The notes under the pieces were generated by a model, which had not been told where the DNA came from, ran no database searches, and saw nothing but the letters and a program-made list of their open reading frames with translations. The translations under genes were made by a program, and so were the position numbers. Below, one piece after another: positions 1 to 64,000 of a DNA stretch of 64,000 nt. Source of the DNA: Actinotalea sp. Marseille-Q4924 (GTDB taxonomy: Bacteria; Actinomycetota; Actinomycetes; Actinomycetales; Cellulomonadaceae); NCBI RefSeq assembly GCF_916618755.1, contig NZ_CAKAKB010000006.1, positions 186,001 through 250,000 on the forward strand. Direction: 5' to 3'. How positions within the stretch are numbered: position 1 is the first letter of the stretch; every line of letters starts with the position of its first letter.

Positions 1-420
1 GTACTCCCCGTCGACGTAGCGGATGTCCGGGGCCCACAGCGCGGCGTTGCGCTCGGTGTCGGCCCAGTCGGGCAGCGTGTCCTCGGTGAAGGCGTCGCCG
101 ACGTACTCCCAGGTCACGAGGTCCGTGGAGCGGGAGATCGGCAGCAGGTGGCGCTGGCCCTCGCCTTCGAACAGGGGGTCCGTGGTGCCGTAGGCGTACC
201 AGTACCCGTCCTTCCCGCGGATGACGGCGGGGTCGGCGAACGTGTCGGCGAACGGCTCGCTCACCGGGTTCGTGTAGGTGGTGGAGGACGTGGCGGAACC
301 ACGCCCTCCGGGCGTTGAGCCGTCGTCGGGCGGGGCCGCGACGGCGGGTGGGGTGAGCAGCGCGAGGCCGACGACGACGGCGACGCCGGTGACTGCGGGA
401 ACGGCTCTGTTCGGACGCAT
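1..420 (-). CDS. Secreted GH43-type glycoside hydrolase, N-terminal part
   Basis: The gene runs off the left edge, so only the first 140 codons are visible. A signal peptide is clear: an Arg-containing start, a hydrophobic core (VAVVVGLALL) and an Ala-rich cleavage region near residue 29. A Ser/Thr/Gly-rich linker follows. The motif FADPAVIRGKDGYWYAYGTT at about residues 60-80 is the start of the five-bladed propeller of family 43, and its first Asp is expected to be the catalytic base. DLVTWEYVG and NAALWAPDIRY further on are also typical of the family. The enzyme is probably an extracellular arabinanase, arabinofuranosidase or xylosidase; specificity cannot be told from this part. The ATG at 418-420 is the only start before the signal peptide. 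Confidence 0.85.
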   Translation of the reverse strand, partial: MRPNRAVPAVTGVAVVVGLALLTPPAVAAPPDDGSTPGGRGSATSSTTYTNPVSEPFADTFADPAVIRGKDGYWYAYGTTDPLFEGEGQRHLLPISRSTDLVTWEYVGDAFTEDTLPDWADTERNAALWAPDIRYVDGEY

Positions 421-886
421 GGGCTGTGGACCTGTCGTTCAGTGGACGGGCGGACGACGGCGCCATGACGGCGCGGTGGGGCCGCAGACCGCGCGGTCGC
501 ACGGGCTGTCCCCTGCTCCGGCACGGGGGCGGGCTGCGGTGCGCGCCCGGTGCCGGTAAACGTTGGACACAGTCCTACAGCATCGATCCGGATCGCGCGA
601 TCCCTCGCGGCGGCCAGAACGGGACCTTGGTCCCCTTCACCCGTCCCGTGATGCATTCGTAACCTTGTCCACGGCTCCTTCTCCGACCGCGAGAGCGGCC
701 GGCGGCCTCCGGGTCGAGCGGGGTCCGTGACGCCCTGTGCCGGCGAGACGGCCCGCCACCGTGGTGCTGCACCGGTGCGCAACGGTGCACCTCCGCGACC
801 GTCCACAGCGTCGTGCGACGCACGCAGAACGGGGTCGGCCGGCATCCCGGCCGACCCCGTCGTGCTGCGCGGTGCCGCGTGGGGCG
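421..886. other. Intergenic region between GH43 gene and cellobiose phosphorylase
   Basis: I see no gene here. The left half must hold the promoter of the leftward GH43 gene. A perfect 12-bp palindrome CGATCCGGATCG lies at 584-595, and TAAACGTT with a central AACGTT (559-564) recalls LacI-family half sites; either could be an operator, but neither is proven. The right half holds the terminator of the phosphorylase gene. Confidence 0.5.
831..858 (-). terminator. Terminator of cellobiose phosphorylase
   Basis: Perfect 12-bp inverted repeat GGGGTCGGCCGG (831-842) and CCGGCCGACCCC (847-858) with a 4-nt loop. It lies 28 bp past the stop codon of the leftward phosphorylase gene. No U-tract follows, as is common for terminators in high-GC actinobacteria. 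Confidence 0.75.
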
Positions 887-3457
887 TCAGACCTCGGCCG
901 TGACCCGCACCGTGCTCCCCGCGGCGGCGAACGGCACGACCTGGCCCGCCACCGGCTCGCCGTCGACGGTCAGCCGGGCACGGGCGCCGGGGCGGCCGCT
1001 GTTGCGCACCTCGATGTCGTACGTCGCACCCCGGAGCACGCGCCGCACGGTGAACGCGGGGACGTCCGGCCCGAGCTGCGGGTCGACGACCAGCCCGTCC
1101 CAGCCCGGGCGCACACCGAGCAGGTACTGGCTCGCGGCGACGAACGTCCAGGCGGCCGTCCCGGTGAGCCACGAGTTCTTCGCCTCGCCGTGCCGCACGG
1201 CCTCCTTGCCCGCGATCATCTGCGCGTAGACGTACGGCTCGAGCCGGTGCACGTCGCTGATGTCCTCGCGGTAGGCGGGCGTGATGCGCCGGTAGTAGTC
1301 GAACGCCCGCTCGCCGCGCCCCACGACGGTCTCGGCGATGATCACCCAAGGGTTGTTGTGGCAGAAGATGCCGCCGTTCTCCTTGTAGCCCGGCGGGTAC
1401 GTCGACACCTCCCCGAGGTGGACCTGGTAGGTCGTGTAGGCGGGGTGCTGGAGCACGAGCCCGTGCGGGGTCGCCAGATGCTCGGCGACGGAGTCGAGCG
1501 CCGTGAGCGCCACGGTGCGGGACGGGCGCCGCGCGCCGTCGGCGGCGTTCTCGGGCGCTCGGGCGCCGTCGGCCGGGGCGACGTCTCCTGGGTCGCCGTC
1601 GGGGGCCGGCTCGCCTCCCGGCGCGCCGTCGGCCTCGCGCGTGCCGATGCCCGCCATGACGGCGAAGCCCTGCGGCTCGATCCAGATCTTGCCCTCCTCG
1701 TGGGCGTCCGTGCCCACGGGGCGGCCGTTGTAGTCGTACGCGCGCAGGAACCACCGGCCGTCCCAGCCGTGCGCGAGCACCGCCGCGCGCATGACGGCGA
1801 CGGCGGCCCGGGCCTCCCGCGCGACGTCGGCGAGCCCGCGTCGCTCGGCGATCTCGGCGTAGTCGGCGCCGTACAGGACCAGCTGGGCGGCGATGAAGAG
1901 CGACTCCGCGACGCCGCCGCCCTTGTTCTCGGTCGTCTGGAACGACTCCCCTGGCTCCGTCGAGAAGCAGTTGAGGTTGAGGCAGTCGTTCCAGTCGGCG
2001 CGGCCGATGAGCGGCAGTCCGTGCGGTCCGCGGTGCGCCAGGGTGAACCGGAACGACCGGGTGAGGTGCTCGAACAGCGGTGCGGCCAGGGCGTCGTCGT
2101 TGTCGAACGGGACCTGCTCGTCGAGGATCCCCCAGTCGCCCGTCTCCTTGAGGTAGGCGGCAACGCCCGCGACGAGCCACAGCGGGTCGTCGTTGAAGCC
2201 CGAGCCGACGTCGTCGTTCCCGCGCTTCGTCAGCGGCTGGTACTGGTGGTACGCGGACCCGTCGGGCAGCTGGGTCGCGGCGATGTCGAGGATCCGCTCC
2301 CGCGCCCGCTCCGGGACGAGGTGCACGAAGCCCAGCAGGTCCTGGTTGGAGTCGCGGAAGCCCATCCCGCGGCCGATGCCCGTCTCGAAGTACGACGCCG
2401 AGCGGCTCATGTTGAACGTGACCATGCACTGGTACTGGTTCCAGACGTTGACCATCCGGTCGAGCTTCTCGTCGGTGGAGCTGACGGTGTAGGTGGACAG
2501 CAGGTCGGCCCAGTGCCGGGTCAGCCGGGCGAACGCCGCGTCGACCTGCTCCGTCGTGGCGAAGCGGCCGAGCAGCGCGTGGGCGCGCTCCTTGTCCACG
2601 ACCTGCTGGGCGTCGTCGGCCCACTTGGCGTCGCGCGGGTTCTCGACGTACCCCAGCACGACGACGACGGTGCGCGCCTCCCCGGGAGCGAGGTCCACCG
2701 TGAGGCCGTGCGAGCCGATCGGGTACCAGCCGCTCGCCACCGAGCCGGCCGAGCGGCCCGTCCGCGGCACCTCCGGGTCGTCGAGCCCGCGGTACGGGCC
2801 GCCGAGGAACGTCTCGCGGTCGGTGTCGAAGCCGTCGGCGCGGGTGTTGATGCCGTACACCGCGTAGTGGTCGCGGCGCTCGCGGTACTCGGTGCGGTGG
2901 TAGATCGCACTGCCGTGCGGCCCGTCGGGCTCGACCTCGACCTCACCGATCGAGAGGTTGCGCTGGTAGTTGGTCTGGTCGTCCTGGGCGTTCCAGAGCG
3001 CGAACTCGACGAACGTGAAGAGGCGCAGCGACTTGGGGGCGTCGGAGGTGTTCGTCACGGTGATGCGCTGCACCTCGGCGTCCTCGCCGAGCGGGACGAA
3101 GAGCAGCGTCTCGGCGCGGACGCCGTTCCGCTCGCCGGTGATGCGCGTGTACCCGAGCCCGTGGCGCGCCTCGAAGTGGTCGAGGTCGGCCTTGACCGGC
3201 AACCAGCTCGGCGTCCAGACGTCGCCGTCGTCGTGGACGTAGAGGTAGCGGCCGCCGACGTCCGTGGGCACGTTGTTGTAGCGGTAGCGCGTGAGTCGCC
3301 GCATCTTCGCGTCGCGGTAGAAGGAGTAGCCGCCCGCCTGGTGCGACACCAGCGAGAAGAACCGCTCGGAGCCCAGGTAGTTGATCCACGGGTACGGCGT
3401 GCGCGGGGTCGTGATGACGTACTCGCGGGCGTCGTCGTCGAAGTGGCCGTAGCGCAT
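887..3457 (-). CDS. cbpA: Cellobiose phosphorylase, GH94
   Basis: 856 residues. The enzyme splits cytoplasmic cellobiose with phosphate into glucose 1-phosphate and glucose. The N-terminus ([18 protein letters not shown]), [50 protein letters not shown] and [16 protein letters not shown] match the Cellulomonas enzyme closely, as I remember it. The catalytic Asp lies in the DWND motif at about 488-491. The start is the ATG at 3457, preceded by AGGAG. A Pro/Ala/Gly/Asp-rich insert of about 33 residues lies between GFAVMAGIG and ALDSV (bases about 1506-1643); I recall the C. gilvus protein as about 822 residues without it. There is no signal peptide, so cellobiose must be imported first. A CelR-like operator lies upstream and a strong terminator downstream, so the gene looks monocistronic. 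Confidence 0.97.
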
Positions 3458-3503
3458 GGTGGGGCTCCTGGTGCGGGTCCGTGACGGACGCCGGTCGAGC
3501 GGG

Positions 3504-3517
3504 TGAGAGCGCTCCCA
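3504..3517 (-). promoter_or_regulatory. CelR-type operator upstream of cellobiose phosphorylase
   Basis: TGAGAGCGCTCCCA matches 13 of 14 positions of TGGGAGCGCTCCCA, the site bound by the LacI-family cellobiose regulator CelR in Thermobifida. On the minus strand it directly follows a -10-like TAGCGT (3517-3522) and sits 47 bp before the start codon, so repression released by cellobiose is the likely mode of control. No celR gene is in this window. Confidence 0.85.
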
Positions 3518-3629
3518 CGCTACTGCGCCGACAACGCCACGCGCCAGGGCCGGGAGTCCCGCCCACTCCTCATGCCCCCGACCCCGATCCCCGACCCCCG
3601 CCCCACACCCCCGACCCCCGACCCCACGG

Positions 3630-3674
3630 ATCGGGGAAGTTTCGTTGCGCCATGTGCAACGGAACCTCCCCGAT
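3630..3674 (+). repeat. Family A palindromic element, copy A1
   Basis: 45 bp: two 19-bp arms (ATCGGGGAAGTTTCGTTGC and GCAACGGAACCTCCCCGAT, 17 of 19 pairs) around a 7-nt loop GCCATGT. The asymmetric loop gives the element a direction; A1-A3 share this orientation. Confidence 0.85.
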
Positions 3675-3738
3675 GAGGATTGGGCGGTGAGTGGCGCCTC
3701 GGCCGTCACGATGCCGCTTTCGCCGCAGCCCGCTGAGG

Positions 3739-3783
3739 ATCGGGGACGTTGCGTTGCGCCATGTGCGACAGGACTTCCCCGAT
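3739..3783 (+). repeat. Family A palindromic element, copy A2
   Basis: 45 bp, starting ATCGGGGACGTTGCGTTGC and ending GACTTCCCCGAT, with the GCCATGT loop of A1. It lies inside the first copy of the 107-bp tandem unit. Confidence 0.85.
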
Positions 3784-3845
3784 GACGCGTAGGCGGCGGG
3801 GCCGCCGCGCGGTCACGATGCCGCTTTCGCCGCAGCCCGCTGAGG

Positions 3846-3890
3846 ATCGGGGACGTTTCGTTGCGCCATGTGCGACGGGACTTCCCCGAG
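3846..3890 (+). repeat. Family A palindromic element, copy A3
   Basis: 45 bp, starting ATCGGGGACGTTTCGTTGC and ending GACTTCCCCGAG, loop GCCATGT. It lies inside the second copy of the 107-bp tandem unit. Confidence 0.85.
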
Positions 3891-4174
3891 GACGGGTAGG
3901 GCGGCCGGGGCGCCGCGCGGTCGCGGCGCGGGTGGAGCCGGCGGGGCGGGGTCTGTGCTGGCCTGACCAGCGCCGACCGACGAGCTCGGCCGATGATCTG
4001 GGCGGCCGGTCAAGAGCGCCCACGCCGCCGAGCGGGTGACGCTCGAGGGACCTTGACCCCGGCGCCGTCGTCGGACGCGCGGAGGTCCCCCGTCGAGGGC
4101 CACTGGTCCTGTTGCCCGCCCACCCGCCGTGACTAACCTGCCGCCAAGGGCCACTCCAGCGAAGGAGATCCGTC

Positions 4175-6274
4175 ATGGACCAGGCAGCGACGCCGAGGAT
4201 CCGCAACGTGGCCCTGGTGGGCCACAGCGGTGTCGGCAAGACGACACTCGTCGAGGCACTTCTGCACCGCGCGGGCGCGATCCCGCGGATGGGGCGCATC
4301 GAGGACGGCAGCACCGTGTGCGACACCGAGCCCGAGGAGATCAAGCGAGGCATCTCGCTCTCCCTGGCGGTCGCCCCCTTTCCGTGGACCGCGTCCGACG
4401 GCGTGACGTACCAGGTCAACCTGCTCGACACCCCGGGCTACGCGGACTTCGCCGGCTCGGTCGACGCGGCGCTGCAGGTCGCGGACCTCGCCGTCGTCGT
4501 CGTCAGCGCGGTCGACGGCGTGGAGGTCGGCACCGAGGCCGTGTGGGACCGGTGCGAGGCGCTCGGTGTGCCGCGGATGGTCTTCGTGACCAAGGAGGAC
4601 AAGCCGCGCGCCGACTTCCACCGGGTGCTGGAGCAGCTGCGCGCGCGGTTCGGCTCGGGCTTCGTCGTGCTGGAGCTGCCGCTCGGCGAGGAGGAGGCGC
4701 TGCACGGCGTCGCCGACGTGCTGTCCGACCAGGCCTTCGAGTACGACGGCGACGGCACGCACCACACCGGCCCGATGCCCGACGACGTCGCGGAGGAGGA
4801 GCACCGCCTGCACGACGAGGTCACTGAGGAGATCGTCTCCGGCGACGACGAGCAGCTGGAGCGGTACCTGTCCGGTGACGTGCCGACGGCCTCCGAGCTC
4901 GAGCTGACCCTCGCGCACGAGGTGCTGGAGGGCACGGAGTACCCGGTCGTGCTCGGGTCCGCCTCGACCGGTGTCGGTGTGGACCGGCTGGCCGACTTCC
5001 TCTGCGAGATCGGGCCCGCTCCCCGCCCGGTGACCGTGCGCGTCGGGTCGAACGGCGACGGAGCCGAGATCGACGTCGCTGCCGACCCGGCCGGGGACCC
5101 GCTGGTGCACGTGTTCCGGACGGTGGCCGACCCGTTCGTCGGTCAGGTCTCCCTGTTCAAGGTGCTGAGCGGGACCGTCCGCAACGACGACCGCCTCGTC
5201 AACGCGGTGACCGGCGCGGAGGAGCGCCTGCACGGCCTCTTCCACCTGCGCGGCAAGGAGCACCTGCCCACGGACGCCGTCGTCGCGGGGGACATCGCCG
5301 CCGTCGCGAAGCTCGCCGGCTCCCCCACCGGGTCGACGCTCGCGCGGAAGGCGACGCCCGTCGTCGTCCCCGCGCCGCCCACGCGCGCGCCGCTCTACGG
5401 CCTCGCCCTCACCCCCGTCACCCAGTCCGACGACGACAAGCTCTCCGGCGCGCTCCAGCGGCTGTGCGCGGAGGACCCGGCGCTGCGGGTGGAGCGCACG
5501 ACGGAGGGCGGCGCCGCGGCCGGCGGGCACAGCCAGACGGTCCTTCGCGGGACCGGTGACGTGCACGTCGCGGTGGCGCTGGAGAAGCTCGCGCGCAAGT
5601 TCGGCGTCAACGTCACGACGGCGCCCGTGCGGGTCGCGTACCGGGAGACCATCGCCGCCGACGCCGACGTCGAGGGCAAGATCAAGAAGCAGTCGGGCGG
5701 GCACGGGCAGTTCGCCGTCGTGCAGCTGCGGGTCTCGCCGAGAGCACGCGGAGAGGGCAGCGAGTTCGTCGACTCGATCGTCGGCGGCTCCATCCCGCGC
5801 AACTACATCCCCGCCGTCGAGCGCGGCGTCATGGAGCAGATGGAGACCGGGGGCCTGCACGGGTTCCCCGTGGTCGACGTCCGCGTCGAGTGCTACGAGG
5901 GCAAGTACCACTCGGTCGACTCCTCCGACATGGCGTTCCGCACCGCGGCGTCCATCGGGCTCAAGGAGGCGCTGGCGCGGGCCGGGACGGTGGTCCTGGA
6001 GCCGGTCTCGCACGTGCAGGTCCTCGTGCCCGGCGAGCTGCAGGGCGACGTCATGGGTGACCTGTCGGGTCGGCGTGGGCGGATCAGCGGCACGGACGTC
6101 CTTCCGGACGGCCGGTCGGTGATCGAGGCGACCGTCCCGGAGGCCGAGCTCGTGCGGTACGTCATGGACCTGCGCTCGTTGACGGGCGGCCGCGGGTCGT
6201 TCACCGCGGAGCACAGCCACTACGACGTCGTGCCCGCCCACCTCGTCGAACGCCTGGCGGTCCCGGTCGGCTGA
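4175..6274 (+). CDS. Elongation factor G-like GTPase (EF-G2 type)
   Basis: 699 residues with the full EF-G layout: G domain with P-loop GHSGVGKT (16-23), switch region EEIKRGISLSLA, G3 LLDTPGYADF, then domains II-V ending in the SFTAEHSHYDVVP region. The G4 motif, normally NKxD, reads TKED here, which weakens the usual guanine contact and is typical of the EF-G2 branch rather than canonical FusA. The protein is therefore probably a second, non-essential EF-G-like factor, and its role in translation is not established. The ATG at 4175 follows GAAGGAG. Family A hairpin A4 downstream may terminate transcription from both sides. No ribosomal genes are nearby, unlike fusA loci. Confidence 0.92.
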   Translation: MDQAATPRIRNVALVGHSGVGKTTLVEALLHRAGAIPRMGRIEDGSTVCDTEPEEIKRGISLSLAVAPFPWTASDGVTYQVNLLDTPGYADFAGSVDAALQVADLAVVVVSAVDGVEVGTEAVWDRCEALGVPRMVFVTKEDKPRADFHRVLEQLRARFGSGFVVLELPLGEEEALHGVADVLSDQAFEYDGDGTHHTGPMPDDVAEEEHRLHDEVTEEIVSGDDEQLERYLSGDVPTASELELTLAHEVLEGTEYPVVLGSASTGVGVDRLADFLCEIGPAPRPVTVRVGSNGDGAEIDVAADPAGDPLVHVFRTVADPFVGQVSLFKVLSGTVRNDDRLVNAVTGAEERLHGLFHLRGKEHLPTDAVVAGDIAAVAKLAGSPTGSTLARKATPVVVPAPPTRAPLYGLALTPVTQSDDDKLSGALQRLCAEDPALRVERTTEGGAAAGGHSQTVLRGTGDVHVAVALEKLARKFGVNVTTAPVRVAYRETIAADADVEGKIKKQSGGHGQFAVVQLRVSPRARGEGSEFVDSIVGGSIPRNYIPAVERGVMEQMETGGLHGFPVVDVRVECYEGKYHSVDSSDMAFRTAASIGLKEALARAGTVVLEPVSHVQVLVPGELQGDVMGDLSGRRGRISGTDVLPDGRSVIEATVPEAELVRYVMDLRSLTGGRGSFTAEHSHYDVVPAHLVERLAVPVG

Positions 6275-6309
6275 CGTGGGTGCGGGTCGGCGTTGACCCC
6301 TGCTGCCTT

Positions 6310-6360
6310 GAGATCGGGGAAGATCCGTGTCGCTATCCGACACGATCCTTCCCCGATCTC
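6310..6360 (+). repeat. Family A palindromic element, copy A4 (subtype with CTATC loop)
   Basis: 51 bp including a 3-bp extension of each arm: two 23-bp arms starting GAGATCGGGGAAG, loop CTATC, 20 of 23 pairs. It lies between two convergent genes, 35 bp after the EF-G2 stop and 13 bp beyond the stop of the AbiEi/DUF559 gene, so it can act as a bidirectional terminator. Its loop type is shared only with A5, on the other side of that gene. Confidence 0.85.
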
Positions 6361-6373
6361 GGGGATCGGCGCC

Positions 6374-7309
6374 TCAGCGGACCGGGCAGGACGGACCGCA
6401 CGCGCGAGGCGTGCCGGTCCAGCCTCTCGACCTGAGCGCCGACACGACCTGTGCCGCCGTCCCGCACGGCGCCCCTGCGACGTGCGACCAGCGGTACCGC
6501 AGGGTCAGCTCGCTGTGCGCGACCACCACCGCGTTGTCGCGCCAGACGTCGTCGTCGACGCGGCCCTCGTGCGCCACACGACCGTCCAGCTCGACGCGCA
6601 CGCCGGTGCCCACGTAGATCGCGTCCGCGCGCGCCCACCGATCACCGAGCCGCTGCCACTGCTGCAGTGCCGCACGTGGCAGGCCGTGCCGCCGCTCCAC
6701 GTCCCGGTGGTAGCGCAGCTCGAGCGCGGACTCGACGCCCTGGGCAGCGGCGTCCAGCAGCTCGTGGAGGAGGGCGCGGCGACGGACCCTCGACCGACGC
6801 CCGGCCGCCTCGAGCACCTCGTCCGGCCGGGTGCCGTTCCGCACGGCAGCCGTGACCACGGCGACAGCGTCGTCGACGGACCGCGCCATCCCGACGAGAT
6901 CGATCACGGTGTCGCCGCGGGGCACCACCGTCAGCCTGCCGCGCACCACGGTGAGGAGCCGGCGCCGGTGGATCCTCAGTCCCGGCCGCTCCACGACTCG
7001 ACGCCCGTGCGGCACGGACACGTCGAGGACGGCCGGTGCCGGCGTCCAGCCGTGGAGGAACGCCGCCGACAGGTGGCTGAGGGCGGCGTCCGTGCCGGCG
7101 TGCTGCAGCGCGGCGCGCGCCCGCGACCGCCACGCCAGCGGGCCGGAGTGGGTGACGTAGACGCCGGGGTGAAGGCGCTGCCAGTGACCGGCGCGGACCT
7201 GACGGTGCACCCAGCTGCGGTCGATCCCTGCCGACTCGAGCTGTGCCGCCGTCAGCACGCCGTCGTGGCCGCGCGCGAGGGCCAGCAGGCGCTCCCGGTC
7301 GACCCCCAT
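6374..7309 (-). CDS. AbiEi-antitoxin-like / DUF559 Vsr-fold protein (paralogue 1)
   Basis: 311 residues. The N-terminus (HDGVLTAAQLESAGID, then VHRQVRAGHWQRLHPGVYVT) is the winged-helix domain annotated as AbiEi-type antitoxin. The C-terminal third has the DUF559 pattern of the Vsr/restriction-endonuclease fold: ESALELRYHRDVERRHGLP, VRVELDGRVAHEG with the expected catalytic Asp, WRDNAVVVAHSELTLRY, and the terminal RGWTGTPRACGPSC. No AbiEii toxin gene is adjacent, so an ordinary toxin-antitoxin role is unsupported. The gene is flanked on both sides by palindromes of the same subtype, A4 after its stop and A5 upstream. A diverged paralogue lies at 26591. DNA binding or nicking is inferred from fold only. 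Confidence 0.8.
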   Translation of the reverse strand: MGVDRERLLALARGHDGVLTAAQLESAGIDRSWVHRQVRAGHWQRLHPGVYVTHSGPLAWRSRARAALQHAGTDAALSHLSAAFLHGWTPAPAVLDVSVPHGRRVVERPGLRIHRRRLLTVVRGRLTVVPRGDTVIDLVGMARSVDDAVAVVTAAVRNGTRPDEVLEAAGRRSRVRRRALLHELLDAAAQGVESALELRYHRDVERRHGLPRAALQQWQRLGDRWARADAIYVGTGVRVELDGRVAHEGRVDDDVWRDNAVVVAHSELTLRYRWSHVAGAPCGTAAQVVSALRSRGWTGTPRACGPSCPVR

Positions 7310-7418
7310 GCCGGCACGGTGCCCGACGCCCGCACGGGGCCCGCGAAGGCGCCGTCACGCAGGTGCACGCGCACTGCCCGGTCCCGCCTGTGCACACCGT
7401 CGGGCCAGTGACGCCGTC

Positions 7419-7463
7419 ACCGGGGAACGTTCGTGTCGCTATCCGCAACCGACCTTCCCCGGT
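7419..7463 (+). repeat. Family A palindromic element, copy A5 (CTATC loop subtype)
   Basis: 45 bp, arms ACCGGGGAACGTTCGTGTC and GCAACCGACCTTCCCCGGT (14 of 19 pairs) around GCTATCC. It is 109 bp upstream of the start of the leftward AbiEi/DUF559 gene. It shares the TCGTGTCGCTATCCG core with A4, so the gene is bracketed by like copies in the same orientation. Confidence 0.8.
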
Positions 7464-7623
7464 AGAGGGGTGGGGCGGGCGAGGGGCGGATGGGGTTGCG
7501 GCGGGACAGGGTGGGGAGGGTCGCGGGCGCGCGGCGACGACGAAGGAGTGGGTGCCGCCCCCGACGCGGCACCCACCCCCGACCGGCGCACCCCTGAGGC
7601 AGGGACCTCGGGCGCGTCGGGCC

Positions 7624-8199
7624 TCAGGCCAGCTCGTCGAACCTCTGCAGCAGCACCGCGAGCGCCTGCCGCGTCACGGGGCGCGAGGGGCGGAAGGTGC
7701 CGTCGGGCATGCCGCGGACCACACCCGCCTCCGCCGCCCAGGCGATCGCCGCGACGCTCGGGTGCCACTGCTGCACGTCCCGGAAGGGAGGCGCACCCGT
7801 GGGCGCCGGGCAGCCGATCGCCCTGTGCAGCGCCAGCACGAGCTCCTGCCGACGGGCGGGCCGCGACGGGCGGAAGCTGCCGTCCGCGTGGACGAGGACG
7901 AGCCGGTGCCGCACGGCCCACGCGATCTCGCGCGCGAGCGGGTGGGTGGCGGAGACGTCGGTGGCCACCATGCCCACGGGGGCGGGGGCGCCGTCGTCGG
8001 CCCCGGCGTAGCGGAACAGCGCCTGGGCGAGCTGGCCGCGCTCCACCGGCTGCATCGGTGCGAAGGTGCGGTCACCGCGGCGGTCGAGCAGGCCCAGGCG
8101 GGTCAGCCAGGCGATCTCGTGCGCGAAGCGGTGACCGGGCGGGACGTCCGGGGAGCCGGCCTGGGGTGCGGCCTGGCCCGCGGGTGCGGTGAGGTCCAT
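7624..8199 (-). CDS. SLH-repeat protein without signal peptide
   Basis: 191 residues, made almost wholly of three S-layer-homology repeats: FAHEIAWLTRLGLLDRRGDRTFAPMQPVERGQLA, then ATHPLAREIAWAVRHRL with SFRPSRPARRQEL, then HPSVAAIAWAAEAGVVRGMPDGTFRPSRPVTRQ-type. In secreted proteins such triplets anchor to cell-wall polymers. Here the start at 8199 (AAGGA spaced 5 nt from the ATG) gives MDLTAPAGQAAPQ with no signal peptide, and I see none upstream in frame. It could be a cytoplasmic SLH-only protein, the remnant of a larger secreted protein, or exported by another route. It is divergent from the siderophore-interacting protein gene. Confidence 0.85.
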   Translation of the reverse strand: MDLTAPAGQAAPQAGSPDVPPGHRFAHEIAWLTRLGLLDRRGDRTFAPMQPVERGQLAQALFRYAGADDGAPAPVGMVATDVSATHPLAREIAWAVRHRLVLVHADGSFRPSRPARRQELVLALHRAIGCPAPTGAPPFRDVQQWHPSVAAIAWAAEAGVVRGMPDGTFRPSRPVTRQALAVLLQRFDELA

Positions 8200-8344
8200 G
8201 TCGGTCCTTCCACGGAGGGTCGCCCCCGACGGTAGGCAGCGGACGTGTCGGCCCGATGGCTGCCGTGTGAACACCTGACGACGGCTGCCGTCGGCACGCG
8301 GACGTACGCTGGCCTGTCCGTCCGCCTCGTCGTCGGGAGCACCC

Positions 8345-9223
8345 GTGAGCAGCATCGCCGGAGCCGGGACCGGCTCGTCCGCCACCTCTCCGTCCGACGT
8401 CGCACCGGCGTCGCCGGTCCGCCGCACGAAGCTGCCGCTGGTGGCCCGCCGGCTGGAGGTCCTGCGGGTCGAGGACCTCTCCGCGTCGATGCGTCGGGTG
8501 GCCCTCGGCGGGCCGGAGCTCGCCGGGTTCCGCTCCGACGGCCCGACCGACCACGCCAAGGTCTGGTTCCCGCCGGACGGTCGGCCCGACGACGCCCCGC
8601 TGCTGCCGTCCGAGGTCGACGGCGCCTGGGTCGCCCCCGACGGCGCCACGTGCCGCGACTACTCCATCCGGACGTTCGACCCGGGGGCGGGCGAGGTGGT
8701 CCTCGACATGGCCGTCCACGCGCACGGCCCGGCCGGTCGCTGGGCGGCGCAGGCCCGCCCCGGGCAGCAGCTCGGTCTGCTGGGTCCGAAGACGACGAAG
8801 ACTCCGCCGATGGACCGCGACCGCTACGTCTTCGCGGTCGACGAGACGGGCCTCCCCGGGCTGCAGAGCTGGCTCGAGCAGCTGCCCGCCGGGCCGCGCG
8901 TGCGCGTGCTCGCCGAGGTGGGCGGCACGGCGGACGAGGTCCCAGTGCCCGAGCACCCGGGCGTCGAGGTCACGTGGCTGCACCGCGGGACCGCGGAGCC
9001 CGGCACGACGACGCTCCTGCCCGACGCGGTCCGCGACGCGCTGACCGAGCTCCCCGACGACGCGACGGTGTGGCTCTGGGCCGCCGCCGAGGCGACGGTC
9101 GTGCGCGCGATCCGCGGGCACGTCACCCGCAGCGGCCTGGACAAGCGCTCCTGCTCGATGACGGGCTACTGGCGTCTCGGGGTCGCGAACTTCGACCACA
9201 AGAGCGAGGACGGCCAGGCCTGA
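8345..9223 (+). CDS. Siderophore-interacting protein, FAD-binding ferric reductase family
   Basis: 292 residues of the ViuB/SIP family. These cytoplasmic flavoproteins reduce ferric siderophores with NAD(P)H or ferredoxin and so free the iron. The FAD-binding R-x-Y-S motif is at RDYSIRTF (Arg104). The NAD-side domain has VLAEVGGTADE and WLWAAAEATVVRAIRG, and the C-terminus has the diagnostic Lys and GYWRLG (DKRSCSMTGYWRLG). The GTG at 8345 is the best start. A hairpin follows the gene, and the next genes encode an iron-siderophore ABC transporter behind an iron box, so the function fits the context. I see no iron box in front of this gene itself. Confidence 0.92.
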   Translation: MSSIAGAGTGSSATSPSDVAPASPVRRTKLPLVARRLEVLRVEDLSASMRRVALGGPELAGFRSDGPTDHAKVWFPPDGRPDDAPLLPSEVDGAWVAPDGATCRDYSIRTFDPGAGEVVLDMAVHAHGPAGRWAAQARPGQQLGLLGPKTTKTPPMDRDRYVFAVDETGLPGLQSWLEQLPAGPRVRVLAEVGGTADEVPVPEHPGVEVTWLHRGTAEPGTTTLLPDAVRDALTELPDDATVWLWAAAEATVVRAIRGHVTRSGLDKRSCSMTGYWRLGVANFDHKSEDGQA

Positions 9224-9241
9224 GCTGCCGCGGGCGCTGCC

Positions 9242-9273
9242 GCCCTCGGCGTCGCGCGCGCCGCACCGAGGGC
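9242..9273 (+). terminator. Terminator after siderophore-interacting protein gene
   Basis: Perfect 8-bp inverted repeat GCCCTCGG (9242-9249) and CCGAGGGC (9266-9273) with a 16-nt GC-rich loop, 18 bp after the stop codon. It separates this gene from the iron-box promoter downstream. Confidence 0.55.
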
Positions 9274-9310
9274 GCCGGTCGCGCCGAGGACCGGTACGGC
9301 TGCGACGAAC

Positions 9311-9347
9311 TTGCCTCGCGACAAAGGTAAGCCTTACCTTCCTCGCG
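9311..9347 (+). promoter_or_regulatory. Promoter of iron ABC operon, probably leaderless
   Basis: TTGCCT (9311-9316), a 17-bp spacer and TTACCT (9334-9339) form a plausible sigma-A-type promoter. Transcription would then start at about 9346-9347, which is the GTG start codon of the ATPase gene, so the mRNA is probably leaderless. The iron box overlaps spacer and -10. Confidence 0.6.
9323..9341 (+). promoter_or_regulatory. IdeR/DtxR iron box
   Basis: AAAGGTAAGCCTTACCTTC is a 19-bp site with a perfect palindrome (AAGGTAAG, C, CTTACCTT) and matches the IdeR/DtxR consensus TWAGGTWAGSCTWACCTWA closely. It covers the likely -10 of the downstream transporter operon, so iron-loaded IdeR would block transcription. 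Confidence 0.9.
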
Positions 9348-10198
9348 TGACCTTGCTGCACTCCCTGCCGACGACCGCACCGTCGCCGACCGCCGACGAC
9401 GACGCGCTGAGCGGCCGCGGCCTCCGGCTGGCCTACGGGCGCGGCGCCGTCGTCGTGCACGAGGCGGACGTCCGGCTGCGCGCCGGCGAGGTCACCGTGC
9501 TCGCCGGGCCGAACGGCAGCGGCAAGTCGACCGTGCTCCGTGCCCTCGCCCGTCTCCACGAGCCGGAGGCGGGCGCGGTCACGCTCCCCGACGGCGACGC
9601 CCGCGCGCTCGACGCCCGCGCCTTCGCCCGCCGCGTCACGCTCCTCGCGCAGAACCGCCCGGTGCCCGGCGGGGTCACGGTGCGCGAGGTCGTCCAGTAC
9701 GGGCGCCACCCGCACCGACCCCGGTGGCGCGGCACCGACGACGACGGCCCGCGCGCCGTCGCGTGGGCCATGGACGTCACCGGCGTCGCCGCCATGGCCG
9801 ACCGTCCCGCGGACGAGCTCTCCGGCGGCGAGCTGCAGCGCGTCTGGCTCGCGAGCAGCCTCGCCCAGGACACGCGCGTCCTCCTGCTCGACGAGCCGAC
9901 GAACCACCTCGACCTCCGGTACCAGGTCGAGGTCCTCGACCTGGTCCGCGACCTCGCGGAGGACCACGGCGTCGCCGTCGGCGTCGTGCTGCACGACCTC
10001 GAGCACGCGGCGCGCGTCGCCGACCGCCTCGTCCTGCTGCACCGCGGCGTCGTCGTCGGCGAGGGACCGCCCGAGCAGGTGCTCGACGCCGCGACGCTCA
10101 CCGAGGTGTACGGCCTGCCCGTCGAGGTCTCGCTCGACGGGCACGGCCACGTCCGGATCCACCCCGTCGGCCGGCAGCGCCGCGCCGCGCCGCGCTGA
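9347..10198 (+). CDS. Iron-siderophore ABC transporter ATP-binding protein
   Basis: 283 residues of the FecE/FepC type. It powers import of ferric siderophore through the fused permease two genes downstream. Walker A GPNGSGKS is at 54-61, the signature LSGGELQR at 158-165, Walker B LLLLDEPT with Asp182 and Glu183, and the H-loop His in VVLHDLEHAARVADR. The GTG at 9347 is chosen because it coincides with the predicted transcription start; an upstream in-frame ATG at 9311 would lie inside the promoter and iron box. About 100 bp without a gene separate it from the binding protein. Confidence 0.92.
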   Translation: MTLLHSLPTTAPSPTADDDALSGRGLRLAYGRGAVVVHEADVRLRAGEVTVLAGPNGSGKSTVLRALARLHEPEAGAVTLPDGDARALDARAFARRVTLLAQNRPVPGGVTVREVVQYGRHPHRPRWRGTDDDGPRAVAWAMDVTGVAAMADRPADELSGGELQRVWLASSLAQDTRVLLLDEPTNHLDLRYQVEVLDLVRDLAEDHGVAVGVVLHDLEHAARVADRLVLLHRGVVVGEGPPEQVLDAATLTEVYGLPVEVSLDGHGHVRIHPVGRQRRAAPR

Positions 10199-10300
10199 GC
10201 CGACCCACCCGCTCCCCGACCACCCTCACCGAGGCCGCCACCGCGGCCGCGGTCGTCGCCCTGCCCACCGCCCGACGCCGACCCCACCCGAGAGGAACCC

Positions 10301-11296
10301 ATGACCCCCGCACGACTCCCCCGCCGCCTCGCCGTCGGCCTGGTCGCCCTGACGACGACGGCGCTCGCCGCCTGCGGCACGACCGAGGACCCGGCCGCCC
10401 CGACGCCCGACGACGAGCCGGCGACCGCCAGCGAACCGGTCACCGTCACCGACGAGCGCGGTGAGGTGACGCTGGACGCCCCGGCCCAGGACGTGGTCTC
10501 GCTCGGGTGGGGCCTCACCGAGAACCTGCTGAGCCTGGGCGTGGTGCCGGTCGGGCAGGCCGACGTCGAGGGCTACGGCACCTGGAACACGGTCGTGCCG
10601 CTCGAGGGGGAGGTCGCGGACGTCGGCTTCCGTGGCGAGCCGAGCCTCGAGGCGATCGCGGCGCTCGACGCCGACCTCGTCGTCACCACGACCGACCTGC
10701 CGGAGGACGTCATCGCGCAGATCGAGGAGCAGGTGCCGGTCGTGGCGCTGCGCGGGTCGGACGCGACCGACCCGATCGGCTACATGCGCGACACCGTCGA
10801 GCTGCTGGGCGAGGTCACCGGCACGCAGGACCGCGCGGACGAGCTGCTCGCGGGCTTCGACGCCGCGCTGGCGGAGGGCCGCGCCGCGATCGAGGAGGCC
10901 GGGCTCGCGGGAGCCCCGGTCGTCATGGCGGACGGCTGGGACACGAACGGGGTCGTCTCCGTCCGCATGTTCACCGACGGCTCGTACTTCGGCGCGATCC
11001 TCGAGGAGCTCGGCCTGGACAACGTCTGGCAGGGCGAGGGCGACCCGGACTACGGGCTGGCGCAGACCGACGTCGAGGGTCTGACCGCCCTCGAGGACGT
11101 CGACTTCCTCTACGCCGCCAACGCCGCGTTCCCCGACCCGTTCGGCGAGAGCCTCGAGGGCAACCCCATCTGGGAGCAGCTGCCCTTCGTGACGTCGGAC
11201 TCGGTGCACCGCATGCCCGACGGCATCTGGCTGTTCGGCGGCCCGGCCTCGGGCGAGGCGTACATCGACGCCGTCGTCGCGGCGCTCACCGCGTGA
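10301..11296 (+). CDS. Iron-siderophore binding lipoprotein
   Basis: 331 residues. The lipoprotein signal ends in ALAAC with Cys25 as the lipidated residue, followed by a Pro/Asp/Thr-rich linker. The body is a class III (FepB/FhuD-type) binding protein: TDERGEVTLDAPAQDVVSLG, EPSLEAIAALDADLVVTT and GPASGEAYIDAVVAAL. It delivers the ferric complex to the fused permease encoded 16 bp downstream. The ATG at 10301 follows GAGAGGAA. Substrate type cannot be told. Confidence 0.93.
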   Translation: MTPARLPRRLAVGLVALTTTALAACGTTEDPAAPTPDDEPATASEPVTVTDERGEVTLDAPAQDVVSLGWGLTENLLSLGVVPVGQADVEGYGTWNTVVPLEGEVADVGFRGEPSLEAIAALDADLVVTTTDLPEDVIAQIEEQVPVVALRGSDATDPIGYMRDTVELLGEVTGTQDRADELLAGFDAALAEGRAAIEEAGLAGAPVVMADGWDTNGVVSVRMFTDGSYFGAILEELGLDNVWQGEGDPDYGLAQTDVEGLTALEDVDFLYAANAAFPDPFGESLEGNPIWEQLPFVTSDSVHRMPDGIWLFGGPASGEAYIDAVVAALTA

Positions 11297-11312
11297 CCCG
11301 CGCCGCCTGACC

Positions 11313-13412
11313 ATGACCACGACCACCCCGGCCGCCGTCGTCGGCCCGCCCGGCGACGTGCCGCGGCCGCCGACGACGGCGCGCGCCCGCACCGCGCGCG
11401 GCGTCGCGTTCGCGCTGGTCGGGGTGGTCGTCGTGGTCCTGGCGGCGGTCGACCTCACGCTGGGCACCGCGGACGTCGACGCGCTGGACCTGCTCGGGCT
11501 GCTCGCCGGCCGTGACGACGAGGCGCTCGCCGTGCTCGTCGCCTCCCGGCTGCCCCGCGTCCTCGCGGCCCTGCTCGTCGGCACGGCCCTGGGCGCCGCG
11601 GGGGCGGTGCTCCAGTCGGTCGCCCGCAACCCGCTCGCGTCGCCGGACACGCTCGCCGTCAACGCCGGGGGCTACCTGCTCGTCGTCGTGGCCGCGGTGA
11701 TCGGGGTGAGCCTTCCCCTGCCGGTGCGCGGGCTCCTGGCCTTCGTGGGCGGCCTGGCGGCGGCGGCCCTCGTGCTCGCCGTCGCCCGGGCCGGCGCCAC
11801 CGGGCCGACGCGCCTCGTGCTCGCCGGCTCGGCGGTCAGCATCGCGCTGGCATCGGTGACGATGGTGCTGCTGCTCGTGTACTCCCAGGAGACGACCGGG
11901 CTGTTCGCCTGGGGCAGCGGCTCGGTCGCGCAGTCCGGGCTGCGGACGGTCACGCAGGTGGCGCCCGTCGTCGTCCTCGGCGTGGTCGCGCTCGTGGCGC
12001 TCGGCCGGCGCCTCGACGTCCTCGCGCTCGGCGACGACGCCGCCCGCTCCCTCGGCCTGGACGTGCGGCGCACGCGCGTGGGCGTCGTCGTGCTGGCGGT
12101 GGTCCTCGCGGCCGCGGCGGTCACCGTCGCGGGCCCCATCGGCTTCGTCGGCCTGGCCGCCCCGGTCCTCGCGCGCATGCTCGCCCGGCGCGTCCCCGGC
12201 CTGTCGGCGCACGGCGCCGTCGTCCCGCTGGCCGCGCTGGTGGGCTGCGTGGTCGTGCTGGCCGCCGACGTCGCCCTGCGCCTCCTCGTGCCGGCGTCGT
12301 CCGGGACGGTCATTCCGACGGGCGTGGCGACGACGCTGGTCGGTGCAGTCGTGCTCGTGGTGGTGGCGTCCCGCCTCCGCGACGACGTCGCCCGCAGCCG
12401 CACGGCGAACGCGGGCGCCCGGCCGGCGACCCGGCGGCTGGTGGCGACCACGGCCGCCGTCGTCGTGGCGCTGCTGGCGGGGGCCGTGGTGGCGGCGCTG
12501 CTGCTCGGCGACCGGCTCCTGCTGCTCGGCGACGTCGGGCTCTGGGCCCGGGGCCGGTCCGGTGGTCTCGTGACGTTCGTGCTGGACCAGCGGGTGCCGC
12601 GGGTGCTGGCCGCACTCGTCGCCGGGGCCGCGCTGGGGCTCGCAGGGACGCTCGTCCAGGCCGTCGCACGGAACCCGCTGGCCGAGCCCGGCCTGCTCGG
12701 CATCACCGGCGGCGCGGGGGTCGGGGCGGTGCTGCTCATCGGCGTCGCGCCGGCCGCCGGGGTGTGGGAGATCTCGGCCGCCGCGGCGGTCGGGGCGGTC
12801 ATCGCCTTCGTCGTGGTCTGGGCGCTCGCCCGGCGCGGCGGGCTCGGCTCGGACCGGGTGGTGCTCGTCGGGGTGGGGGTCAGCGCGGCGGCCGCGGCGA
12901 TCACGACCGTCGTCGTCGTGGTGACGAACCCGTACAGCACGACGGCGGCGCTGACCTGGCTGTCCGGGTCGACGTACGGGCGCTCCCTCGAGCAGAGCGT
13001 GCCCGCTGCGGTGGCGCTCGCCGTCGCGCTCCCGGCCTCGCTCGCCGCTGCTCGGACGCTGGACCTGCTCGCCCTCGACGACGACACCCCCCGCGTCCTC
13101 GGTGTGCCGCTCGGGGGTGCACGGCTGCGCCTGCTCGTGCTGGCCGGGGCGCTGACCGCGTCCGCGGTGTCGGCCGTGGGCGTGGTGGGGTTCGTGGGCC
13201 TCGTGGCGCCGCACCTGGCGCGGCGCCTCGTCGGCTCGGCGCACCGGCGGTCGCTGCCGGTGGCGACGCTGCTGGGCGCGGTGCTCGTGAGCGTCGCGGA
13301 CACGATCGGGCGGACGGTGGTCGCACCCGGCCAGCTGCCCGTCGGCCTCATCACGGCGCTGGTGGGGACGCCGTACTTCGTCCACCTGCTCTGGCGGACG
13401 CGGCGGGCGTAG
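11313..13412 (+). CDS. Fused iron-siderophore permease, two FecCD modules
   Basis: 699 residues, about twice a normal FecCD permease. Two homologous halves, each with about nine or ten membrane segments, are visible from the repeated motif SRLPRVLAALLVGTALGAAG ... LQSVARNPLASPD (about residues 77-115) and QRVPRVLAALVAGAALGLAG ... VQAVARNPLAEPG (about 425-460). Each half also has a GFVGL-containing coupling loop (GPIGFVGLAAPVLARM and GVVGFVGLVAPHLARRL). The fused layout is that of FhuB, so one polypeptide forms the whole membrane channel and only one permease gene is needed. It is the last gene of the iron operon. Confidence 0.94.
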   Translation: MTTTTPAAVVGPPGDVPRPPTTARARTARGVAFALVGVVVVVLAAVDLTLGTADVDALDLLGLLAGRDDEALAVLVASRLPRVLAALLVGTALGAAGAVLQSVARNPLASPDTLAVNAGGYLLVVVAAVIGVSLPLPVRGLLAFVGGLAAAALVLAVARAGATGPTRLVLAGSAVSIALASVTMVLLLVYSQETTGLFAWGSGSVAQSGLRTVTQVAPVVVLGVVALVALGRRLDVLALGDDAARSLGLDVRRTRVGVVVLAVVLAAAAVTVAGPIGFVGLAAPVLARMLARRVPGLSAHGAVVPLAALVGCVVVLAADVALRLLVPASSGTVIPTGVATTLVGAVVLVVVASRLRDDVARSRTANAGARPATRRLVATTAAVVVALLAGAVVAALLLGDRLLLLGDVGLWARGRSGGLVTFVLDQRVPRVLAALVAGAALGLAGTLVQAVARNPLAEPGLLGITGGAGVGAVLLIGVAPAAGVWEISAAAAVGAVIAFVVVWALARRGGLGSDRVVLVGVGVSAAAAAITTVVVVVTNPYSTTAALTWLSGSTYGRSLEQSVPAAVALAVALPASLAAARTLDLLALDDDTPRVLGVPLGGARLRLLVLAGALTASAVSAVGVVGFVGLVAPHLARRLVGSAHRRSLPVATLLGAVLVSVADTIGRTVVAPGQLPVGLITALVGTPYFVHLLWRTRRA

Positions 13413-13442
13413 CGCTGCGCGGGCGCGGGTAGCGTCGGCGGC

Positions 13443-14063
13443 ATGACGACGCCCGCCCCGGACCGCCGCAGCCGCTGGACCCGCAAGATCGAGGCGGACC
13501 CCGGCCACTCGCACTGGTACGTCGAGCGGTTCCGCCGGATGCGGGCCGACGGGGCGGACCTCGCCGGCGAGGCGCGGATGGTCGACGCGATGCTGGCCCG
13601 CGGCTCCCGCGTCCTGGACGCCGGGTGCGGGCCCGGCCGGGTCGGCGGCGAGCTGCACCGGCGCGGGCACGTCGTCGTCGGCGTGGACGTCGACCCGGTG
13701 CTCATCGAGGCCGCTGAGCAGGACGCTCCCGGGCCCACGTGGCTCGTCGAGGACCTCGTCGAGCTCGACCTGCCCGCGCGCGGGGTGGCCGAGCCGTTCG
13801 ACGCGATCGTCTGCGCGGGCAACGTCATGACGTTCCTGGCGCCCGGTACGGAGGTCGAGGTGCTGCGGCGGCTGGGTGCGCACCTGGCGCCGGAGGGCCG
13901 GCTCGCGGTCGGCTTCGGTGCGGGCCGCGGCTACGCGTTCGTGCAGTTCTTCGCCGACGTCGAGGTGGCCGGCCTTCGCCTCGACCTGGCCCTGTCGACG
14001 TGGGACCTGCGCCCGTTCACGCCGGAGTCCGACTTCCTCGTCGCGGTGCTGCGCCGCGCCTGA
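13443..14063 (+). CDS. SAM-dependent methyltransferase, class I
   Basis: 206 residues. Motif I is SRVLDAGCGPGRVGGEL (about 58-74), followed by the acidic loop VVGVDVDP and motif IV FDAIVCAGNVMTFL. The N-terminal HSHWYVERFRRM is common in small actinobacterial methyltransferases of unknown substrate. The gene starts 30 bp after the iron permease and ends before family A hairpin A6. Co-transcription with the transporter is possible but not shown. Confidence 0.85.
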   Translation: MTTPAPDRRSRWTRKIEADPGHSHWYVERFRRMRADGADLAGEARMVDAMLARGSRVLDAGCGPGRVGGELHRRGHVVVGVDVDPVLIEAAEQDAPGPTWLVEDLVELDLPARGVAEPFDAIVCAGNVMTFLAPGTEVEVLRRLGAHLAPEGRLAVGFGAGRGYAFVQFFADVEVAGLRLDLALSTWDLRPFTPESDFLVAVLRRA

Positions 14064-14081
14064 GTCAGGGCGCCGCGACGT

Positions 14082-14126
14082 ATCGGGGAAGGTTCGTCGC
14101 GCATGGCGTCACGGATCTTCCCCGTT
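14082..14126 (-). repeat. Family A palindromic element, copy A6
   Basis: 45 bp, arms ATCGGGGAAGGTTCGTCGC and GTCACGGATCTTCCCCGTT (14 of 19 pairs) with a GCATGGC loop, the reverse of the A1-A3 loop. It begins 18 bp after the methyltransferase stop and lies between convergent genes, where it may serve as a bidirectional terminator. Confidence 0.8.
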
Positions 14127-14161
14127 GCGACGCCTCGGCTGCCGAACGTCCCGGGCAGCCC

Positions 14162-14911
14162 TCAGCGCGGCGGCGGGTCCGGGACGACGATGTAGCCCTC
14201 GCGCACGTCGCCGACGACCCGCAGCCACGGGTCCTGCTGCGCCCACCGCCACGCCAGGTACGCGCAGAAGATCGCGTCCACCTCGTCCTCGACGACGCGC
14301 AGGTCGACCTTGCGGGTGGCCGTGGCCACCGCACGGCGCAGCTGGCCCCACCGCGGGGACGCCCCCAGCGCGAGCGGCTCCTCGCAGTGCTTCTCCATGT
14401 GGGCGAGGAGGTCCCCCAGCGCCACACGCAGCCGGGGCAGGTCCCGCGCGGGCCCGCGCTGCTTGTACGGGATGACGGTGTCGAGGTCGAACAGCGTCAC
14501 CATCGCGGGGTGCGGGTAGACCTCGACGGCCACCGAGCGGTCGCGGGCGGGCGGTGTCGCGGGGTCCACGTCCCAGCCGAACCGCTCCGCGAGCACCTCG
14601 CCCCGCGGGGGGTCGAACCACGGCCAGGACCGGTTCGCGGGGTGGCAGCCGGCATGGAAGGCCCGGAACTCGCGTGTCACCTGCGCCTCGCACTGGCGCT
14701 GCCCGGTCGCGTTCGGCACCACCAGGGGTGCGTCCACCCCCGCGACGACGACGGCGCCGCGGGCGTGCATGTCGACGAACGCCGCGATCTCGTCGTCGGT
14801 CCGCACCGAGGTCGACCCGATCAGCCGGCCCTCCGCGTCCAGCGCGGCCACGCCCGTCCGGTTGCGGTGGCTCCAGGCCAGGTCGAGGCCCAGGTGCACG
14901 ACGGTGTCCAC
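14162..14911 (-). CDS. DUF429 protein, predicted RNase H-fold nuclease
   Basis: 249 residues from the GTG at 14911. The start HLGLDLAWSHRNRTGVAALD has the paired Asp and Trp seen in DUF429 proteins, and VVVAGVDAPLVVPNATGQRQCE, VAVEVYPHPAMV and VDLRVVEDEVDAIFCAYLAW supply the other conserved acidic residues. DUF429 is predicted to have an RNase H-like fold; no reaction is known to me. An in-frame ATG lies 54 bp further upstream, but the conserved region begins right at the GTG. Confidence 0.8.
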   Translation of the reverse strand: MDTVVHLGLDLAWSHRNRTGVAALDAEGRLIGSTSVRTDDEIAAFVDMHARGAVVVAGVDAPLVVPNATGQRQCEAQVTREFRAFHAGCHPANRSWPWFDPPRGEVLAERFGWDVDPATPPARDRSVAVEVYPHPAMVTLFDLDTVIPYKQRGPARDLPRLRVALGDLLAHMEKHCEEPLALGASPRWGQLRRAVATATRKVDLRVVEDEVDAIFCAYLAWRWAQQDPWLRVVGDVREGYIVVPDPPPR

Positions 14912-15019
14912 GGCTCCAGACTCCCACCGTCCCGCACCGCGTGGGGGGACCACAGGGCCGTTCACAGGCGCGGCACGGCGCCGGCGTCCGTGTCGGCGCC
15001 CTGTGGCACCGTTCCGCCC

Positions 15020-15814
15020 GTGACCCGACGTCGAGACCCGTTCGCCCGCGCGGCCGGGCGCCGCCGACGCCGGGTGAACCGGCTCGTCACGGTGGTCGCG
15101 ACCGTGGCGTCGGTGCTGCTCGCGGCCCTACTGCTCACGGCGACGGACACGGCCGCCGAGCTGGGCCTGCCGGACCCGCTGGGCGCCCGGGAACCCACCG
15201 GCACCGTCGTCGGCGTGACGGCGCAGGAGCTCGCCGACGCGCGGGCCGCGCTCGCGGTGCTGCCGGTCAAGGGCCGGGCGCCGAGGACGGGCTACGAGCG
15301 CGAGCACTTCGGCGACGGCTGGGTCGACGTCGACCGCAACGGCTGCGACACCCGCAACGACGTCCTCAGCCGGGACCTCGTCGACGTCACGACCGACCCG
15401 ACCACCGGCGGGTGCGTGGTGCTGACCGGCCGGCTGCTCGACCCCTTCAGCGACGAGGAGCTCGCGTTCGAGCGCGGCGAGCGCAGCGCGGACGTCCAGG
15501 TCGATCACGTCGTCGCGCTGTCCGACGCGTGGCAGAAGGGCGCGCAGCAGTGGTCGGCCGAGCAGCGCGTCGCGTTCGCCAACGACCCGGCCAACCTCCT
15601 CGCGGTCGACGGCGACCTCAACCAGCTCAAGGGCGCCTCCGACGCCGCGACCTGGCTCCCGCCGCACCGCGGCTTCCGCTGCCGGTACGTGCTCACGCAG
15701 GCGACGGTCAAGGCCGCCTACGGCCTGTGGGTCACGGCGGCCGAGCGCGACGCCATCGACCGCGAGCTCGACCGGTGCGTGGTCGTCGACGACCTGCTGG
15801 AGGGCGCGCGCTGA
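15020..15814 (+). CDS. Membrane-anchored or secreted HNH-type nuclease (DUF1524/GmrSD C-terminal-like)
   Basis: 264 residues. An Arg-rich start is followed by one hydrophobic segment (about 20-42, VTVVATVASVLLAALLLTA), so the catalytic part is outside the membrane. The nuclease core is GDGWVDVDRNGCDTRNDVL, VQVDHVVALSDAWQKGA with the metal-binding DH, and NLLAVDGDLNQLKGASDAATWLPP. This is the DUF1524-like beta-beta-alpha metal nuclease found in many secreted actinobacterial proteins. It may scavenge nucleic acid or act in competition. The GTG at 15020 has no strong ribosome-binding site, but the basic segment before the membrane span starts there. Confidence 0.87.
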   Translation: MTRRRDPFARAAGRRRRRVNRLVTVVATVASVLLAALLLTATDTAAELGLPDPLGAREPTGTVVGVTAQELADARAALAVLPVKGRAPRTGYEREHFGDGWVDVDRNGCDTRNDVLSRDLVDVTTDPTTGGCVVLTGRLLDPFSDEELAFERGERSADVQVDHVVALSDAWQKGAQQWSAEQRVAFANDPANLLAVDGDLNQLKGASDAATWLPPHRGFRCRYVLTQATVKAAYGLWVTAAERDAIDRELDRCVVVDDLLEGAR

Positions 15815-15836
15815 GGTCGGCGGGTCGAGGCCCGGC

Positions 15837-16403
15837 TCAGGCCCGCGGCAGGATCCCCGCGCCCGGGAGCACCTCGAACACGAGCTGGGTCTCGGTGTGC
15901 CGCACCGTCGGGTGGACGTTGAGGTGCTCGAGCACGAGGTCGCGCAGCGCCGCGGCGGTGTCGACCGCCACGTGCAGGAGGTAGTCGTCCTCCCCCGCCA
16001 CGTGGAAGATCGTCAGGACGCCGGGGATCCGCTGGACCATCGCGTGGAACGCCAGCACGTGGTCGCGCCCGTGCGTGGCGAGCCGCACCTTCACGACCGC
16101 CTGGATGCCCAGGCCGAGGGCGGCCGGGTCGACGTCGGCGGTGAACCGCCGCACCACCCCCGACTCGCGCAGGGCCCGGACGCGCTGCGAGCAGGTGGAC
16201 TCCGCGATGCCCGCACGGGCCGCGAGCGCGGCGTTCGTCAGCCGGCCGTTCTCGACGAGCTCGGCCAGCAGCCGCAGGTCCGTCCGGTCCAGCACCCCGC
16301 CGGGTGCGCGCGCACCGCCGACGGCGCCGCCCGGACCCGCTGGGCGCCCGCCGGCTCGCCGCGGATCCTGCGTCGTCGTCGACTCCTCCACGCACGGCAT
16401 CAT
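15837..16403 (-). CDS. Lrp/AsnC family transcriptional regulator
   Basis: 188 residues. An N-terminal stretch of about 38 Gly/Pro/Ala-rich residues precedes the winged helix (LDRTDLRLLAELVENGRLTNAALAARAGIAESTCSQRVRALRESG) and the RAM ligand domain with IPGVLTIFHVAGEDDYLLHV. It is divergent from the PLP lyase and E1-like genes with 86 bp between starts. That arrangement usually means local control of the neighbour by an amino acid or its keto acid, here probably methionine or a branched-chain compound. The first of two adjacent ATGs (16403) is used. Confidence 0.92.
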   Translation of the reverse strand: MMPCVEESTTTQDPRRAGGRPAGPGGAVGGARAPGGVLDRTDLRLLAELVENGRLTNAALAARAGIAESTCSQRVRALRESGVVRRFTADVDPAALGLGIQAVVKVRLATHGRDHVLAFHAMVQRIPGVLTIFHVAGEDDYLLHVAVDTAAALRDLVLEHLNVHPTVRHTETQLVFEVLPGAGILPRA

Positions 16404-16489
16404 GCAGGATCCAGCGGTGAACCGCCCAGCACCGACGAGATCTGCGTCACATCTTGAGGGCGGCCGCAGGATCGGGCGACCATCGACCG

Positions 16490-17713
16490 ATGGGACCGAA
16501 CGCCGCCACCGATGCCGGCACCGCAGACCGCACCGCGCCCCGCCTCGCGCTGGACTCGCTCGCCGTCCACGCCGGACGCGACGACCTCACCGCGGCCGGC
16601 GTGCACGCCCCACCCCTGGACCTCTCCACGACCAACCCGCTGCCGAGCGTCGACGCCGGTGGCGAGGCCTACGAGGCCATGGCGACCGGCGGTCACCCCA
16701 CCGCGGGCGGGCATGTCTACGCGCGCCTCTGGAACCCGACCGTCGCCCGCTTCGAGGCGGGCCTCGCCGCCCTCGAGCACACCGAGGAGTCCGTCGCGTT
16801 CGCGTCGGGCATGGCTGCGGTCACCGCGACGGTGCTCGCCACTCAGGCCGAGAGCGGAGGCCGGCACGTCGTCGCGGTCCGTCCCCTCTACGGCGGCACG
16901 GACCACCTCCTCGGCTCCGGACTGCTCGGCACGGAGACCACCTACTGCTCCGCCGACGACGTCGCCGCGACCGTCCGCCCGGACACGTGCCTGGTCGTCG
17001 TCGAGACCCCGGCGAACCCGACGCTCGACCTCGTGGACATCGCCGCCGTCGTGCGCGCCGCCGCCGGGCGCCCCGTGCTCGTCGACAACACCTTCGCGAC
17101 GCCCGTCCTGCAGAACCCGGCCGACCACGGCGCGACGTTCGTCCTGCACAGCGCCACGAAGTACCTCGGCGGGCACGGCGACGCCGTCGGCGGCGTGGTG
17201 GCGACGGACGCGGCCTGGGCGGCAGCGCTGCGCCGCGTGCGGGCCGTGACCGGCGGGATCATGCACCCGCTCGCCGGGTACCTGCTGCACCGGGGCCTGC
17301 CGACGCTGCCCGTGCGCGTCCGCGCGCAGCAGCAGTCGGCGGAGAAGATGGCGGGCTGGCTCGCCGAGCACCCGGCGGTCACGCAGGTGTTCTACCCGGG
17401 GCTGCCGGGCACGGACCCGACCGGGCTCCTCGGCCGGCAGCTGCGCGGCCCGGGTGCGATGGTGACGATCCGGCTCGCGGGCGGGTACGACGCCGCCTCA
17501 CGCACGGCCGAGCGCGTCCGCCTCTTCACGCACGCGGTCTCCCTCGGCGGGGTCGACTCGCTCGTCCAGCACCCCGCCGCCCTGACCCACCGTCCCGTGC
17601 CCGCCGACGCGCGGCCCGGAGCCGACCTGCTGCGTCTGTCCATCGGCCTCGAGGACCCCGCCGACCTCCAGGCGGACCTCGCACAGGCCCTCGCCGTCGA
17701 GGGACCGCGGTGA
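16490..17713 (+). CDS. PLP-dependent Cys/Met metabolism enzyme (gamma-lyase/gamma-synthase family)
   Basis: 407 residues. The family includes methionine gamma-lyase, cystathionine gamma-synthase and beta/gamma-lyases. VYARLWNPTVARFEAGLAALE, ESVAFASGMAAVTA, VVETPANPTLDLVDI, VLVDNTFATPVLQNP and the PLP Schiff-base lysine in SATKYLGG (Lys224) are all present, as is the C-terminal SLGGVDSLVQHPAALTH. The neighbours (an Lrp regulator and a 2-oxoacid dehydrogenase E1 with a GTGA overlap) fit a lyase that makes 2-oxobutyrate. The exact reaction cannot be decided from sequence. An in-frame TTG at 16454 is an alternative start. Confidence 0.9.
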   Translation: MGPNAATDAGTADRTAPRLALDSLAVHAGRDDLTAAGVHAPPLDLSTTNPLPSVDAGGEAYEAMATGGHPTAGGHVYARLWNPTVARFEAGLAALEHTEESVAFASGMAAVTATVLATQAESGGRHVVAVRPLYGGTDHLLGSGLLGTETTYCSADDVAATVRPDTCLVVVETPANPTLDLVDIAAVVRAAAGRPVLVDNTFATPVLQNPADHGATFVLHSATKYLGGHGDAVGGVVATDAAWAAALRRVRAVTGGIMHPLAGYLLHRGLPTLPVRVRAQQQSAEKMAGWLAEHPAVTQVFYPGLPGTDPTGLLGRQLRGPGAMVTIRLAGGYDAASRTAERVRLFTHAVSLGGVDSLVQHPAALTHRPVPADARPGADLLRLSIGLEDPADLQADLAQALAVEGPR

Positions 17714-19900
17714 CCACCGCCCCCGACGACGTCACCGCGCTCGCCCGCGCGGTCGACGCCGCGACGGCGCCCGCGGACCTCGAGGTCCTCGACGAGGTCC
17801 AGCGCCGCGTCCTGTGGCTCGCCACCCGCATCGTCGACGCGGCCAACCACGACCGCGACACCGGCGACGGCGTCAAGGTCGGGGGGCACCAGGCGTCGAG
17901 CGCGTCGCTGGTGACCGTCATGACCGCCCTGTGGTTCGCCCACCTCGACGGCCCCGACCGGGTGGCCGTGAAGCCGCACGCCTCGCCGGTGTTCCACGCC
18001 ATCCAGTACCTGCTGGGCAACCTGGACCGCTCCTACCTCACGCGCCTGCGCGAGCGCGGCGGCCTGCAGTCCTACCCGAGCCGCACCAAGGACCCGGACG
18101 AGGTCGACTTCTCGACGGGCTCCGTGGGCCTCGGCGCCGCGGCGCCGCTGTTCGCCGCGGCCGTGCGCCGCTACGTCGACGCGCACTTCGGTCCGCGCCC
18201 ACGGTCGCGCTTCATCGCCCTGCTCGGCGACGCGGAGCTCGACGAGGGCAACGTCTGGGAGGCCGTGGCGGACCCGGCGACGGCCGGCCTCGGCGAGGTG
18301 ATGTGGGTCGTCGACCTCAACCGTCAGTCGCTGGACCGGGTCGTCCCCGGCGTCCGGGTCGCGCAGTGGCGCGGGCAGTTCGAGGCGGCCGGCTGGCACG
18401 TCGTCGAGGTCAAGTACGGCCGCCGGCTGGCCGAGGCGTACACCCGTCCCGGCGGGGAGCACCTGCGTGCGTGGATCGACGCGATGCCCAACGAGCAGTA
18501 CCAGTCGCTGTTCGGCCCCGAGCCGGCCGTGGTGCGCGAGCGCTTCCTCGACGGCGCCCCGCCGGAGGTCGCCACGTTCGTCGCCGGCATCCCCGACGCC
18601 GAGCTGGCGCCCCTCGTGACGGACCTCGGCGGCCACGACCTCGCCGCGCTCCTCGACGCCTTCGCCCAGTGCGACGCGGTGACGGACCGGCCGAGCGTCG
18701 TCCTGGCGTACACGGTCAAGGGCTGGGGCCTGCCCATCGCCGGCAACCCCCGCAACCACGCCGCGCTGCTGAGCACCGAACAGGTCGACGCCCTGCGCAC
18801 GGAGCACGGGCTGAGCCGCGAGACGGAGTGGGACCGGCTCGAGCCGTCGTCGGCGGCGGGGGTGCTGGCTGCGGCCCGGCGCGAGGCGCTCGCCCGGTCG
18901 CCGCGGACGCCGTCGTCGGGCGTCACCGTGCCGACGGCGACCGGTGCGCGGTCCGGGAAGCCCGTCTCCACCCAGGAGGTGTTCGGGCGGGTCCTCGTGG
19001 AGCTCAGCCGCGACGAGGCCGTCGCGCCGCTGCTCGTGACCACCGCGCCGGACGTCGCGACGTCGACCAACCTCGCCGGGTTCATCAACCGCACCGGCGT
19101 CTTCGCGCCGGCGGAGCGGAGGTCCTGGTCCGAGGACCGCATGCTGCGATGGACCGAGACGCCGACCGGGCAGCACATCGAGCTCGGCATCTCGGAGATG
19201 AACCTCTTCCTGCTGCTGGAGCAGCTGGGCCTGGCGTGGGACCTGTCCGGTCAGCCGCTGCTGGCGGTCGGGACGGTGTACGACCCGTTCGTGCTGCGCG
19301 GGCTCGACGCGTTCGTGCACGCCGTCTACTCCGGCGCGCGGTTCGTCGTCGCCGGGACGCCGTCGGGCATCACGCTCGCGCCGGAGGGCGGGGCGCACCA
19401 GTCGACGATCACCGCGTCGCCAGGTGCTCGCCGGCGCGTACCGGCTCGTCGACGCGCACGAGGCCCACCCGCGGCTCAAGACCGACAGCGCCCCGGTCGT
19501 GCACCTCGTAGCGTCGGGAGCGGTCATGCCGGAGGTGCTGGCGGCCGCGGAGGAGCTCGCCGGCGAGGGGGTTGCTGCGCACGTCGTCGACGTCACGTCC
19601 CTGGACCGGCTGTACACGGCGTGGCAGCGGACGCTGCGGCAGGGCGTGCGGACCGCGACGGCGCCGAGCGTCGCCGGCGCGCTGCGGACCGCCTTCCCGG
19701 ACCGCGCACCGGTGGTCACCGTGCACGACGCCGCCTCGCACGCCATGGCCTGGCTCGGGTCGGCGCTCGGTGTGCACGCCGTGCCGCTCGGCGTCGACGC
19801 GTTCGGGCAATCGGGGTCGGTGCACGACCTGTACGAGCTGCACGACCTGCTGCCCGGCTCGATCGTCAACGCTGCCCTCGCAGCCCTCACCCTCGGCTGA
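17710..19900 (+). pseudogene. 2-oxoacid dehydrogenase E1 (AceE-like, transketolase fold), disrupted by internal deletion
   Basis: The GTG at 17710 overlaps the stop of the lyase gene (GTGA), so the pair is translationally coupled. The first frame has the thiamine-diphosphate motif GDAELDEGN (from residue 173) with Asn204, and continues through STNLAGFINRTGVF, ELGISEMNLFLLLEQLGLAW and EGGAHQSTIT to about 19419. There it breaks. The C-terminal domain continues in another frame from 19424 (VLAGAYRLVDAHEAHPRL) to the stop at 19900. Compared with the family, about 75-100 residues after the GGAHQST motif are missing as well, so this is a deletion and not a single-base slip. As written the gene cannot make an active E1. 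An assembly error is the main alternative. Confidence 0.75.
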
Positions 19901-19954
19901 CGTCTCTGCAGCCACGCACCTATGTGCACCCCTGCCCGGCGGCGCTCGCCAGGG

Positions 19955-19995
19955 CGTGGAGAGATCCCCGCGCCGGACGCGGGAATGTCCCCACG
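19955..19995 (+). repeat. Family B palindromic element, copy B1
   Basis: 41 bp: arms CGTGGAGAGATCCCCGCG and CGCGGGAATGTCCCCACG (14 of 18 pairs) around a 5-nt loop. It lies 54 bp after the stop of the broken E1 gene. I see nothing else in the 300 bp between that stop and the next gene. Confidence 0.75.
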
Positions 19996-20210
19996 GTCCC
20001 GTGAGTTCCGCGTTCGCAGAGCGGGCACGACACCGAGAGCCTCGCCCGCGCTCGAGGCGTCCCGGGCCGTCGTCGGCGCGCCGGAGCGCCGGGCCCCCAC
20101 CGCCCCGTCACCCCGGTAGGACGCGCATCCGCCGGCGGCACCGCGGAGACCTCACCGCGCCAGGCGCGGCAGATCCTCCACGGTGCCGGGCCGGGTGACG
20201 GGAGCCGGCG

Positions 20211-21077
20211 TCAGGCCGCGCTGGCGCGCTCGTTCGCGCGCGCGAACTGCAGGATGTCCCGCCCGACCCTCGGGTCTGTCGCGGTCCGCATGTGGCCCCG
20301 ACCTCGGTACCAGACGAGGGTGGAGTGCGGGATGAGCGCCGCCGTCTCGACGATCACCTCCCGCTCGAAGCAGCGGTCCCGGTCGCCGGCGAGCAGCAGC
20401 ACCGGCACGGTGATCTCCCCCAGGACGGGACGGGAGTCGAACGCCGCCTCCGCGCGCCACTCGACGAGGGCGTCGTCGTCGGCCGCGACGTCGCGACCCA
20501 CCATGCGAGCCATCGCGGGGACCAGGAGCCGCCGGGGCCGCGCGAGGCGCTCGTCCGGCACGACGTACGACGCCATCGCCTCCGCGACGCCCCGGGCGTC
20601 GCCGCGCGCCGTGGCCTCCGCGAGCTGTCGGTCGACGTCGATCGCCCACTCGCTGGCCTTCCACGCGGCCGCCACGAGTGCGACGGTGCCGAACGTCTCG
20701 GGGTGCCGGGCCGCGAGGTACTGCCCGACCATCCCGCCGTAGGAGACCCCCGCCGCGATGTCGACGCGTCCGCCGAAGTCCTCGCGGATCACCGTGGCGT
20801 AGTCGTCCGCCATGTCCGCGACGGTGTGACCCTCGGGCATGTCCGTGCGCCGCAGCACCCACCAGATGCGGTAGCCGTCGTCGGTCAGGGGGCGGAAGAG
20901 CCGCGTCATCGTGCGGTACATCGCCCCGGTCGGGACGGTGCCACCCGGGCCGCCAGGCATCCACAGCAGGTCCTTCGGCCCGTCGCCCCACACGCCGTAC
21001 TCCATGCCGTTCGTGAAGCGTCCGGTGCGCAGCTCGGGGGTCCGGTGGTGGGCGGTGGGGCGTCGCTCGGTCGTCAT
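20211..21077 (-). CDS. Alpha/beta hydrolase
   Basis: 288 residues. The oxyanion-side motif LLWMPGGPGGTV, the nucleophile elbow GVSYGGMVGQYLAARHPETF (G-x-S-x-G), the acid region VPVLLLAGDRDRCFE and the late His in YRGRGHMR make a complete catalytic set. The ATG at 21077 follows GAGG at a good distance; a much longer upstream frame is open but has no family similarity. The substrate is unknown. Confidence 0.87.
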   Translation of the reverse strand: MTTERRPTAHHRTPELRTGRFTNGMEYGVWGDGPKDLLWMPGGPGGTVPTGAMYRTMTRLFRPLTDDGYRIWWVLRRTDMPEGHTVADMADDYATVIREDFGGRVDIAAGVSYGGMVGQYLAARHPETFGTVALVAAAWKASEWAIDVDRQLAEATARGDARGVAEAMASYVVPDERLARPRRLLVPAMARMVGRDVAADDDALVEWRAEAAFDSRPVLGEITVPVLLLAGDRDRCFEREVIVETAALIPHSTLVWYRGRGHMRTATDPRVGRDILQFARANERASAA

Positions 21078-21253
21078 GGTCCTCACCCTCGTCCGGGGCG
21101 CGTCGTCGCGCCTCTCCCAGCATCGCGACGGGGGCCCCGCACCGGTCGAGGGCACAAGGTCCCGACGACGGCGCTCACCCGCGTCCGTCGCCCGCAGCCG
21201 CGTCCGACCAGGGATCCGTGGCCGGTCGCTGATCAACGGCATAGCCTCGGCGG

Positions 21254-21874
21254 ATGGCCCGGTACTTCGACGTCCACCCGCACGACCCCCAGCCGCGCAC
21301 GATCGGCCAGGTCGTCGCGATGCTGCAGGACGACGCCCTCATCGCCTACCCGACGGACTCCTGCTACGCGTTCGGCGCCCGCCTGGACAGCCCGACGGCG
21401 GCCGAGCGCATCCGGCGGATCCGGCACCTCGGCGACAAGCACCACTTCACGCTCGTGTGCAGCGACTTCGCCCAGCTCGGGCAGTTCGTGCACCTGGACA
21501 ACGCGGCGTTCCGCTCGATCAAGGCCGCGACCCCCGGTGCGTACACGTTCATCCTCCCTGCGACGAAGGAGGTCCCGCGCCGCCTCGCCCACCCGAGGAA
21601 GAGGACCGTCGGCGTGCGGATCCCGGACCACCGCGTCACGCAGGCGCTCGTCCGGGAGCTCGGTGAGCCGCTGCTGTCCTCGACCCTCCTGCTCCCGGGC
21701 CACGAGGAGCCCATGACGGAGGGCTGGCTCATCAAGGAGGAGCTGGACCACCTCGTCGACGCGGTCCTCGACGGCGGGGACACGGGCACCGAGCCGACGA
21801 CGGTCGTGGACTGGTCCGAGGGGTACCCGGAGGTCGTGCGCGAGGGAGCGGGCGACCCGAGCCGCTTCGCCTGA
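21254..21874 (+). CDS. YrdC/Sua5/YciO family protein (threonylcarbamoyl-AMP synthase-like)
   Basis: 206 residues. LIAYPTDSCYAFGARLDSPTAAERIRRIR, KHHFTLVCSDFAQLGQF, PGAYTFILPATKEVPRR, RTVGVRIPDH and PLLSSTLLLPG give the whole YrdC core. In Sua5/TsaC this fold makes threonylcarbamoyl-AMP for the t6A modification of tRNA. The C-terminal extension and details such as DSCYAFG are closer to the YciO branch, whose role is less certain. A second, canonical tsaC may exist elsewhere in the genome. Confidence 0.87.
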   Translation: MARYFDVHPHDPQPRTIGQVVAMLQDDALIAYPTDSCYAFGARLDSPTAAERIRRIRHLGDKHHFTLVCSDFAQLGQFVHLDNAAFRSIKAATPGAYTFILPATKEVPRRLAHPRKRTVGVRIPDHRVTQALVRELGEPLLSSTLLLPGHEEPMTEGWLIKEELDHLVDAVLDGGDTGTEPTTVVDWSEGYPEVVREGAGDPSRFA

Positions 21875-22039
21875 CGAGCCCGGGAACCCGCCGACGGCTG
21901 CTCGCGAGACCGTGCCTCTGGAGTGAGTAGGAGCAGCGGCCGACGGCGCCCGCGGCACCGCGATCTCCCTCTCGCGGGTGAGACCGCACCATCCCTGCGG
22001 GTCTCGTGGCCCGCTGCGTCCGTCGGCCAGGATCGAGCC

Positions 22040-23374
22040 ATGGCATCGACGCAGGGGACCCCGACATCCGTGACCGGCAGCGGCGACGGCCCGGCTCGTG
22101 CGGCCGGCGAGCGCACCGCACCCGCCGCACCCCCGGGCGCCGGCACAGCACCGGCACCGCTCGGCACCACCGCGGCCGACGGCGCCGCCCGGCCCAGCAT
22201 GCAGTGGCCCGTCTCGCTCGGCACCATGGTCGCGGTCCTGATGGCCCGCACGCCGGTCGAGGTGGTCCTGGAGCCCGCGGCGGCGTGGTTCGCCGACGGA
22301 CCCGGCCCGCTGCTCGTCTGGCTCGCGCGCGTCAGCGTGGTCCTCGGGGTCGTGCTCGGTCGGCGGCACCGCCTCCTCGCGAGCCTCCTGGCCGCCCTGC
22401 CGTTCGCGCTCGTGCCGCTCTTGGGCTCCTTCGAGGCGGGCTGGTGGCTGGGGCTCGTCGTGGTCGCGGCCTTCGCCGCGTACGACCGGTCGGTGCTCGC
22501 ACCCGTCCCCATGCTGCTGACCCTGGCCGCCGGGGCGGTGCACGCGTTCCTGGAGGTCCCCGCCGTCATCGGCGCCACTGTCGTGCCGGCGGCGTCGGCG
22601 GGCACGGCCTCGGACGTCAGCCCCTGGGCGCTCTTCGCTCTCGCGACGGTCGCGGCCACCGCCGTCGTCGCCGTCGTCGGAGCCGTCGGAGTCGTGCGGT
22701 ACGCGCGCCGGCAGGACGCCCGCGCGACCGAGGACACCCGCCGGGCGCTGGAGACGGAGTCGGTCGCGGCCGAGCGGGCGCGCGTGGCCCGGGACCTGCA
22801 CGACGTCGTCGCGCACCATGTCTCCCTCGTCGCGGTCCGCGCCGAGAGCGCGCCCTACGTGCACCCCGACCTGGACCCGGTGGCGCGGGGCGTCCTGGCG
22901 GACATCGCGACGGATGCGCGCGGCGCCCTCGACGAGCTGCGTCAGGTCCTCGTCGTCCTGCAGCGCTCGGACACCTTGGGCGCCGAGCGTGCCCCTCAGC
23001 CTGGCGCCGGGGAGATCGCGGGGCTGGTGGAGCAGGCCCGGTCCGCCGGTCAGGACGCCCGGCTGACGTGGACCGGGCCCGCGGACGTGCCCCCTGCGCC
23101 CGGGTACGTGCTGTACCGAGCGGCGCAGGAGGCCCTCACGAACGCGCGCCGTCACGCCTCCGGTGCCGCCGTCGAGCTGGACGTGAGCGTCGCCGACGGC
23201 GCCGCTCGGCTGCGCGCGTCGAACCCGTCCGCCGCGACGACGGTCGTTCCCGGACGAGGGCTGCTCGGGATGCGGGAGCGGACGGAGGCGCTCGGCGGGA
23301 TCCTCGCGGTGACGGCCGACGGCGGCCGGCTCACCGTGGACGTCCGGGTCCCCCTGGGCGGTGGTGCCCTGTGA
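22040..23374 (+). CDS. Sensor histidine kinase (HisKA_3, NarL-partner type)
   Basis: 444 residues. A Pro/Ala-rich N-terminus precedes several membrane segments (about 60-220), then the dimerisation/phosphoacceptor box RARVARDLHDVVAHHVSLV with His254, and an ATPase domain with QEALTNARRHASG (N box) and GRGLLGMRERTEALGG (G box). The ATG at 22040 is preceded by AGGA; earlier in-frame starts lack a good site. It overlaps the response-regulator gene by GTGA. The signal is unknown. Confidence 0.92.
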   Translation: MASTQGTPTSVTGSGDGPARAAGERTAPAAPPGAGTAPAPLGTTAADGAARPSMQWPVSLGTMVAVLMARTPVEVVLEPAAAWFADGPGPLLVWLARVSVVLGVVLGRRHRLLASLLAALPFALVPLLGSFEAGWWLGLVVVAAFAAYDRSVLAPVPMLLTLAAGAVHAFLEVPAVIGATVVPAASAGTASDVSPWALFALATVAATAVVAVVGAVGVVRYARRQDARATEDTRRALETESVAAERARVARDLHDVVAHHVSLVAVRAESAPYVHPDLDPVARGVLADIATDARGALDELRQVLVVLQRSDTLGAERAPQPGAGEIAGLVEQARSAGQDARLTWTGPADVPPAPGYVLYRAAQEALTNARRHASGAAVELDVSVADGAARLRASNPSAATTVVPGRGLLGMRERTEALGGILAVTADGGRLTVDVRVPLGGGAL

Positions 23375-24189
23375 CACCGGGCGGTGCCGACCGGGCCGCC
23401 GGGACCGCCGGGGCGGATGGGGGCGCGGAGGCGGCTCGCGGAGCTGGTCCTGGCGCCGGGACGGAGCGGTCGGCGCGCCGCCCGGAGGCGGCTCGCGGTG
23501 CCGGGACGGTGCACGAGGCGGGGACGGAGCGGTCGGCGGCCGGCCCGATCCGCGTCGTCATCGCCGACGACCAGCCGGTGGTGCGGCTCGGCTTCGCGGC
23601 GATCCTCGACGCGGCGCCGGACCTCGCCGTCGTCGGCTCGGCCGCGGACGGCCGCGAGCTGGTGGCGGCGGTCGCGGAGCACGCGCCCGACGTCGCCGTC
23701 GTCGACGTGCGCATGCCCGTCCTCGACGGGATCGCGGCGACGGCGCTCATCACGCGCGACCACCCGGCGACGCGCGTGCTCGTCCTGACGACGTTCGACC
23801 TGGACGAGTACGTCTACGACGCCCTCCAGGCGGGGGCGAGCGGGTTCCTGCTCAAGGACGTGCCGGCCGAGCGTCTCGTCGAGGGGGTGCGCGCCGTCGC
23901 CGACGGCTCGATGCTCCTGGGGCCGAACGTGACCCGACGGCTCGTGCACGACGTCGCGACCCGGACACCGGAGCGCGCCCCCGTGGACGGGCTCGGCACC
24001 CTCACGCCCCGGGAGCACGAGGTGCTGCTCGCGGTGGCGCGCGGGCTGTCCAACGCGGAGGTCGCGGCGGAGCTGTGGGTGACGGAGCAGACCGTCAAGA
24101 CGCACGTCGCCGCGGTGCTGCGCAAGCTCGGCCGGAGGGACCGGGTACAGCTCGTCATCGCGGCGTACGAGTCGGGGCTGGTCGGCTGA
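23371..24189 (+). CDS. NarL/LuxR-type response regulator with repetitive N-terminal extension
   Basis: 272 residues if read from the GTG that overlaps the kinase stop. The receiver begins only at about residue 60 ([16 protein letters not shown]), the phosphoacceptor is Asp112 in [11 protein letters not shown], and the LuxR helix-turn-helix is [25 protein letters not shown] with [17 protein letters not shown]. The first 57 residues are Ala/Gly/Glu-rich and contain an imperfect repeat (EAARGAG ... GTERSA, twice) caused by a 57-63 bp tandem duplication at about 23426-23538. A GTG at 23509 would give a normal-length protein of 226 residues and may be the true start. Confidence 0.92.
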
Positions 24190-24247
24190 CGGCGTCCGGT
24201 GGGGTGCGCCGGGAATGGACGGCGCCGCGCCGACGGTTGTCGCCGAC

Positions 24248-24694
24248 ATGCCACTGACCGGGGAGTACGCGCCGAGCCCGTCCGACTGGGCCCGCGAGCA
24301 GGCTGAGACGTACGAGGCGACGGACGGCGCGGAGGGCAACCTGCTCCGCGGCGTGCCGATCGTGGTCTACACGTCCGTCGGGGCGTCGTCGGGCAAGCTC
24401 CGCAAGACGCCGCTCATGCGCGTCGAGCACGACGGGCGGTACCTGGCGGTCGCGTCCAAGGGCGGGGCGCCCGACAACCCGGCGTGGTACCGCAACTTCC
24501 TCACCAGCCCGTTCGTCGAGGTCCAGGACGGCGCGCAGCGGTACGACTGCTCCGTGCGCGAGCTGGAGGGTGCCGAGCGCGAGGAGTGGTGGCCGCGCGC
24601 GCTGGAGGTCTGGCCGGACTACGCCGAGTACCAGCGCAACACCGACCGCCTCATCCCCCTGCTGCTGCTCACGCCGTTGACCGCGGACCACTGA
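24248..24694 (+). CDS. Nitroreductase/deazaflavin-dependent (F420) oxidoreductase family
   Basis: 148 residues of the Ddn type, which use cofactor F420. [18 protein letters not shown] is the usual family start, followed by [46 protein letters not shown], the core of the split-barrel fold, and a C-terminal [16 protein letters not shown]. An in-frame ATG at 24215 would add 11 non-conserved residues. The substrate is unknown. It converges with the YCII gene only 19 bp away. Confidence 0.88.
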
Positions 24695-24713
24695 CGGCCT
24701 GACGCCGCGCCGG

Positions 24714-25103
24714 TCAGGCTCCCGGGCCGACCACCGCGCGGACCTCGATCGGCTGACGGAGCGGCCTGCCGCGGGGGCCCGGTGCGGCGGAGAGCCGTCC
24801 GGCGACCTGGAGCGCACGCTCCTCGGTCCCGACCTCGACCGTCCAGTACCCGGCGAGGTGCGTGCGCTCGTCGTCGAACGGCCAGTCCTGGATCACGGGT
24901 GGGTTCGCGCCGTCGCTCCGCACCACCTTCGCGCTCTGCGGCGCCGCGAGGCCCTCGCCACCGACGAGCTCTCCCCGGTCGGCGAGCTCCTGACCGAGCC
25001 GCTGCTGGAAGGCGATGTGCGCGGCGATGTCGGCGCGGTCCCACTGCTCGATCGGCGGGACCCCCGGGATCTCCTCGTACGACATCAGCAGCATGAACCT
25101 CAC
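24714..25103 (-). CDS. YCII-related (YciI/DGPF) protein
   Basis: 129 residues from the GTG at 25103. FMLLMSYEEIPGVPPIEQWDRADIAAHIAFQQRLGQELADRGELVGGEGLAAP and LAGYWTVEVGTEERALQVAGRLSAAPG are typical of the DGPF/YCII family, small ferredoxin-like proteins often paired with extracytoplasmic sigma factors. No sigma factor is next to it here. The function is unknown. Confidence 0.83.
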   Translation of the reverse strand: MRFMLLMSYEEIPGVPPIEQWDRADIAAHIAFQQRLGQELADRGELVGGEGLAAPQSAKVVRSDGANPPVIQDWPFDDERTHLAGYWTVEVGTEERALQVAGRLSAAPGPRGRPLRQPIEVRAVVGPGA

Positions 25104-25267
25104 CGTGCTCGCCTCCCCGCTCCCGCTCCCGCGGTCGACGCACGGTCCCGCGCCCGTCCCGGCGCCGTCGTCGTCGTCGTGCCCTTCGATCATCGCCCGA
25201 CGACGGCGCCCGCGTCACCCTGCGGGCGTGTCGCCGCGTCCGCCCCGTGCGGCACCGCGGCCACGGG

Positions 25268-25312
25268 ATCGGGGATGACTCGTGGCACATGGCGCGACGA
25301 ACGCTCCCCGGT
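25268..25312 (-). repeat. Family A palindromic element, copy A7
   Basis: 45 bp, arms ATCGGGGATGACTCGTGGC and GCGACGAACGCTCCCCGGT (13 of 19 pairs) around ACATGGC, the opposite orientation to A1-A3. It starts 8 bp past the stop of the leftward glycosylase gene. Confidence 0.78.
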
Positions 25313-25320
25313 GTGCCCGT

Positions 25321-26235
25321 CTACCGGGAGCGGTGGTCCTCCACGGCCAGCCGCGGTCCCCGGCGGGGCACCCGCGCCAGCCCGCTGAGCAGCAGGTACC
25401 GGATCGCCCTGTAGCGGTGGCCGCGGTAGGGCTCGAGGAGGGCGAGCATGCCGTCGTCGTCGACCTTCTCGCCGGCGAGCGCCCAGCCGACCTGACCGGC
25501 GAGGTGGTAGTCCCCGACGGAGACGGCGTCGGGGTCGCCGAGCGCGCGCTGCACCGTCTCGGCGACCGTCCACGGACCGATCCCGGGCACCGTGAGCAGC
25601 CGTCGGTGCACCTCACCCGGTTCACGGTCCACTACCTCCTGGAGCCGACCGGCGACCCGAGCGGCGGCGAGGACCGTGCGGGCGCGCTGCGGGTCGACAC
25701 CCGCGCGGTGGAAGTCCCACACCGGCACCTGCGCCCACCCGTCCGCCGACGGCGGGACGCGCATCCCGTCCGGCGCGGGGCCGGGCGCGGGCTCGCCGTG
25801 GCGGACCAGGAGGTGACGCCAGGCGTCGTGAGCCGTCTTCGTGATGACCCGCTGCTCGAGGATCGCGGGGACGAGGGCCTCGAGCACGAGCCCCGTGCGT
25901 CCGATCCGGACGTGCGCGAGCCGGCGGTGGGCGTCGCGCACGAGGCCGTGCGGGGGGTCGAACCCCGAGCAGTCGTCGAGGGCGCCCAGCGCCGCGGGCA
26001 CGCCGGCGAGCGCATCGTCCGCACCGGCTCCCCAGGCTGCCACCTCGACATCGCACGGCCCGACCTGACGGATCCGGACCGTCGCGGGGCCCGACGGGAC
26101 GCGCGTGGTGCGCCAGAACGCGCCGTCGGTGGTCTGCTGGAACGCCGGGTCGCGGAAGCCCCGACGCAGCGGGGACACCGTGCGCCGGACGTCGGTGGGC
26201 GCGCTCAGGGTCAGCGTCGTCGCGAGCGTCGGCAC
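25321..26235 (-). CDS. DNA-3-methyladenine glycosylase II-like (AlkA family)
   Basis: 304 residues from the GTG at 26235. Such enzymes remove alkylated bases to start base-excision repair. The helix-hairpin-helix and GPD motif are clear: LLTVPGIGPWTVAETVQRALGDPDAVSVGDYHLAGQVGWAL, with the catalytic Asp in VGDYHL. ALVPAILEQRVITKTAHDAWRHLL is the conserved helix before it. The N-terminal 120 residues form the AlkA-like beta domain. A much longer upstream frame is open but non-conserved. Hairpin A7 follows the stop closely. Confidence 0.88.
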   Translation of the reverse strand: MPTLATTLTLSAPTDVRRTVSPLRRGFRDPAFQQTTDGAFWRTTRVPSGPATVRIRQVGPCDVEVAAWGAGADDALAGVPAALGALDDCSGFDPPHGLVRDAHRRLAHVRIGRTGLVLEALVPAILEQRVITKTAHDAWRHLLVRHGEPAPGPAPDGMRVPPSADGWAQVPVWDFHRAGVDPQRARTVLAAARVAGRLQEVVDREPGEVHRRLLTVPGIGPWTVAETVQRALGDPDAVSVGDYHLAGQVGWALAGEKVDDDGMLALLEPYRGHRYRAIRYLLLSGLARVPRRGPRLAVEDHRSR

Positions 26236-26590
26236 CCGCGCATCGTCACACGCCCGCCTGACACCCCGGGGCGCACCGGCGCAGCGGGGCGCGGAAAGGT
26301 CACCGTCCCCGCCGCGGCCGATCCTCCGCGATCGCTCAGGACCGCCCCGTGCACGTCGCGTCGCGCCGGATCGCGGAATCTTGCCCGCGTGCGGCGCGGG
26401 GGATCCTCCGCGGTGACCGGGTGAGCCGGCGAGCGGGGCAGCCCTCCGTCGTGCCCAGGACGGGTGGTGACCGGCGGCGTCCACCGCCGACGCGGACCCG
26501 CTTCGGCAGGGCGGTCCTCCGCCGGTCGGATGAGGTGGCACGGAGAACATCCCGTCCCCGATCCGCGACCTCGCCCGGCGGCAGGACGGT
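26236..26590. other. Intergenic region with element B2
   Basis: 355 bp between divergent genes, with family B palindrome B2 at 26372-26412. The last stretch (from 26549) is open in the frame of the next gene and codes for residues similar to the start of its paralogue, so part of it may be coding. Confidence 0.6.
26372..26412 (+). repeat. Family B palindromic element, copy B2
   Basis: 41 bp: arms CGCGGAATCTTGCCCGCG and CGCGGGGGATCCTCCGCG (13 of 18 pairs), loop TGCGG. It lies about 140-180 bp upstream of the second AbiEi/DUF559-like gene. Confidence 0.75.
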
Positions 26591-27493
26591 GTGGTGGCCG
26601 TCGCGCAGTGCGTGGTCGCCGGCCTGGGCGCGGACGCCGTCGAACGCCGGGTGCGCTCGGGGCAGTGGCAGCGCCTGCACAGGGGCGTCTACCTCACCCA
26701 TGCCGGAACGCCGAGCTGGCGGGCCCGCGCGGTGGGCGCGCTGCTCCTGGCCGGAGCCGGCGCAGCGCTCAGCCACCGGTCGGCGTCGTTCGTCCATCAG
26801 CACCTGCGGGACGCCCCGACGGTGCTGGAGGTCTCCATCCCTGAGCACCGTCGGGCGACGGGCGGCCACGGTGTCGTCATCCGGCGACGCCGACAGCTCG
26901 AGGTCACGGTGCGGGCGGGGCTCCCGGTGACCAGCCGCGGGTGGAGCGTCGTCGACGTGCTCGACACGGTCCGCTCCGCTGACGACGCCGTCGGCGTCCT
27001 GACCGCCGCGGTGCGGGCCGGGGTCCGGCCGCAGGAGGTCCTCGACGTCCTGCATCGACGCCCCCGCGCCCGTCACCGCGAGCTCGTCACGGAGCTCCTC
27101 GGCGAGGTCGCCGCCGGGACGGAGTCGGCCATGGAGCTGCGGTACCACCGTGACGTCGAGCAGCGGCACCGCCTGCCGCGGTCGACGCGACAGCTGGCGC
27201 AGGCCGTGGGCGGCCGGAGCATCCGCGCGGATGCGGTGTACGAGGGCATGGGCGTGCGGGTGGAGCTCGACGGCGAGCTCGCGCACCCGGGCGGGCGAAC
27301 GGTCGCCGACACCTGGCGGGACAACGCCGTGCTCGTGGCACTCGGCGAGATCGCCCTCCGGTACCGGTGGCACCACGTCCGCGTGACGCCGTGCCGGACG
27401 GCGGCCCAGGTCGCCGACGCGCTACGCGTCCGCGGGTGGCGAGGAAGCCCTCGACCCTGCGGCCCGACGTGCGCGGTGGCGACAGGCCGGTGA
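26591..27493 (+). CDS. AbiEi-antitoxin-like / DUF559 Vsr-fold protein (paralogue 2)
   Basis: 300 residues from the GTG at 26591. It aligns along its whole length with the protein at 6374-7309: RSGQWQRLHRGVYLTHAG, ESAMELRYHRDVEQRHRLPR, VRVELDGELAHPGG, TWRDNAVLVALGEIALRYRW and WRGSPRPCGPTC. The frame stays open upstream to 26534 and encodes LARRQDGV, matching LARGHDGV of the paralogue, but no ATG, GTG or TTG lies there. An ATC at 26549, 4 nt after GGAG, sits where a start would be expected. So either an unusual start codon is used or the first helix has been lost. Family B elements flank the gene: B2 upstream, B3 two bases after its stop. Confidence 0.78.
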   Translation: MVAVAQCVVAGLGADAVERRVRSGQWQRLHRGVYLTHAGTPSWRARAVGALLLAGAGAALSHRSASFVHQHLRDAPTVLEVSIPEHRRATGGHGVVIRRRRQLEVTVRAGLPVTSRGWSVVDVLDTVRSADDAVGVLTAAVRAGVRPQEVLDVLHRRPRARHRELVTELLGEVAAGTESAMELRYHRDVEQRHRLPRSTRQLAQAVGGRSIRADAVYEGMGVRVELDGELAHPGGRTVADTWRDNAVLVALGEIALRYRWHHVRVTPCRTAAQVADALRVRGWRGSPRPCGPTCAVATGR

Positions 27494-27494
27494 C

Positions 27495-27535
27495 CGCGGA
27501 GACGTCCCCGCGACGGGCACGGGCACCGCTCCACG
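27495..27535 (+). repeat. Family B palindromic element, copy B3
   Basis: 41 bp: arms CGCGGAGACGTCCCCGCG and CACGGGCACCGCTCCACG around ACGGG. It begins 2 bp after the stop codon of the AbiEi/DUF559 paralogue 2. Confidence 0.72.
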
Positions 27536-27566
27536 ATCCTGCGACGCCGCGCACCCCGGCCGTGAG

Positions 27567-27607
27567 CGCGGAGGAGTCGCCGCGCCACGCGCGGGTAAGT
27601 CTCCACG
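27567..27607 (+). repeat. Family B palindromic element, copy B4
   Basis: 41 bp: arms CGCGGAGGAGTCGCCGCG and CGCGGGTAAGTCTCCACG around CCACG. It lies 31 bp beyond B3 in the same orientation, with nothing else recognisable before the next gene at 27696. Confidence 0.75.
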
Positions 27608-27695
27608 CAGGGCTCTGGGGTACGGCGGGCGCAGCCGGGCACACGGCGGCGGGCGGCGCGAACCCCGGACGCGCCGCCCGCCGCCTGGATGGACC

Positions 27696-28646
27696 TCAGT
27701 CGGCGACCTTCGCCACCAGCCGGCCCTGGATCTCGCCGTGGTGCAGCTTGTCCAGGCCCTCGGGGATCCCCTCGAAGTCCGTGACCGTCATGATCGGCTC
27801 GATGTCACCGGCGGCGAGCATCTCGTAGACCGCCGCGATGTCCTCCTTGGTGCCACCCACGGAGCCCCAGAGCTGCGCCTCCTTGAGGATCACGTCGCGG
27901 ATGTCGAGCGTCGTCTCCAGCCGGCCCATGCCGACCTGGACCACGCGCCCGTTCTGCCTGATCGCCTTGAGCGCGCCCGACGTCGTGGTGCCGAACCCCG
28001 CGTAGTCGACGATGACGTCGAAGTCCTGGCCCGCCCACTCCTCGACGCTCTTCACGACGCTTCTCGCGCCGATCTTCTCCGCCAGCGGCCAGACGTCCTC
28101 GTTGATCTCCGCGACGTGGATCTCCGCGCCCTTGAGCACCCCGACACGGGCGCCGATCTGGCCGAGGCCGCCGAGCCCGATGACCCCTATCTTCATGCCG
28201 GGTCCGGCCTCACCACGCACGGCGATGGCGTGGTACGACGTCATCCCCGCGTCGGTCCCGAGCGCGGCCAGCTCGAACGACAGGCCGTCGGGCATCGGGA
28301 CGAGGTCGTCCTCGTGCGCGACGTGCTGGAGCGTGAAGCCGCCGTCGCGCTGGTAGCCGGGCGCCCCGTGACCGGCCGTCGGGCAGATGCCCGCACGGTC
28401 GCCGACGGCGGCGCGGGTCACGCCCTCGCCGACCTTCGTCACCACGCCGGCGATCTCGTGGCCCATGACGATGGGCGTGAAGTCGATGAGCGCCATCCAC
28501 CCGGCGTCGGTCATCGCGCCGACGTCCGAGTGGCACAGGCCCGCCGCCTTGATGTCGAGCAGGACCTCACCCGGTCCCGGCTCCGGCTCGGGGATCTCCG
28601 CGAGCACCAACGGCTCGTTCGTCCCGGTGAAGTGCCATGCCTTCAT
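27696..28646 (-). CDS. Zinc-type alcohol dehydrogenase family (MDR)
   Basis: 316 residues. Catalytic-zinc ligands are in AGLCHSD and MGHEIAGVV, and the nucleotide fold is IGVIGLGGLGQIGARVGVLKG. The lobe that holds the structural zinc in classic enzymes (G-C-G-x-C-x-x-C) is missing: the segment reads AGICPTAGHGAPGYQRDGG, and the protein is about 25 residues shorter than the related enzyme at 56986. It may be active with one zinc; the substrate is unknown. The ATG at 28646 follows GGAGG. The 261 bp upstream hold a perfect 14-bp palindrome at 28781-28794 of unknown meaning. Confidence 0.9.
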   Translation of the reverse strand: MKAWHFTGTNEPLVLAEIPEPEPGPGEVLLDIKAAGLCHSDVGAMTDAGWMALIDFTPIVMGHEIAGVVTKVGEGVTRAAVGDRAGICPTAGHGAPGYQRDGGFTLQHVAHEDDLVPMPDGLSFELAALGTDAGMTSYHAIAVRGEAGPGMKIGVIGLGGLGQIGARVGVLKGAEIHVAEINEDVWPLAEKIGARSVVKSVEEWAGQDFDVIVDYAGFGTTTSGALKAIRQNGRVVQVGMGRLETTLDIRDVILKEAQLWGSVGGTKEDIAAVYEMLAAGDIEPIMTVTDFEGIPEGLDKLHHGEIQGRLVAKVAD

Positions 28647-28907
28647 GTCGCCTCCGTCCTGGCCCGGCGCTCGCGGCGACCGGGGCACGTCCTTGTACCG
28701 ACCAGGTGCCGGAGGCAGGGGACGGGGGAGCCACCCCGCCCCCGGCCCTCCCAGCCTCGCCCGCAGGGCGTGGGAATGGGGGGACCATGGTCCCGACCGC
28801 CGACGACGGCGACGCCGCCGCCGCCGCGGCCGCAGACCGCGGGGGCGGATCCGGCGGCCGCACCCCTGTCCCGCATCCACGGAGGCCCCTCCCGCCGTAG
28901 TACAGGC

Positions 28908-29468
28908 ATGGGACCCGAGGCGTTCAGCGCGTGGCGTCCGCGCACGCGACCACCGGGCGGTCGCACCGCCACACCACCCGGGCCGGGGCAGGAGTCGGTG
29001 TGGGACTACCCCCGCCCCCCGGCCGTCGTGCCGACCACCGAGCACGTCGTCGTCGTCCTGGGCACCACGGTGGTCGCGGATACGCGCCGGGCCCTGCGGG
29101 TCCTGGAGACGTCCCACCCGCCCACCTACTACCTCCCTCTCGACGACCTCGCCGACGGCGCGCTGGTGCCCGTCGAGGGCGCGGCCACGTTCTGCGAGTT
29201 CAAGGGCCGGGCGACGTACTTCGACGTCGTCGGGACGGAGGAGCTCGGCCGACCGCTCGTCGCGAAGCAGGCGGCGTGGACGTACCCGTCGCCGGCGCCG
29301 GGCTACGCCGACCTCGCGGGGCACGTCGCGCTCTACCCCGGACGGATGACGCGATGCACCGTCGACGGCGAGCTCGTCCAGGCACAGCAGGGTGACTTCT
29401 ACGGCGGGTGGGGGACGAGTCGCGTCGTCGGCCCGTTCAAGGGCGGGACCGGCACCTGGGGCTGGTGA
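28908..29468 (+). CDS. DUF427 domain protein
   Basis: 186 residues. The body (ESVWDYPRPPAVVPTTEHVVVVLGTTVVADTRRALRVLETSHPPTYYLPLDD, then CEFKGRATYFDVV and AWTYPSPAPGYADLAGHVALYPGRM) is the small beta-tent fold of DUF427. No function is known for the family that I can state. The first 25 residues are low-complexity, and the ATG at 28908 has only a weak ribosome-binding site. Confidence 0.83.
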   Translation: MGPEAFSAWRPRTRPPGGRTATPPGPGQESVWDYPRPPAVVPTTEHVVVVLGTTVVADTRRALRVLETSHPPTYYLPLDDLADGALVPVEGAATFCEFKGRATYFDVVGTEELGRPLVAKQAAWTYPSPAPGYADLAGHVALYPGRMTRCTVDGELVQAQQGDFYGGWGTSRVVGPFKGGTGTWGW

Positions 29469-29564
29469 GGCCCGACCGGGTCAGCGGACCCTCGCCCCGG
29501 CGGTGACGAGGGGCGAGCATGGTGGTGCAGGACGTCGCGACGCCACCCGCCCAGGAGCCCGCGC

Positions 29565-30332
29565 ATGACCCCCGACGCAGCACCGCCCGCAGACCGCGGC
29601 GGCCTCGGCTTCCCCCCACCGTCACCGCACCTGGAGGAGCTCAACCGGCTGCGGACCGAGTTCACGCGGTTCATGCTCACCTACCGGTTCGCCGTCGAGG
29701 AGATGACGACGAAGATCGGCATCCTGCGCGAGGAATTCCTCCACCTGCACGCCTACAACCCGATCGAGCACGTGGGCTCACGCGTCAAGACGCCCGAGTC
29801 CCTCATCGCCAAGGTCGCCCGCAAGGGCATCGACCCGTCGTTCGACGCCATCCGCGCGGAGGTCACGGACATCGCCGGCGTCCGGGTCACGTGCAGCTTC
29901 ACCTCGGACGTGTACCGGGTCTTCGACATGCTCAGCGGCCAGGCCGACCTCACCGTCCGCCGCGTCCGCGACTACGTCCTCGAGCCCAAGCCGAGCGGGT
30001 ACCGGAGCCTGCACGCCGTCGTCGAGGTCCCGGTCTTCCTGTCGAGCTCGGTCGTCCAGGTCCCGGTCGAGCTGCAGCTGCGGACGATCGCCATGGACTT
30101 CTGGGCCACCCTCGAGCACAAGATCTTCTACAAGTACCGCGGTGACGCACCCGCCGAGGTGGCCGGCGCGCTCCGACAGGCGGCGGAGACCGCGCACCGG
30201 CTCGACGTCCTCATGGAGGGCCTCCACGACCGCCTGCACCGCGCCGACGCCCGGCCCGCGACCGACGAGGTCGTCGTGCCGACCGACGACGTGCTCGAGC
30301 ACCTCCGCATGATCCGCGCCCGCCGACCGTGA
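29565..30332 (+). CDS. Small alarmone synthetase (RelA/SpoT-like GTP pyrophosphokinase)
   Basis: 255 residues: a lone synthetase domain without hydrolase or TGS/ACT domains. It would make (p)ppGpp from GTP/GDP and ATP. Key segments are GSRVKTPESLIAKVARKG, DIAGVRVTCSFTSDVYRV, KPSGYRSLHAVVEVPV and VELQLRTIAMDFWATLEHKIFYK, which carry the substrate-binding Arg, Lys, Asp and Glu residues. The ATG at 29565 follows CAGGAG. It overlaps the Mut7-C gene by GTGA, so the two are co-translated. Confidence 0.92.
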   Translation: MTPDAAPPADRGGLGFPPPSPHLEELNRLRTEFTRFMLTYRFAVEEMTTKIGILREEFLHLHAYNPIEHVGSRVKTPESLIAKVARKGIDPSFDAIRAEVTDIAGVRVTCSFTSDVYRVFDMLSGQADLTVRRVRDYVLEPKPSGYRSLHAVVEVPVFLSSSVVQVPVELQLRTIAMDFWATLEHKIFYKYRGDAPAEVAGALRQAAETAHRLDVLMEGLHDRLHRADARPATDEVVVPTDDVLEHLRMIRARRP

Positions 30333-31144
30333 GCACCGGGCAGCATCCGCTGGATCCACCGGTTCCGCGCGGCCCGGAACGTCCGGGAGACGCGACGCCC
30401 CGCGCCTCGATCCGCGTGGCGGTGCCTCCGGACCTGCGGTTCCTCCTCCCCACCCGTCGCCGGAACGGGACGCCGGACATCCCCGCGTCCGCGACCGACA
30501 CGGTCGGCCATGTCGTGGAGTCGGTCGGGATCCCGCTGACGGAGGTTGGCACCCTGCTCCTCGACGGTCGGGTCGTGCCGCCGTCGGCCCGCGCGCTCGG
30601 GCGCAGCATCGCGGTGACGGCCCGACCGCGGCCCCAGCGCGGACCCACCGACCCGCCGCGTTTCCTCCTCGACGTCCACCTCGGCACCCTCGCGCGCCGT
30701 CTTCGCCTGCTCGGGCTGGACGTCGCGTGGTACCCCGACGGCCCGGACTCCGCCGACGACGCCCTCGCGGCGCGGGCGGCCGAGGAGCGTCGCGTGCTGC
30801 TCACGCAGGACCGGGGGCTGCTGCGTCGGCGGTCGCTGCCGGACGGCGCGCTCGTCCGGGGCACACGGGTCGACGACCAGGCGGCCGACGTCCTCGACCG
30901 CTTCGCCCCACCCCTGGCCCCGTGGACCCGGTGCGTCGCCTGCGGCGGCACGCTGGCCGAGGCATCGGCCGACGACGTCGCCGCCCAGCTCGAGCCCGGG
31001 ACGCGTCGCACCTACGCGGACTTCTCCCGGTGCACCGCGTGCGGACGCGTGTACTGGCGCGGTGCGCACGCCGCACGCCTGGAGCACGTGGTCGCCCACG
31101 CGGAGCGGGTGGTGGCAGCGCGCCGGCGCTCGGTCAGCCGCTGA
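30329..31144 (+). CDS. Mut7-C RNase domain protein with N-terminal ubiquitin-like domain
   Basis: 271 residues. The first part (IRVAVPPDLRFLLPTRRRNG ... VGTLLLDGRVVPPSARAL) resembles the ThiS/ubiquitin-like Mut7-C partner domain. The second (FLLDVHLGTLARRLRLLGLDVAWYPDG, RRVLLTQDRGLLRRR) is the PIN-like Mut7-C/DUF82 RNase with its Asp residues. The C-terminus is a zinc ribbon (CVACGG and CTACGR). The GTG at 30329 overlaps the stop of the alarmone synthetase gene. The last 11 bp overlap the convergent oxidoreductase gene. Confidence 0.86.
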   Translation: MSTGQHPLDPPVPRGPERPGDATPRASIRVAVPPDLRFLLPTRRRNGTPDIPASATDTVGHVVESVGIPLTEVGTLLLDGRVVPPSARALGRSIAVTARPRPQRGPTDPPRFLLDVHLGTLARRLRLLGLDVAWYPDGPDSADDALAARAAEERRVLLTQDRGLLRRRSLPDGALVRGTRVDDQAADVLDRFAPPLAPWTRCVACGGTLAEASADDVAAQLEPGTRRTYADFSRCTACGRVYWRGAHAARLEHVVAHAERVVAARRRSVSR

Positions 31145-31544
31145 TCGTCGGGCCGGCCTCGTCGGGCGTGAGCACGAGCAGGCAGCGCTGCTCGTGCTCC
31201 ATCGCCTCGCGGTACGCGTCCCAGTCCTCGTGCTCGCCGGCGGCCAGCCGGTAGTACTCGACCAGCGGCTCCATCGCGTCCGGCAGGGACACGATCTCGA
31301 CCGGACCGGCGAGCTGCACCCACGGCCCGAAGAACCGGTCGGTGAAGACGCACACCGACGCGCGCGGATGACGCCGGAGGTTGTGCGTCTTCACAGCCGT
31401 CTCGCGGGTGCTCACGAGCACCCGCCCCTCCTGGTCGACGACGGCGAGCACCGGCGACATCTGCGGCTCGCCGTCGGCCCGGCGGGTGGCGAGGACGGCG
31501 TGTCCGTTGCCGCGCACGAACTCCAGGGCGGTGGGGATGTCCAT
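31134..31544 (-). CDS. PPOX-class F420-dependent oxidoreductase
   Basis: 136 residues. GHAVLATRRADGEPQMSPVLAVVDQEGRVLVSTRETAVKTHNLRRHPRASVCVFTDRFFGPWVQLAGPVEIV is a textbook split-barrel flavin/F420-binding sequence. The substrate is unknown. It ends inside the 3-prime end of the convergent Mut7-C gene. Confidence 0.88.
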   Translation of the reverse strand: MDIPTALEFVRGNGHAVLATRRADGEPQMSPVLAVVDQEGRVLVSTRETAVKTHNLRRHPRASVCVFTDRFFGPWVQLAGPVEIVSLPDAMEPLVEYYRLAAGEHEDWDAYREAMEHEQRCLLVLTPDEAGPTISG

Positions 31545-31641
31545 GCGTCCGGTCTACCAGCGGCCCGGTGGCGTCGTCGACCCGCTGTCCCGTCGTGACG
31601 CGCACCGCTCGGCGCAGACGGTCCTGGACCGACCCGCGCCC

Positions 31642-33021
31642 TCAGACGAGACCTGTCCGCAGCGCCCCCGCGGGGTCGTAGCGCCGCGCCAGCTCGTCCA
31701 GGCGCGTGCGGGTCGCCTCGTCCCACGGCAGGAACGGCGCGGATCCCGACACCACGAACGTCGGCATCGCCCCTCCCGTGGCCCACGGCCGCAGCGCGTC
31801 GACGAGCCGCTCCTGCCGCTCGGCGACGGCCTCGCCCACGGGCGGGGCGGCGATCCCGACGGCGTACAGCGCGTAGGTGGCGTCCCGGTGACCGAGCGCC
31901 GACGGCACCGCCGGCTCGGCCGCGAGCGCCCCGCCCAGCCGGCGCAGCTCGGCGATGACCAGCGGCGAGCCGGACCCCGGGCCCGCGACCTCGAGCAACG
32001 CGTCGGCGGCCGCGTCGGGCAGGTCCCCCAGCAGCGCCGCGACGTCCCGGACCGGCATGGGGTCGACCGGGTCGGCGTGCACGGTCCCGATCGCCGCGTA
32101 CGGGATCGTCTGCACGGCGTCGATGAGCGCGGGCGCGACCTCGCGCATCGGCCGGAAGGTCCGCTCGCCGTCGTCCGGGTCGCCGGTCCACACGAACCGC
32201 ACCGCGACGGTGCACCGCCCCGCGAGCGGCTCCGGGACGGACGGCAGGGGCGGCAGGTTGAGGATCGCGAGGGACGTCGACGCCGCCATCGGCAGGTCGA
32301 GGCTCCAGGCGAGCCAGCGGCGCACGACGGCGTCCGCGTGCTCGCCGTCGACGAACAGCGCCCCGGCGTAGATCTCCGGCTGCAGGACGAGGTCGAACTC
32401 GATCGCGGTGACGACGCCGAGCGTCCCCTTGCCCCCGCGCAGGCCCCAGAACAGGTCCGGCTCCTGCGTCGCCGTGGCCCGGCGCAGCTCGCCGTCGCCG
32501 GTGACGACGTCGAACGCCCGCACCCGGTCCGACGCCGCGCCGAAGCTGCGGGCGGCGGGTCCGATCCCGCCGCCCGTGGTGTAGCCGACGACGCCGACGT
32601 GCGGCGCCGAGCCGCACAGCGGCGCCAGCCCGTGCGGAGCCGCCGCATCGAGGACCTGGTGCCACCGGACGCCGGCACCCACGCGCGCCCAGCCCTCGGC
32701 GTGCACCGTGCACTCGTCGAGGCGACCGGTGTGGACCAGCAGGGTCCCGGCGAGGTCCCAGCCGGTGCCGTGCCCGGTCGACTGGACGGTCACCGGCACG
32801 CCGGACCGGCCCGCCCAGCGGACGGCTCGCGCGACGTCGTCGGCGTCCGCGACCTCCGCCACGGCCAACGGTGAGGTGCGCACCGCGACGTTCCAGGGTG
32901 TCGCGAGCTCGGCGTAGCGGTCCTCACCGGGCTGCCAGACGTGGCCGGTGAGCTGCTCCCGCAGACCGGCGAGGTCGGGGGCGTCGGACGGCTGGGTCGG
33001 CAGGGCGGCGTCGATGGCCAT
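31642..33021 (-). CDS. FAD-linked oxidoreductase (BBE-like, VAO fold)
   Basis: 459 residues. The FAD-binding PCMH domain has VPVTVQSTGHGTGWDLAGTLLVHTGRLD, with the His that is often covalently linked to FAD, and GSAPHVGVVGYTTGGGIGPAARSFG, where the usual second covalent Cys (C-x-x-V-G) is not seen. The C-terminal RYDPAGALRTGLV is the berberine-bridge cap. Most relatives oxidise sugars or aromatic alcohols; specificity is not clear. Confidence 0.88.
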   Translation of the reverse strand: MAIDAALPTQPSDAPDLAGLREQLTGHVWQPGEDRYAELATPWNVAVRTSPLAVAEVADADDVARAVRWAGRSGVPVTVQSTGHGTGWDLAGTLLVHTGRLDECTVHAEGWARVGAGVRWHQVLDAAAPHGLAPLCGSAPHVGVVGYTTGGGIGPAARSFGAASDRVRAFDVVTGDGELRRATATQEPDLFWGLRGGKGTLGVVTAIEFDLVLQPEIYAGALFVDGEHADAVVRRWLAWSLDLPMAASTSLAILNLPPLPSVPEPLAGRCTVAVRFVWTGDPDDGERTFRPMREVAPALIDAVQTIPYAAIGTVHADPVDPMPVRDVAALLGDLPDAAADALLEVAGPGSGSPLVIAELRRLGGALAAEPAVPSALGHRDATYALYAVGIAAPPVGEAVAERQERLVDALRPWATGGAMPTFVVSGSAPFLPWDEATRTRLDELARRYDPAGALRTGLV

Positions 33022-33141
33022 GGAGATGCCCTTCAGGCGGGTCGCCCTCCCCTGCGGCGCTCCCCGTCGAGCGCCAGCGCGACCGATTCGTCCCGAATGT
33101 AGCGATCCGCGCCGGCGCCGAAAAGGGTCGGGTGTGCCGTT

Positions 33142-33176
33142 CGTCGGGCCGGGTGGTCAGGACACCCGGCCCGACG
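33142..33176 (-). terminator. Strong hairpin terminator
   Basis: Perfect 14-bp arms CGTCGGGCCGGGTG (33142-33155) and CACCCGGCCCGACG (33163-33176) with a 7-nt loop. It lies downstream of the small membrane protein gene ending at 33299 and upstream of the FAD oxidoreductase, isolating the two. I see no gene in 33022-33298. Confidence 0.7.
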
Positions 33177-33298
33177 TCGGCGGTCGGTGGGCGCGGACGA
33201 GCGCGCGTCCGCGTAAGGGTCCGAGCCGCAGGACGACTCCTCCGCTCACGCCGGCGCGGTGCTCGACCGCGCGACGGGCGCTCGGGGCGCCGGCGTCG

Positions 33299-33514
33299 TC
33301 AGAGGGCGGCGGCGAGCGCCTCGACGAGCGCGTTGAGGCCCATGGCCCCCAGGAGGCCGACGGCGATCCAGGCGACGACGTTGCCGCCCAGGTAGCCCGC
33401 GAAGGTCGCCTTCTTGCCAGCGCCGTCCTCCCAGCGCGGGGCGGGTGCCTCGCGGTACCAGCGGACGGCCTCGCGCAGCGACGGGCGGTCGTGGTGGGTG
33501 GTCAGGGTGGACAT
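33299..33514 (-). CDS. Small membrane protein, unknown
   Basis: 71 residues. The start MSTLTTHHDRPSLREAVRWYREAPAPRW is polar, and the C-terminal half (GYLGGNVVAWIAVGLLGAMGLNALVEALAAAL) forms one or two membrane segments. GGGAG precedes the ATG at 33514. I do not recognise a family. A longer upstream extension of the frame is not conserved-looking. Confidence 0.65.
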   Translation of the reverse strand: MSTLTTHHDRPSLREAVRWYREAPAPRWEDGAGKKATFAGYLGGNVVAWIAVGLLGAMGLNALVEALAAAL

Positions 33515-33667
33515 CGCGGGCTCCCAGGGGTGACGGGTGGTGGGTCGTGCGCCGGGGTCACCGGCCCTCCGATTGTCTCGCATGTCGGACGCCAGGCGGG
33601 CGGGCCGAGGGTCCCAGGAGGCGTGACGTCCGCCACCCCTGGGCGCCCCCGTGCCTAGGCTGAGCGG

Positions 33668-34024
33668 GTGCACCGCCTCCCCACGGCCGTCGTCGCCGGC
33701 GCCTCCCTCGTCCTGGGCTTCGCCGCCGCGCGCATCACCGACAACCCCGCCACGGGCGCCGTCGTCGTGCTGGCGGGCGTCGGCTGGTGCCTGGCCCGGG
33801 AGGCGCGCCGGACGATGTGGCAGCGGCTGGCGGTCGTCGTCGGCGTCGGCGCGGGCTGCTTCGTCCTGGCGCACGCGCTCGCCGGCTACCTCACGCCGTG
33901 GGGCGCCGTGGCGGTCGCCGCCCTCGTCCTGGGTGCCGTGACGTGGTGGCTGGTCGACGAGCCCCGCCGACGACGGCGCCGCGAGGGCCGGGCCGCGGAC
34001 ACGGCCGCCGCGAGCCCGCGGTAG
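33668..34024 (+). CDS. Small integral membrane protein, unknown
   Basis: 118 residues from the GTG at 33668, with about four hydrophobic segments (VVAGASLVLGFAAARI, GAVVVLAGVGWCLA, LAVVVGVGAGCFVLAHAL, WGAVAVAALVLGAVTWWLV) and a basic tail. The family is not recognised. Confidence 0.7.
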   Translation: MHRLPTAVVAGASLVLGFAAARITDNPATGAVVVLAGVGWCLAREARRTMWQRLAVVVGVGAGCFVLAHALAGYLTPWGAVAVAALVLGAVTWWLVDEPRRRRRREGRAADTAAASPR

Positions 34025-34186
34025 CGCAGCACCCGGCGCAGGGTCGGGCGCCGTGCTCCTCGCGCTGCTCCGATGCGGGGACGTCGGCCCGGATCCTCGG
34101 ACGACGCCCCCCGGACGTGGCACGCTGCGGGTCGGAGGGGTGCACCCCTCCGCGGTGACGGTCGGACACGGGACGAGGACGGACTC

Positions 34187-34609
34187 ATGGTGGCACCGGT
34201 GCTGTCGGTGGTGGGCGTGGTGCTCATCGCGCTCGCGTTCTGGTGGCGGCGTCGCCCGCGCAGCGGCCGGCGCTGGTGGAGCGGCGGCGGCCGCAAGGAG
34301 AGCGCGGCGCTCGTCGCAGCGCCCGGCATCGGACTCGCACTGGCGCTCGTGTGGCCGGCCGCCCTCGTCACCGAGGGTCAGGAGTGGTACATCACCGCGG
34401 CGGTCCCCGTCGTCATCGGCGTGATCGCGGCCCTGTGGCCCTTGCTCAACCTGCCGACACCGAACGGCGTCCGGCCGAAGTGGCGCCGCGGCCAGGTCCT
34501 GGCGCAGAAGCGCGCGGAGCAGCGGGCGCGCCGTCGGCAGCAGGGCGCGCAGCGGCCCGCCCCCCGCGGCGGCACCGGACGTCCGGGCGGGCCGAAGCGC
34601 GGACGCTGA
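34187..34609 (+). CDS. Membrane protein with basic tail, unknown
   Basis: 140 residues. There are three hydrophobic stretches (VAPVLSVVGVVLIALAFWW, ALVAAPGIGLALALVWPAAL, AAVPVVIGVIAALWPLLNL) and a strongly basic C-terminus (KRAEQRARRRQQGAQRPAPRGG). I do not recognise it. The ATG at 34187 starts the first membrane segment; earlier in-frame residues look non-coding. Confidence 0.7.
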   Translation: MVAPVLSVVGVVLIALAFWWRRRPRSGRRWWSGGGRKESAALVAAPGIGLALALVWPAALVTEGQEWYITAAVPVVIGVIAALWPLLNLPTPNGVRPKWRRGQVLAQKRAEQRARRRQQGAQRPAPRGGTGRPGGPKRGR

Positions 34610-34616
34610 CGACGAC

Positions 34617-34643
34617 GCGGGCGGCGCACGCGGCGCCGCCCGC
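34617..34643. terminator. Bidirectional terminator between convergent genes
   Basis: Perfect 11-bp arms GCGGGCGGCGC (34617-34627) and GCGCCGCCCGC (34633-34643), loop ACGCG. It starts 8 bp after the stop of the rightward membrane protein gene and lies 39 bp beyond the metI stop. Confidence 0.7.
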
Positions 34644-34681
34644 TCGCTCGTCCCGGCGGCGCAGCACGCGCCGCCCGTGCC

Positions 34682-35344
34682 TCACCGGCGCAGCACGCGC
34701 CGCGCCAGGGTGTTGCCGAGCAGCTGGGCGAGCTGCACGACCACGATGATCACCGCGACCGTGAGCCACGTGACGGTGTAGTCGAACCGCTGGTACCCGT
34801 ACTGCAGGGCGAAGTCCCCGAGGCCGCCGCCCGCGACCGCGCCGGCCATCGCCGACATGTCGGTGATCGCGACGAACAGGAACGTGAAGCCCAGGATCAG
34901 CGGGCCCAGCGCCTCGGGGATGACGATGGTCAGCAGGATCCGGAACGGTCCGGCGCCGACCGCCCGCGCCGCCTCCACCACGCCCGGCTCGAGCGCCACG
35001 AGGTTCTGCTCGACGATCCGCGACGTGCCGAACACCGTCATGAGCGCGAGCGGGAAGATCACGGCCCTGGTGCCGTAGCTCGTGCCCGTGACCTGCACCG
35101 TCAGCGGCAGCATCGCGGTGATGAAGATGATGAACGGGATGGGCCGCACCGTGTTGACCACCGCGTTGAGCACGACGTGCACGGGCCGGTGGGCCATGAG
35201 GTTGCCGGGCCGGGTGACGTAGAGCGCCACGCCGAGGACGAGCCCGCCCAGGCCGCCGATCGCCAGCGTCGCGGAGACCATCCACAGGGTCTCCCAGAGC
35301 GCGTCGAGGAGCACCGGCCACAGGGACACACCGCCGCTGCTCAT
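34682..35344 (-). CDS. metI: Methionine ABC transporter permease MetI
   Basis: 220 residues with about five membrane segments. The ATPase-coupling EAA loop is VVEAARAVGAGPFRILLTIVIPEALGPLI, and VVNTVRPIPFIIFITAMLPLT is highly typical of MetI. It overlaps the metN stop by 4 bp (ATGA). It is the last gene of the operon, followed by a strong bidirectional terminator. Confidence 0.94.
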   Translation of the reverse strand: MSSGGVSLWPVLLDALWETLWMVSATLAIGGLGGLVLGVALYVTRPGNLMAHRPVHVVLNAVVNTVRPIPFIIFITAMLPLTVQVTGTSYGTRAVIFPLALMTVFGTSRIVEQNLVALEPGVVEAARAVGAGPFRILLTIVIPEALGPLILGFTFLFVAITDMSAMAGAVAGGGLGDFALQYGYQRFDYTVTWLTVAVIIVVVQLAQLLGNTLARRVLRR

Positions 35345-36420
35345 CGCGCCACCCCTGCTGCGACGCCGACGCCCTCTCCGACGGTGACCGGGGCGCCGTC
35401 GGCGTCGTACTCGGTGACGTCGGTCCAGGAGCGCAGGTCCGCCAGGAGCGCGGCGACGTCGTCGTCCGCGCCGGTCAGCTCGAAGGTGAGCGAGCCGAGC
35501 GCGCGTGCGCCGACCTCGGTGATCCCGCCGAAGACGACGTTCCCGGCCACCCCGTGCGCGCGGAAGGCGTCGGTGAGCGGGGCGTGCCCGGCGGCGTCCT
35601 GCACGCCGACCGTGACGAGCCGCCCCGGGTGCCGGTCGCGCAGGCGCAGGACGACGTCGGGCCGGGGCCGGTCGTGCAGCGCTGTGCCGATGAAGCGGCG
35701 CGTGACCGGTGCCTGCGGTCGGGAGAAGAGGTCGTACACGTCGCCGACCTCGACGACCCGCCCGGACTCCATGACGGCGACGCGGTCGCAGAGGTAGGAC
35801 ACGACGCTCATCTCGTGCGTGATGACGACGATCGTCACGCCCAGCTCGCGGTTGACACGCGCGAGCAGGTCGAGCACGTCCTTCGTCGTCTCGGGGTCGA
35901 GCGCGCTCGTCGCCTCGTCAGCGAGGAGCAGGCTCGGGGAGGTGGCCAGCGCACGGGCAATGCCGACGCGCTGCTTCTGCCCGCCGGACAGCTGCTCGGG
36001 GTACTGCCGCGCCTTGTCGGCCAGGCCCACGAAGTCGAGCAGCTCCGCGACGCGCACCTCACGGTCCTGCTTCGGCCAGCCGGCGACCCGCAGCGGGTAG
36101 GCGATGTTGCCCGCGACGGTCCGGGACCGCCACAGGTTGAACTGCTGGAAGATGAAGCCGATGCCGGCACGAGCCCGGCGCACCTCGCGCTCCGGCCGGC
36201 CGCTCAGGCGCGTGCCGTCGACGACGACCTCGCCCGCGGTCGGCTGCTCGAGGGCGTTGATGAGGCGGACGAGCGTGCTCTTGCCGGCGCCGGAGTAGCC
36301 GATGACGCCGAACACCTCGCCGCGCGCGACGTCGAGCGTGACGTCGTCGACGGCGCGGACGGGTCCCGACGGTCCGTCGAAGACCTTGGAGACGCCGCGC
36401 AGGGAGACCATGGGGTCCAC
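35341..36420 (-). CDS. metN: Methionine ABC transporter ATP-binding protein MetN with NIL domain
   Basis: 359 residues from the GTG at 36420, which has AGGAAGGAA at proper spacing; the ATG three codons on (36411) has poor spacing. Walker A GYSGAGKS (41-48), LSGGQKQRVGIARAL, LLLADEATSALDPETT and the H-loop HEMSVV are present. The C-terminal 80 residues form the NIL domain, which binds methionine and shuts the transporter (trans-inhibition). A hairpin lies between metQ and this gene. Confidence 0.95.
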   Translation of the reverse strand: MDPMVSLRGVSKVFDGPSGPVRAVDDVTLDVARGEVFGVIGYSGAGKSTLVRLINALEQPTAGEVVVDGTRLSGRPEREVRRARAGIGFIFQQFNLWRSRTVAGNIAYPLRVAGWPKQDREVRVAELLDFVGLADKARQYPEQLSGGQKQRVGIARALATSPSLLLADEATSALDPETTKDVLDLLARVNRELGVTIVVITHEMSVVSYLCDRVAVMESGRVVEVGDVYDLFSRPQAPVTRRFIGTALHDRPRPDVVLRLRDRHPGRLVTVGVQDAAGHAPLTDAFRAHGVAGNVVFGGITEVGARALGSLTFELTGADDDVAALLADLRSWTDVTEYDADGAPVTVGEGVGVAAGVAR

Positions 36421-36456
36421 GGGTGGTTCCTTCCTTGCGTGCTGCGGGAGACGGGT

Positions 36457-36492
36457 GCGGGGCCGGTGACGGTCGGGCCGTGCCGGCCCCGC
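36457..36492 (-). terminator. Intra-operon hairpin between metQ and metN
   Basis: Perfect 10-bp arms GCGGGGCCGG (36457-36466) and CCGGCCCCGC (36483-36492), 16-nt loop, just after the metQ stop. It probably lets most transcripts end after the binding-protein gene or protects that part of the mRNA, so the binding protein is made in excess. Confidence 0.6.
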
Positions 36493-36500
36493 CGCGCGCC

Positions 36501-37382
36501 TCAGCCCTGGCTGTCCCGGACGAGCTGCTCGAGCTCCGTCAGGTCCGCCCGCAGCTCCTCGGCGGGGACCTGCTCGGTCACCGCGGTGCCCTTGTTCTCC
36601 GCCTCCACCCCGGCCAGGACCTCCTCGGACTGGTAGATCTCGACGAGCTGCGCGTAGACGGGGTTGTCGGCGTCGTCGGCCCGCGCGACCCAGAGGTTGA
36701 GGTACGGCCGCGCGGTGCGGGTGTCCTCGAGGTCGGAGTAGATCGCCGTGGTCGGGTCGATGCCGGCGTCCGCGGCGAAGTTGTTGTTGATCACCGCGGC
36801 GTCGATCGTGTTGACCTGCACCGCCGTCTGGCTGGCGTCGACCGGGACGACCGTGACGCGGGAGCCGTCGACCACCTCCGCGGGCGTGGAGAACGCGTTG
36901 CCGCCGTCGGCGAGCTCGACCAGCCCCGCCGACTGCAGGACGAGCAGCGCGCGCGCCTGGTTGACCGGGTCGTTGGGGATCGCGATCTCGGCGCCGTCGG
37001 GCAGGTCCTCGGGCGACGCGTAGCCCTTCGTCGTGTAGAGCCCGAGCTGGTAGATCGCCGTCGAGCCGACCGGGACGAGGTCGTCGTCGGCGTTGACGTT
37101 GTAGTTCGCCAGGTACAGCAGGTGCTGGAACTGGTTGAGGTCGAGCTCGCCCTGGCTGAGGATCGGGTTCGGCTGGGCGTAGTCGGTGAAGTTCACCAGC
37201 TCGACCTCGATCCCCTCCTCCGCCGCGAGCTGCTCGAAGGTGCGCCAGTAGTCCTTGCTGGCGTCGGTGACGCCGACGGTGACGGGGCCGTCGTCGCCGG
37301 TGTCGGCCTGCGCGCCGGAGCACGCGGAGAGGGCGGTCGCGAGCGTGATGGGCAGGGCCACGGCGGGGATGGTGCGGTGCAT
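36501..37382 (-). CDS. metQ: Methionine-binding lipoprotein MetQ
   Basis: 293 residues. Lipobox ALSAC with Cys21. The NLPA/MetQ fold is clear: VTVGVTDASKDYWRTFEQLAAEEGIEVELVNFTDYAQPNPILSQGELDLNQFQHLLYL and PNDPVNQARALLVLQSAGLV. The ligand could be L- or D-methionine or an oxidised derivative; the upstream flavin enzyme hints at an organosulfur source. The ATG at 37382 follows GGAAGGA. Confidence 0.93.
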   Translation of the reverse strand: MHRTIPAVALPITLATALSACSGAQADTGDDGPVTVGVTDASKDYWRTFEQLAAEEGIEVELVNFTDYAQPNPILSQGELDLNQFQHLLYLANYNVNADDDLVPVGSTAIYQLGLYTTKGYASPEDLPDGAEIAIPNDPVNQARALLVLQSAGLVELADGGNAFSTPAEVVDGSRVTVVPVDASQTAVQVNTIDAAVINNNFAADAGIDPTTAIYSDLEDTRTARPYLNLWVARADDADNPVYAQLVEIYQSEEVLAGVEAENKGTAVTEQVPAEELRADLTELEQLVRDSQG

Positions 37383-37505
37383 GGTCGTTCCTTCCGGGGT
37401 GTGCACGGTGGTGCACGGGGGTGGTGCCGTCCGGCGGTGGCCGGGGGCGTGCGGAGCGGCAACTCCGCGGGTCTGTGGGGGTGGGGCGGGTCGAGCGGGC
37501 GCGCC

Positions 37506-38726
37506 TCAGCGCACGAGGGCGGGGACGGACGCGGGCTCGGGGAGCCGATCGGGGACGCGCGTCGCGAACGTCGCCGACGGCGGCGTGCCGTTGAGCAGGT
37601 GGTCGCCGAGCAGGCGCTCCTTCTCCACGACGGGGTTGTGGCACGCGATGGTGCGGGCGTTGCGCCAGTGCCGGTCGAGCCCGCGGCCGACGGCGGTCGA
37701 CGACGCCCCGCCCACCTCGAACAGCTCGGTCGTGGCGCGGAGCACTGCGTCGCACACGACGACCTGGGCCTGGTAGACGGCGACGTCGGCGGCGGCCTCG
37801 TCGTCGTCGGTCGCGACGGCTCCCCGGTCCAGCAGCTCGCCGAGGCGCGCGGCGGCGACCGCGGTGGCGGCGTCGGCGGCGAAGCTCGCGGCGCGCAGGC
37901 GCCCGACGACGCCTTGGACCAGCGGGTCGTGCCGCGGCGGCGGGGCGTCCCCCCGACCGAAGGTGCGCGTGCGCGGGCGGACGAACGCGACGGCGTCGTC
38001 GACGACGGCCCGACCGATCCCGCACAGCACCGCCAGCAGGTACAGCTGGTAGTACGCGCCGAGGAACGCCGGCCGCACGGAACCGAACGGCGTGATGTCC
38101 CGCGCCTCGACGGGCACGCGGTCCAGGTGCGTCGTGCCGCTGCCGGTGAGGCGCTGGCCGAAGCCGTCCCAGTCGTCGTCGACCCGCACGCCGGGGGCGG
38201 TGACCGGGACGAGGACGCCGGCGCGGGTCCCGTCGGGCAGCACCGCCCCGACGTTGACCCAGTCCGCGAAGATCGTGCCGGTCGAGTAGTACTTGATGCC
38301 GTCCAGCCACCAGCGGCCGTCCTCGTCCTGGGTCAGCCGGGTGCGGGTGTCCCACAGGCCGCCGTTGCCCTGCTCGCTGCTGGCGTTGCCGACGACGACG
38401 CCGCCGACGGCCGCGCTCGCCCAGCGGCGGCGCCGCTCGGGGTCGTCGCCGAGCAGGGCATGCTCGACGACGGCGAAGTGGCCACGCCACAGGTGCGCGA
38501 CGTTGGAGTCCGCGCGGGCGACCTCGGTGACGACCTCGACGAGCTCCGGCAGGGAGAGGCCGGCGCCGCCGAGCTCGGTCGGGACGCGCAGGGCGCCGAA
38601 GCCCGCGTCGCGGAGCCACACGACGGGCTCGAACGGCAGGGTGCGGGTGCGCTCGCGGTCGGCGGCGCCGGCGGCGATGCGGTCCAGGGTCGGGCGCAGC
38701 TGCGCCAGGACGTCGTGCGTGGGCAT
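37506..38726 (-). CDS. Acyl-CoA dehydrogenase-fold flavin enzyme, SfnB/DszC-like
   Basis: 406 residues of the acyl-CoA dehydrogenase/DszC superfamily: LRVPTELGGAGLSLPELVEVVTEVARADSNVAHLWRGHFA, WWLDGIKYYSTGTIFADWV, GFGQRLTGSGTTHLDRVPV and GGASSTAVGRGLDRHWRNARTIACHNPV. The last motif, with the His of HNP, is typical of flavin-dependent sulfur-acquisition oxidoreductases (SfnB, DszC) and not of true acyl-CoA dehydrogenases. As first gene of an operon with metQNI it probably helps to obtain sulfur from organosulfur compounds whose methionine-like product or precursor is imported. Confidence 0.85.
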   Translation of the reverse strand: MPTHDVLAQLRPTLDRIAAGAADRERTRTLPFEPVVWLRDAGFGALRVPTELGGAGLSLPELVEVVTEVARADSNVAHLWRGHFAVVEHALLGDDPERRRRWASAAVGGVVVGNASSEQGNGGLWDTRTRLTQDEDGRWWLDGIKYYSTGTIFADWVNVGAVLPDGTRAGVLVPVTAPGVRVDDDWDGFGQRLTGSGTTHLDRVPVEARDITPFGSVRPAFLGAYYQLYLLAVLCGIGRAVVDDAVAFVRPRTRTFGRGDAPPPRHDPLVQGVVGRLRAASFAADAATAVAAARLGELLDRGAVATDDDEAAADVAVYQAQVVVCDAVLRATTELFEVGGASSTAVGRGLDRHWRNARTIACHNPVVEKERLLGDHLLNGTPPSATFATRVPDRLPEPASVPALVR

Positions 38727-39150
38727 GGGTGGTCCTCGTCGGTGACGGGCACGCGGGGCGTCGTCGGCCGCAGGGGTGCGGGCCGGTCGGCGCGGAGGTG
38801 CCGGGGTCGGTCGGTCGACGGGAGCCGGGGAGACGGGTCACCGGGCGTGCGGACGCCGCCGGGCGCGCCAGGGACGCGGGCAGGCGGCGGTCAGCGCCGT
38901 GCGGTGAGGGGTGCGGCGTCGGGCCTCGAGGTCCGGGCGGAGCCCGGGGAGGTCAGCGGACGGTCGCGATGTCCCACCCGGCGCTGCGCATTCGCATGCC
39001 GACGACGGCGCGCGGCAGGCAGAGCAGGCGGGTGCGGGACATGGCGGAGAACCTGGCACAGCGGGCCTGGGACCGCGCCGGGCTGTCCGGTGAGTGAGAT
39101 CGATCGAGGTGCGGCGGGCGGGCGGCGCGCACCGCTGGACGGGTGACGCC
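38727..39150. other. Upstream region of the sulfur/methionine operon
   Basis: 424 bp. It contains a probable leader-peptide gene (38953-39042, minus strand) and otherwise no gene. I looked for a SAM riboswitch and did not recognise one. GC-rich inverted stretches lie between the leader and the flavin-enzyme start and could form attenuator hairpins, but I cannot fold them reliably by eye. Confidence 0.5.
38953..39042 (-). CDS. Putative sulfur-responsive leader peptide
   Basis: 29 residues: MSRTRLLCLPRAVV, then GMRMRSAGWDIATVR. The layout (a short basic start, then R-x-x-V-x-x-x-R-x-x-S) resembles the short leader peptides found upstream of sulfur and cysteine genes in actinobacteria, though those usually end in Cys. 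Here one Cys and a Met-Arg-Met run are present. The gene lies 226 bp upstream of the SfnB/DszC-like gene and reads in the same direction. A role in methionine- or cysteine-dependent attenuation is inferred. The ribosome-binding site is weak. Confidence 0.5.
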   Translation of the reverse strand: MSRTRLLCLPRAVVGMRMRSAGWDIATVR

Positions 39151-39900
39151 TCAGATCGGCGAGTCGGTCGGGCGGCCGTTCCAGACGCGGCGTAGCAGGT
39201 CGGTGAAGCCGGGCGCCTCCTGGACCTCGTGGCCGGCGCCGGGCCGGACGACGTGCTCGCCGCCGACCGCCTGCGCGAGGTGCGTGCACATCGCCGTGAA
39301 CCCGGGATGGTGCCCGCCCGACACGACGACGATCCGGAAGGGCGCGTCCGCGAGCGCCTGCACCGGCACGACGACGTCCCACATGAGCGTCCCGCGGCGC
39401 AGCGCGGGGACGAGACGCTCCCACTCCTCCAGGACGGTCGTCGGCAGCTCGTCGACCGGGCTGCCCACGGCGGGCAGGAACTCCTCGAGGAAGGCGCGGT
39501 CGCTCATCGCCTCGCTGAACAGCGGCTCGACGTCGGCCCGCAGCCGGGCGACGGCCGGCTCGTGCTCGGCAAGGGAGAACGCGGGCGGCTCGGCGACGAC
39601 GAGCGAACGGACCGCGTCCGGCCGGGCAGCGGCGGCGAGCAGCGCGACGAGCCCGCCGGAGGAGTGGCCCACGAGATGTCCGCCGTCGCCGAGCAGGTCG
39701 GCGATCTCGGCGGCATCGCCGACGACGTCCTCGCCGCGCGTCACCGGCGTCTCCGCATAGGCGCGACGGGTGGGGACGACGAGCTCGTAGCCGGCATCCG
39801 CGAGGACGCGCTGGCCCTGCCACTCCGTGGGCCCCGTGGCGACGGACCCGTGGACGAGGACGACGCGCTGGCCGCTCCCCCACACCTCCACCGTGGTCAT
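39151..39900 (-). CDS. Alpha/beta hydrolase
   Basis: 249 residues. VVLVHGSVATGPTEWQGQ (oxyanion side), LVGHSSGGLVALLAAAARP (nucleophile Ser in G-x-S-x-G) and the late His in RPGAGHEVQEAPGF support an active hydrolase. The substrate is unknown. The ATG at 39900 overlaps no neighbour. Confidence 0.88.
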   Translation of the reverse strand: MTTVEVWGSGQRVVLVHGSVATGPTEWQGQRVLADAGYELVVPTRRAYAETPVTRGEDVVGDAAEIADLLGDGGHLVGHSSGGLVALLAAAARPDAVRSLVVAEPPAFSLAEHEPAVARLRADVEPLFSEAMSDRAFLEEFLPAVGSPVDELPTTVLEEWERLVPALRRGTLMWDVVVPVQALADAPFRIVVVSGGHHPGFTAMCTHLAQAVGGEHVVRPGAGHEVQEAPGFTDLLRRVWNGRPTDSPI

Positions 39901-39990
39901 CTCGTCACGGTATGTCCGGAAGGTGCGGGGTGCCTAGCGCGCCCGCTGCCGTGCGCGCCCGCGCCCCAGCCGCTACCGCGACGCTGCCGC

Positions 39991-40035
39991 TGTGGGGAAG
40001 ATCCGTCGCACATGGCGCAACACAAGCTCCCCAGT
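39991..40035 (-). repeat. Family A palindromic element, copy A8
   Basis: 45 bp, starting TGTGGGGAAGATCCGTCGC and ending CAAGCTCCCCAGT, with an ACATGGC loop in the orientation opposite to A1-A3. It is the most diverged copy (11 of 19 pairs). It lies 27 bp beyond the stop of the leftward DUF2510 gene. Confidence 0.68.
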
Positions 40036-40062
40036 CATGGGCGGGCGACGCTCTGGGCGGCC

Positions 40063-40668
40063 TCAGCCTCCGGCGTTGAGGGCGAACGCGAGCAGGATGA
40101 CGCAGCCGATCCCGCCGCCGAGGATGCCGGTGATCGCCCGGCCGCGACCATGGCCGCCGTCCTGCGCGCGCACGAGGGCCCAGACGCCCGACGCGATCGC
40201 GAACGGTCCGAGCACCCAGAAGCCGAGCGACAGCAGCCCGAGGTAGCCCGCCACCACCGACTGCCACGAGCGACCGACCGGGAGCATCCAGTGCACGGCG
40301 GTCGACGGGCCGTTGTCGGCGGGCGCCGGCTGGGCGTACTGCCACGGCGCCGGCTGCTCCCACGCACCCGGCTGCTGCCAGGGACCCTGCTGCTGCCACG
40401 CACCGTGCTGTTGCCAGGGACCCTGCTGCTGCCAGGGTCCCGGTGCGGCGGCCGATGCCACAGCCGGCTGTGCAGCCAGGGGAACGAGCGGCTGCCACGG
40501 CGCCGGGTCCCCGCCCACGGCGTCCGGCCGTGCCGATGGCTGCGCGGGCATCGCGGACTGGTCCGGGGTCACGTGCTCGGTCCAGGAGGTGCCGTCGAAC
40601 CAGCGCAGCACCCCGGGCAGTGCGCCGTCGGGATACCAGCCGGCGGGCGCCGTCGTCGGGGAGGTCAT
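40063..40668 (-). CDS. DUF2510 membrane protein with Trp/Gln/Pro-rich linker
   Basis: 201 residues. The N-terminus AGWYPDGALPGVLRWFDGTSWTEHV is a DUF2510 motif. A low-complexity linker follows with repeats of the type PWQQQG and AWQQQG (about 75-110), then two membrane segments (VVAGYLGLLSLGFWVLGPFAIASGVWALV and AITGILGGGIGCVILLAFAL), like DUF4190. Such proteins are common in actinobacterial membranes; no function is known. Confidence 0.83.
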   Translation of the reverse strand: MTSPTTAPAGWYPDGALPGVLRWFDGTSWTEHVTPDQSAMPAQPSARPDAVGGDPAPWQPLVPLAAQPAVASAAAPGPWQQQGPWQQHGAWQQQGPWQQPGAWEQPAPWQYAQPAPADNGPSTAVHWMLPVGRSWQSVVAGYLGLLSLGFWVLGPFAIASGVWALVRAQDGGHGRGRAITGILGGGIGCVILLAFALNAGG

Positions 40669-40868
40669 GGCGACTGTGTCGGCACCGCCGCTCGCACGCG
40701 TGATGGGCCGTTCGGCTGACCGCCGCGGCGAGCGCCGTCCGGCGCGGGTTCTCGCACCCAGGCACGAGCGCGGCACGGACCTCCGGCCCTTGAGGCCGGG
40801 CCGACGCGGCAGCAGCGTGGCCGTCAAGGACGGCGCGAGCCGCGCGCCGGACGACGGACGGAACCGCG

Positions 40869-41804
40869 ATGCGCACGCCGCACGAACGCCTGATCAACGA
40901 CGTCCAGCGCCCCGAGGCCTACGACGAGGTGGTGCTCGACGGGAGCGCGGCGCCGATCGTGCTGTCCGTCTGGCGGGGCGATCCCGGTGCCCCCGCCGTC
41001 CTCTTCCTGCCGGGGACGATGACCCATCCCCTGTTCTACGAGGAGTTCCTCGACGGCCTGAACCGCCGCGGCCTCACGGTCGTCGGGCTGCACGCCGCCG
41101 GGCACGGCAAGAGCCCCCGCACCCGCCACCCGCTGACGTTCGCCACCGTCGTCGGGAACGCGTTGGACGCGCTCGCGTGGGTGCGCTCGACCTTCCCCGA
41201 CGCCCCTCCGGTGCTGCTCGGGACCAGCCAGGGCGGTGTGCTCGCGATCGCCGTCGCCGCCCGCACGGACCTCGCGGCCGGCGTCGTCGCCCACAACGTG
41301 CTCGACGCCTCGCTGCCGGAGACGCTCGCCACGACGCGCCTCCCCAGAGCATTGGCTCCTGCGTACTCGGCGCTCCGGGCCGCCCTGCGTGGGGTGGCAC
41401 AGGTCGCGCCGCGGCTGCCCGTGCCGTTCGGGATGTACCTGGAGATGGCTCGCGTCACCCGCGACGCCGCCACCGCCGAGCAGTTCTGGACCGACCCGCT
41501 CGGGCGCCGCTCGTACCCGCTGCGCTTCCTGGCCGAGATGCTCGAGGAGGACGTGACGCAGCCGGTGACGTGCCCCGTCGTCGTCGTCGCCACGAGCGGG
41601 GACCCGCTGTTCCCGCTCGCCTACACGCGCGCGGTCTTCGCGCGGATCGAGGCGCCCTCGAAGCAGCTGGTCGTCGTGGCCTCCCCCGAGCACCTGCTGT
41701 TCGTGCACGACCCCGAGGCGTCGGTCGAGCTGCTCGTGCCGCGCGTGCGGTCCTTCGCGGAGCGGTGGCAGGCGGAGCACACCGTGGACGCGCAGCGCGC
41801 CTGA
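40869..41804 (+). CDS. Alpha/beta hydrolase
   Basis: 311 residues. VLFLPGTMTHPLFYEEFLDGLNRRGLTVVGLHAAGHGKSPRTRHPLTF, the elbow LLGTSQGGVLAIAVAARTD (Ser nucleophile), the acid region VVVATSGDPLFP and a final His in SPEHLLFVH are present. It resembles serine aminopeptidase/monoglyceride-lipase-type hydrolases. The substrate is unknown. Confidence 0.87.
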   Translation: MRTPHERLINDVQRPEAYDEVVLDGSAAPIVLSVWRGDPGAPAVLFLPGTMTHPLFYEEFLDGLNRRGLTVVGLHAAGHGKSPRTRHPLTFATVVGNALDALAWVRSTFPDAPPVLLGTSQGGVLAIAVAARTDLAAGVVAHNVLDASLPETLATTRLPRALAPAYSALRAALRGVAQVAPRLPVPFGMYLEMARVTRDAATAEQFWTDPLGRRSYPLRFLAEMLEEDVTQPVTCPVVVVATSGDPLFPLAYTRAVFARIEAPSKQLVVVASPEHLLFVHDPEASVELLVPRVRSFAERWQAEHTVDAQRA

Positions 41805-41844
41805 GCCGGCGGCACCGAGCGCTCCGACGCCGGCGCACGGGCCG

Positions 41845-41888
41845 CCGAGCGCCCTCCTCCGGCCGTTCGGGATGAGGAGGGTGCTCGG
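41845..41888. terminator. Bidirectional terminator between convergent genes
   Basis: 15-bp arms (41845-41859 and 41874-41888; CCGAGCGCCCTCCTC against GAGGAGGGTGCTCGG, one mismatch) and a 14-nt loop, between the rightward hydrolase and the leftward GH127 gene. It ends the arabinoside operon. Confidence 0.7.
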
Positions 41889-41920
41889 CAGCGCACCGGG
41901 TGACGCCGCCAGATCGAGCG

Positions 41921-43864
41921 TCAGATCGTCGGCATCCACACCCGCATGGTCGACGGCCCGCGGTTCGCCCAATGGTGGTACGGCACGAGCGGCACCGACC
42001 GCTCCCCGCCGCTGCTCCCCCGCACCGCGCCGGCATCGGGCTCCACGCCGTACGGCCACGGCGTGTCGGCGAGGTCGACGGTCGAGGCGGTGACGACGAC
42101 GCGCCCGTCCTCTTCACGCGGCGCCTGGTCCGTGCGGACGCGTACCGCCGCGACGTCGTCACCCAGGTCCACGGACTCCACGCACATCACCAGCGGCCCG
42201 CGCTCGACGGCGACCTGTCCGCGGACCGCGTCGACGCGCGGGTCGGGCCACGTCCACCGCGGCGCCATGGGGAGCGTGAGCACCACGGTGTCGCCCGCGG
42301 CGAAGGTGCGCTCCACCTGCCTGTACCCGGGCGCCACGGTCTCGGCCGGGCCGCCGGCCACCTCGAGCGTCGCCCCCTCGGCCCACGCGGGCACGCGCAG
42401 GCTCAGCGTCCACGCCGCCGACGGCGCCTCGACCACCTCGACCCGGACGACGCCGTCGGCCGGGTAGTCCGTGACCACGCGCAGGACGACGTCGCCCTGG
42501 GGGAGGTGCGCGCGGACGGTCGACCCGGCGTACTGGTGGAGCTGGACGCCGGAGTCGTCGGTCGACGCCAGGTACGCCCCCAGGGAGGCGACGGTGCGCG
42601 CGACGTTCGTCGGGCAGCAGGACACGTGGAACCACGGTGCCCGCAGGCTGGATGCGGCGCGGGGGCTGGCGTGCTCGGGGTCGGCCGGTTGCCCGGGAGT
42701 CCGCTGGTGCAGCGTGTTCGTGTAGTAGAACGCGCGGCCGTCCTCCGCCGGGCTCGTGGCGACGACGTTGTAGAGGGTGCGCTCGACGGCGTCTGCGTGG
42801 CGGGCCTCGCCGGTCGCGAGCAGGAGCCGGTGGTTCAGCATCACCGACGCCACGCCGGCGCAGGTCTCGGAGTAGGCACGGTCCGGGGGCAGCTCATGGT
42901 CGGCCCCGAAGGACTCGCCCTCATGGTGCGCGCCCATCCCGCCGGTGAGATACGTGCGCCGTGCGAGCGTCGTCAGGGTCTGCCGGGTGATGGTCTCCAG
43001 CAGCTGGTCGTCGCCGTCCTCGATCGCCAGGTCCGCGGCGCCGGCCGCAAGGTACAGCGCGCGGACGGCGTGGCCGTCGAAGACCGTCTGCTCCCGCACC
43101 GGCTGGTGGTCCTGGTAGTACTGCGCGCCGAACTCGATGTCGCCGAGGACGCCGCGGCCGCGGCGCTCGACGAACAGCCGCGCCTGGTCCAGGTACCTCT
43201 GGTCGCCGGTGAGGCGGTACAGCTCCACGAGCGCGACCTCGATCTCGGGGTGACCGCACACGCCGGCGTTGCCGTCCGGGCCGAAGGCCTCGCACACGTG
43301 GTCCGCCGCCCGGACCGCGACGCGCACGAAGTCGTCGTCGGCGCCGGTGGTCCGCGCGCGGGCGACGCCGGCCTGGATCAGGTGGCCGAAGCAGTACAGC
43401 TCGTGCCCCCACTGCAGGTCGCTGTACCGCTCGCCCTGGCCGGGCCGGCCGAACATCGTGTTGAGGTAGCCATCCGGCTCCTGCACCGGGGCGATCCGCG
43501 CGGTGTACGAGCGGAACAGCTCGTCGAGGTGCTGGTCGCCGGTCCGCCCGATCTCCCAGGCCATGGCCTCCATGAGCTTGTAGACGTCGGAGTCGGAGAA
43601 CTCCCGGCCCTTCCTGTCCTGCGGCAGCCGGCCCTCGACGGCAGCGTCGAAGTTGTCGACCCACCCGGCGCGCTCCACCCACGTCGCGCAGTGGCCGATC
43701 ATCGCCGCGGCGTTGAGGGCCTGGAGGTCGGCGAGGAAGCCGTGCTCAAGGGTGACGTCGTCGAGGCCGAGCGGTCGCAGGGCCCCCGACGACGGCGCCA
43801 CGGGCAGGCCGTGGTTGTGACCGGCGTCCGTACTGTCGGGGGTGCTGGTCGGGACGGCAGGCAT
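41921..43864 (-). CDS. Beta-L-arabinofuranosidase, GH127
   Basis: 647 residues without a signal peptide, so it works on imported oligosaccharides. It releases L-arabinose from beta-L-arabinofuranosides. The zinc/nucleophile set is complete: Glu333 and Cys335 in AYSETCAG and Cys416-Cys417 in HVSCCPTN, matching the Glu/Cys/Cys/Cys centre of the Bifidobacterium enzyme. GGMGAHHEGESFGADHELP and LYNVVATSPAEDGRAFYYTNTLHQR are typical. AGGAG precedes the ATG at 43864, and a (GGTGC)5 tract abuts this site. It is the last gene of the LacI-controlled transporter operon. Confidence 0.95.
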   Translation of the reverse strand: MPAVPTSTPDSTDAGHNHGLPVAPSSGALRPLGLDDVTLEHGFLADLQALNAAAMIGHCATWVERAGWVDNFDAAVEGRLPQDRKGREFSDSDVYKLMEAMAWEIGRTGDQHLDELFRSYTARIAPVQEPDGYLNTMFGRPGQGERYSDLQWGHELYCFGHLIQAGVARARTTGADDDFVRVAVRAADHVCEAFGPDGNAGVCGHPEIEVALVELYRLTGDQRYLDQARLFVERRGRGVLGDIEFGAQYYQDHQPVREQTVFDGHAVRALYLAAGAADLAIEDGDDQLLETITRQTLTTLARRTYLTGGMGAHHEGESFGADHELPPDRAYSETCAGVASVMLNHRLLLATGEARHADAVERTLYNVVATSPAEDGRAFYYTNTLHQRTPGQPADPEHASPRAASSLRAPWFHVSCCPTNVARTVASLGAYLASTDDSGVQLHQYAGSTVRAHLPQGDVVLRVVTDYPADGVVRVEVVEAPSAAWTLSLRVPAWAEGATLEVAGGPAETVAPGYRQVERTFAAGDTVVLTLPMAPRWTWPDPRVDAVRGQVAVERGPLVMCVESVDLGDDVAAVRVRTDQAPREEDGRVVVTASTVDLADTPWPYGVEPDAGAVRGSSGGERSVPLVPYHHWANRGPSTMRVWMPTI

Positions 43865-44760
43865 GGCGATCTCCTGGTGCGGTGCGGTGCGGTGCGGTGC
43901 GGTCGGTGCGGACGGGGCGGGGGGGTCGGCGAGCGGCGTCGGTCACTTGACCGCGCGACGGTGAGCCCGTCGCGCAGCAGCCGGTAGGTGGCGGCGAAGA
44001 CGAGCAGGATCGGGATCGACGTGAGGACGGCGAGGGCCATGAGGCCGGGCCAGTCGATGCCGAACGCGGAGACCTGCTGGGCCAGCAGGGCGCTGAGCGG
44101 GTAGCTGCCCGGTGAGAGGAAGAAGTTCACGGCGTAGAGGAACTCGCCCCACGCCAGCAGGAACACGAGCGTCCCGACGGTGAACGCGCCGTTGCGGGCC
44201 ACGGGCAGCACCACGGACCAGAAGGTCCGCAGCGTCGAGGCGCCGTCGATCGCACCCGCCTCCTCGAGCTCGCGCGGGACCGCCCGGAAGAACGGGCGCA
44301 GCAGGAGGGTCGCGAAGGGGGTGAGCAGGGCGGCGTCCGCGATGATCACACCGGTCGTGCGGTCCAGGAGCCGCCAGTCGCCGAAGATCTGGAACAGCGG
44401 GATGACGGTGGCGGTCTGCGGCATCATCTGCAGCACGATGAGCAGGCCCAGCCCGAGCGTCGTGATCCACCCGCGGGTGCGGGCCAGGCCGTACGCCGCG
44501 GGGATCGCGATGAGCAGGACGAGGGCCGTCGTGCCGGCCGCGATCTGGACGGACTTCAGGAGCGCGTCGGCAAGGGCGCCGTCGAGCGCGTCGACGTAGG
44601 CGGTGACGACCGGCCGGAAGAGGAACGACGCCTGCGTGCTGAAGACGTCCTGCGAGCTCTTGAACGAGGTGAGGACGATCCAGAGGATCGGCACGCCGTA
44701 CATGAGGGTCAGCAACAGCTTGACCGTGGTCGTGACCGGGCCGGCCTTCGTGTAGTTCAC
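43699..44760 (-). CDS. Sugar ABC transporter permease (MalG type), frameshifted C-terminus
   Basis: 353 residues as read. The permease body is complete: six membrane segments, with the EAA loop RELEEAGAIDGASTLRTFWSVVLPVARNGAF. It should end near 43943 with a Val-Lys-stop tail, as in relatives. Instead, after LLRDGLTVA at about 43955-43962 the frame slips, apparently by one missing G, and runs on through the GGTGC repeats and 166 bp into the GH127 gene as a Pro/Arg/His-rich tail. In the other frame the expected end AVK-stop at 43943 is present. So there is a single-base deletion here, real or a sequencing error. The GTG at 44760 overlaps the upstream permease stop (GTGA). Confidence 0.85.
   Translation of the reverse strand: MNYTKAGPVTTTVKLLLTLMYGVPILWIVLTSFKSSQDVFSTQASFLFRPVVTAYVDALDGALADALLKSVQIAAGTTALVLLIAIPAAYGLARTRGWITTLGLGLLIVLQMMPQTATVIPLFQIFGDWRLLDRTTGVIIADAALLTPFATLLLRPFFRAVPRELEEAGAIDGASTLRTFWSVVLPVARNGAFTVGTLVFLLAWGEFLYAVNFFLSPGSYPLSALLAQQVSAFGIDWPGLMALAVLTSIPILLVFAATYRLLRDGLTVARSSDRRRSPTPPPRPHRPHRTAPHRTRRSPCLPSRPAPPTVRTPVTTTACPWRRRRGPCDRSASTTSPLSTASSPTSRPSTPRR
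43876..43900. repeat. Pentanucleotide tract (GGTGC)5
   Basis: Five perfect tandem GGTGC units, followed by an interrupted unit. On the minus strand the tract directly precedes the AGGAG of the GH127 gene. Such tracts can change length by slippage. Confidence 0.85.
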
Positions 44761-45704
44761 GACTCGGCCTCCTCACGGCGGATGCTGCGGGCATAGACGG
44801 CGGCCAGCACGAGCACACCCAGCACGGTCGCCACGGACGTCGCGGCGCCGAGGCCGAAGTCGAACCGGGCGAAGGCCTGGAGGTAGCCCAGGAACGGCAG
44901 CGTGTTGGTCGCTGTCCCGGGGCCGCCGTAGGTCATGACGTAGATGAAGTCGAAGCTCCGGAAGCCGTAGACCACCGTGAGGACGAGCAGCACGAGGGTG
45001 GTCGGTCGGACGGCGGGCAGCATGACGTGCCGCACCTCCTGCCACTTGTTCGCGCCGTCCAGCGCCGCGGCCTCGAACGTCTCGGGCGGGATGTTCATGA
45101 GCGCGGCACGGAAGACCAGCGCGTTGAACGGGATGACCGCGAAGGAGTTCACGAACGCCACGGACATGAGCGCCCAGTACTGGTCGTAGAGGAACGGCAT
45201 CGGGGTGTCCCGCAGGCCCAGCTCCAGCACGATCATGTTGAACAGGCCGCGGTCGCCGAGGAGGAACTTCCACACCGAGCCGTTGACGACCGGAGGCAGG
45301 GCCCAGACGAAGACCATGAGCGCGAGCAGCGCCGCGGACCAGCGCCCTCGGGTGCGCAGCGCGATCGCGGCCGCCAGGCCCAGCAGCATGCCGAGGAGCG
45401 TGACGACGAGGACGAAGATGCCCGTCCGCAGCAGCGCGTCGGTCCCCTCCCCGCCGTCGAAGGACCTGCGGAAGTTCTCCAGCCCGGTGAACACCCACTC
45501 AGCGTTGAGCGTCCGGGCGGTGACCTCGCTGACGCTCATCCGCAGCAGCTGCACGAGTGGGAAGAGGCTGAACAGGACGAGGAAGATCGCGGCCGGCGCC
45601 AGGAAGAGCAGGCGCACCTGCCGCTGGCTCATCCGCCGACCCCGCCGTCGGCTCGCCGTCGAGACGCCCGCCGGAGCGGCGGTCGGCGCAAGCTGTGAAG
45701 TCAT
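44757..45704 (-). CDS. Sugar ABC transporter permease (MalF/UgpA type)
   Basis: 315 residues. Six membrane segments and the EAA loop FEAAALDGANKWQEVRHVMLPAVRPTT are seen. It pairs with the MalG-type permease, whose start it overlaps by GTGA. MTSQLAPTAAPAG is the likely start (ATG 45704 after GAGGGGG). No ATPase gene is in this operon, so a shared MsiK-type ATPase elsewhere would be needed, as is usual in actinobacteria. Confidence 0.92.
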   Translation of the reverse strand: MTSQLAPTAAPAGVSTASRRRGRRMSQRQVRLLFLAPAAIFLVLFSLFPLVQLLRMSVSEVTARTLNAEWVFTGLENFRRSFDGGEGTDALLRTGIFVLVVTLLGMLLGLAAAIALRTRGRWSAALLALMVFVWALPPVVNGSVWKFLLGDRGLFNMIVLELGLRDTPMPFLYDQYWALMSVAFVNSFAVIPFNALVFRAALMNIPPETFEAAALDGANKWQEVRHVMLPAVRPTTLVLLVLTVVYGFRSFDFIYVMTYGGPGTATNTLPFLGYLQAFARFDFGLGAATSVATVLGVLVLAAVYARSIRREEAES

Positions 45705-45779
45705 GTCGCCCCCTCGGGTGGCAGTCGTCGTCGCCGGTCCCCCGGACGAAGGTCCGGAGCCTCGAGGACCGTGCGCGGT

Positions 45780-45807
45780 GGGCGGGCCGGCGTGCACCGG
45801 CCCGCCC
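45780..45807 (-). terminator. Intra-operon hairpin after the sugar-binding protein gene
   Basis: Perfect 11-bp arms GGGCGGGCCGG (45780-45790) and CCGGCCCGCCC (45797-45807) with a 6-nt loop, 7 bp past the stop of the binding-protein gene and 75 bp before the permease. It should give partial termination or mRNA protection, so the binding protein is made in excess. Confidence 0.7.
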
Positions 45808-45814
45808 GTGCGCG

Positions 45815-47182
45815 TCAGCCCAGGTTCTGCAGCTGCTCCACGACGCCCTGTGCGGCGTCGGCGGGCGACTGCTGGCCACCGAGCGCGGCGCTCCACGCCT
45901 GGCCGACGGTGAGCTGGACGTCACCGACGCTCTCCGGGGGGATCGCCGGCGAGGGGTAGTTGGCGCCGTACTTCTCGATCGTCTCCGCGAACGGCTGGAG
46001 CAGGTCGTTGCCGGTCACCATCTCGTCCTGTGCCGCGTCGCTGCGCGAGGGGATCGAGCCGACGATCTCGACGGGGAGGAGCTGTCCCTCGGCGTCGAGA
46101 TAGGTGGCGGTGAGGTACTCCCACGCGAGGTCGGGGTCCTGGCTGTAGGCGCCGATGCCCTGGCCCTCACCGCCGAGGTAGACCTGGCCGTCGTCACCGA
46201 GCGGGAGCGGGACGACGCCGTACTCGAACGTCGCGTCGGACTCGGCGGTGCCCATCTGCCAGTTGCCGTTCTCGGCGAAGGCGACGCCTCCCGCGGCGAA
46301 CTCCTGGAACGGGACGGTCTGGTCCCAGGTGACGGCCTGCTGCGACAGCCAACCGTTGTCGACCCACCCGCGGACGCGGGCCAGGCCGGCCTCGAGCGCC
46401 GCGGCGTCGGGGTCCTCGTAGGTGAAGCCCTCGGCGGACAGCCACGGGTAGGCCTGCCACTCGCCCTGGCCCTGCGGGAGCCCGGAGAGGGTGATGCCCT
46501 CGTAGCCGGCGTCGGCAGCTGCGGCCATGGCTTCCTCGAGCTCATCCAGGGTGGTGGGGGGCTCGACGCCGATCTCCTCGAGGATCTCGGCGTTGTACCA
46601 GAGGCCCAGGAGGTTGACGTAGCCCTGGACCGCGTAGGTCTGGCCCTCGACCTGGTGGATCACGGAGTCGGGGAACTCGCCCGCGTCCTCGTACCCGCTC
46701 CAGTAGTCGTCGAGCGGCGCGAGCGCGCCTGCCAGGGCCAGCGTGGCGGTCTCGGCGCCGTTGAAGACGACGACGTCGGGGCCGGTCTGGGAGCCGGCTG
46801 CGGCGATGACCTTGGAGTTCATCTCGTCGTACGGGACGTAGACGTTCTCGACGGTGACGCCCTCCCGCTCGCTCTCGAACTTGGCCGCGAACTCGTCCAT
46901 GAGCCGGACCTGGTTGTCGTCGCTGAAGTAGTGCCACACGGTGACGGTGCCGTCGCCCTGTGAGACATCCTCGGTCCCGCCATCCGTGCCCGCGTCGGCG
47001 TCGCCGTCGCCGTCACCCCCGCCGCACGCGGCGAGCGTCAGGGCGGCGGCGATCGTGGTCGCGGTGAGGCCGAGCGCGCGCCGGCGCCCGGTGCGGCCGC
47101 CGCTGGCGCGACCGCTGCTGTCGGTGACTCTCAACGGAGCTCCTTCGTCCGTGGGACGAGCACCGTGCGTCGTGGGGGTCAT
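45815..47182 (-). CDS. Sugar-binding lipoprotein (family 1 solute-binding protein)
   Basis: 455 residues. A long basic N-region, then a lipobox LTLAAC with Cys53 and a Gly/Asp-rich linker. The body has TVTVWHYFSDDNQVRLMDEFAAKFESEREGVTVENVYVPYDEMNSKVIAAAGSQTGPDVV, the classic start of an oligosaccharide-binding protein. With GH127 in the same operon the ligand is probably an arabinose-containing oligosaccharide. The ATG at 47182 follows GGAG; a shorter start inside the basic region is possible. Confidence 0.93.
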   Translation of the reverse strand: MTPTTHGARPTDEGAPLRVTDSSGRASGGRTGRRRALGLTATTIAAALTLAACGGGDGDGDADAGTDGGTEDVSQGDGTVTVWHYFSDDNQVRLMDEFAAKFESEREGVTVENVYVPYDEMNSKVIAAAGSQTGPDVVVFNGAETATLALAGALAPLDDYWSGYEDAGEFPDSVIHQVEGQTYAVQGYVNLLGLWYNAEILEEIGVEPPTTLDELEEAMAAAADAGYEGITLSGLPQGQGEWQAYPWLSAEGFTYEDPDAAALEAGLARVRGWVDNGWLSQQAVTWDQTVPFQEFAAGGVAFAENGNWQMGTAESDATFEYGVVPLPLGDDGQVYLGGEGQGIGAYSQDPDLAWEYLTATYLDAEGQLLPVEIVGSIPSRSDAAQDEMVTGNDLLQPFAETIEKYGANYPSPAIPPESVGDVQLTVGQAWSAALGGQQSPADAAQGVVEQLQNLG

Positions 47183-47285
47183 CGCCGTCTCCGATCCTCG
47201 TCGATCCAGATGGGCGCGGGGCGTGCAACGTCCCGCGGTCGGCCGGTCCGGCGACCTCGCCGCACCGCCGGTCCCGAAAGTTCCC

Positions 47286-47297
47286 GAAACCGGTTTC
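47286..47297. promoter_or_regulatory. LacI-family operator
   Basis: GAAACCGGTTTC, a perfect 12-bp palindrome with a central CG as in LacI-family sites. It lies at the predicted transcription start of the transporter operon and 87 bp before the divergent LacI gene, so it is the likely binding site of that regulator. A looser inverted pair (GGTTTTCG and CCGAAACG) at about 47350-47368 could be a second site. Confidence 0.75.
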
Positions 47298-47300
47298 TGC

Positions 47301-47330
47301 ACCGTAGCATCGTGGTCAGAACGTGGTCAA
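47301..47330 (-). promoter_or_regulatory. Promoter of the sugar transporter/GH127 operon
   Basis: On the minus strand TTGACC (47325-47330), an 18-bp spacer and TACGGT (47301-47306). The start of transcription would fall at about 47294, inside the palindromic operator. Confidence 0.6.
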
Positions 47331-47383
47331 CAGGTCTAGGGTGTGACTCGGTTTTCGTCACCGAAACGTGTTGGAGGGACGCC

Positions 47384-48415
47384 GTGGCCACCACGGAGGA
47401 CGCCACGACGCGGCCGCGCACGGTCACGCTGCGCGACGTCGCGCAGGTGGCGGGTGTGTCCGTGGCCACGGCGTCGAAGGCGCTGAACGGGAGGGACAAC
47501 GTCCACCCGGACACGAGGCGCCGCGTGGTGGAGGCGGCCGAGCGCCTGTCCTTCACCCCGAACAGCCTCGCCAAGGCGATCCTGGCCGGGCAGACCGGCA
47601 CCGTGGGCCTCCTGACGAACGACCTCGAGGGCCGGTTCAGCCTGCCGATCCTCATGGGTGCCGAAGACGCTTTCGGCGCCGGGCAGATGTCGGTCCTGCT
47701 GTGCGACGCCCGCGAAGACGCGATCCGCGAGCAGTACCACCTCAAGGCGCTGCTGGGCCGGCGTGTGGACGGGCTCATCGTCGTCGGCAGCTCGACGGAC
47801 CCGCGGCCCTCGCTCGGCCACGCCCTCCCCGTCCCGGCGGTCTACGCGTACGCGCCGTCGACCGACGACACCGACGCGTCGGTGGTCCCGGACAACCTCA
47901 ACGCCGGCGTGCTCGCCACCCAACACCTCATCTCGCTCGGGCGGACGCGCGTCGCCCACATCACTGGCCCGGAGACGTACGCCGCGGCCCGGGAGCGCGC
48001 GGCCGGCGCCCGGGAGGCGATGCTCGACGTCAACCTCGAGCTCGTGGGGCCGGTCCGCTACGGCAGCTGGACCGAGGCGTGGGGACGCGCCGCGACCGAC
48101 TCGCTGCTCGAGGGCGGCGCCGAGGTCGACGCGATCCTCGCCGGCAGTGACCAGATCGCGCGGGGCGTCCTCGACGCCCTGCGCGACCGGCGCCTCGACG
48201 TGCCGGACGACGTCGCCGTCATGGGCTTCGACAACTGGGACCCCATGGTCGCCGGCGCCCGCCCCCTGCTCACCACCGTCGACATGAACTTCAAGACGAT
48301 CGGGCGGCGGGCGGCGCAGCGGCTGGTCGCGGCGATCGAGGGGCGGTCCACGGCCGGCGTCGAGCGCGTCGAGTGCACCGTGGTGGTGCGCGGATCGACG
48401 GTGCGGGGCGCCTGA
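47384..48415 (+). CDS. LacI-family transcriptional regulator
   Basis: 343 residues from the GTG at 47384 (GGAGGG upstream). The helix-turn-helix is TLRDVAQVAGVSVATASKAL (about 15-34), then the hinge FTPNSLAKAILAGQTGTVGLL and a periplasmic-binding-type effector domain ending in MGFDNWDPMVAGARPLLTTVDMNFKTIGRRAAQRLVAAIEG. It is divergent from the sugar ABC/GH127 operon and probably represses it until an arabinose-containing sugar binds. A candidate -10 TAGGGT lies at 47337-47342. Confidence 0.94.
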   Translation: MATTEDATTRPRTVTLRDVAQVAGVSVATASKALNGRDNVHPDTRRRVVEAAERLSFTPNSLAKAILAGQTGTVGLLTNDLEGRFSLPILMGAEDAFGAGQMSVLLCDAREDAIREQYHLKALLGRRVDGLIVVGSSTDPRPSLGHALPVPAVYAYAPSTDDTDASVVPDNLNAGVLATQHLISLGRTRVAHITGPETYAAARERAAGAREAMLDVNLELVGPVRYGSWTEAWGRAATDSLLEGGAEVDAILAGSDQIARGVLDALRDRRLDVPDDVAVMGFDNWDPMVAGARPLLTTVDMNFKTIGRRAAQRLVAAIEGRSTAGVERVECTVVVRGSTVRGA

Positions 48416-48707
48416 GCGCCACCAGCACGCCACCGAGAACGGGACCGCCACCAGCAGGGGGGATGCCGACCGGGCTTCGTCCCGTCGGGTGTGGCGGCGA
48501 CCGCGCTTCCGTGGGTCGTCCTCGCGGGCGGGGTCGTCCTCTCTGGGACGACCTGAGCACGTCCGGTGCTGCGGGCTGAGGTGCAGACCGAGGCCTTGAT
48601 GCCCGGTGGGTTGATGAGCGGCGGTCGCCCTGATGCCGTGAATGGGCGCCGTCGCCCTCCGCCGAGGCATCCTGGTGGCCCACGGGCCACACGGAGGGGA
48701 GCCGACC

Positions 48708-49169
48708 ATGGCGAGGACGACGAAGTCCGACACCAGCAGCACGCGCAACGCCGAGCAGGAAGGGCTCACGGCCGAGGAGCGCGCCGCGATGAAGGACCGC
48801 GCACGCGAGGTCAGGGCCGCGCGCAGCGGCAAGGGGAAGGACCAGGAGGCGGAGGTCCTGGCGCGGATCGCGGAGATGCCGGAGCCGGACCGCATGCTCG
48901 CCGAGCGTGTCCACGCCATCGTCCGCGCCGCCGCGCCGGAGCTCACCTGCCGCACCTGGTACGGCATGCCCGCCTACGCCAAGGACGGCAAGGTCGTCTG
49001 CTTCTTCCAGGACGCGGCCAAGTTCAAGGCCCGGTACGCGACGCTCGGCTTCAGTGACGAGGCCCGGCACGACGACGGCGCCATGTGGCCGACGTCGTAC
49101 GCGTTGACCGGGATCAGCGCGGCGGAGGAAGAGCGGATCGCCGACCTCGTCCGTCGGGCCGTCCAGTGA
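48708..49169 (+). CDS. DUF1801 (YdhG-like) domain protein
   Basis: 153 residues. After a charged N-terminal helix (EQEGLTAEERAAMKDRAREVRAARSG), the DUF1801 core is visible: VHAIVRAAAPELTCRTWYGMPAYAKDGKVVCFFQDAAKFKARYATLGF. The function is unknown. The ATG at 48708 follows GGAGGGGA. It overlaps the next gene by GTGA. The 290 bp upstream show nothing I recognise. Confidence 0.85.
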   Translation: MARTTKSDTSSTRNAEQEGLTAEERAAMKDRAREVRAARSGKGKDQEAEVLARIAEMPEPDRMLAERVHAIVRAAAPELTCRTWYGMPAYAKDGKVVCFFQDAAKFKARYATLGFSDEARHDDGAMWPTSYALTGISAAEEERIADLVRRAVQ

Positions 49170-50185
49170 GCGCGGCAGCCGACGGGTCGGGAGGCACGGG
49201 CGCCGTCGTCGTCGATCCCGGGCTGCTGGCGTGGCTGCTCGACAGCGACCCTGCCCTGCGGTGGCAGGTCGAGCGGGATCTCGCGGGCGCGCCGGCGGAC
49301 GTGTGGGAGGCGACGCGCGCGCGGGTCGCGACGGAGGGCATGGGCGCGCAGCTCCTCGCCCTCCAGGACCCGGACGGGCAGTGGGCCGGCGGCGCGTACT
49401 TCCCCGGTGACTTCGACTTCCACGGCCCCGAGGCCGCCGACGACGCCGGCCAGCCCTGGACCGCGACGACGTGGTCCCTCAACACCCTGCGGGACTGGGG
49501 CGTCGACGGCACCGTCCTCGGCGACACCGCCGAGCGGCTGGGGGCGAACAGCCGGTGGGAGTACGACGACCTGCCCTACTGGGACGGGGAGGTCGACGCC
49601 TGCATCAACGCGTACACGCTCGCCAACGGCGCGTGGCTCGGCGTAGACGTGTCCCGGCTCGCGCGGTGGTTCGTCGAGCACCGGATGCCCGACGGCGGGT
49701 GGAACTGCGAGTGGGTGGAGGGATCCACGCGCTCGTCGTTCCACTCGACGCTGAACTCGATCAAGGGGTTGCTGTACTACGAGCGCGCGACCGGGGCCGA
49801 CGGCGGGCTCCGTGCGGCGAGACACGCCGGCGAGGAGTACCTGCTCGAGCGGCGGCTGCTGTACCGGAAGTCGACCGGTGAGGTCGTCGCGCACTGGGCG
49901 ACCCGGTTCGTCTACCCGTTCCGGTGGTTCTACAGCGCGCTCAACGCCGTGGACCACTTCCGCGAGGCGGCGCTGCACGACGACGTCGCACCGGACCCCC
50001 GGCTGGCCGACGCCGTCGACGTCATCCGCCGGGCGCGGCAGTCGGACGGCACGTGGATGCAGGAGCGGCGGCACCCGGGCCGGGTGTGGTTCGAGGTCGA
50101 CGCCCCGGCCGGGGAGCCGTCGAAGTGGCTGACGTTCCACGCGCTCCGGGCGCTCGCGTGGTGGGACGCGGCGACGCCGGGCTGA
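49166..50185 (+). CDS. Alpha/alpha-toroid (terpenoid cyclase/prenyltransferase-like) protein
   Basis: 339 residues. Repeated QW-like helices are seen (DPDGQWAGGAYFPGDF, MPDGGWNCEWVEGSTRSSFHSTLNSIKGLLYYE, QSDGTWMQERRHPGRVWFEVDAPAGEPSKWLTFHALRALAWW), as in squalene-cyclase-type barrels. The DxDD or HxxDD catalytic acid motif of true cyclases is not visible, so activity is uncertain. Translation is coupled to the DUF1801 gene by GTGA. Confidence 0.78.
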   Translation: MSAAADGSGGTGAVVVDPGLLAWLLDSDPALRWQVERDLAGAPADVWEATRARVATEGMGAQLLALQDPDGQWAGGAYFPGDFDFHGPEAADDAGQPWTATTWSLNTLRDWGVDGTVLGDTAERLGANSRWEYDDLPYWDGEVDACINAYTLANGAWLGVDVSRLARWFVEHRMPDGGWNCEWVEGSTRSSFHSTLNSIKGLLYYERATGADGGLRAARHAGEEYLLERRLLYRKSTGEVVAHWATRFVYPFRWFYSALNAVDHFREAALHDDVAPDPRLADAVDVIRRARQSDGTWMQERRHPGRVWFEVDAPAGEPSKWLTFHALRALAWWDAATPG

Positions 50186-50213
50186 CGACGGCTCGGCGGA
50201 CCGGCCGGTGGGC

Positions 50214-50606
50214 TCAGGCCGGTGCGAGGACGGCGAGCCCGTAGGGCGCGCAGGCCTGTGCCAGTCGTTCGTCGTAGGTGACCATCGCCTCGAGGTCGTC
50301 GCCCAGGCTCAGGGCGGTCGCCAGGTGCAGGACGTCGAGCGTGCGCAGCCCAGGCGGGTCGAGGCGGGCCGCCGACTCGAAGACGGCCGAGGTGGCACGG
50401 ATGAGGACGAGCGCATCCAGCACCGCCCGGGCGGCCAGCGCGAACGTCGCGTCGACCCGTCGGACGGCACGGACGAGTTCGGTTCGCGCGAGATCGGAGC
50501 CCACGAGGACGCGTCCGGGCGTCGTCGCCCACCCGTGGAGGGCTGGCGACTCCGGCTCGGCGACGACGAGCTTCGTCAGCGCCGACGTGTCCATGTAGTG
50601 CGCCAC
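50214..50606 (-). CDS. PIN-domain toxin (VapC-like)
   Basis: 130 residues. MDTSALTKLVVAEPES carries the first catalytic Asp, ARTELVRAVRR the Glu, and LRTLDVLHLATALSLGDDLEAMVTYDERLAQAC the C-terminal Asp pair. VapC toxins are Mg-dependent RNases that cut tRNA or rRNA. The start lies 3 bp after the antitoxin gene. Confidence 0.9.
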   Translation of the reverse strand: MAHYMDTSALTKLVVAEPESPALHGWATTPGRVLVGSDLARTELVRAVRRVDATFALAARAVLDALVLIRATSAVFESAARLDPPGLRTLDVLHLATALSLGDDLEAMVTYDERLAQACAPYGLAVLAPA

Positions 50607-50609
50607 CGT

Positions 50610-50876
50610 TCAGGTCCGCTCGGCCTCGCGCATGGCGGCGAGCTCGGTCGAGAGCGCCGCGCCGTCCCGGGGGTGGGCAAGGTCGACCGGAGATCGACGC
50701 GCGGGGCGCGCCTCCCCCGCCTGGAGCATCTCCTCCAGCGGAGACCGCGGGATGGGCGCGAGGCGCGCGACGGGTCGTCCGCGGTCAGTGACCGTGATCG
50801 TCTCCCCCGCCGCCGTCCGGGCGACGACCGACGACGCGTTCTGCTTGAGAGCGCGGATCCCGACGGTGTCGTCCAT
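50610..50876 (-). CDS. Phd/YefM-type antitoxin
   Basis: 88 residues. VGIRALKQNASSVVARTAAGETITVTDRGRPVARLAPIP is the DNA-binding half of the Phd fold; the C-terminal half (about 45-88) would neutralise the PIN toxin encoded next to it. The pair probably represses its own promoter at the inverted repeat directly upstream. Confidence 0.9.
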   Translation of the reverse strand: MDDTVGIRALKQNASSVVARTAAGETITVTDRGRPVARLAPIPRSPLEEMLQAGEARPARRSPVDLAHPRDGAALSTELAAMREAERT

Positions 50877-50879
50877 GTG

Positions 50880-50890
50880 CTACATCGTAG
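50880..50890. promoter_or_regulatory. Likely autoregulatory operator of the toxin-antitoxin pair
   Basis: CTAC-ATC-GTAG inverted repeat only 3 bp upstream of the antitoxin start codon. The location suits autorepression by the Phd-type antitoxin. Confidence 0.45.
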
Positions 50891-50948
50891 ACCAGTGTTC
50901 GCCGTCGCCTCGGACTGCAGACTGGAACGTGCAGGCGGCTGTCTCCCT

Positions 50949-51323
50949 TCACACGGTGATGCGAAGGTCGCCATGGACGATCTGATAGCTCTCGTAGTGC
51001 GGGGAGTCGTCCTCGATGACTAGAACGGCGCCGTCGTCGAACGTGAGTCGGACCATTCCGGATCGGTTCCAGCTGATGTCTGTGACGGTGCGGCCGATCA
51101 GAGGGAACATCGCGGGCGCGATGACGAAGCTGTTGTCCGAGGCCGTCACCTCCGACCCGTTCTCGACCGCCGACGTAGCCTCGATCATGATGCTGGTCTT
51201 CGGACCGTCGAAGTAGAGACCGACGTCATTGCGACCGACGCCGACCTGGTTCAAGGTCTTGCCCACAAGAAAGGTGAGGTCTGCGTCATCGGGTAGTCCG
51301 TGCATCTCAGGGCTGCCAATCAT
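50949..51323 (-). CDS. DUF6188-like protein, probable immunity protein
   Basis: 124 residues. DADLTFLVGKTLNQVGVGRNDVGLYFDG, ENGSEVTASDNSFVIAPAMFPLIGRTVTDISWNRSGMVRLTFDDGAVLVIEDDSPHYESYQI is typical of small beta-rich proteins of the DUF6188 type. It lies directly behind the T7SS-type toxin gene and overlaps its end by 17 bp, which fits a toxin/immunity pair. The GC content is lower here than around it. The start is uncertain; a second Met lies six codons on. Confidence 0.75.
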   Translation of the reverse strand: MIGSPEMHGLPDDADLTFLVGKTLNQVGVGRNDVGLYFDGPKTSIMIEATSAVENGSEVTASDNSFVIAPAMFPLIGRTVTDISWNRSGMVRLTFDDGAVLVIEDDSPHYESYQIVHGDLRITV

Positions 51324-52782
51324 GTGGGAGTGGAACGTGCGTGCGCGCGGCGGCTCTTGCGCCGGAGACGTTTGCCGGAGGGCGTCCTGCACCGGGATCG
51401 ATCGGTTGCCCATGCTCGTTACGGAGGCGCCAGTATCCCGTGGGGTAGTCGGGAGTGGGACCAGAAACCCAGAGCTCATACCCCTGTGGGATGAAGATCG
51501 GCGGAGGCTCCGGGGCATTCGTCGGCGGCAGGAAGTTCGCGGAGGACCGCGGATTCCTGCGAGGTACGGGCGTGACATCTACGGCTTGCAGACCGTTGGG
51601 CGCCGGAATTCCGCTCGGTCCTGTTCCGAAGGTTGTGCCGTCGACCGTGGTCACCGACTCGACGAGCTCGTCCGGCCCTCTCAGCAGGAACCGTGCTTGA
51701 AGGTCAGGTGGCGGTCCCAAGCCCGCGCCCGACGCAACGTCGGCGGCGACATCACTCGGCTCGACGATGCCCGCGGCTGAACGTGCTGCGGCGCCCGCAC
51801 GTCCCGCGGTCCCGAGGGTGGACGCCACCTTTCCCAGCCCTACGAGCGGCATGACCAGGGAGGCGACGTTGAAGACGGCGCCCCCGCCGGCACGCCCCGG
51901 GTCGTCCTCCCAGGTGTCCCACGACAGCAGGCCCTCGCCCATCCCCAGCCAGGCGTCGCCCGCCGTGCCGGCGGACCAGGTGCCGTCGTCGTACCCGGCC
52001 AGCACGGTCAGCCCGCTCCAGGTCTGCCCAGCCGACTGCCAGGAGTGCGACCAGCCCCAGGACCCGTCGGTCTCGTCGCCCACGCCCACCAGGGCGAGCA
52101 CGCCTTTGAGGCCGCCCATCACCCCGTCCCAGACCACGCCGTCCCACACGAAGTGCTTGACCTGGACGAACGCCGCCTTGGCGCAGTCGTCCCGACGGCG
52201 CACCGGCGAACCCCACGGCATCTCCGCCTCGGCGGGGATCTCCGCCCACCCGTAGCCGCGCGGATCCTCCGAGCCCGTCGACGCGCGGAACGACACAGCG
52301 CCGTAGGACGCGCGGATCGCGTTCGCGCACCGCCGCTCGGCGTCCCACAGCTGCACCTGCAGGTCGTTCGCCGACCGCATCAGCCCCATGTGCTCGTCCA
52401 CGAGCCCCTGGTCGTACTGCCACCGGGCATCCGCCGCGACCCGCTGCACGAACCCCTCCGCCTGGATCGTCAGCATCCGCCGGAGGTCCAGCACCGGGCG
52501 CACGTCGTCGGCGTACCGGTGCAGCGCCGTGGCGACCGCCTCCAGGTGGTCCGCGAACCGGTCGCTCTCGCGCTCCACCGGGTCCATCGCAGCCAGGAGG
52601 CGGTCCGCCTCCGGCGCCTCGTAGTGCCAGGCCAGCTGCCTCCACTGCGCCAGGACCTCCGCCCCACCATCGCGGACCGCCCGCGCTCCCCGGCTCAGCT
52701 CCACCGCCGCCGCGCTCACCGCGTCCGGGTCAACGCCGGCACCCGCGAACAACGATGGATCGATCGTGCCCACGTCGCCCAC
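51307..52782 (-). CDS. T7SS-type polymorphic toxin, C-terminal activity unknown
   Basis: 491 residues from the GTG at 52782, which has AGGGGGG in front; an ATG at 52836 is an alternative. The N-terminal 150 residues are helical and WXG100/LXG-like (DAVSAAAVELSRGARAVRDGGAEVLAQWRQLAWHYEAPEADRLLAAM, then HLEAVATALHRYADDVRPVLDL), consistent with secretion by a type VII system. There is no signal peptide. The middle (about 210-310) is Trp/Gly-rich with hydrophobic stretches. The last 70 residues (GYELWVSGPTPDYPTGYWRL, ending HVPLPHDWQP) would be the toxic domain; I do not recognise its activity. GC content falls toward the C-terminal end, as is common for exchanged toxin tips. The immunity gene follows. 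Confidence 0.78.
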   Translation of the reverse strand: MGDVGTIDPSLFAGAGVDPDAVSAAAVELSRGARAVRDGGAEVLAQWRQLAWHYEAPEADRLLAAMDPVERESDRFADHLEAVATALHRYADDVRPVLDLRRMLTIQAEGFVQRVAADARWQYDQGLVDEHMGLMRSANDLQVQLWDAERRCANAIRASYGAVSFRASTGSEDPRGYGWAEIPAEAEMPWGSPVRRRDDCAKAAFVQVKHFVWDGVVWDGVMGGLKGVLALVGVGDETDGSWGWSHSWQSAGQTWSGLTVLAGYDDGTWSAGTAGDAWLGMGEGLLSWDTWEDDPGRAGGGAVFNVASLVMPLVGLGKVASTLGTAGRAGAAARSAAGIVEPSDVAADVASGAGLGPPPDLQARFLLRGPDELVESVTTVDGTTFGTGPSGIPAPNGLQAVDVTPVPRRNPRSSANFLPPTNAPEPPPIFIPQGYELWVSGPTPDYPTGYWRLRNEHGQPIDPGAGRPPANVSGARAAARTHVPLPHDWQP

Positions 52783-53252
52783 GACACCCCCCTGCGGCCA
52801 GCCGCCGACCCCCTGCCCGCGACCGACGCCGATCATGCCGACGCCGACCGAGCCCCGTGCCGAGGGCCCTGGAAACCTGTGGACAACTCCGGGAGCCCGG
52901 GGCGAACGGCCTGCGACCGGCAACTTCGCGGCTCCACATGCCGGACGCCCGTTGTCGCCGGCGCGCACCTGCGGTTGCATCGGCGTCATGACGCACACCG
53001 GGCCGGCGAGCACGTCGCCCCGCCCTGCCTGCGTCCCGCTCCGGCGTCGAATGCCGTAGGGCGCGCGCCGTCCCTCGCACACCGGCTCCCGCCGGACCGT
53101 TTCGCTGCGCCACGCCGTCGCCCGCCGACGGCTTGACGACGTCAGCGATCGAGTGCCGAGGCTCCGGCCGTGCCCGCACCGCGACGGGCTGCACCGCCGC
53201 ACGCCCGTCGATGCACGCCCACCCGGGCACCCATCGACCTCAGGAGCACACC
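52783..53252. other. Intergenic region before OsmC gene
   Basis: 470 bp between divergent genes. It must contain the promoters of the toxin gene and the OsmC gene. TTGACG at about 53132 is a possible -35 for OsmC. I see no repeat element or small gene that I can support. Confidence 0.5.
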
Positions 53253-53801
53253 ATGACCACGACCACCAGCAGCAGCACCCGCCTCGCCGAGGAGCGCACC
53301 GAGCAGCTCACCGCCGTCATCGCGGGGACCGCCGAGGCCGTCGCCGCCGACCCGACCCGCGCCGCCGTCCAGTTCACGGTGACGGGCGCGTCCACCGGGT
53401 CCGTCGCGACCGACGTCCAGGCGCGTCAGCACACGTTCGTCGTCGACGAGCCGGCGTCCCTCGGCGGCGACGACTCGGCCACCAACCCGGTCGAGTACGC
53501 CCTCGGCTCCCTCATCGGCTGCCAGGTGGTGACGTACCGGTTCTGGGCCACGCGGCTCGGCATCCGGCTCGACGACGTGCAGGTCAGCGCGGTCGGGGAC
53601 CTCGACGTCCGTGGCTTCTTCGGCCTGGACGAGGCGGTGCGCCCCGGCTTCGGGGAGATCCGCCTCGACGTCCGGCTCACCGGCCCGGAGACCCCGGAGC
53701 GCTACGCCGAGCTGCACGCCGCCGTCGACGCCCACTGCCCGGTGCTCGACCTGTTCACCAACGCCACGCCGGTGACGACGAGCCTGGTCACGGAGGGCTG
53801 A
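53253..53801 (+). CDS. OsmC/Ohr family peroxiredoxin-like protein
   Basis: 182 residues. The two redox cysteines are in YALGSLIGCQVVTYRFWA and AAVDAHCPVLDLF. HTFVVDEPASLGGDDSATNPVEYALGSLIGC is the family hallmark. It probably reduces organic hydroperoxides. The ATG at 53253 follows AGGAG. A strong terminator follows, so it is monocistronic. Confidence 0.9.
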   Translation: MTTTTSSSTRLAEERTEQLTAVIAGTAEAVAADPTRAAVQFTVTGASTGSVATDVQARQHTFVVDEPASLGGDDSATNPVEYALGSLIGCQVVTYRFWATRLGIRLDDVQVSAVGDLDVRGFFGLDEAVRPGFGEIRLDVRLTGPETPERYAELHAAVDAHCPVLDLFTNATPVTTSLVTEG

Positions 53802-53814
53802 GCAGCCCACGCCT

Positions 53815-53855
53815 CCGCGTGCGCCCGGGTCGGTGGACGGCCCGGGCGCACGCGG
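53815..53855 (+). terminator. Terminator after OsmC gene
   Basis: Perfect 15-bp arms CCGCGTGCGCCCGGG (53815-53829) and CCCGGGCGCACGCGG (53841-53855), loop 11 nt, 13 bp after the stop codon. Confidence 0.85.
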
Positions 53856-53910
53856 ACGGCTGCCGGTCACGCCTCGCTCGTGCCGCGCCGTCCCGGCTCC
53901 GTCCCCTGAA

Positions 53911-53958
53911 AGATCTTGCATTTGTTTATTGACCTGACCCAATACGTCGTGCTGCACT
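53911..53958 (+). promoter_or_regulatory. AT-rich promoter region of the xylanase gene
   Basis: The stretch AGATCTTGCATTTGTTTATT and what follows is strikingly AT-rich against its surroundings. Two possible -35 hexamers are seen, TTGCAT (53916-53921) and TTGACC (53929-53934); the -10 is unclear. I see no TGGGAGCGCTCCCA box here, so control differs from the cellobiose phosphorylase gene. Confidence 0.4.
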
Positions 53959-54076
53959 GATGACGAGCGGAATCGCGGCCGATTCGTCGGCGCCCGCCCG
54001 AATCCCTGCAGGTCACGTCCCGGTCCCTGACGCGCCTGATCCCCCTCGCCGTACGTCCTCGAAGGAGCGGATCTGT

Positions 54077-56818
54077 ATGCCCCGACGCCCTCTTGCCGGG
54101 CTCGCCCTCATGGCCCTGCTCGGACCGGCGGCGCTCGTCAGCGCGCCCGCCGCGGCCGCACCCAGCACCGTCCACGAGACCGGCTTCGAGGAGAGCACCT
54201 CGGCCTGGTTCGGACGCGGGTCGGCCGTCGTCGCGACCACGACCGACACCGCCCGCACCGGGACCCGCAGCCTCGCGGTCACCGGTCGGACCGACACCTG
54301 GCACGGCCCGGCGCTGGACGCCCGGCCGATCATGCCCGCCGGCACCTACACCGTCGAGGCGTGGGTCAAGCTCGCCCCGGGCACCGGCACCGACGTCGTC
54401 ACGGCGAGCGTGGCGCGCACGCCCACGGGTGGCGCCACCGCGTACGACACCGTCGCCTGGCAGGTCCCCGTGTCTGACGCCACCTGGACCAAGGTGGGCG
54501 GCACCTACGAGTTCGCCACCACCAACAGCCAGCTCGAGCTGTACCTCGAGAGCCCGGACGCGACGCAGAGCTTCTACGTCGACGACGTGCGGATCGTCGG
54601 CGAGGCCGCCGGCACGGTCGTCCCGGGAACCCGCAGCGACATCGCGACGACCTTCGAGACCGGCCTGGAGGGCTGGGGCCCGCGTGGCGCGGCACAGGTC
54701 GCCACCACGACCAGCGACGCGCACGGCGGCACCACCAGCCTGTCCGTCACCAACCGGCTGCAGTCCTGGCAGGGCCCCACGGTCGACGTCACCAAGGGCC
54801 TCGCCGTCGGCGAGACGGTGGGTGTCTCGGTGTGGGCGAAGCTCGCAGCGGGGCAGCAGCCCGCCTCGCTGCGCGTCTCGATCCAGCGGGACCGCGGCAC
54901 GAGCACCAGCTACGACAACGTGGCCGGCGCCAGCGCCGTCGTCTCGGCCGACGCCTGGACGCAGCTCAAGGGCACCTACACGCTCGGCGCCCAGATCGAT
55001 AAGGCGCAGCTGTACGTCGAGGGCACGGCCGGCGTGAGCTTCCTCGTCGACGACTTCGCGCTCACGGGCGTCGTCGAGACCCCGATCCAGGACCTCCCCG
55101 GCCTCAAGGACGTGCTCGGCGAGGACGGCATCGAGCGGGTCGGGGTCGCGATCGACCAGCGCGAGACGGTGGGACGTCCGTCGCAGCTCCTGCTGCGCCA
55201 CTACGACGCCATCACGCCCGAGAACGACGGCAAGCCGGAGGTCGTCCAGCCCACCGAGGGCCGCTTCAGCTTCACCAACCTGGACCGCCTGCTCGACTAC
55301 GCCGACGCCAACGACGTCGACGTCTACGGGCACGTGCTCTTCTGGCACTCGCAGACCCCGGCGTGGTTCTTCCTCGACGGCACCCGGCCGCTGACCAGCA
55401 GCCCGGAGGACCAGGCGCTCCTGCGTGCCCGCATGGAGGCGCACGTCAAGGGCATCGCCGACCACATCGCCGCCCGCTACCCGAACGGTGACAGCCCGAT
55501 CTGGGCGTGGGACGTCGTCAACGAGGTGATCGCCGACGGCGACACCCCGAACCCGCACGACATGCGCGACAGCCGGTGGTTCCAGGTCCTCGGCGAGCAG
55601 TTCGTGGACGAGGCGTTCCGCCTGGCCGAGACGTACTTCCCGGAGCAGAAGCTCTTCATCAACGACTACAACACCGAGATGCCCACCAAGCGGGTGGACT
55701 ACCTCGACCTGGTCGCGGCACTGCAGGCACGGGACGCCCCGATCGACGGCGTGGGGCACCAGGTCCACGTCGACTTCGCCCGGCCGATCCAGTGGCTGGA
55801 TGACTCGCTCACCGCGGTGGAGGACCTCGACCCCACGCTGCTGCAGGTCATCACCGAGCTGGACGTCAGCAGCTCCGCGGAGAACTACGGCGCCGACGTC
55901 AGCGCCGGCACCACCCCGCAGCACCGCGCGGGGATGACCGACCCCGCCGAGTCCGCCACCGAGGTCGGCTACTACTACCGCGATCTGTTCGACGTGCTGC
56001 GCAGCCACTCCGACTCCCTGGAGTCGGTGACCTTCTGGGGGATCAGCAACGCCCGCAGCTGGCTGCGGACCTGGCCGGCGGCCCGTCCGTGGGAGACGCC
56101 GCTGCCCTTCGACGACGACCTGCAGGCCACCCCGGCGTACTGGGGCATCGTCGACCCGTCGAAGCTCGCCGCCCGCCCTACCGACCAGCTGGCACCGCGC
56201 ATCGCCGGGCACGACGGGGCGACGGCGACCGCGACCGACAGCAGCGGTGCCGTCGTGACGTACGGCCTCCCGGAGGCCGGCGACACACGCGACGGACAGC
56301 TCACCCCGGTCTGCTCCCCCGCCTCCGGCTCGCACTTCGCCGTCGGCACCACCACGGTGACCTGCACGGCGGCCGACTCCGCCGGCAACCAGGCCCGACC
56401 CACCACCTTCCGGGTCGTCGTCGCGCCGCCGTCGGCGGACGTCAGCACCGTGGTGACCGGCCCGAGCACGGCCCGTGCCGGCTCGACGGTGACCTTCACG
56501 ATGACCGTCACCAACGACGGCCCGTCCACGGCCGAGGGCGTCTCCGCGGTCCTCGCCACCAGCGGGATCACGAAGATCTCGGCCAGCGGGGACGGGGAGG
56601 CGGGCTCGATCACGGTCCGCGGCACGGCGCTCACCGGCACCCGATGGACCGTCCCGACCCTCGCCTCAGGCGAGTCGGTGACCCTCACCGTCACCGGCAA
56701 GGTGTCGGCCAAGAAGGGCGGCACGGTCACTGCCGTCGGCGGCTCCGCATCCGACACCGCGGACCCGGACGGCGCCGACGACGTCAGCGCCACCGTCGGC
56801 GTGGCCGTGACGCGATGA
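54077..56818 (+). CDS. Secreted modular endo-1,4-beta-xylanase, GH10
   Basis: 913 residues. A signal peptide (MPRRPLAGLALMALLGPAAL ... APAAAA, cleavage about 27) is followed by two CBM4/9 or CBM22-like carbohydrate-binding modules (about 30-180 and 190-340), the GH10 barrel (about 345-690), a HYR-like Ig domain with Cys pair CSPASG ... VTCTAADSAGN, and a C-terminal DUF11/CARDB-like domain. Catalytic residues are the acid/base Glu483 in WDVVNEV and the nucleophile Glu594 in ITELDV. HVLFWHSQTPAWF and INDYNTE are also typical. No sortase or SLH anchor is seen, so it is probably released. The ATG at 54077 follows GAAGGAG. Confidence 0.96.
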   Translation: MPRRPLAGLALMALLGPAALVSAPAAAAPSTVHETGFEESTSAWFGRGSAVVATTTDTARTGTRSLAVTGRTDTWHGPALDARPIMPAGTYTVEAWVKLAPGTGTDVVTASVARTPTGGATAYDTVAWQVPVSDATWTKVGGTYEFATTNSQLELYLESPDATQSFYVDDVRIVGEAAGTVVPGTRSDIATTFETGLEGWGPRGAAQVATTTSDAHGGTTSLSVTNRLQSWQGPTVDVTKGLAVGETVGVSVWAKLAAGQQPASLRVSIQRDRGTSTSYDNVAGASAVVSADAWTQLKGTYTLGAQIDKAQLYVEGTAGVSFLVDDFALTGVVETPIQDLPGLKDVLGEDGIERVGVAIDQRETVGRPSQLLLRHYDAITPENDGKPEVVQPTEGRFSFTNLDRLLDYADANDVDVYGHVLFWHSQTPAWFFLDGTRPLTSSPEDQALLRARMEAHVKGIADHIAARYPNGDSPIWAWDVVNEVIADGDTPNPHDMRDSRWFQVLGEQFVDEAFRLAETYFPEQKLFINDYNTEMPTKRVDYLDLVAALQARDAPIDGVGHQVHVDFARPIQWLDDSLTAVEDLDPTLLQVITELDVSSSAENYGADVSAGTTPQHRAGMTDPAESATEVGYYYRDLFDVLRSHSDSLESVTFWGISNARSWLRTWPAARPWETPLPFDDDLQATPAYWGIVDPSKLAARPTDQLAPRIAGHDGATATATDSSGAVVTYGLPEAGDTRDGQLTPVCSPASGSHFAVGTTTVTCTAADSAGNQARPTTFRVVVAPPSADVSTVVTGPSTARAGSTVTFTMTVTNDGPSTAEGVSAVLATSGITKISASGDGEAGSITVRGTALTGTRWTVPTLASGESVTLTVTGKVSAKKGGTVTAVGGSASDTADPDGADDVSATVGVAVTR

Positions 56819-56838
56819 TGCGCTGACCGCAGTGCCGG

Positions 56839-56866
56839 AGCCCCGTCCACCTCGGTGGGCGGGGCT
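56839..56866 (+). terminator. Terminator after xylanase gene
   Basis: 12-bp arms AGCCCCGTCCAC (56839-56850) and GTGGGCGGGGCT (56855-56866) around CTCG, with one wobble pair, followed by TCGTCG. It lies 20 bp after the stop. Confidence 0.8.
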
Positions 56867-56985
56867 TCGTCGCGCTCCGGACCAGGTCCGAACGTCCTAC
56901 ACCGGTCGGCGGCCGCGGGAGAGCATCGATCGAGCGGGCCGCGAACGCCCGCCGGACAACGGCGTCCACACCGAAGGAGCACCCC

Positions 56986-58017
56986 ATGAAGGCTGTCCAG
57001 CTGGTCGAGGCGGGCCAGGACCCGCGCGTCGTCGAGATCCCCAAGCCCACTCCCGGGCCGGGCGAGATCCTGCTCAAGGTCACCGCCGCCGGCTGGTGCC
57101 ACTCCGACGTGTTCGTGGTCGAGAACATCGCCGCGTTCCCGCACTTCACTCTGCCCATGACCCTCGGCCATGAGGGTGTGGGCATCGTCGAGGAGGTCGG
57201 TCCGGGCGTCAGCGACGTCGAGATCGGCGGGGCGTACGCGGTGTACGGGCCGTGGGGCTGCGGGCACTGCCCGGTCTGCGTCACCGGCCGCGAGCAGTAC
57301 TGCCCGAACGCCGCGGCGCGCGGCATCATGCCGCCGGGGCTCGGCTCCCCCGGCTGCCTGGCCGAGTACGTCATCGTCGACAACGCGCGGCACCTCGTGC
57401 CGATCGGTGACCTCGACCCGGTCAAGGCCGTCCCGCTCACCGACGCGGGCCTGACGCCGTACCACGCGATCAAGCGCTCCTGGCCAAAGCTGACGCCGGG
57501 CGCCACCGCCGTCGTCATCGGCGTGGGTGGGCTGGGTCACCTGGCGATCCAGATCCTCAAGATGGTCTCGCCGGCGCGCGTCGTCGCGCTCGACGTGTCG
57601 GAGGAGAAGCTGGCCCTCGCGCGCAGCCTCGGGGCGGACGCGGCGCTCATCTCCAGCATGGACAACCTCGACGCGATCAAGGAGGCCGCCGGCGGCGGTG
57701 CGGAGGTCGTCATCGACTTCGTCGGCGCCCAGCCGACCATCGACCTGGCCTCCAAGCTCCTCAAGCCCGCGTCGGACCTCACGATCGTCGGCGTGGGCAG
57801 CGGCGTCGCGCACGTCAGCCTGCTGACCCAGCCGTACGGGGCATCGGTCCTGGCGCCGTACTGGGGGACGCGCGAGGACCTGTACGAGGTGGTCGAGCTG
57901 GCGAAGGAGGGCAGGCTCGACGTGCACACCGAGGTGTTCAGCCTCGACGACGCGATCAGCGGGTACGAGAAGCTGCACGCCGGGACGGTGGACGGCCGCG
58001 CCGTCGTCGTGCCCTGA
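56986..58017 (+). CDS. Zinc-dependent alcohol dehydrogenase (MDR)
   Basis: 343 residues. The catalytic-zinc site is AGWCHSDVFV and LGHEGVGIV, the structural-zinc lobe is complete (GCGHCPVCVTGREQYC), and the nucleotide-binding motif is VVIGVGGLGHLAIQILK. The substrate is probably a primary or aromatic alcohol. It is distinct from the shorter dehydrogenase at 27696, which lacks the structural lobe. The ATG at 56986 follows GAAGGAG. Confidence 0.93.
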   Translation: MKAVQLVEAGQDPRVVEIPKPTPGPGEILLKVTAAGWCHSDVFVVENIAAFPHFTLPMTLGHEGVGIVEEVGPGVSDVEIGGAYAVYGPWGCGHCPVCVTGREQYCPNAAARGIMPPGLGSPGCLAEYVIVDNARHLVPIGDLDPVKAVPLTDAGLTPYHAIKRSWPKLTPGATAVVIGVGGLGHLAIQILKMVSPARVVALDVSEEKLALARSLGADAALISSMDNLDAIKEAAGGGAEVVIDFVGAQPTIDLASKLLKPASDLTIVGVGSGVAHVSLLTQPYGASVLAPYWGTREDLYEVVELAKEGRLDVHTEVFSLDDAISGYEKLHAGTVDGRAVVVP

Positions 58018-58050
58018 GGTCTTGGGTCGGGGCAGGGCTGCAGGGGCGAG

Positions 58051-58099
58051 CCGATCTCACCTCACCGTGCGCGGAGGCGACGCGGTGAGGTGAGATCGG
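58051..58099 (+). terminator. Perfect 17-bp hairpin between dehydrogenase and GNAT genes
   Basis: Arms CCGATCTCACCTCACCG (58051-58067) and CGGTGAGGTGAGATCGG (58083-58099), loop 15 nt. It starts 33 bp after the dehydrogenase stop and ends 3 bp before the GNAT start codon. It can act as terminator for the first gene, and on transcripts that read through it would hide the ribosome-binding region of the second. Confidence 0.7.
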
Positions 58100-58102
58100 G
58101 GC

Positions 58103-58969
58103 ATGGCGATCGTCCTGGGGGTACCGGACGTCGATGGGCTCGGTGAGGTCGTCGGGGTGCTGCGGGCGTGGCGGTCCGAGGGGTCGTCGATGCAGCTGCA
58201 CCCGGGGGACCTCGGCTGGTTCTGGCGGTTCGGCGCCGAGGCGACAGCGGGGGCGGTGCGGACCTGGCGCCGGGGCGGGGACGTCCTCGCCATCGGCCTG
58301 GTCGACAACCCCGCGCTGCTGCGGCTCGCGATCGCACCGGACGCCGAGCAGGACGAGGAGCTCGCCCGCCGCGTGGTCGACGACCTGAGCGAGCCCGACC
58401 GCGGGGCGCTCCCCGCGGCCGACGGTTGCGTCGACGTCCCCGCGAGCACCCGCGTGCACGACATGCTGGACGCCCGCGGATGGAGTTCAGGCGAGCCGTG
58501 GACGCCCCTGCGGCGAGAGCTGCGCGACCGCGTGCCGGACCCGGGGCTGCGGATCGAGGTCGTCGGGCCCGACGCGGCGGCCCTGCGCGCGGCCGTGCAG
58601 CTGGCGTCGTTCGACCGGTCGACGTTCACCGTCGAGCGCTGGCACGCGATGGCGGCCGGGCTCCCGTACGCGGACGCGCGCTGCCTCGTCGCGTACGACG
58701 ACGACGGCGCCGCGGTCGCCGCGGTCACCGTGTGGTCGGCGGGCCCGGGCCGCCCGGGGCTGCTCGAGCCGATGGGGGTCCACCGGGACCATCGCGGTCG
58801 CGGTCACGGCCGGGCGATCACCATCGCCGCCGCCGCGGCCCTGCAGGAGATGGGCTCGTCGAGCGCGATGGTCTACACGCCGAGCGCCAACCGTGCGGCG
58901 GTCGCGACGTACCTCGCCGCGGGCTTCCGCCCGCTGCCCGAGATCCACGACCTCTGCCGCCCCGCGTGA
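58103..58969 (+). CDS. GNAT family N-acetyltransferase
   Basis: 288 residues. The acetyl-CoA-binding motif is GLLEPMGVHRDHRGRGHGRAITIAAAAALQEMG (R-x-x-G-x-G/A). YTPSANRAAVATYLAAGFRP is the following strand and helix. The N-terminal 140 residues resemble a second, degenerate GNAT domain. The acceptor is unknown. The predicted hairpin upstream covers its ribosome-binding site. Confidence 0.87.
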   Translation: MAIVLGVPDVDGLGEVVGVLRAWRSEGSSMQLHPGDLGWFWRFGAEATAGAVRTWRRGGDVLAIGLVDNPALLRLAIAPDAEQDEELARRVVDDLSEPDRGALPAADGCVDVPASTRVHDMLDARGWSSGEPWTPLRRELRDRVPDPGLRIEVVGPDAAALRAAVQLASFDRSTFTVERWHAMAAGLPYADARCLVAYDDDGAAVAAVTVWSAGPGRPGLLEPMGVHRDHRGRGHGRAITIAAAAALQEMGSSSAMVYTPSANRAAVATYLAAGFRPLPEIHDLCRPA

Positions 58970-58987
58970 GGGGGGGCGCCGTCGTCG

Positions 58988-59389
58988 TCAGCTCGCGTAC
59001 TGCGGGTCCGTCGGGGTGACCCACTGGACGAGCTGGTAGATCACGCCGTTCGGGTCGGCCATCTGGAAGTACCGCTCGCCCCACGGTTCGGTCTCGATGG
59101 GAGTCACGACGTCGACGCCGTCCTCCCGGAGCCGGGCGTAGTCGGCGTCGATGTCCTCGACGGTGAAGACGACGAGCAGCCCGTCCGCGCGGCCGGCGGC
59201 CGAGGCGGGCTTGAACGTCGGTAGGCCAGTGCGCAGGTAGACGAGGTTCATGCCGGCGTCGGGGTGGCTCAGCGACGCGAATCCGTCGGCGGACATCGCC
59301 TCGGTGAAGCCGAGGTGCTTCTGCGCCCAGGCGGCGGAGGCGGCGACGTCGGGCACGTTGAGCGAGATGGCGGTTCCAGTGATGCGCAT
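58988..59389 (-). CDS. VOC family protein (glyoxalase/bleomycin-resistance fold)
   Basis: 133 residues. ISLNVPDVAASAAWAQKHLGFTEAM and LLVVFTVEDIDADYARLREDGVDVVTPIETEPWGERYFQMADPNGVIYQLVQWV show the two beta-alpha-beta-beta-beta units; the C-terminal Glu of the usual metal site reads Gln here. GGAG lies upstream of the ATG at 59389. It is divergent from a TetR gene across a palindromic operator, so it is probably that regulator's target. Confidence 0.88.
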   Translation of the reverse strand: MRITGTAISLNVPDVAASAAWAQKHLGFTEAMSADGFASLSHPDAGMNLVYLRTGLPTFKPASAAGRADGLLVVFTVEDIDADYARLREDGVDVVTPIETEPWGERYFQMADPNGVIYQLVQWVTPTDPQYAS

Positions 59390-59432
59390 GCGGTGATCTC
59401 CTGCCGGGTCGGTGGCGGAGCAACACTGTACG

Positions 59433-59454
59433 CTGTACGTCGTACGATGTACAG
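59433..59454. promoter_or_regulatory. TetR operator between VOC and TetR genes
   Basis: CTGTACGTCGTACGATGTACAG is a near-perfect palindrome: outer half sites CTGTAC and GTACAG around a central CGTACG. An additional CTGTAC half site lies at 59426-59431. It lies 15 bp upstream of the TetR start and 43 bp upstream of the VOC start. Confidence 0.8.
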
Positions 59455-59468
59455 CGATTCGTGGCATC

Positions 59469-60245
59469 ATGGCGGCCATGGCCGCGAGCAGCACCGGATC
59501 GGGCGAACCCAGCCGCACGCTCGCGCTGCTGTGGGGCGAGGCCGCCGCGTCGGGCCGGCGGGGGCCCGCGAGGTCGGCCAGTCTCGACCAGCTGGTCGAC
59601 GCAGCCCTCGAGCTCGCGGACGAGCAGGGCCTCGCCGCGGTCACGATCCGCGCGGTCGCGCAGCGGATCGGCGTCTCCCCCATGTCCGTCTACACGTACG
59701 TGCCCGGCAAACCGGAGCTGCTCGACCTCATGGTCGACGCGCGCTACCTGCGGATGGGGCGCCCGCCGTGGGACGGCGAGCCGTGGCGCGACCGGCTGAC
59801 CGCGGTCGCCGAGGTGAACCGGGCGCTGCTCACCGCACACCCGTGGCTGACCGAGGTCGCGGCGCTGAGCCGCCCGCCCCTCGGCCCCGGCGTCATGGCG
59901 AAGTACGAGCATGAGCTCGCTGCCTTCGACGACACCGGCCTGTCCGACGTCGACACCGACGCCGCCCTGACCTACCTGCTGGGGTTCGTGCAGGCGCACT
60001 GCCGCTCCGCGCACGACGCCGCACGGGTCACCACGGACACCGCCATGAGCGACGCCGACTGGTGGGCGGTGAACGCACCACTGCTCGAGCGCGTCCTCGA
60101 CGCGGAGGCCTACCCCCGCGCCGCCCGGATCGGTTCCGCGGCCGGCGAGGCCCAGGGCAGCGCCTGGGACGCCGCTCACGCATGGCGGTTCGGGTTGGCT
60201 CGGACGCTCGACGGGCTCGCGGTCCTCGTCGATCGCGACGACTGA
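59469..60245 (+). CDS. TetR/AcrR family regulator with TetR-C-like domain
   Basis: 258 residues. The helix-turn-helix is LDQLVDAALELADEQGLAAVTIRAVAQRIGVSPMSVYTYVPGKPELLDLMVDA. The C-terminal part (RDRLTAVAEVNRALLTAHPWLTEVAA) is of the TetR_C type typical of actinobacterial regulators. It probably represses itself and the divergent VOC gene. Two close Met codons (59469 and 59478) are both possible starts; no clear ribosome-binding site is seen. Confidence 0.9.
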   Translation: MAAMAASSTGSGEPSRTLALLWGEAAASGRRGPARSASLDQLVDAALELADEQGLAAVTIRAVAQRIGVSPMSVYTYVPGKPELLDLMVDARYLRMGRPPWDGEPWRDRLTAVAEVNRALLTAHPWLTEVAALSRPPLGPGVMAKYEHELAAFDDTGLSDVDTDAALTYLLGFVQAHCRSAHDAARVTTDTAMSDADWWAVNAPLLERVLDAEAYPRAARIGSAAGEAQGSAWDAAHAWRFGLARTLDGLAVLVDRDD

Positions 60246-60274
60246 CCTGCCGGCCGCGCCGCCATCGCGGTCAG

Positions 60275-60673
60275 CTACCAGGAGAGGGTCCGGAGACCGG
60301 GGACCGCGCGCACGGCCGCTTCGACCGTCGCGAGCGTGAGGTTGTCGACGAGCGCCTGGGCGACGAGGAGGCGATCGAAGGGATCTCGGTGGTCCCAGCG
60401 CATCGATCCGGCGAGGAGGGCGTGCTCCGTCCTGAGCGGCAGCTCCTCGACCTGCAGCTCGGCCACCCGTGCGGTCCAGGTGGCAACGAGGGCGTCGGCG
60501 CCCGGCAGTCGCCCCGAGCGCGCCTTGGTCGCGACCTCCATCGCGGACACGGCCGAGGCGAGGAGCGTCGTCGTCCCCGCAGCGAGGGTGCCGCGAACGT
60601 CCGGCGGGACCTTGTCCGGGGACGCGAGGAGCCAGAGGAGGACGTGCGTGTCCAGGAGGTACGTCACTCCCAC
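60275..60673 (-). CDS. PIN-domain toxin (VapC-like)
   Basis: 132 residues. YLLDTHVLLWLLASPDKVP (first Asp), SAMEVATKARSGRL (Glu), and WDHRDPFDRLLVAQALVDNLTLAT (D-P-F-D-R) are all present. It is the type often named type II toxin VapC of the Phd-partner class. It overlaps the antitoxin gene by 10 bp. Confidence 0.92.
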   Translation of the reverse strand: MGVTYLLDTHVLLWLLASPDKVPPDVRGTLAAGTTTLLASAVSAMEVATKARSGRLPGADALVATWTARVAELQVEELPLRTEHALLAGSMRWDHRDPFDRLLVAQALVDNLTLATVEAAVRAVPGLRTLSW

Positions 60674-60885
60674 GCGTCCAGCTCCTCCTCGTCCAGGGGT
60701 GCGTCGAAGTCGTCGGGCACCTCCAGAGCCACGGTTCCGAAGGTGCGCTGCCAGACCACGTCGATCGGGGCGAGCCGCGCGACCGGCCGTCCGGCCCGCG
60801 CGATGACCACCTCCTCGCCGCGCTCGACCCGGTGGAGGAGTTCGGAGAGATGGGTCTTGGCGTGCTGCACGTTGACCTGGGCCAT
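60664..60885 (-). CDS. Phd/YefM-type antitoxin
   Basis: 73 residues. MAQVNVQHAKTHLSELLHRVERGEEVVIARAGRPVARLAPID is the standard Phd DNA-binding domain. The acidic tail (PDDFDAPLDEEELDAWE) binds the toxin encoded next to it. It is a different pair from the one at 50.2-50.9 kb. Confidence 0.92.
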   Translation of the reverse strand: MAQVNVQHAKTHLSELLHRVERGEEVVIARAGRPVARLAPIDVVWQRTFGTVALEVPDDFDAPLDEEELDAWE

Positions 60886-61013
60886 GGAGACAAGACTAGG
60901 TTGACCAGACCTGCCTGACCACCACGACCCCCGACTGCATGCCAGCCGTGGAGGTGCTGACGTGAGCGGGACGCCAGCTCGGGGGCGGCGGCCCGGCCTC
61001 GGGTCTACTGTCC

Positions 61014-62249
61014 ATGACCATGGGCAAGCCCACCGGAGTCACGTCCGAGGTCGGCCGGCTGAGCACGGTGCTCCTGCACCGCCCCGGCCCGGAGCTGCAG
61101 CGCCTCACTCCCCGCACCAACGACCAGCTGCTCTTCGACGGGCTGCCGTGGGTCGAGCGAGCCCAGGAGGAGCACGACGCCTTCGCCGACCTGCTGCGGG
61201 ACCGCGGCGTCGAGGTGCTGCTCCTCGTCGACCTGCTGGTCGAGGCCCTGGCGGACCCGGCCGCCCGCGAGCGCGCCGTCCGCGACCTCGTCGACGAGCG
61301 GCGGGTCGGCCTGCACCTCGCCGACGCCCTCACCTCGCACCTGGCGTCGGCGGACGCGGAGACCGTCGCGGGCGCGCTCGTCGGCGGCCTGACGTTCGAG
61401 GAGCTGCCCGCCGCCGAGGGTGCGTCCCTGGTCCGTGCGATGCACCATCCCCACGACTTCGCCGTCGACCCCCTGCCGAACCTGCTCTTCACGCGCGACT
61501 CGTCGGTGTGGGTGGGGGACCGGGTCGCCGTCACGTCGTTGGCCCTGCCGGCGCGGCGGCGGGAGTCGGCGGTCCTGGACCTCATCTACGCGCACCACCC
61601 GCGCTTCGCCGGCACGCCGCGGGCCTACGCCGCGCACTCGGCGCCGCTCGAGGGCGGGGACGTGCTGCTGCTGGGACCGGGCGTCGTCGCCGTCGGGGTC
61701 GGGGAGCGCACGTCGCCGGCGGGGGCGGAGTCCTTCGCGCGGTCGCTCTTCGCCGACGGGCTCGCGCGCGCGGTGCTCGCCGTCCCCATCGAGCAGTCCC
61801 GGGCCACGATGCACCTGGACACCGTCTGCACCATGGTCGACCGCGACGCCGTCGTCATGTACCCGGCGGTGCGTGACACCCTCAGCGCGTACACGCTGAC
61901 GCCCGACGACGGCGCCGCAGGGCAGGCGGGCAGCAACGGGCGCGGCGTGCGCGTCGCCGGCCCGGTGCCCTTCCTCGAAGCTGCCGGTGAGGCGATGGGG
62001 ACTCGCCTGCGCGTCGTCGAGACGGGGCTGGACCCCGTGACCGCGGAGCGCGAGCAGTGGGACGACGGCAACAACACCCTCGCGCTGGCGCCGGGCGTCG
62101 TCGTCGCCTACGAGCGCAACGCCGAGACCAACGCCCGGCTCGCGGACGCCGGGATCGAGGTGCTGGCGATCGCCGGGTCGGAGCTCGGGTCCGGGCGCGG
62201 CGGGCCCCGGTGCATGTCGTGCCCGGTCGCCCGCGGCCCCGTGGCCTGA
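61014..62249 (+). CDS. arcA: Arginine deiminase
   Basis: 411 residues. It converts L-arginine to citrulline and ammonia. The catalytic Cys400 is in [12 protein letters not shown], and the acid and His residues are in [10 protein letters not shown] and [22 protein letters not shown] and [15 protein letters not shown] are family hallmarks. No arcB or arcC lies nearby, so the rest of the arginine deiminase pathway must be elsewhere or absent. A second Met lies two codons on. Confidence 0.95.
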
Positions 62250-62262
62250 GGGCCGACGCCGG

Positions 62263-63423
62263 ATGGGCCTCGCCGTCGTCGTCGGGGCGGGGATCGGCGG
62301 GCTGGCCGCGGCCGTCGGGCTGCGGCGTCGGGGGTGGGACGTCGTCGTGCTGGAGCGTGCGCCGCAGTTCGCCCCGGTCGGGGCGGGGCTGACCCTCATG
62401 GCGAACGGGCTGGCCGCGCTCGACGCGATCGGGGTGGGTGCGAGCGTCCGAGCGACGGTGCGGCCGTTGGAGGCCATGACGTTCCGCTCGCGGGGCGGAC
62501 GGGTCCTCGTCCGGGCGGCGATGCCCGCGGACGCGCCGAGCTGCGGCGTGCACCGGGCGACGCTTCACCGGCTCCTCACCGATGCCCTGCCGGACGACGT
62601 CGTCCGGCTCGGCGCCGAGGTCACCGGCGTCGTCGGCGGGAGCAGCCCGGAGGTGACCTACTGCTCGGCGGACGGGTCGACGACGACGCTCCCGGCGAAC
62701 CTACTCGTGGGTGCGGACGGCGTGCGGTCGCTGGTTCGGTCCGTCCTGTGGCCTGAGGCGCGCGGGCCGGTCGCCGTCGGCAGCACGGCGTGGCGCGGGG
62801 TGACGCGCGGCCCGACGCCGCTGCGCGACGCCGAGGTGTCGTGGGGGCCGGGGACGGAGGTGGGGCTCGTCCCGCTCGAGGACGGGCGGGTGTACTGGTA
62901 CGTGTCCGTGACCGACGACCGGATCGGCTCGTCACGCCAGGGTGGGGCGCACGCGGACGCCTCCGCACTGGTGGACGGGTGGTACGCCGGGGTGGTGGAC
63001 GCCGTCCCCGGCACCGACCCGGTGGCGGTGCTCCGGACCGAGCTCGTGCACCTGCGACCCGGCCCGGCACCGTGGGCGCGCGGGGCCGTCGCGCTCCTGG
63101 GCGACGCGGCGCACGCGATGCCGCCGTACCTCGGCCAGGGCGCCAACCAGGCTCTCGAGGACGCCGCGGTGCTGGCCGCCGTGGTCGCGCCGGACGACGA
63201 CGTGCCCACCGCGCTGGCCGAGTACGACCGACGACGGCGCCCGCGCGCGACCCGGGTGGCACGAGCGGCGGTGCGCGCCGGGCGTACGGGGCAGATGGTG
63301 CGCTCCGCCGCGGCCGTCGCGCTGCGGGACCGAGCGATCGCGCTCGCACCGGCCGGGATGCTGACGCGGGCGATGGGTGGCGTCGTGCGGTGGCACGCCC
63401 CGGTTATGCCGGAGACGCGCTGA
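62263..63423 (+). CDS. FAD-dependent aromatic monooxygenase-like protein
   Basis: 386 residues. The Rossmann motif VVVGAGIGGLAAAVGLRRRGWDVVVLERA is at the N-terminus, and the second FAD motif is ALLGDAAHAMPPYLGQGANQALEDAAVLA. It is related to salicylate and 6-hydroxynicotinate monooxygenases. The substrate is unknown. It begins 13 bp after arcA and may be co-transcribed, without an obvious functional link. Confidence 0.9.
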   Translation: MGLAVVVGAGIGGLAAAVGLRRRGWDVVVLERAPQFAPVGAGLTLMANGLAALDAIGVGASVRATVRPLEAMTFRSRGGRVLVRAAMPADAPSCGVHRATLHRLLTDALPDDVVRLGAEVTGVVGGSSPEVTYCSADGSTTTLPANLLVGADGVRSLVRSVLWPEARGPVAVGSTAWRGVTRGPTPLRDAEVSWGPGTEVGLVPLEDGRVYWYVSVTDDRIGSSRQGGAHADASALVDGWYAGVVDAVPGTDPVAVLRTELVHLRPGPAPWARGAVALLGDAAHAMPPYLGQGANQALEDAAVLAAVVAPDDDVPTALAEYDRRRRPRATRVARAAVRAGRTGQMVRSAAAVALRDRAIALAPAGMLTRAMGGVVRWHAPVMPETR

Positions 63424-63460
63424 CGGCGGGCGCGGGCCGCGGCTGCTGCCGCTCGTAGCC

Positions 63461-63889
63461 TCAGTTGGCGGCGACCCACATCAGGTTGAGCGGCACCCCC
63501 ACCGTGACGAGCGCCGTGCCGATACCGGCGAGGATGCCGATGACGGCGAACGTGCGGACGTTGCTCGTCGGCGGGCGCCGGGCCTGGACCACGAAGCCGA
63601 GGACGATGGACGGCATCACCCACAGCGCCCCCAGCCAGGCGTCGATCGGACCGACGACGTACGGCTGGGTCGGTTCCGGCCCCTGACCGATGAGCGCCAA
63701 GATGATCGCCATGCCGCCGAGGACCTCGGCGATCCCTAGGCCGAGGGACCACGCGGCAAGGGTGACCGTTCGTCGCTCCCGCGGCGGCCACGGGACGAGC
63801 GGATGCCACTGGTAACCGTCCCACCACCAGCGTGTGCCGTTGGGCGTCGTCTGCGTGAGGGCTCCGTGGGGGGCGGTGTGCATCGCCAT
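63461..63889 (-). CDS. Small membrane protein with DUF2510-like N-terminus
   Basis: 142 residues. TPNGTRWWWDGYQWHPLVPW is DUF2510-like. Three hydrophobic segments follow (LAAWSLGLGIAEVLGGMAIILALI, WLGALWVMPSIVLGFVV, FAVIGILAGIGTALVTVGVPLNLMWV). The function is unknown. Nothing is recognised between it and the right edge. Confidence 0.8.
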   Translation of the reverse strand: MAMHTAPHGALTQTTPNGTRWWWDGYQWHPLVPWPPRERRTVTLAAWSLGLGIAEVLGGMAIILALIGQGPEPTQPYVVGPIDAWLGALWVMPSIVLGFVVQARRPPTSNVRTFAVIGILAGIGTALVTVGVPLNLMWVAAN

Positions 63890-64000
63890 CGTGATCGCCT
63901 GCTGTCGCGCGTGAGGGCTCCGTCGCCTTCAGCGTCGAACGAGCCGGTGTGAGCGTCCAGAGGACTTGGTCCCTGACAGGCCAGCCCGGCGGCGTCGCCG

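What the first reader, a model, noticed from the sequence alone, without database searches (positions are those of the whole stretch)
6310..27607. Two AbiEi/DUF559-like paralogues, each bracketed by its own palindrome family
The gene at 6374-7309 is flanked by A4 and A5, which share a loop type found in no other family A copy. The paralogue at 26591-27493 is flanked by B2 and B3/B4 of an unrelated family. In both cases one copy lies within 2-13 bp of the stop codon and another upstream. The proteins combine a winged-helix domain with a Vsr/restriction-endonuclease-like fold and have no AbiEii toxin next door. This recalls REP sequences with their RAYT transposase, but with another protein class. 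My hypothesis is that each protein recognises, moves or processes its cognate hairpin. Chance, or plain terminators, is the null explanation.
Basis: partly seen in the sequence, partly recalled or inferred. Interest (0 to 1): 0.8.

Follow-up and report, generated by a model that had tools for sequence, protein, structure and literature searches.

The report
Nuclease genes bracketed by matching palindromes
In soil bacteria related to Cellulomonas, many genes for an antitoxin-like DNA-binding protein fused to a DNA-cutting domain sit between two matching 39-letter palindromes that change together with the protein, an arrangement so far known from a quite different enzyme (RAYT), which suggests an independently evolved kind of semi-mobile DNA cassette.

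Summary
Both window genes, and two further homologues in the same genome, lie between copies of their own palindrome family; the A, B and C cores are 37-39 bp. Among Cellulomonas/Actinotalea/Georgenia homologues, 35 of 58 loci pass a strict bracket test against 1 of 358 random intervals; a second test counts 43 of 59. Across Actinomycetota, 15 of 42 AbiEi_4 proteins with the nuclease domain are bracketed and 0 of 20 without it. The protein is an AbiEi-antitoxin fold fused to a Vsr/EDxHD-type nuclease. Palindrome and protein divergence correlate (r 0.42, 0 of 5000 permutations). At orthologous loci the gene is seen flipped in place, and once replaced by a single palindrome. Dispersed sites: 12 (family A), 16 (B), only the bracketing 2 (C). 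One family A site of a relative is empty in two other genomes. Best explanation: the protein binds and cuts its palindrome, and repair between copies flips, deletes, homogenises and occasionally spreads them. Binding and cutting are inferred. The anatomy is RAYT/REP-like; enzyme and copy number are not. Main rival: AbiEi-type operators only.

The parts
6374..7309 (-). AbiEi antitoxin-like + EDxHD/Vsr-type nuclease fusion, paralogue A (311 aa)
6316..6354 (.). family A palindrome next to the stop codon of gene A (arms extend to 6310-6360)
7422..7460 (.). family A palindrome upstream of gene A
3633..3671 (.). dispersed family A palindrome
3742..3780 (.). dispersed family A palindrome, inside a 107-bp tandem duplication with the next
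3849..3887 (.). dispersed family A palindrome
14085..14123 (.). dispersed family A palindrome
25271..25309 (.). dispersed family A palindrome
39994..40032 (.). dispersed family A palindrome; a family A palindrome also at the orthologous place in G004 (L270)
26591..27493 (+). AbiEi-like + EDxHD/Vsr-type nuclease fusion, paralogue B (300 aa from the first GTG; by eye homology reaches about 16 codons further upstream, where the relative L045 has ATG and this gene ACG)
26373..26411 (.). family B palindrome upstream of gene B
27496..27534 (.). family B palindrome, 2 bp after the stop codon of gene B
27568..27606 (.). second family B palindrome downstream of gene B
19956..19994 (.). dispersed family B palindrome
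20143..20181 (.). dispersed family B palindrome
26291..26329 (.). degenerate family B palindrome (2 mismatches to the pattern) upstream of gene B

Best explanation
Each cassette consists of palindrome, gene and palindrome. It encodes a palindrome-specific DNA nuclease: an AbiEi-type DNA-binding module reads one arm of the palindrome, and two such proteins on the dyad place two EDxHD/Vsr-type nuclease domains at its centre. Cutting or nicking there provokes repair against another copy of the palindrome. This flips the cassette, deletes it to a single palindrome, homogenises the two flanking copies (so they evolve as a matched pair with the protein) and now and then seeds copies elsewhere in the genome. 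SHOWN by sequence: the bracket, the matched pair, co-divergence with the protein, the predicted fold and conserved acidic residues, in-place inversions, one single-palindrome allele, presence/absence of one dispersed copy between species. INFERRED: binding, cutting, the repair route, and any benefit to the host or to the cassette itself.
For: Bracketing in 43 of 59 loci; 35 of 58 against 1 of 358 random intervals at score >=18 and palindrome >=10. 15 of 42 nuclease-bearing against 0 of 20 nuclease-less AbiEi_4 loci, Fisher p 0.0013. The two copies of a locus are 82% identical (n 41), against 55% between 21 orthologous loci and 30% for shuffled arms; Mantel r 0.42 with protein identity over 42 bracketed loci, 0 of 5000 permutations. 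D229 and E240 invariant and E197, D242, H247, D254, R257 at least 90% conserved in 60 proteins across the phylum. Fold: AbiEi plus I-Bth0305I/Vsr. AbiEi is known to bind two 23-bp inverted repeats 3 bp apart (PMC7319586, passages), close in size to these palindromes; I-Bth0305I dimerises on a target of nearly 60 bp (PMC3943268, passages). Gene flipped in place while both flanks keep order: L052/L081, L072 against L054, L061, L074, L080 and L087 (against L050 one flank only), L095 against L059 and L061, gene A against L057; in 22 chosen locus pairs only 340 of 250,076 aligned flank bases are in the minority orientation. L247 has one copy of the palindrome where its relative L249 has palindrome-gene-palindrome. 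A family A site of G004 is empty at the orthologous place in G000 and G002. 0 of 28 A and B sites of the own genome look coding, against 259 of 400 random positions.
Against: No binding or cleavage was tested. No target-site duplication or insertion end was resolved. 16 of 59 close loci and 27 of 42 phylum-wide nuclease-type loci show no bracket by the strict test. Three loci used for the flips, L057, L059 and L095, are among those 16, so flips are not tied to brackets in every case; flip boundaries are known only to within a few hundred bases. Family A copies also occur in genomes without a close A-type protein (G002, G010, G013), and family B copies in G013 without a detected B-type protein. 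Families C and L153 have only the two bracketing copies. Several dispersed sites are shared between species, so turnover is slow. No plasmid record and one partial, unannotated phage-labelled record carry a relative. The nuclease-less control loci have lower mean G+C (0.57 against 0.66; 13 of 20 are at 0.55 or more), and 40 of the tested loci were chosen by frame length (277-388 codons).
Confidence: 0.52

Rival explanations
1. Autoregulation only: as in AbiE type IV toxin-antitoxin operons, the AbiEi-like part binds the palindromes as operators. The dispersed copies are a small regulon and the nuclease part does something else, for example cutting foreign DNA.
For: AbiEi and Rv2827c bind inverted repeats upstream of their own genes and repress them (PMC7319586, passages); size and symmetry of the sites fit; the upstream copies lie 112 and 179 bp from the two window genes. 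Symmetric changes of both arms between genomes are also what a dimer operator would show.
Against: The second copy sits at the stop codon. 8 of 28 A/B sites lie between convergent genes, where no promoter is expected; three of the eight are bracketing copies themselves. 0 of 20 AbiEi_4 loci without a nuclease domain have the bracket. In-place flips and a single-palindrome allele are not explained.
Confidence: 0.23
2. REP/RAYT-like transposition through single-stranded hairpins: the protein excises and inserts the palindrome itself as folded single-stranded DNA.
For: Anatomy as described for RAYT genes: gene flanked by two palindromes, palindrome and protein trees agree, copies enriched near the gene (PMC2817692, passages); 8 of 12 family A sites lie in one 36.4-kb stretch that holds gene A; covariation of arms over 36 family A sites from 6 genomes (46 double changes against 18.2 in shuffles).
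Against: The nuclease is not a Y1 tyrosine enzyme. Arm covariation within the own genome is weak for A (18 of 500 shuffles reach it) and not beyond shuffles for B (85 of 500); between the two copies of a locus one-sided changes outnumber compensated ones 126 to 15. Copy numbers are low.
Confidence: 0.12
3. Homing-type drive: the palindrome is the cleavage and insertion site, and the gene with one extra palindrome is copied into single-palindrome alleles after cutting.
For: The domain matches I-Bth0305I by profile (E 0.0034) and by fold; occupied, empty and single-palindrome alleles exist at one locus.
Against: The occupied allele keeps two intact palindromes and would be cut too. Presence is patchy between species; no polymorphism within a species was examined.
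Confidence: 0.08
4. Plain terminators or chance.
For: One copy lies close to the stop codon in many loci, as a terminator would.
Against: No terminator-like site in either window region; a run of four T or A beside only 2 of 86 bracketing palindromes; random-interval control 1 of 358.
Confidence: 0.03

Closest known systems
REP sequences with RAYT (TnpA-REP) transposases
   Same: Gene between two copies of its own short palindrome; palindrome sequence follows protein clade; dispersed extragenic copies, some concentrated near the gene; orthologous position kept between species
   Different: RAYT is a Y1 tyrosine (IS200/IS605-related) enzyme, REPs usually exceed 100 copies and bear a GT(A/G)G head (PMC2817692, passages). 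Here an AbiEi + EDxHD/Vsr fusion, 2 to about 20 copies, no such head seen, cassette inversions
AbiE type IV toxin-antitoxin antitoxins (AbiEi, Rv2827c)
   Same: Residues 2-189 have the AbiEi fold; inverted repeats of similar size near the gene
   Different: Extra nuclease domain, no AbiEii match beside the window genes, second palindrome after the gene, dispersed copies
EDxHD homing endonucleases (I-Bth0305I) and Vsr
   Same: C-terminal fold and acidic/His residues
   Different: No sign of an intron or intein was looked for; the DNA-binding part is AbiEi-like; palindromic partner sequences
DUF559 / REase_MTES_1575 (Pfam)
   Same: 15 and 19 of 60 aligned members match these models; MTES_1575 was described as a Vsr-type REase domain (PMC3710099, passages)
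   Different: The window proteins themselves match neither; no palindrome association in the passages and listings seen

Membership tests
REP/RAYT system | Y1 tyrosine transposase | tested here: not met
   60 members scanned with Pfam match AbiEi_4, MTES_1575, DUF559, AbiEi_1, AbiEi_3_N, PvuRts1I-like_N and RAP only; fold is AbiEi + Vsr/EDxHD
REP/RAYT system | gene flanked by two copies of its palindrome | tested here: met
   43 of 59 loci; both window genes
REP/RAYT system | high copy number (usually over 100) | tested here: not met
   A 12, B 16 at <=1 mismatch (20 at <=2), C 2, L153 type 2
REP/RAYT system | conserved GT(A/G)G head at the palindrome foot | tested here: inconclusive
   none seen by eye in the flanks of 28 A and B sites; no statistical test
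AbiE type IV toxin-antitoxin | AbiEi antitoxin fold | tested here: met
AbiE type IV toxin-antitoxin | adjacent AbiEii (DUF1814) toxin gene | tested here: not met
   six ORFs around the two window genes, no match; other loci not scanned
EDxHD homing endonuclease | EDxHD nuclease fold and residues | tested here: met
EDxHD homing endonuclease | homing into an uncut allele | not testable with these tools
   needs cells
Insertion sequence | defined ends with target-site duplication | tested here: inconclusive
   empty/filled pairs L249/L247 and L269/L294 are too diverged to resolve ends
Intrinsic terminator | stem-loop followed by T-run | tested here: not met
   0 in two regions; 2 of 86 bracket palindromes with a run of four T or A alongside

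The most novel reading that the evidence does not exclude
An old, Actinomycetota-wide class of semi-domesticated selfish cassettes in which an AbiEi-EDxHD nuclease and its private palindrome co-evolve, flip, collapse to solo palindromes and seed the genome: an independent, convergent invention of the REP/RAYT way of life by an enzyme that shares its parts with antitoxins and homing endonucleases.
Probability: 0.43. Interest if true: 0.92.

Novelty: categorically new. Interest (0 to 1): 0.85.

Why it matters
Many actinobacterial proteins carry only the names AbiEi domain or DUF559 (52 of 80 sampled genomes have an AbiEi_4 match). The palindrome pair gives part of them a concrete, testable DNA target and suggests that these are not toxin-antitoxin parts but palindrome-acting nucleases. 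If they do act on their palindromes, REP/RAYT-like systems have arisen at least twice from unrelated enzymes, which bears on the open question of why bacteria keep dispersed palindromes. Each protein-palindrome pair is also a natural series for studying how specificity co-evolves, and a possible source of long-site nucleases.
Full report
WHAT WAS CLAIMED AND WHAT IS THERE. The window belongs to a 3.64-Mb genome (G000); named close relatives are Actinotalea and Cellulomonas species. Gene A (6374-7309, minus) and gene B (26591-27493, plus) are 57% identical. Gene A lies between palindromes 6316-6354 and 7422-7460; gene B between 26373-26411 and 27496-27534 plus 27568-27606. The A and B palindromes have one geometry: 39 bp, a 17-base arm, 5 bases, a 17-base arm. 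Two more homologues were found in the genome, L003 (56%) and L004 (29%), and both are bracketed by families of their own, C and D. So four of four homologues found in this genome are bracketed, by four different palindrome families; all four pass the test.

HOW MANY COPIES. A pattern that fixes 15 of the 39 positions finds 12 family A sites in the genome, each 39 bp, with no reversed-pattern control hit; 8 of the 12 lie in one 36.4-kb stretch that holds gene A. Family B has 16 sites at up to one mismatch (20 at up to two, where the control finds 1 forward and 1 reverse), on four of the six contigs, five of them in the window. Family C has only its two bracketing copies within three mismatches. 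0 of 28 A and B sites (12 + 16) look coding by a codon-position test, against 259 of 400 random window positions; a second, rough gene call puts one of the 28, window 19956, inside a predicted gene.

IS THE BRACKET MORE THAN CHANCE, AND IS IT GENERAL. One scan of genome contigs gave 61 loci with named organisms. L105, a fragment, was left out; with the four genes of this genome 64 loci were held. Three near-duplicate or partial loci (L086, L089, L091) were dropped, and L073 and L075 for short flanks. Of the remaining 59, 43 have a palindrome pair with score at least 18 and empirical p at most 0.02 against other loci's flanks. In a separate test, 35 of 58 genes but 1 of 358 random 900-bp intervals of the same loci pass at score 18 and palindrome 10; without the palindrome condition, at score 20, 43 of 58 against 3 of 358. 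The 16 misses are L054, L055, L057, L059, L060, L061, L062, L066, L067, L069, L079, L082, L088, L095, L100 and L101; some of them, such as L061, L069 and L079, do show a matched pair in the looser alignment.

A BUILT-IN CONTROL. Proteins with the same N-terminal Pfam domain (AbiEi_4) were sought in 80 genomes of the phylum; 52 have a match. Of the listed matches I examined 69: the 30 returned loci less the own gene, and 40 that I chose with open frames of 277-388 codons. Five had no suitable ORF and two short flanks, which leaves 62. With a nuclease-type C-terminal domain (iterative HMM) 15 of 42 are bracketed; without it 0 of 20 (Fisher p 0.0013). The bracket thus goes with the nuclease, not with the AbiEi-type part alone. 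Caveats: 27 of 42 nuclease-type loci had no bracket by this test, and the 20 control loci have lower mean G+C (0.57 against 0.66; 13 of 20 at 0.55 or more).

CO-EVOLUTION. In 42 bracketed loci, pairwise palindrome identity correlates with protein identity (Mantel r 0.42, 0 of 5000 permutations); mean palindrome identity rises from 0.46 below 45% protein identity to 0.85 at 80% or more. The two copies of one locus are on average 82% identical (n 41), orthologous loci of different species 55% (21 loci), palindromes with shuffled arms 30%. 29 loci share at least one flank and 25 both, an inositol-phosphate-synthase-like gene on one side and an MFS-type transporter on the other (gene names by eye), so they are orthologues at one place whose palindromes differ strongly between species while the two copies within a species match. 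Family A sites in 19 genomes of the genus: G000 12, G004 10 (its A-type protein is 80% identical), G002 6, G010 5, G013 3, and one each in G009, G001 and G018, the last two of other lengths (40 and 35 bases); none in 11. Read by eye, the inner stem tends to be typical of each genome, on both arms. Family B: G000 16, G004 5, G013 8, G003 2, none in 15. Against a simple one-to-one rule, G002, G010 and G013 have A-like sites without a close A-type protein, and G013 has B sites without a detected B-type gene; G013 is a draft in many contigs. A contig-end homologue in G013 is C type, 79% identical to the own C protein, and carries a C-type palindrome upstream.

HAIRPIN OR SYMMETRIC SITE. Over 36 family A sites from six genomes, pairs change on both sides far more often than in shuffles (46 against 18.2, 0 of 500). 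Within this genome alone the signal is weak for A (18 of 500 shuffles reach the score) and not beyond shuffles for B (85 of 500). Between the two copies of a locus (40 loci), 126 changes hit one side, 15 both sides with pairing kept, 16 both sides without; both-sided changes exceed expectation (31 against 16.3; the maximum of 2000 permutations was 28), although that test does not correct for differences between loci. A symmetric site read by two protein molecules explains the between-genome result as well as a hairpin does.

MOVEMENT. At three positions the gene is inverted between orthologous loci while both flanks keep their order: L052 against L081 (about 9 kb of alignment on either side); at the shared locus L072 against L054, L061, L074, L080 and L087 (against L050 only one flank is held) and L095 against L059 and L061; and gene A against L057 next to an EF-G-like gene. 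In 22 locus pairs that I chose, only 340 of 250,076 aligned flank bases are in the minority orientation. L057, L059 and L095 are not bracket-positive; L052, L081, L072 and gene A are. At the shared locus 14 of 30 Cellulomonas-group loci hold the gene, 15 do not, and one (L227) ends too soon to tell; in a wider sample of the family 3 of 30 hold it and one holds a remnant. The gene-less L247 has one copy of the palindrome where its relative L249 has palindrome, gene, palindrome between the same neighbours; L247 has a second, different hairpin nearer the synthase gene. Gene-less L232 and L205 also hold palindrome-like sequences. For a dispersed copy, a family A site of G004 lies between two genes that are adjacent, without palindrome, in G000 and G002. 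Other dispersed sites are shared between species (L270 with window 39994, L282 with L214, L284 with L211, L286 with L223), so turnover is slow. The L153-type palindrome has only its two bracketing copies in its genome (within three mismatches) and none in six others.

HOW IT MOST LIKELY WORKS. AbiEi binds two 23-bp inverted repeats separated by 3 bp (PMC7319586, passages read), and I-Bth0305I dimerises on a target of nearly 60 bp (PMC3943268, passages). A 39-45 bp palindrome is about the size expected for two fusion proteins, one per arm, with their nuclease domains meeting at the centre. Cutting there and repair from the matching copy could produce what is seen: inversion, collapse to one palindrome, matched pairs, occasional new copies. 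This is inference; no binding or cutting was tested. The strongest rival is pure autoregulation on the AbiE model. Against it stand the second copy at the stop codon, 8 of 28 sites between convergent genes (three of them bracketing copies), the dependence on the nuclease domain, and the flips.

COMPARISON WITH WHAT IS KNOWN. The anatomy matches RAYT genes, described as always flanked by two REPs, with agreeing REP and RAYT trees and new copies near the gene (PMC2817692, passages) and as single-copy genes whose phylogeny largely follows the species (PMC3116915, passages). It is not a RAYT: the enzyme is of another fold and copy numbers are low. It works like one in outline. It is AbiEi-like by fold but no toxin partner was found at the two window loci. 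Ten paper searches listed no report of palindromes bracketing AbiEi/DUF559-type genes; subscription papers are not in that library.

VERDICT. Observation confirmed and extended. Interpretation supported in its main line; the mechanism is still to be shown at the bench.

Noticed in passing
window 26543-26599: By eye, homology of gene B extends about 16 codons upstream of its first GTG; where the relative L045 has an ATG this gene reads ACG, so it may use an unusual start or be impaired. Described only.
   Followed up: partly
window 3702-3900: A 107-bp unit with a family A palindrome is duplicated in tandem (95% identical over 92 bases), a sign of local spread.
   Followed up: no
L287 (G004) 271-1175 against L289 (G000): A segment with a PadR-like regulator and a membrane-protein gene (by eye) lies between two family B palindromes in G004 and is absent at the orthologous place in G000; G013 has a family B palindrome at the same junction.
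   Followed up: partly
L188 / L032 (G010): Remnant of about 30 C-terminal residues of a homologue, inverted relative to the synthase gene, beside a palindrome: a decaying cassette.
   Followed up: no
L200 / L018 / L029 (G012): Homologue at the shared locus broken: two overlapping partial matches, one with an internal TGA.
   Followed up: no
L147 (G019): Matched flanks made of long repeats (score 149) rather than a simple palindrome beside a nuclease-type homologue.
   Followed up: no
window 58051-58099: Perfect 17-bp inverted repeat with 15 bases between the arms, not of family A or B.
   Followed up: no
window 27645-27685: Perfect 16-bp GC-rich inverted repeat just after the second downstream B palindrome, without T-run.
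   Followed up: no
window 40339-40441: 18-bp direct repeats; coding status not checked.
   Followed up: no
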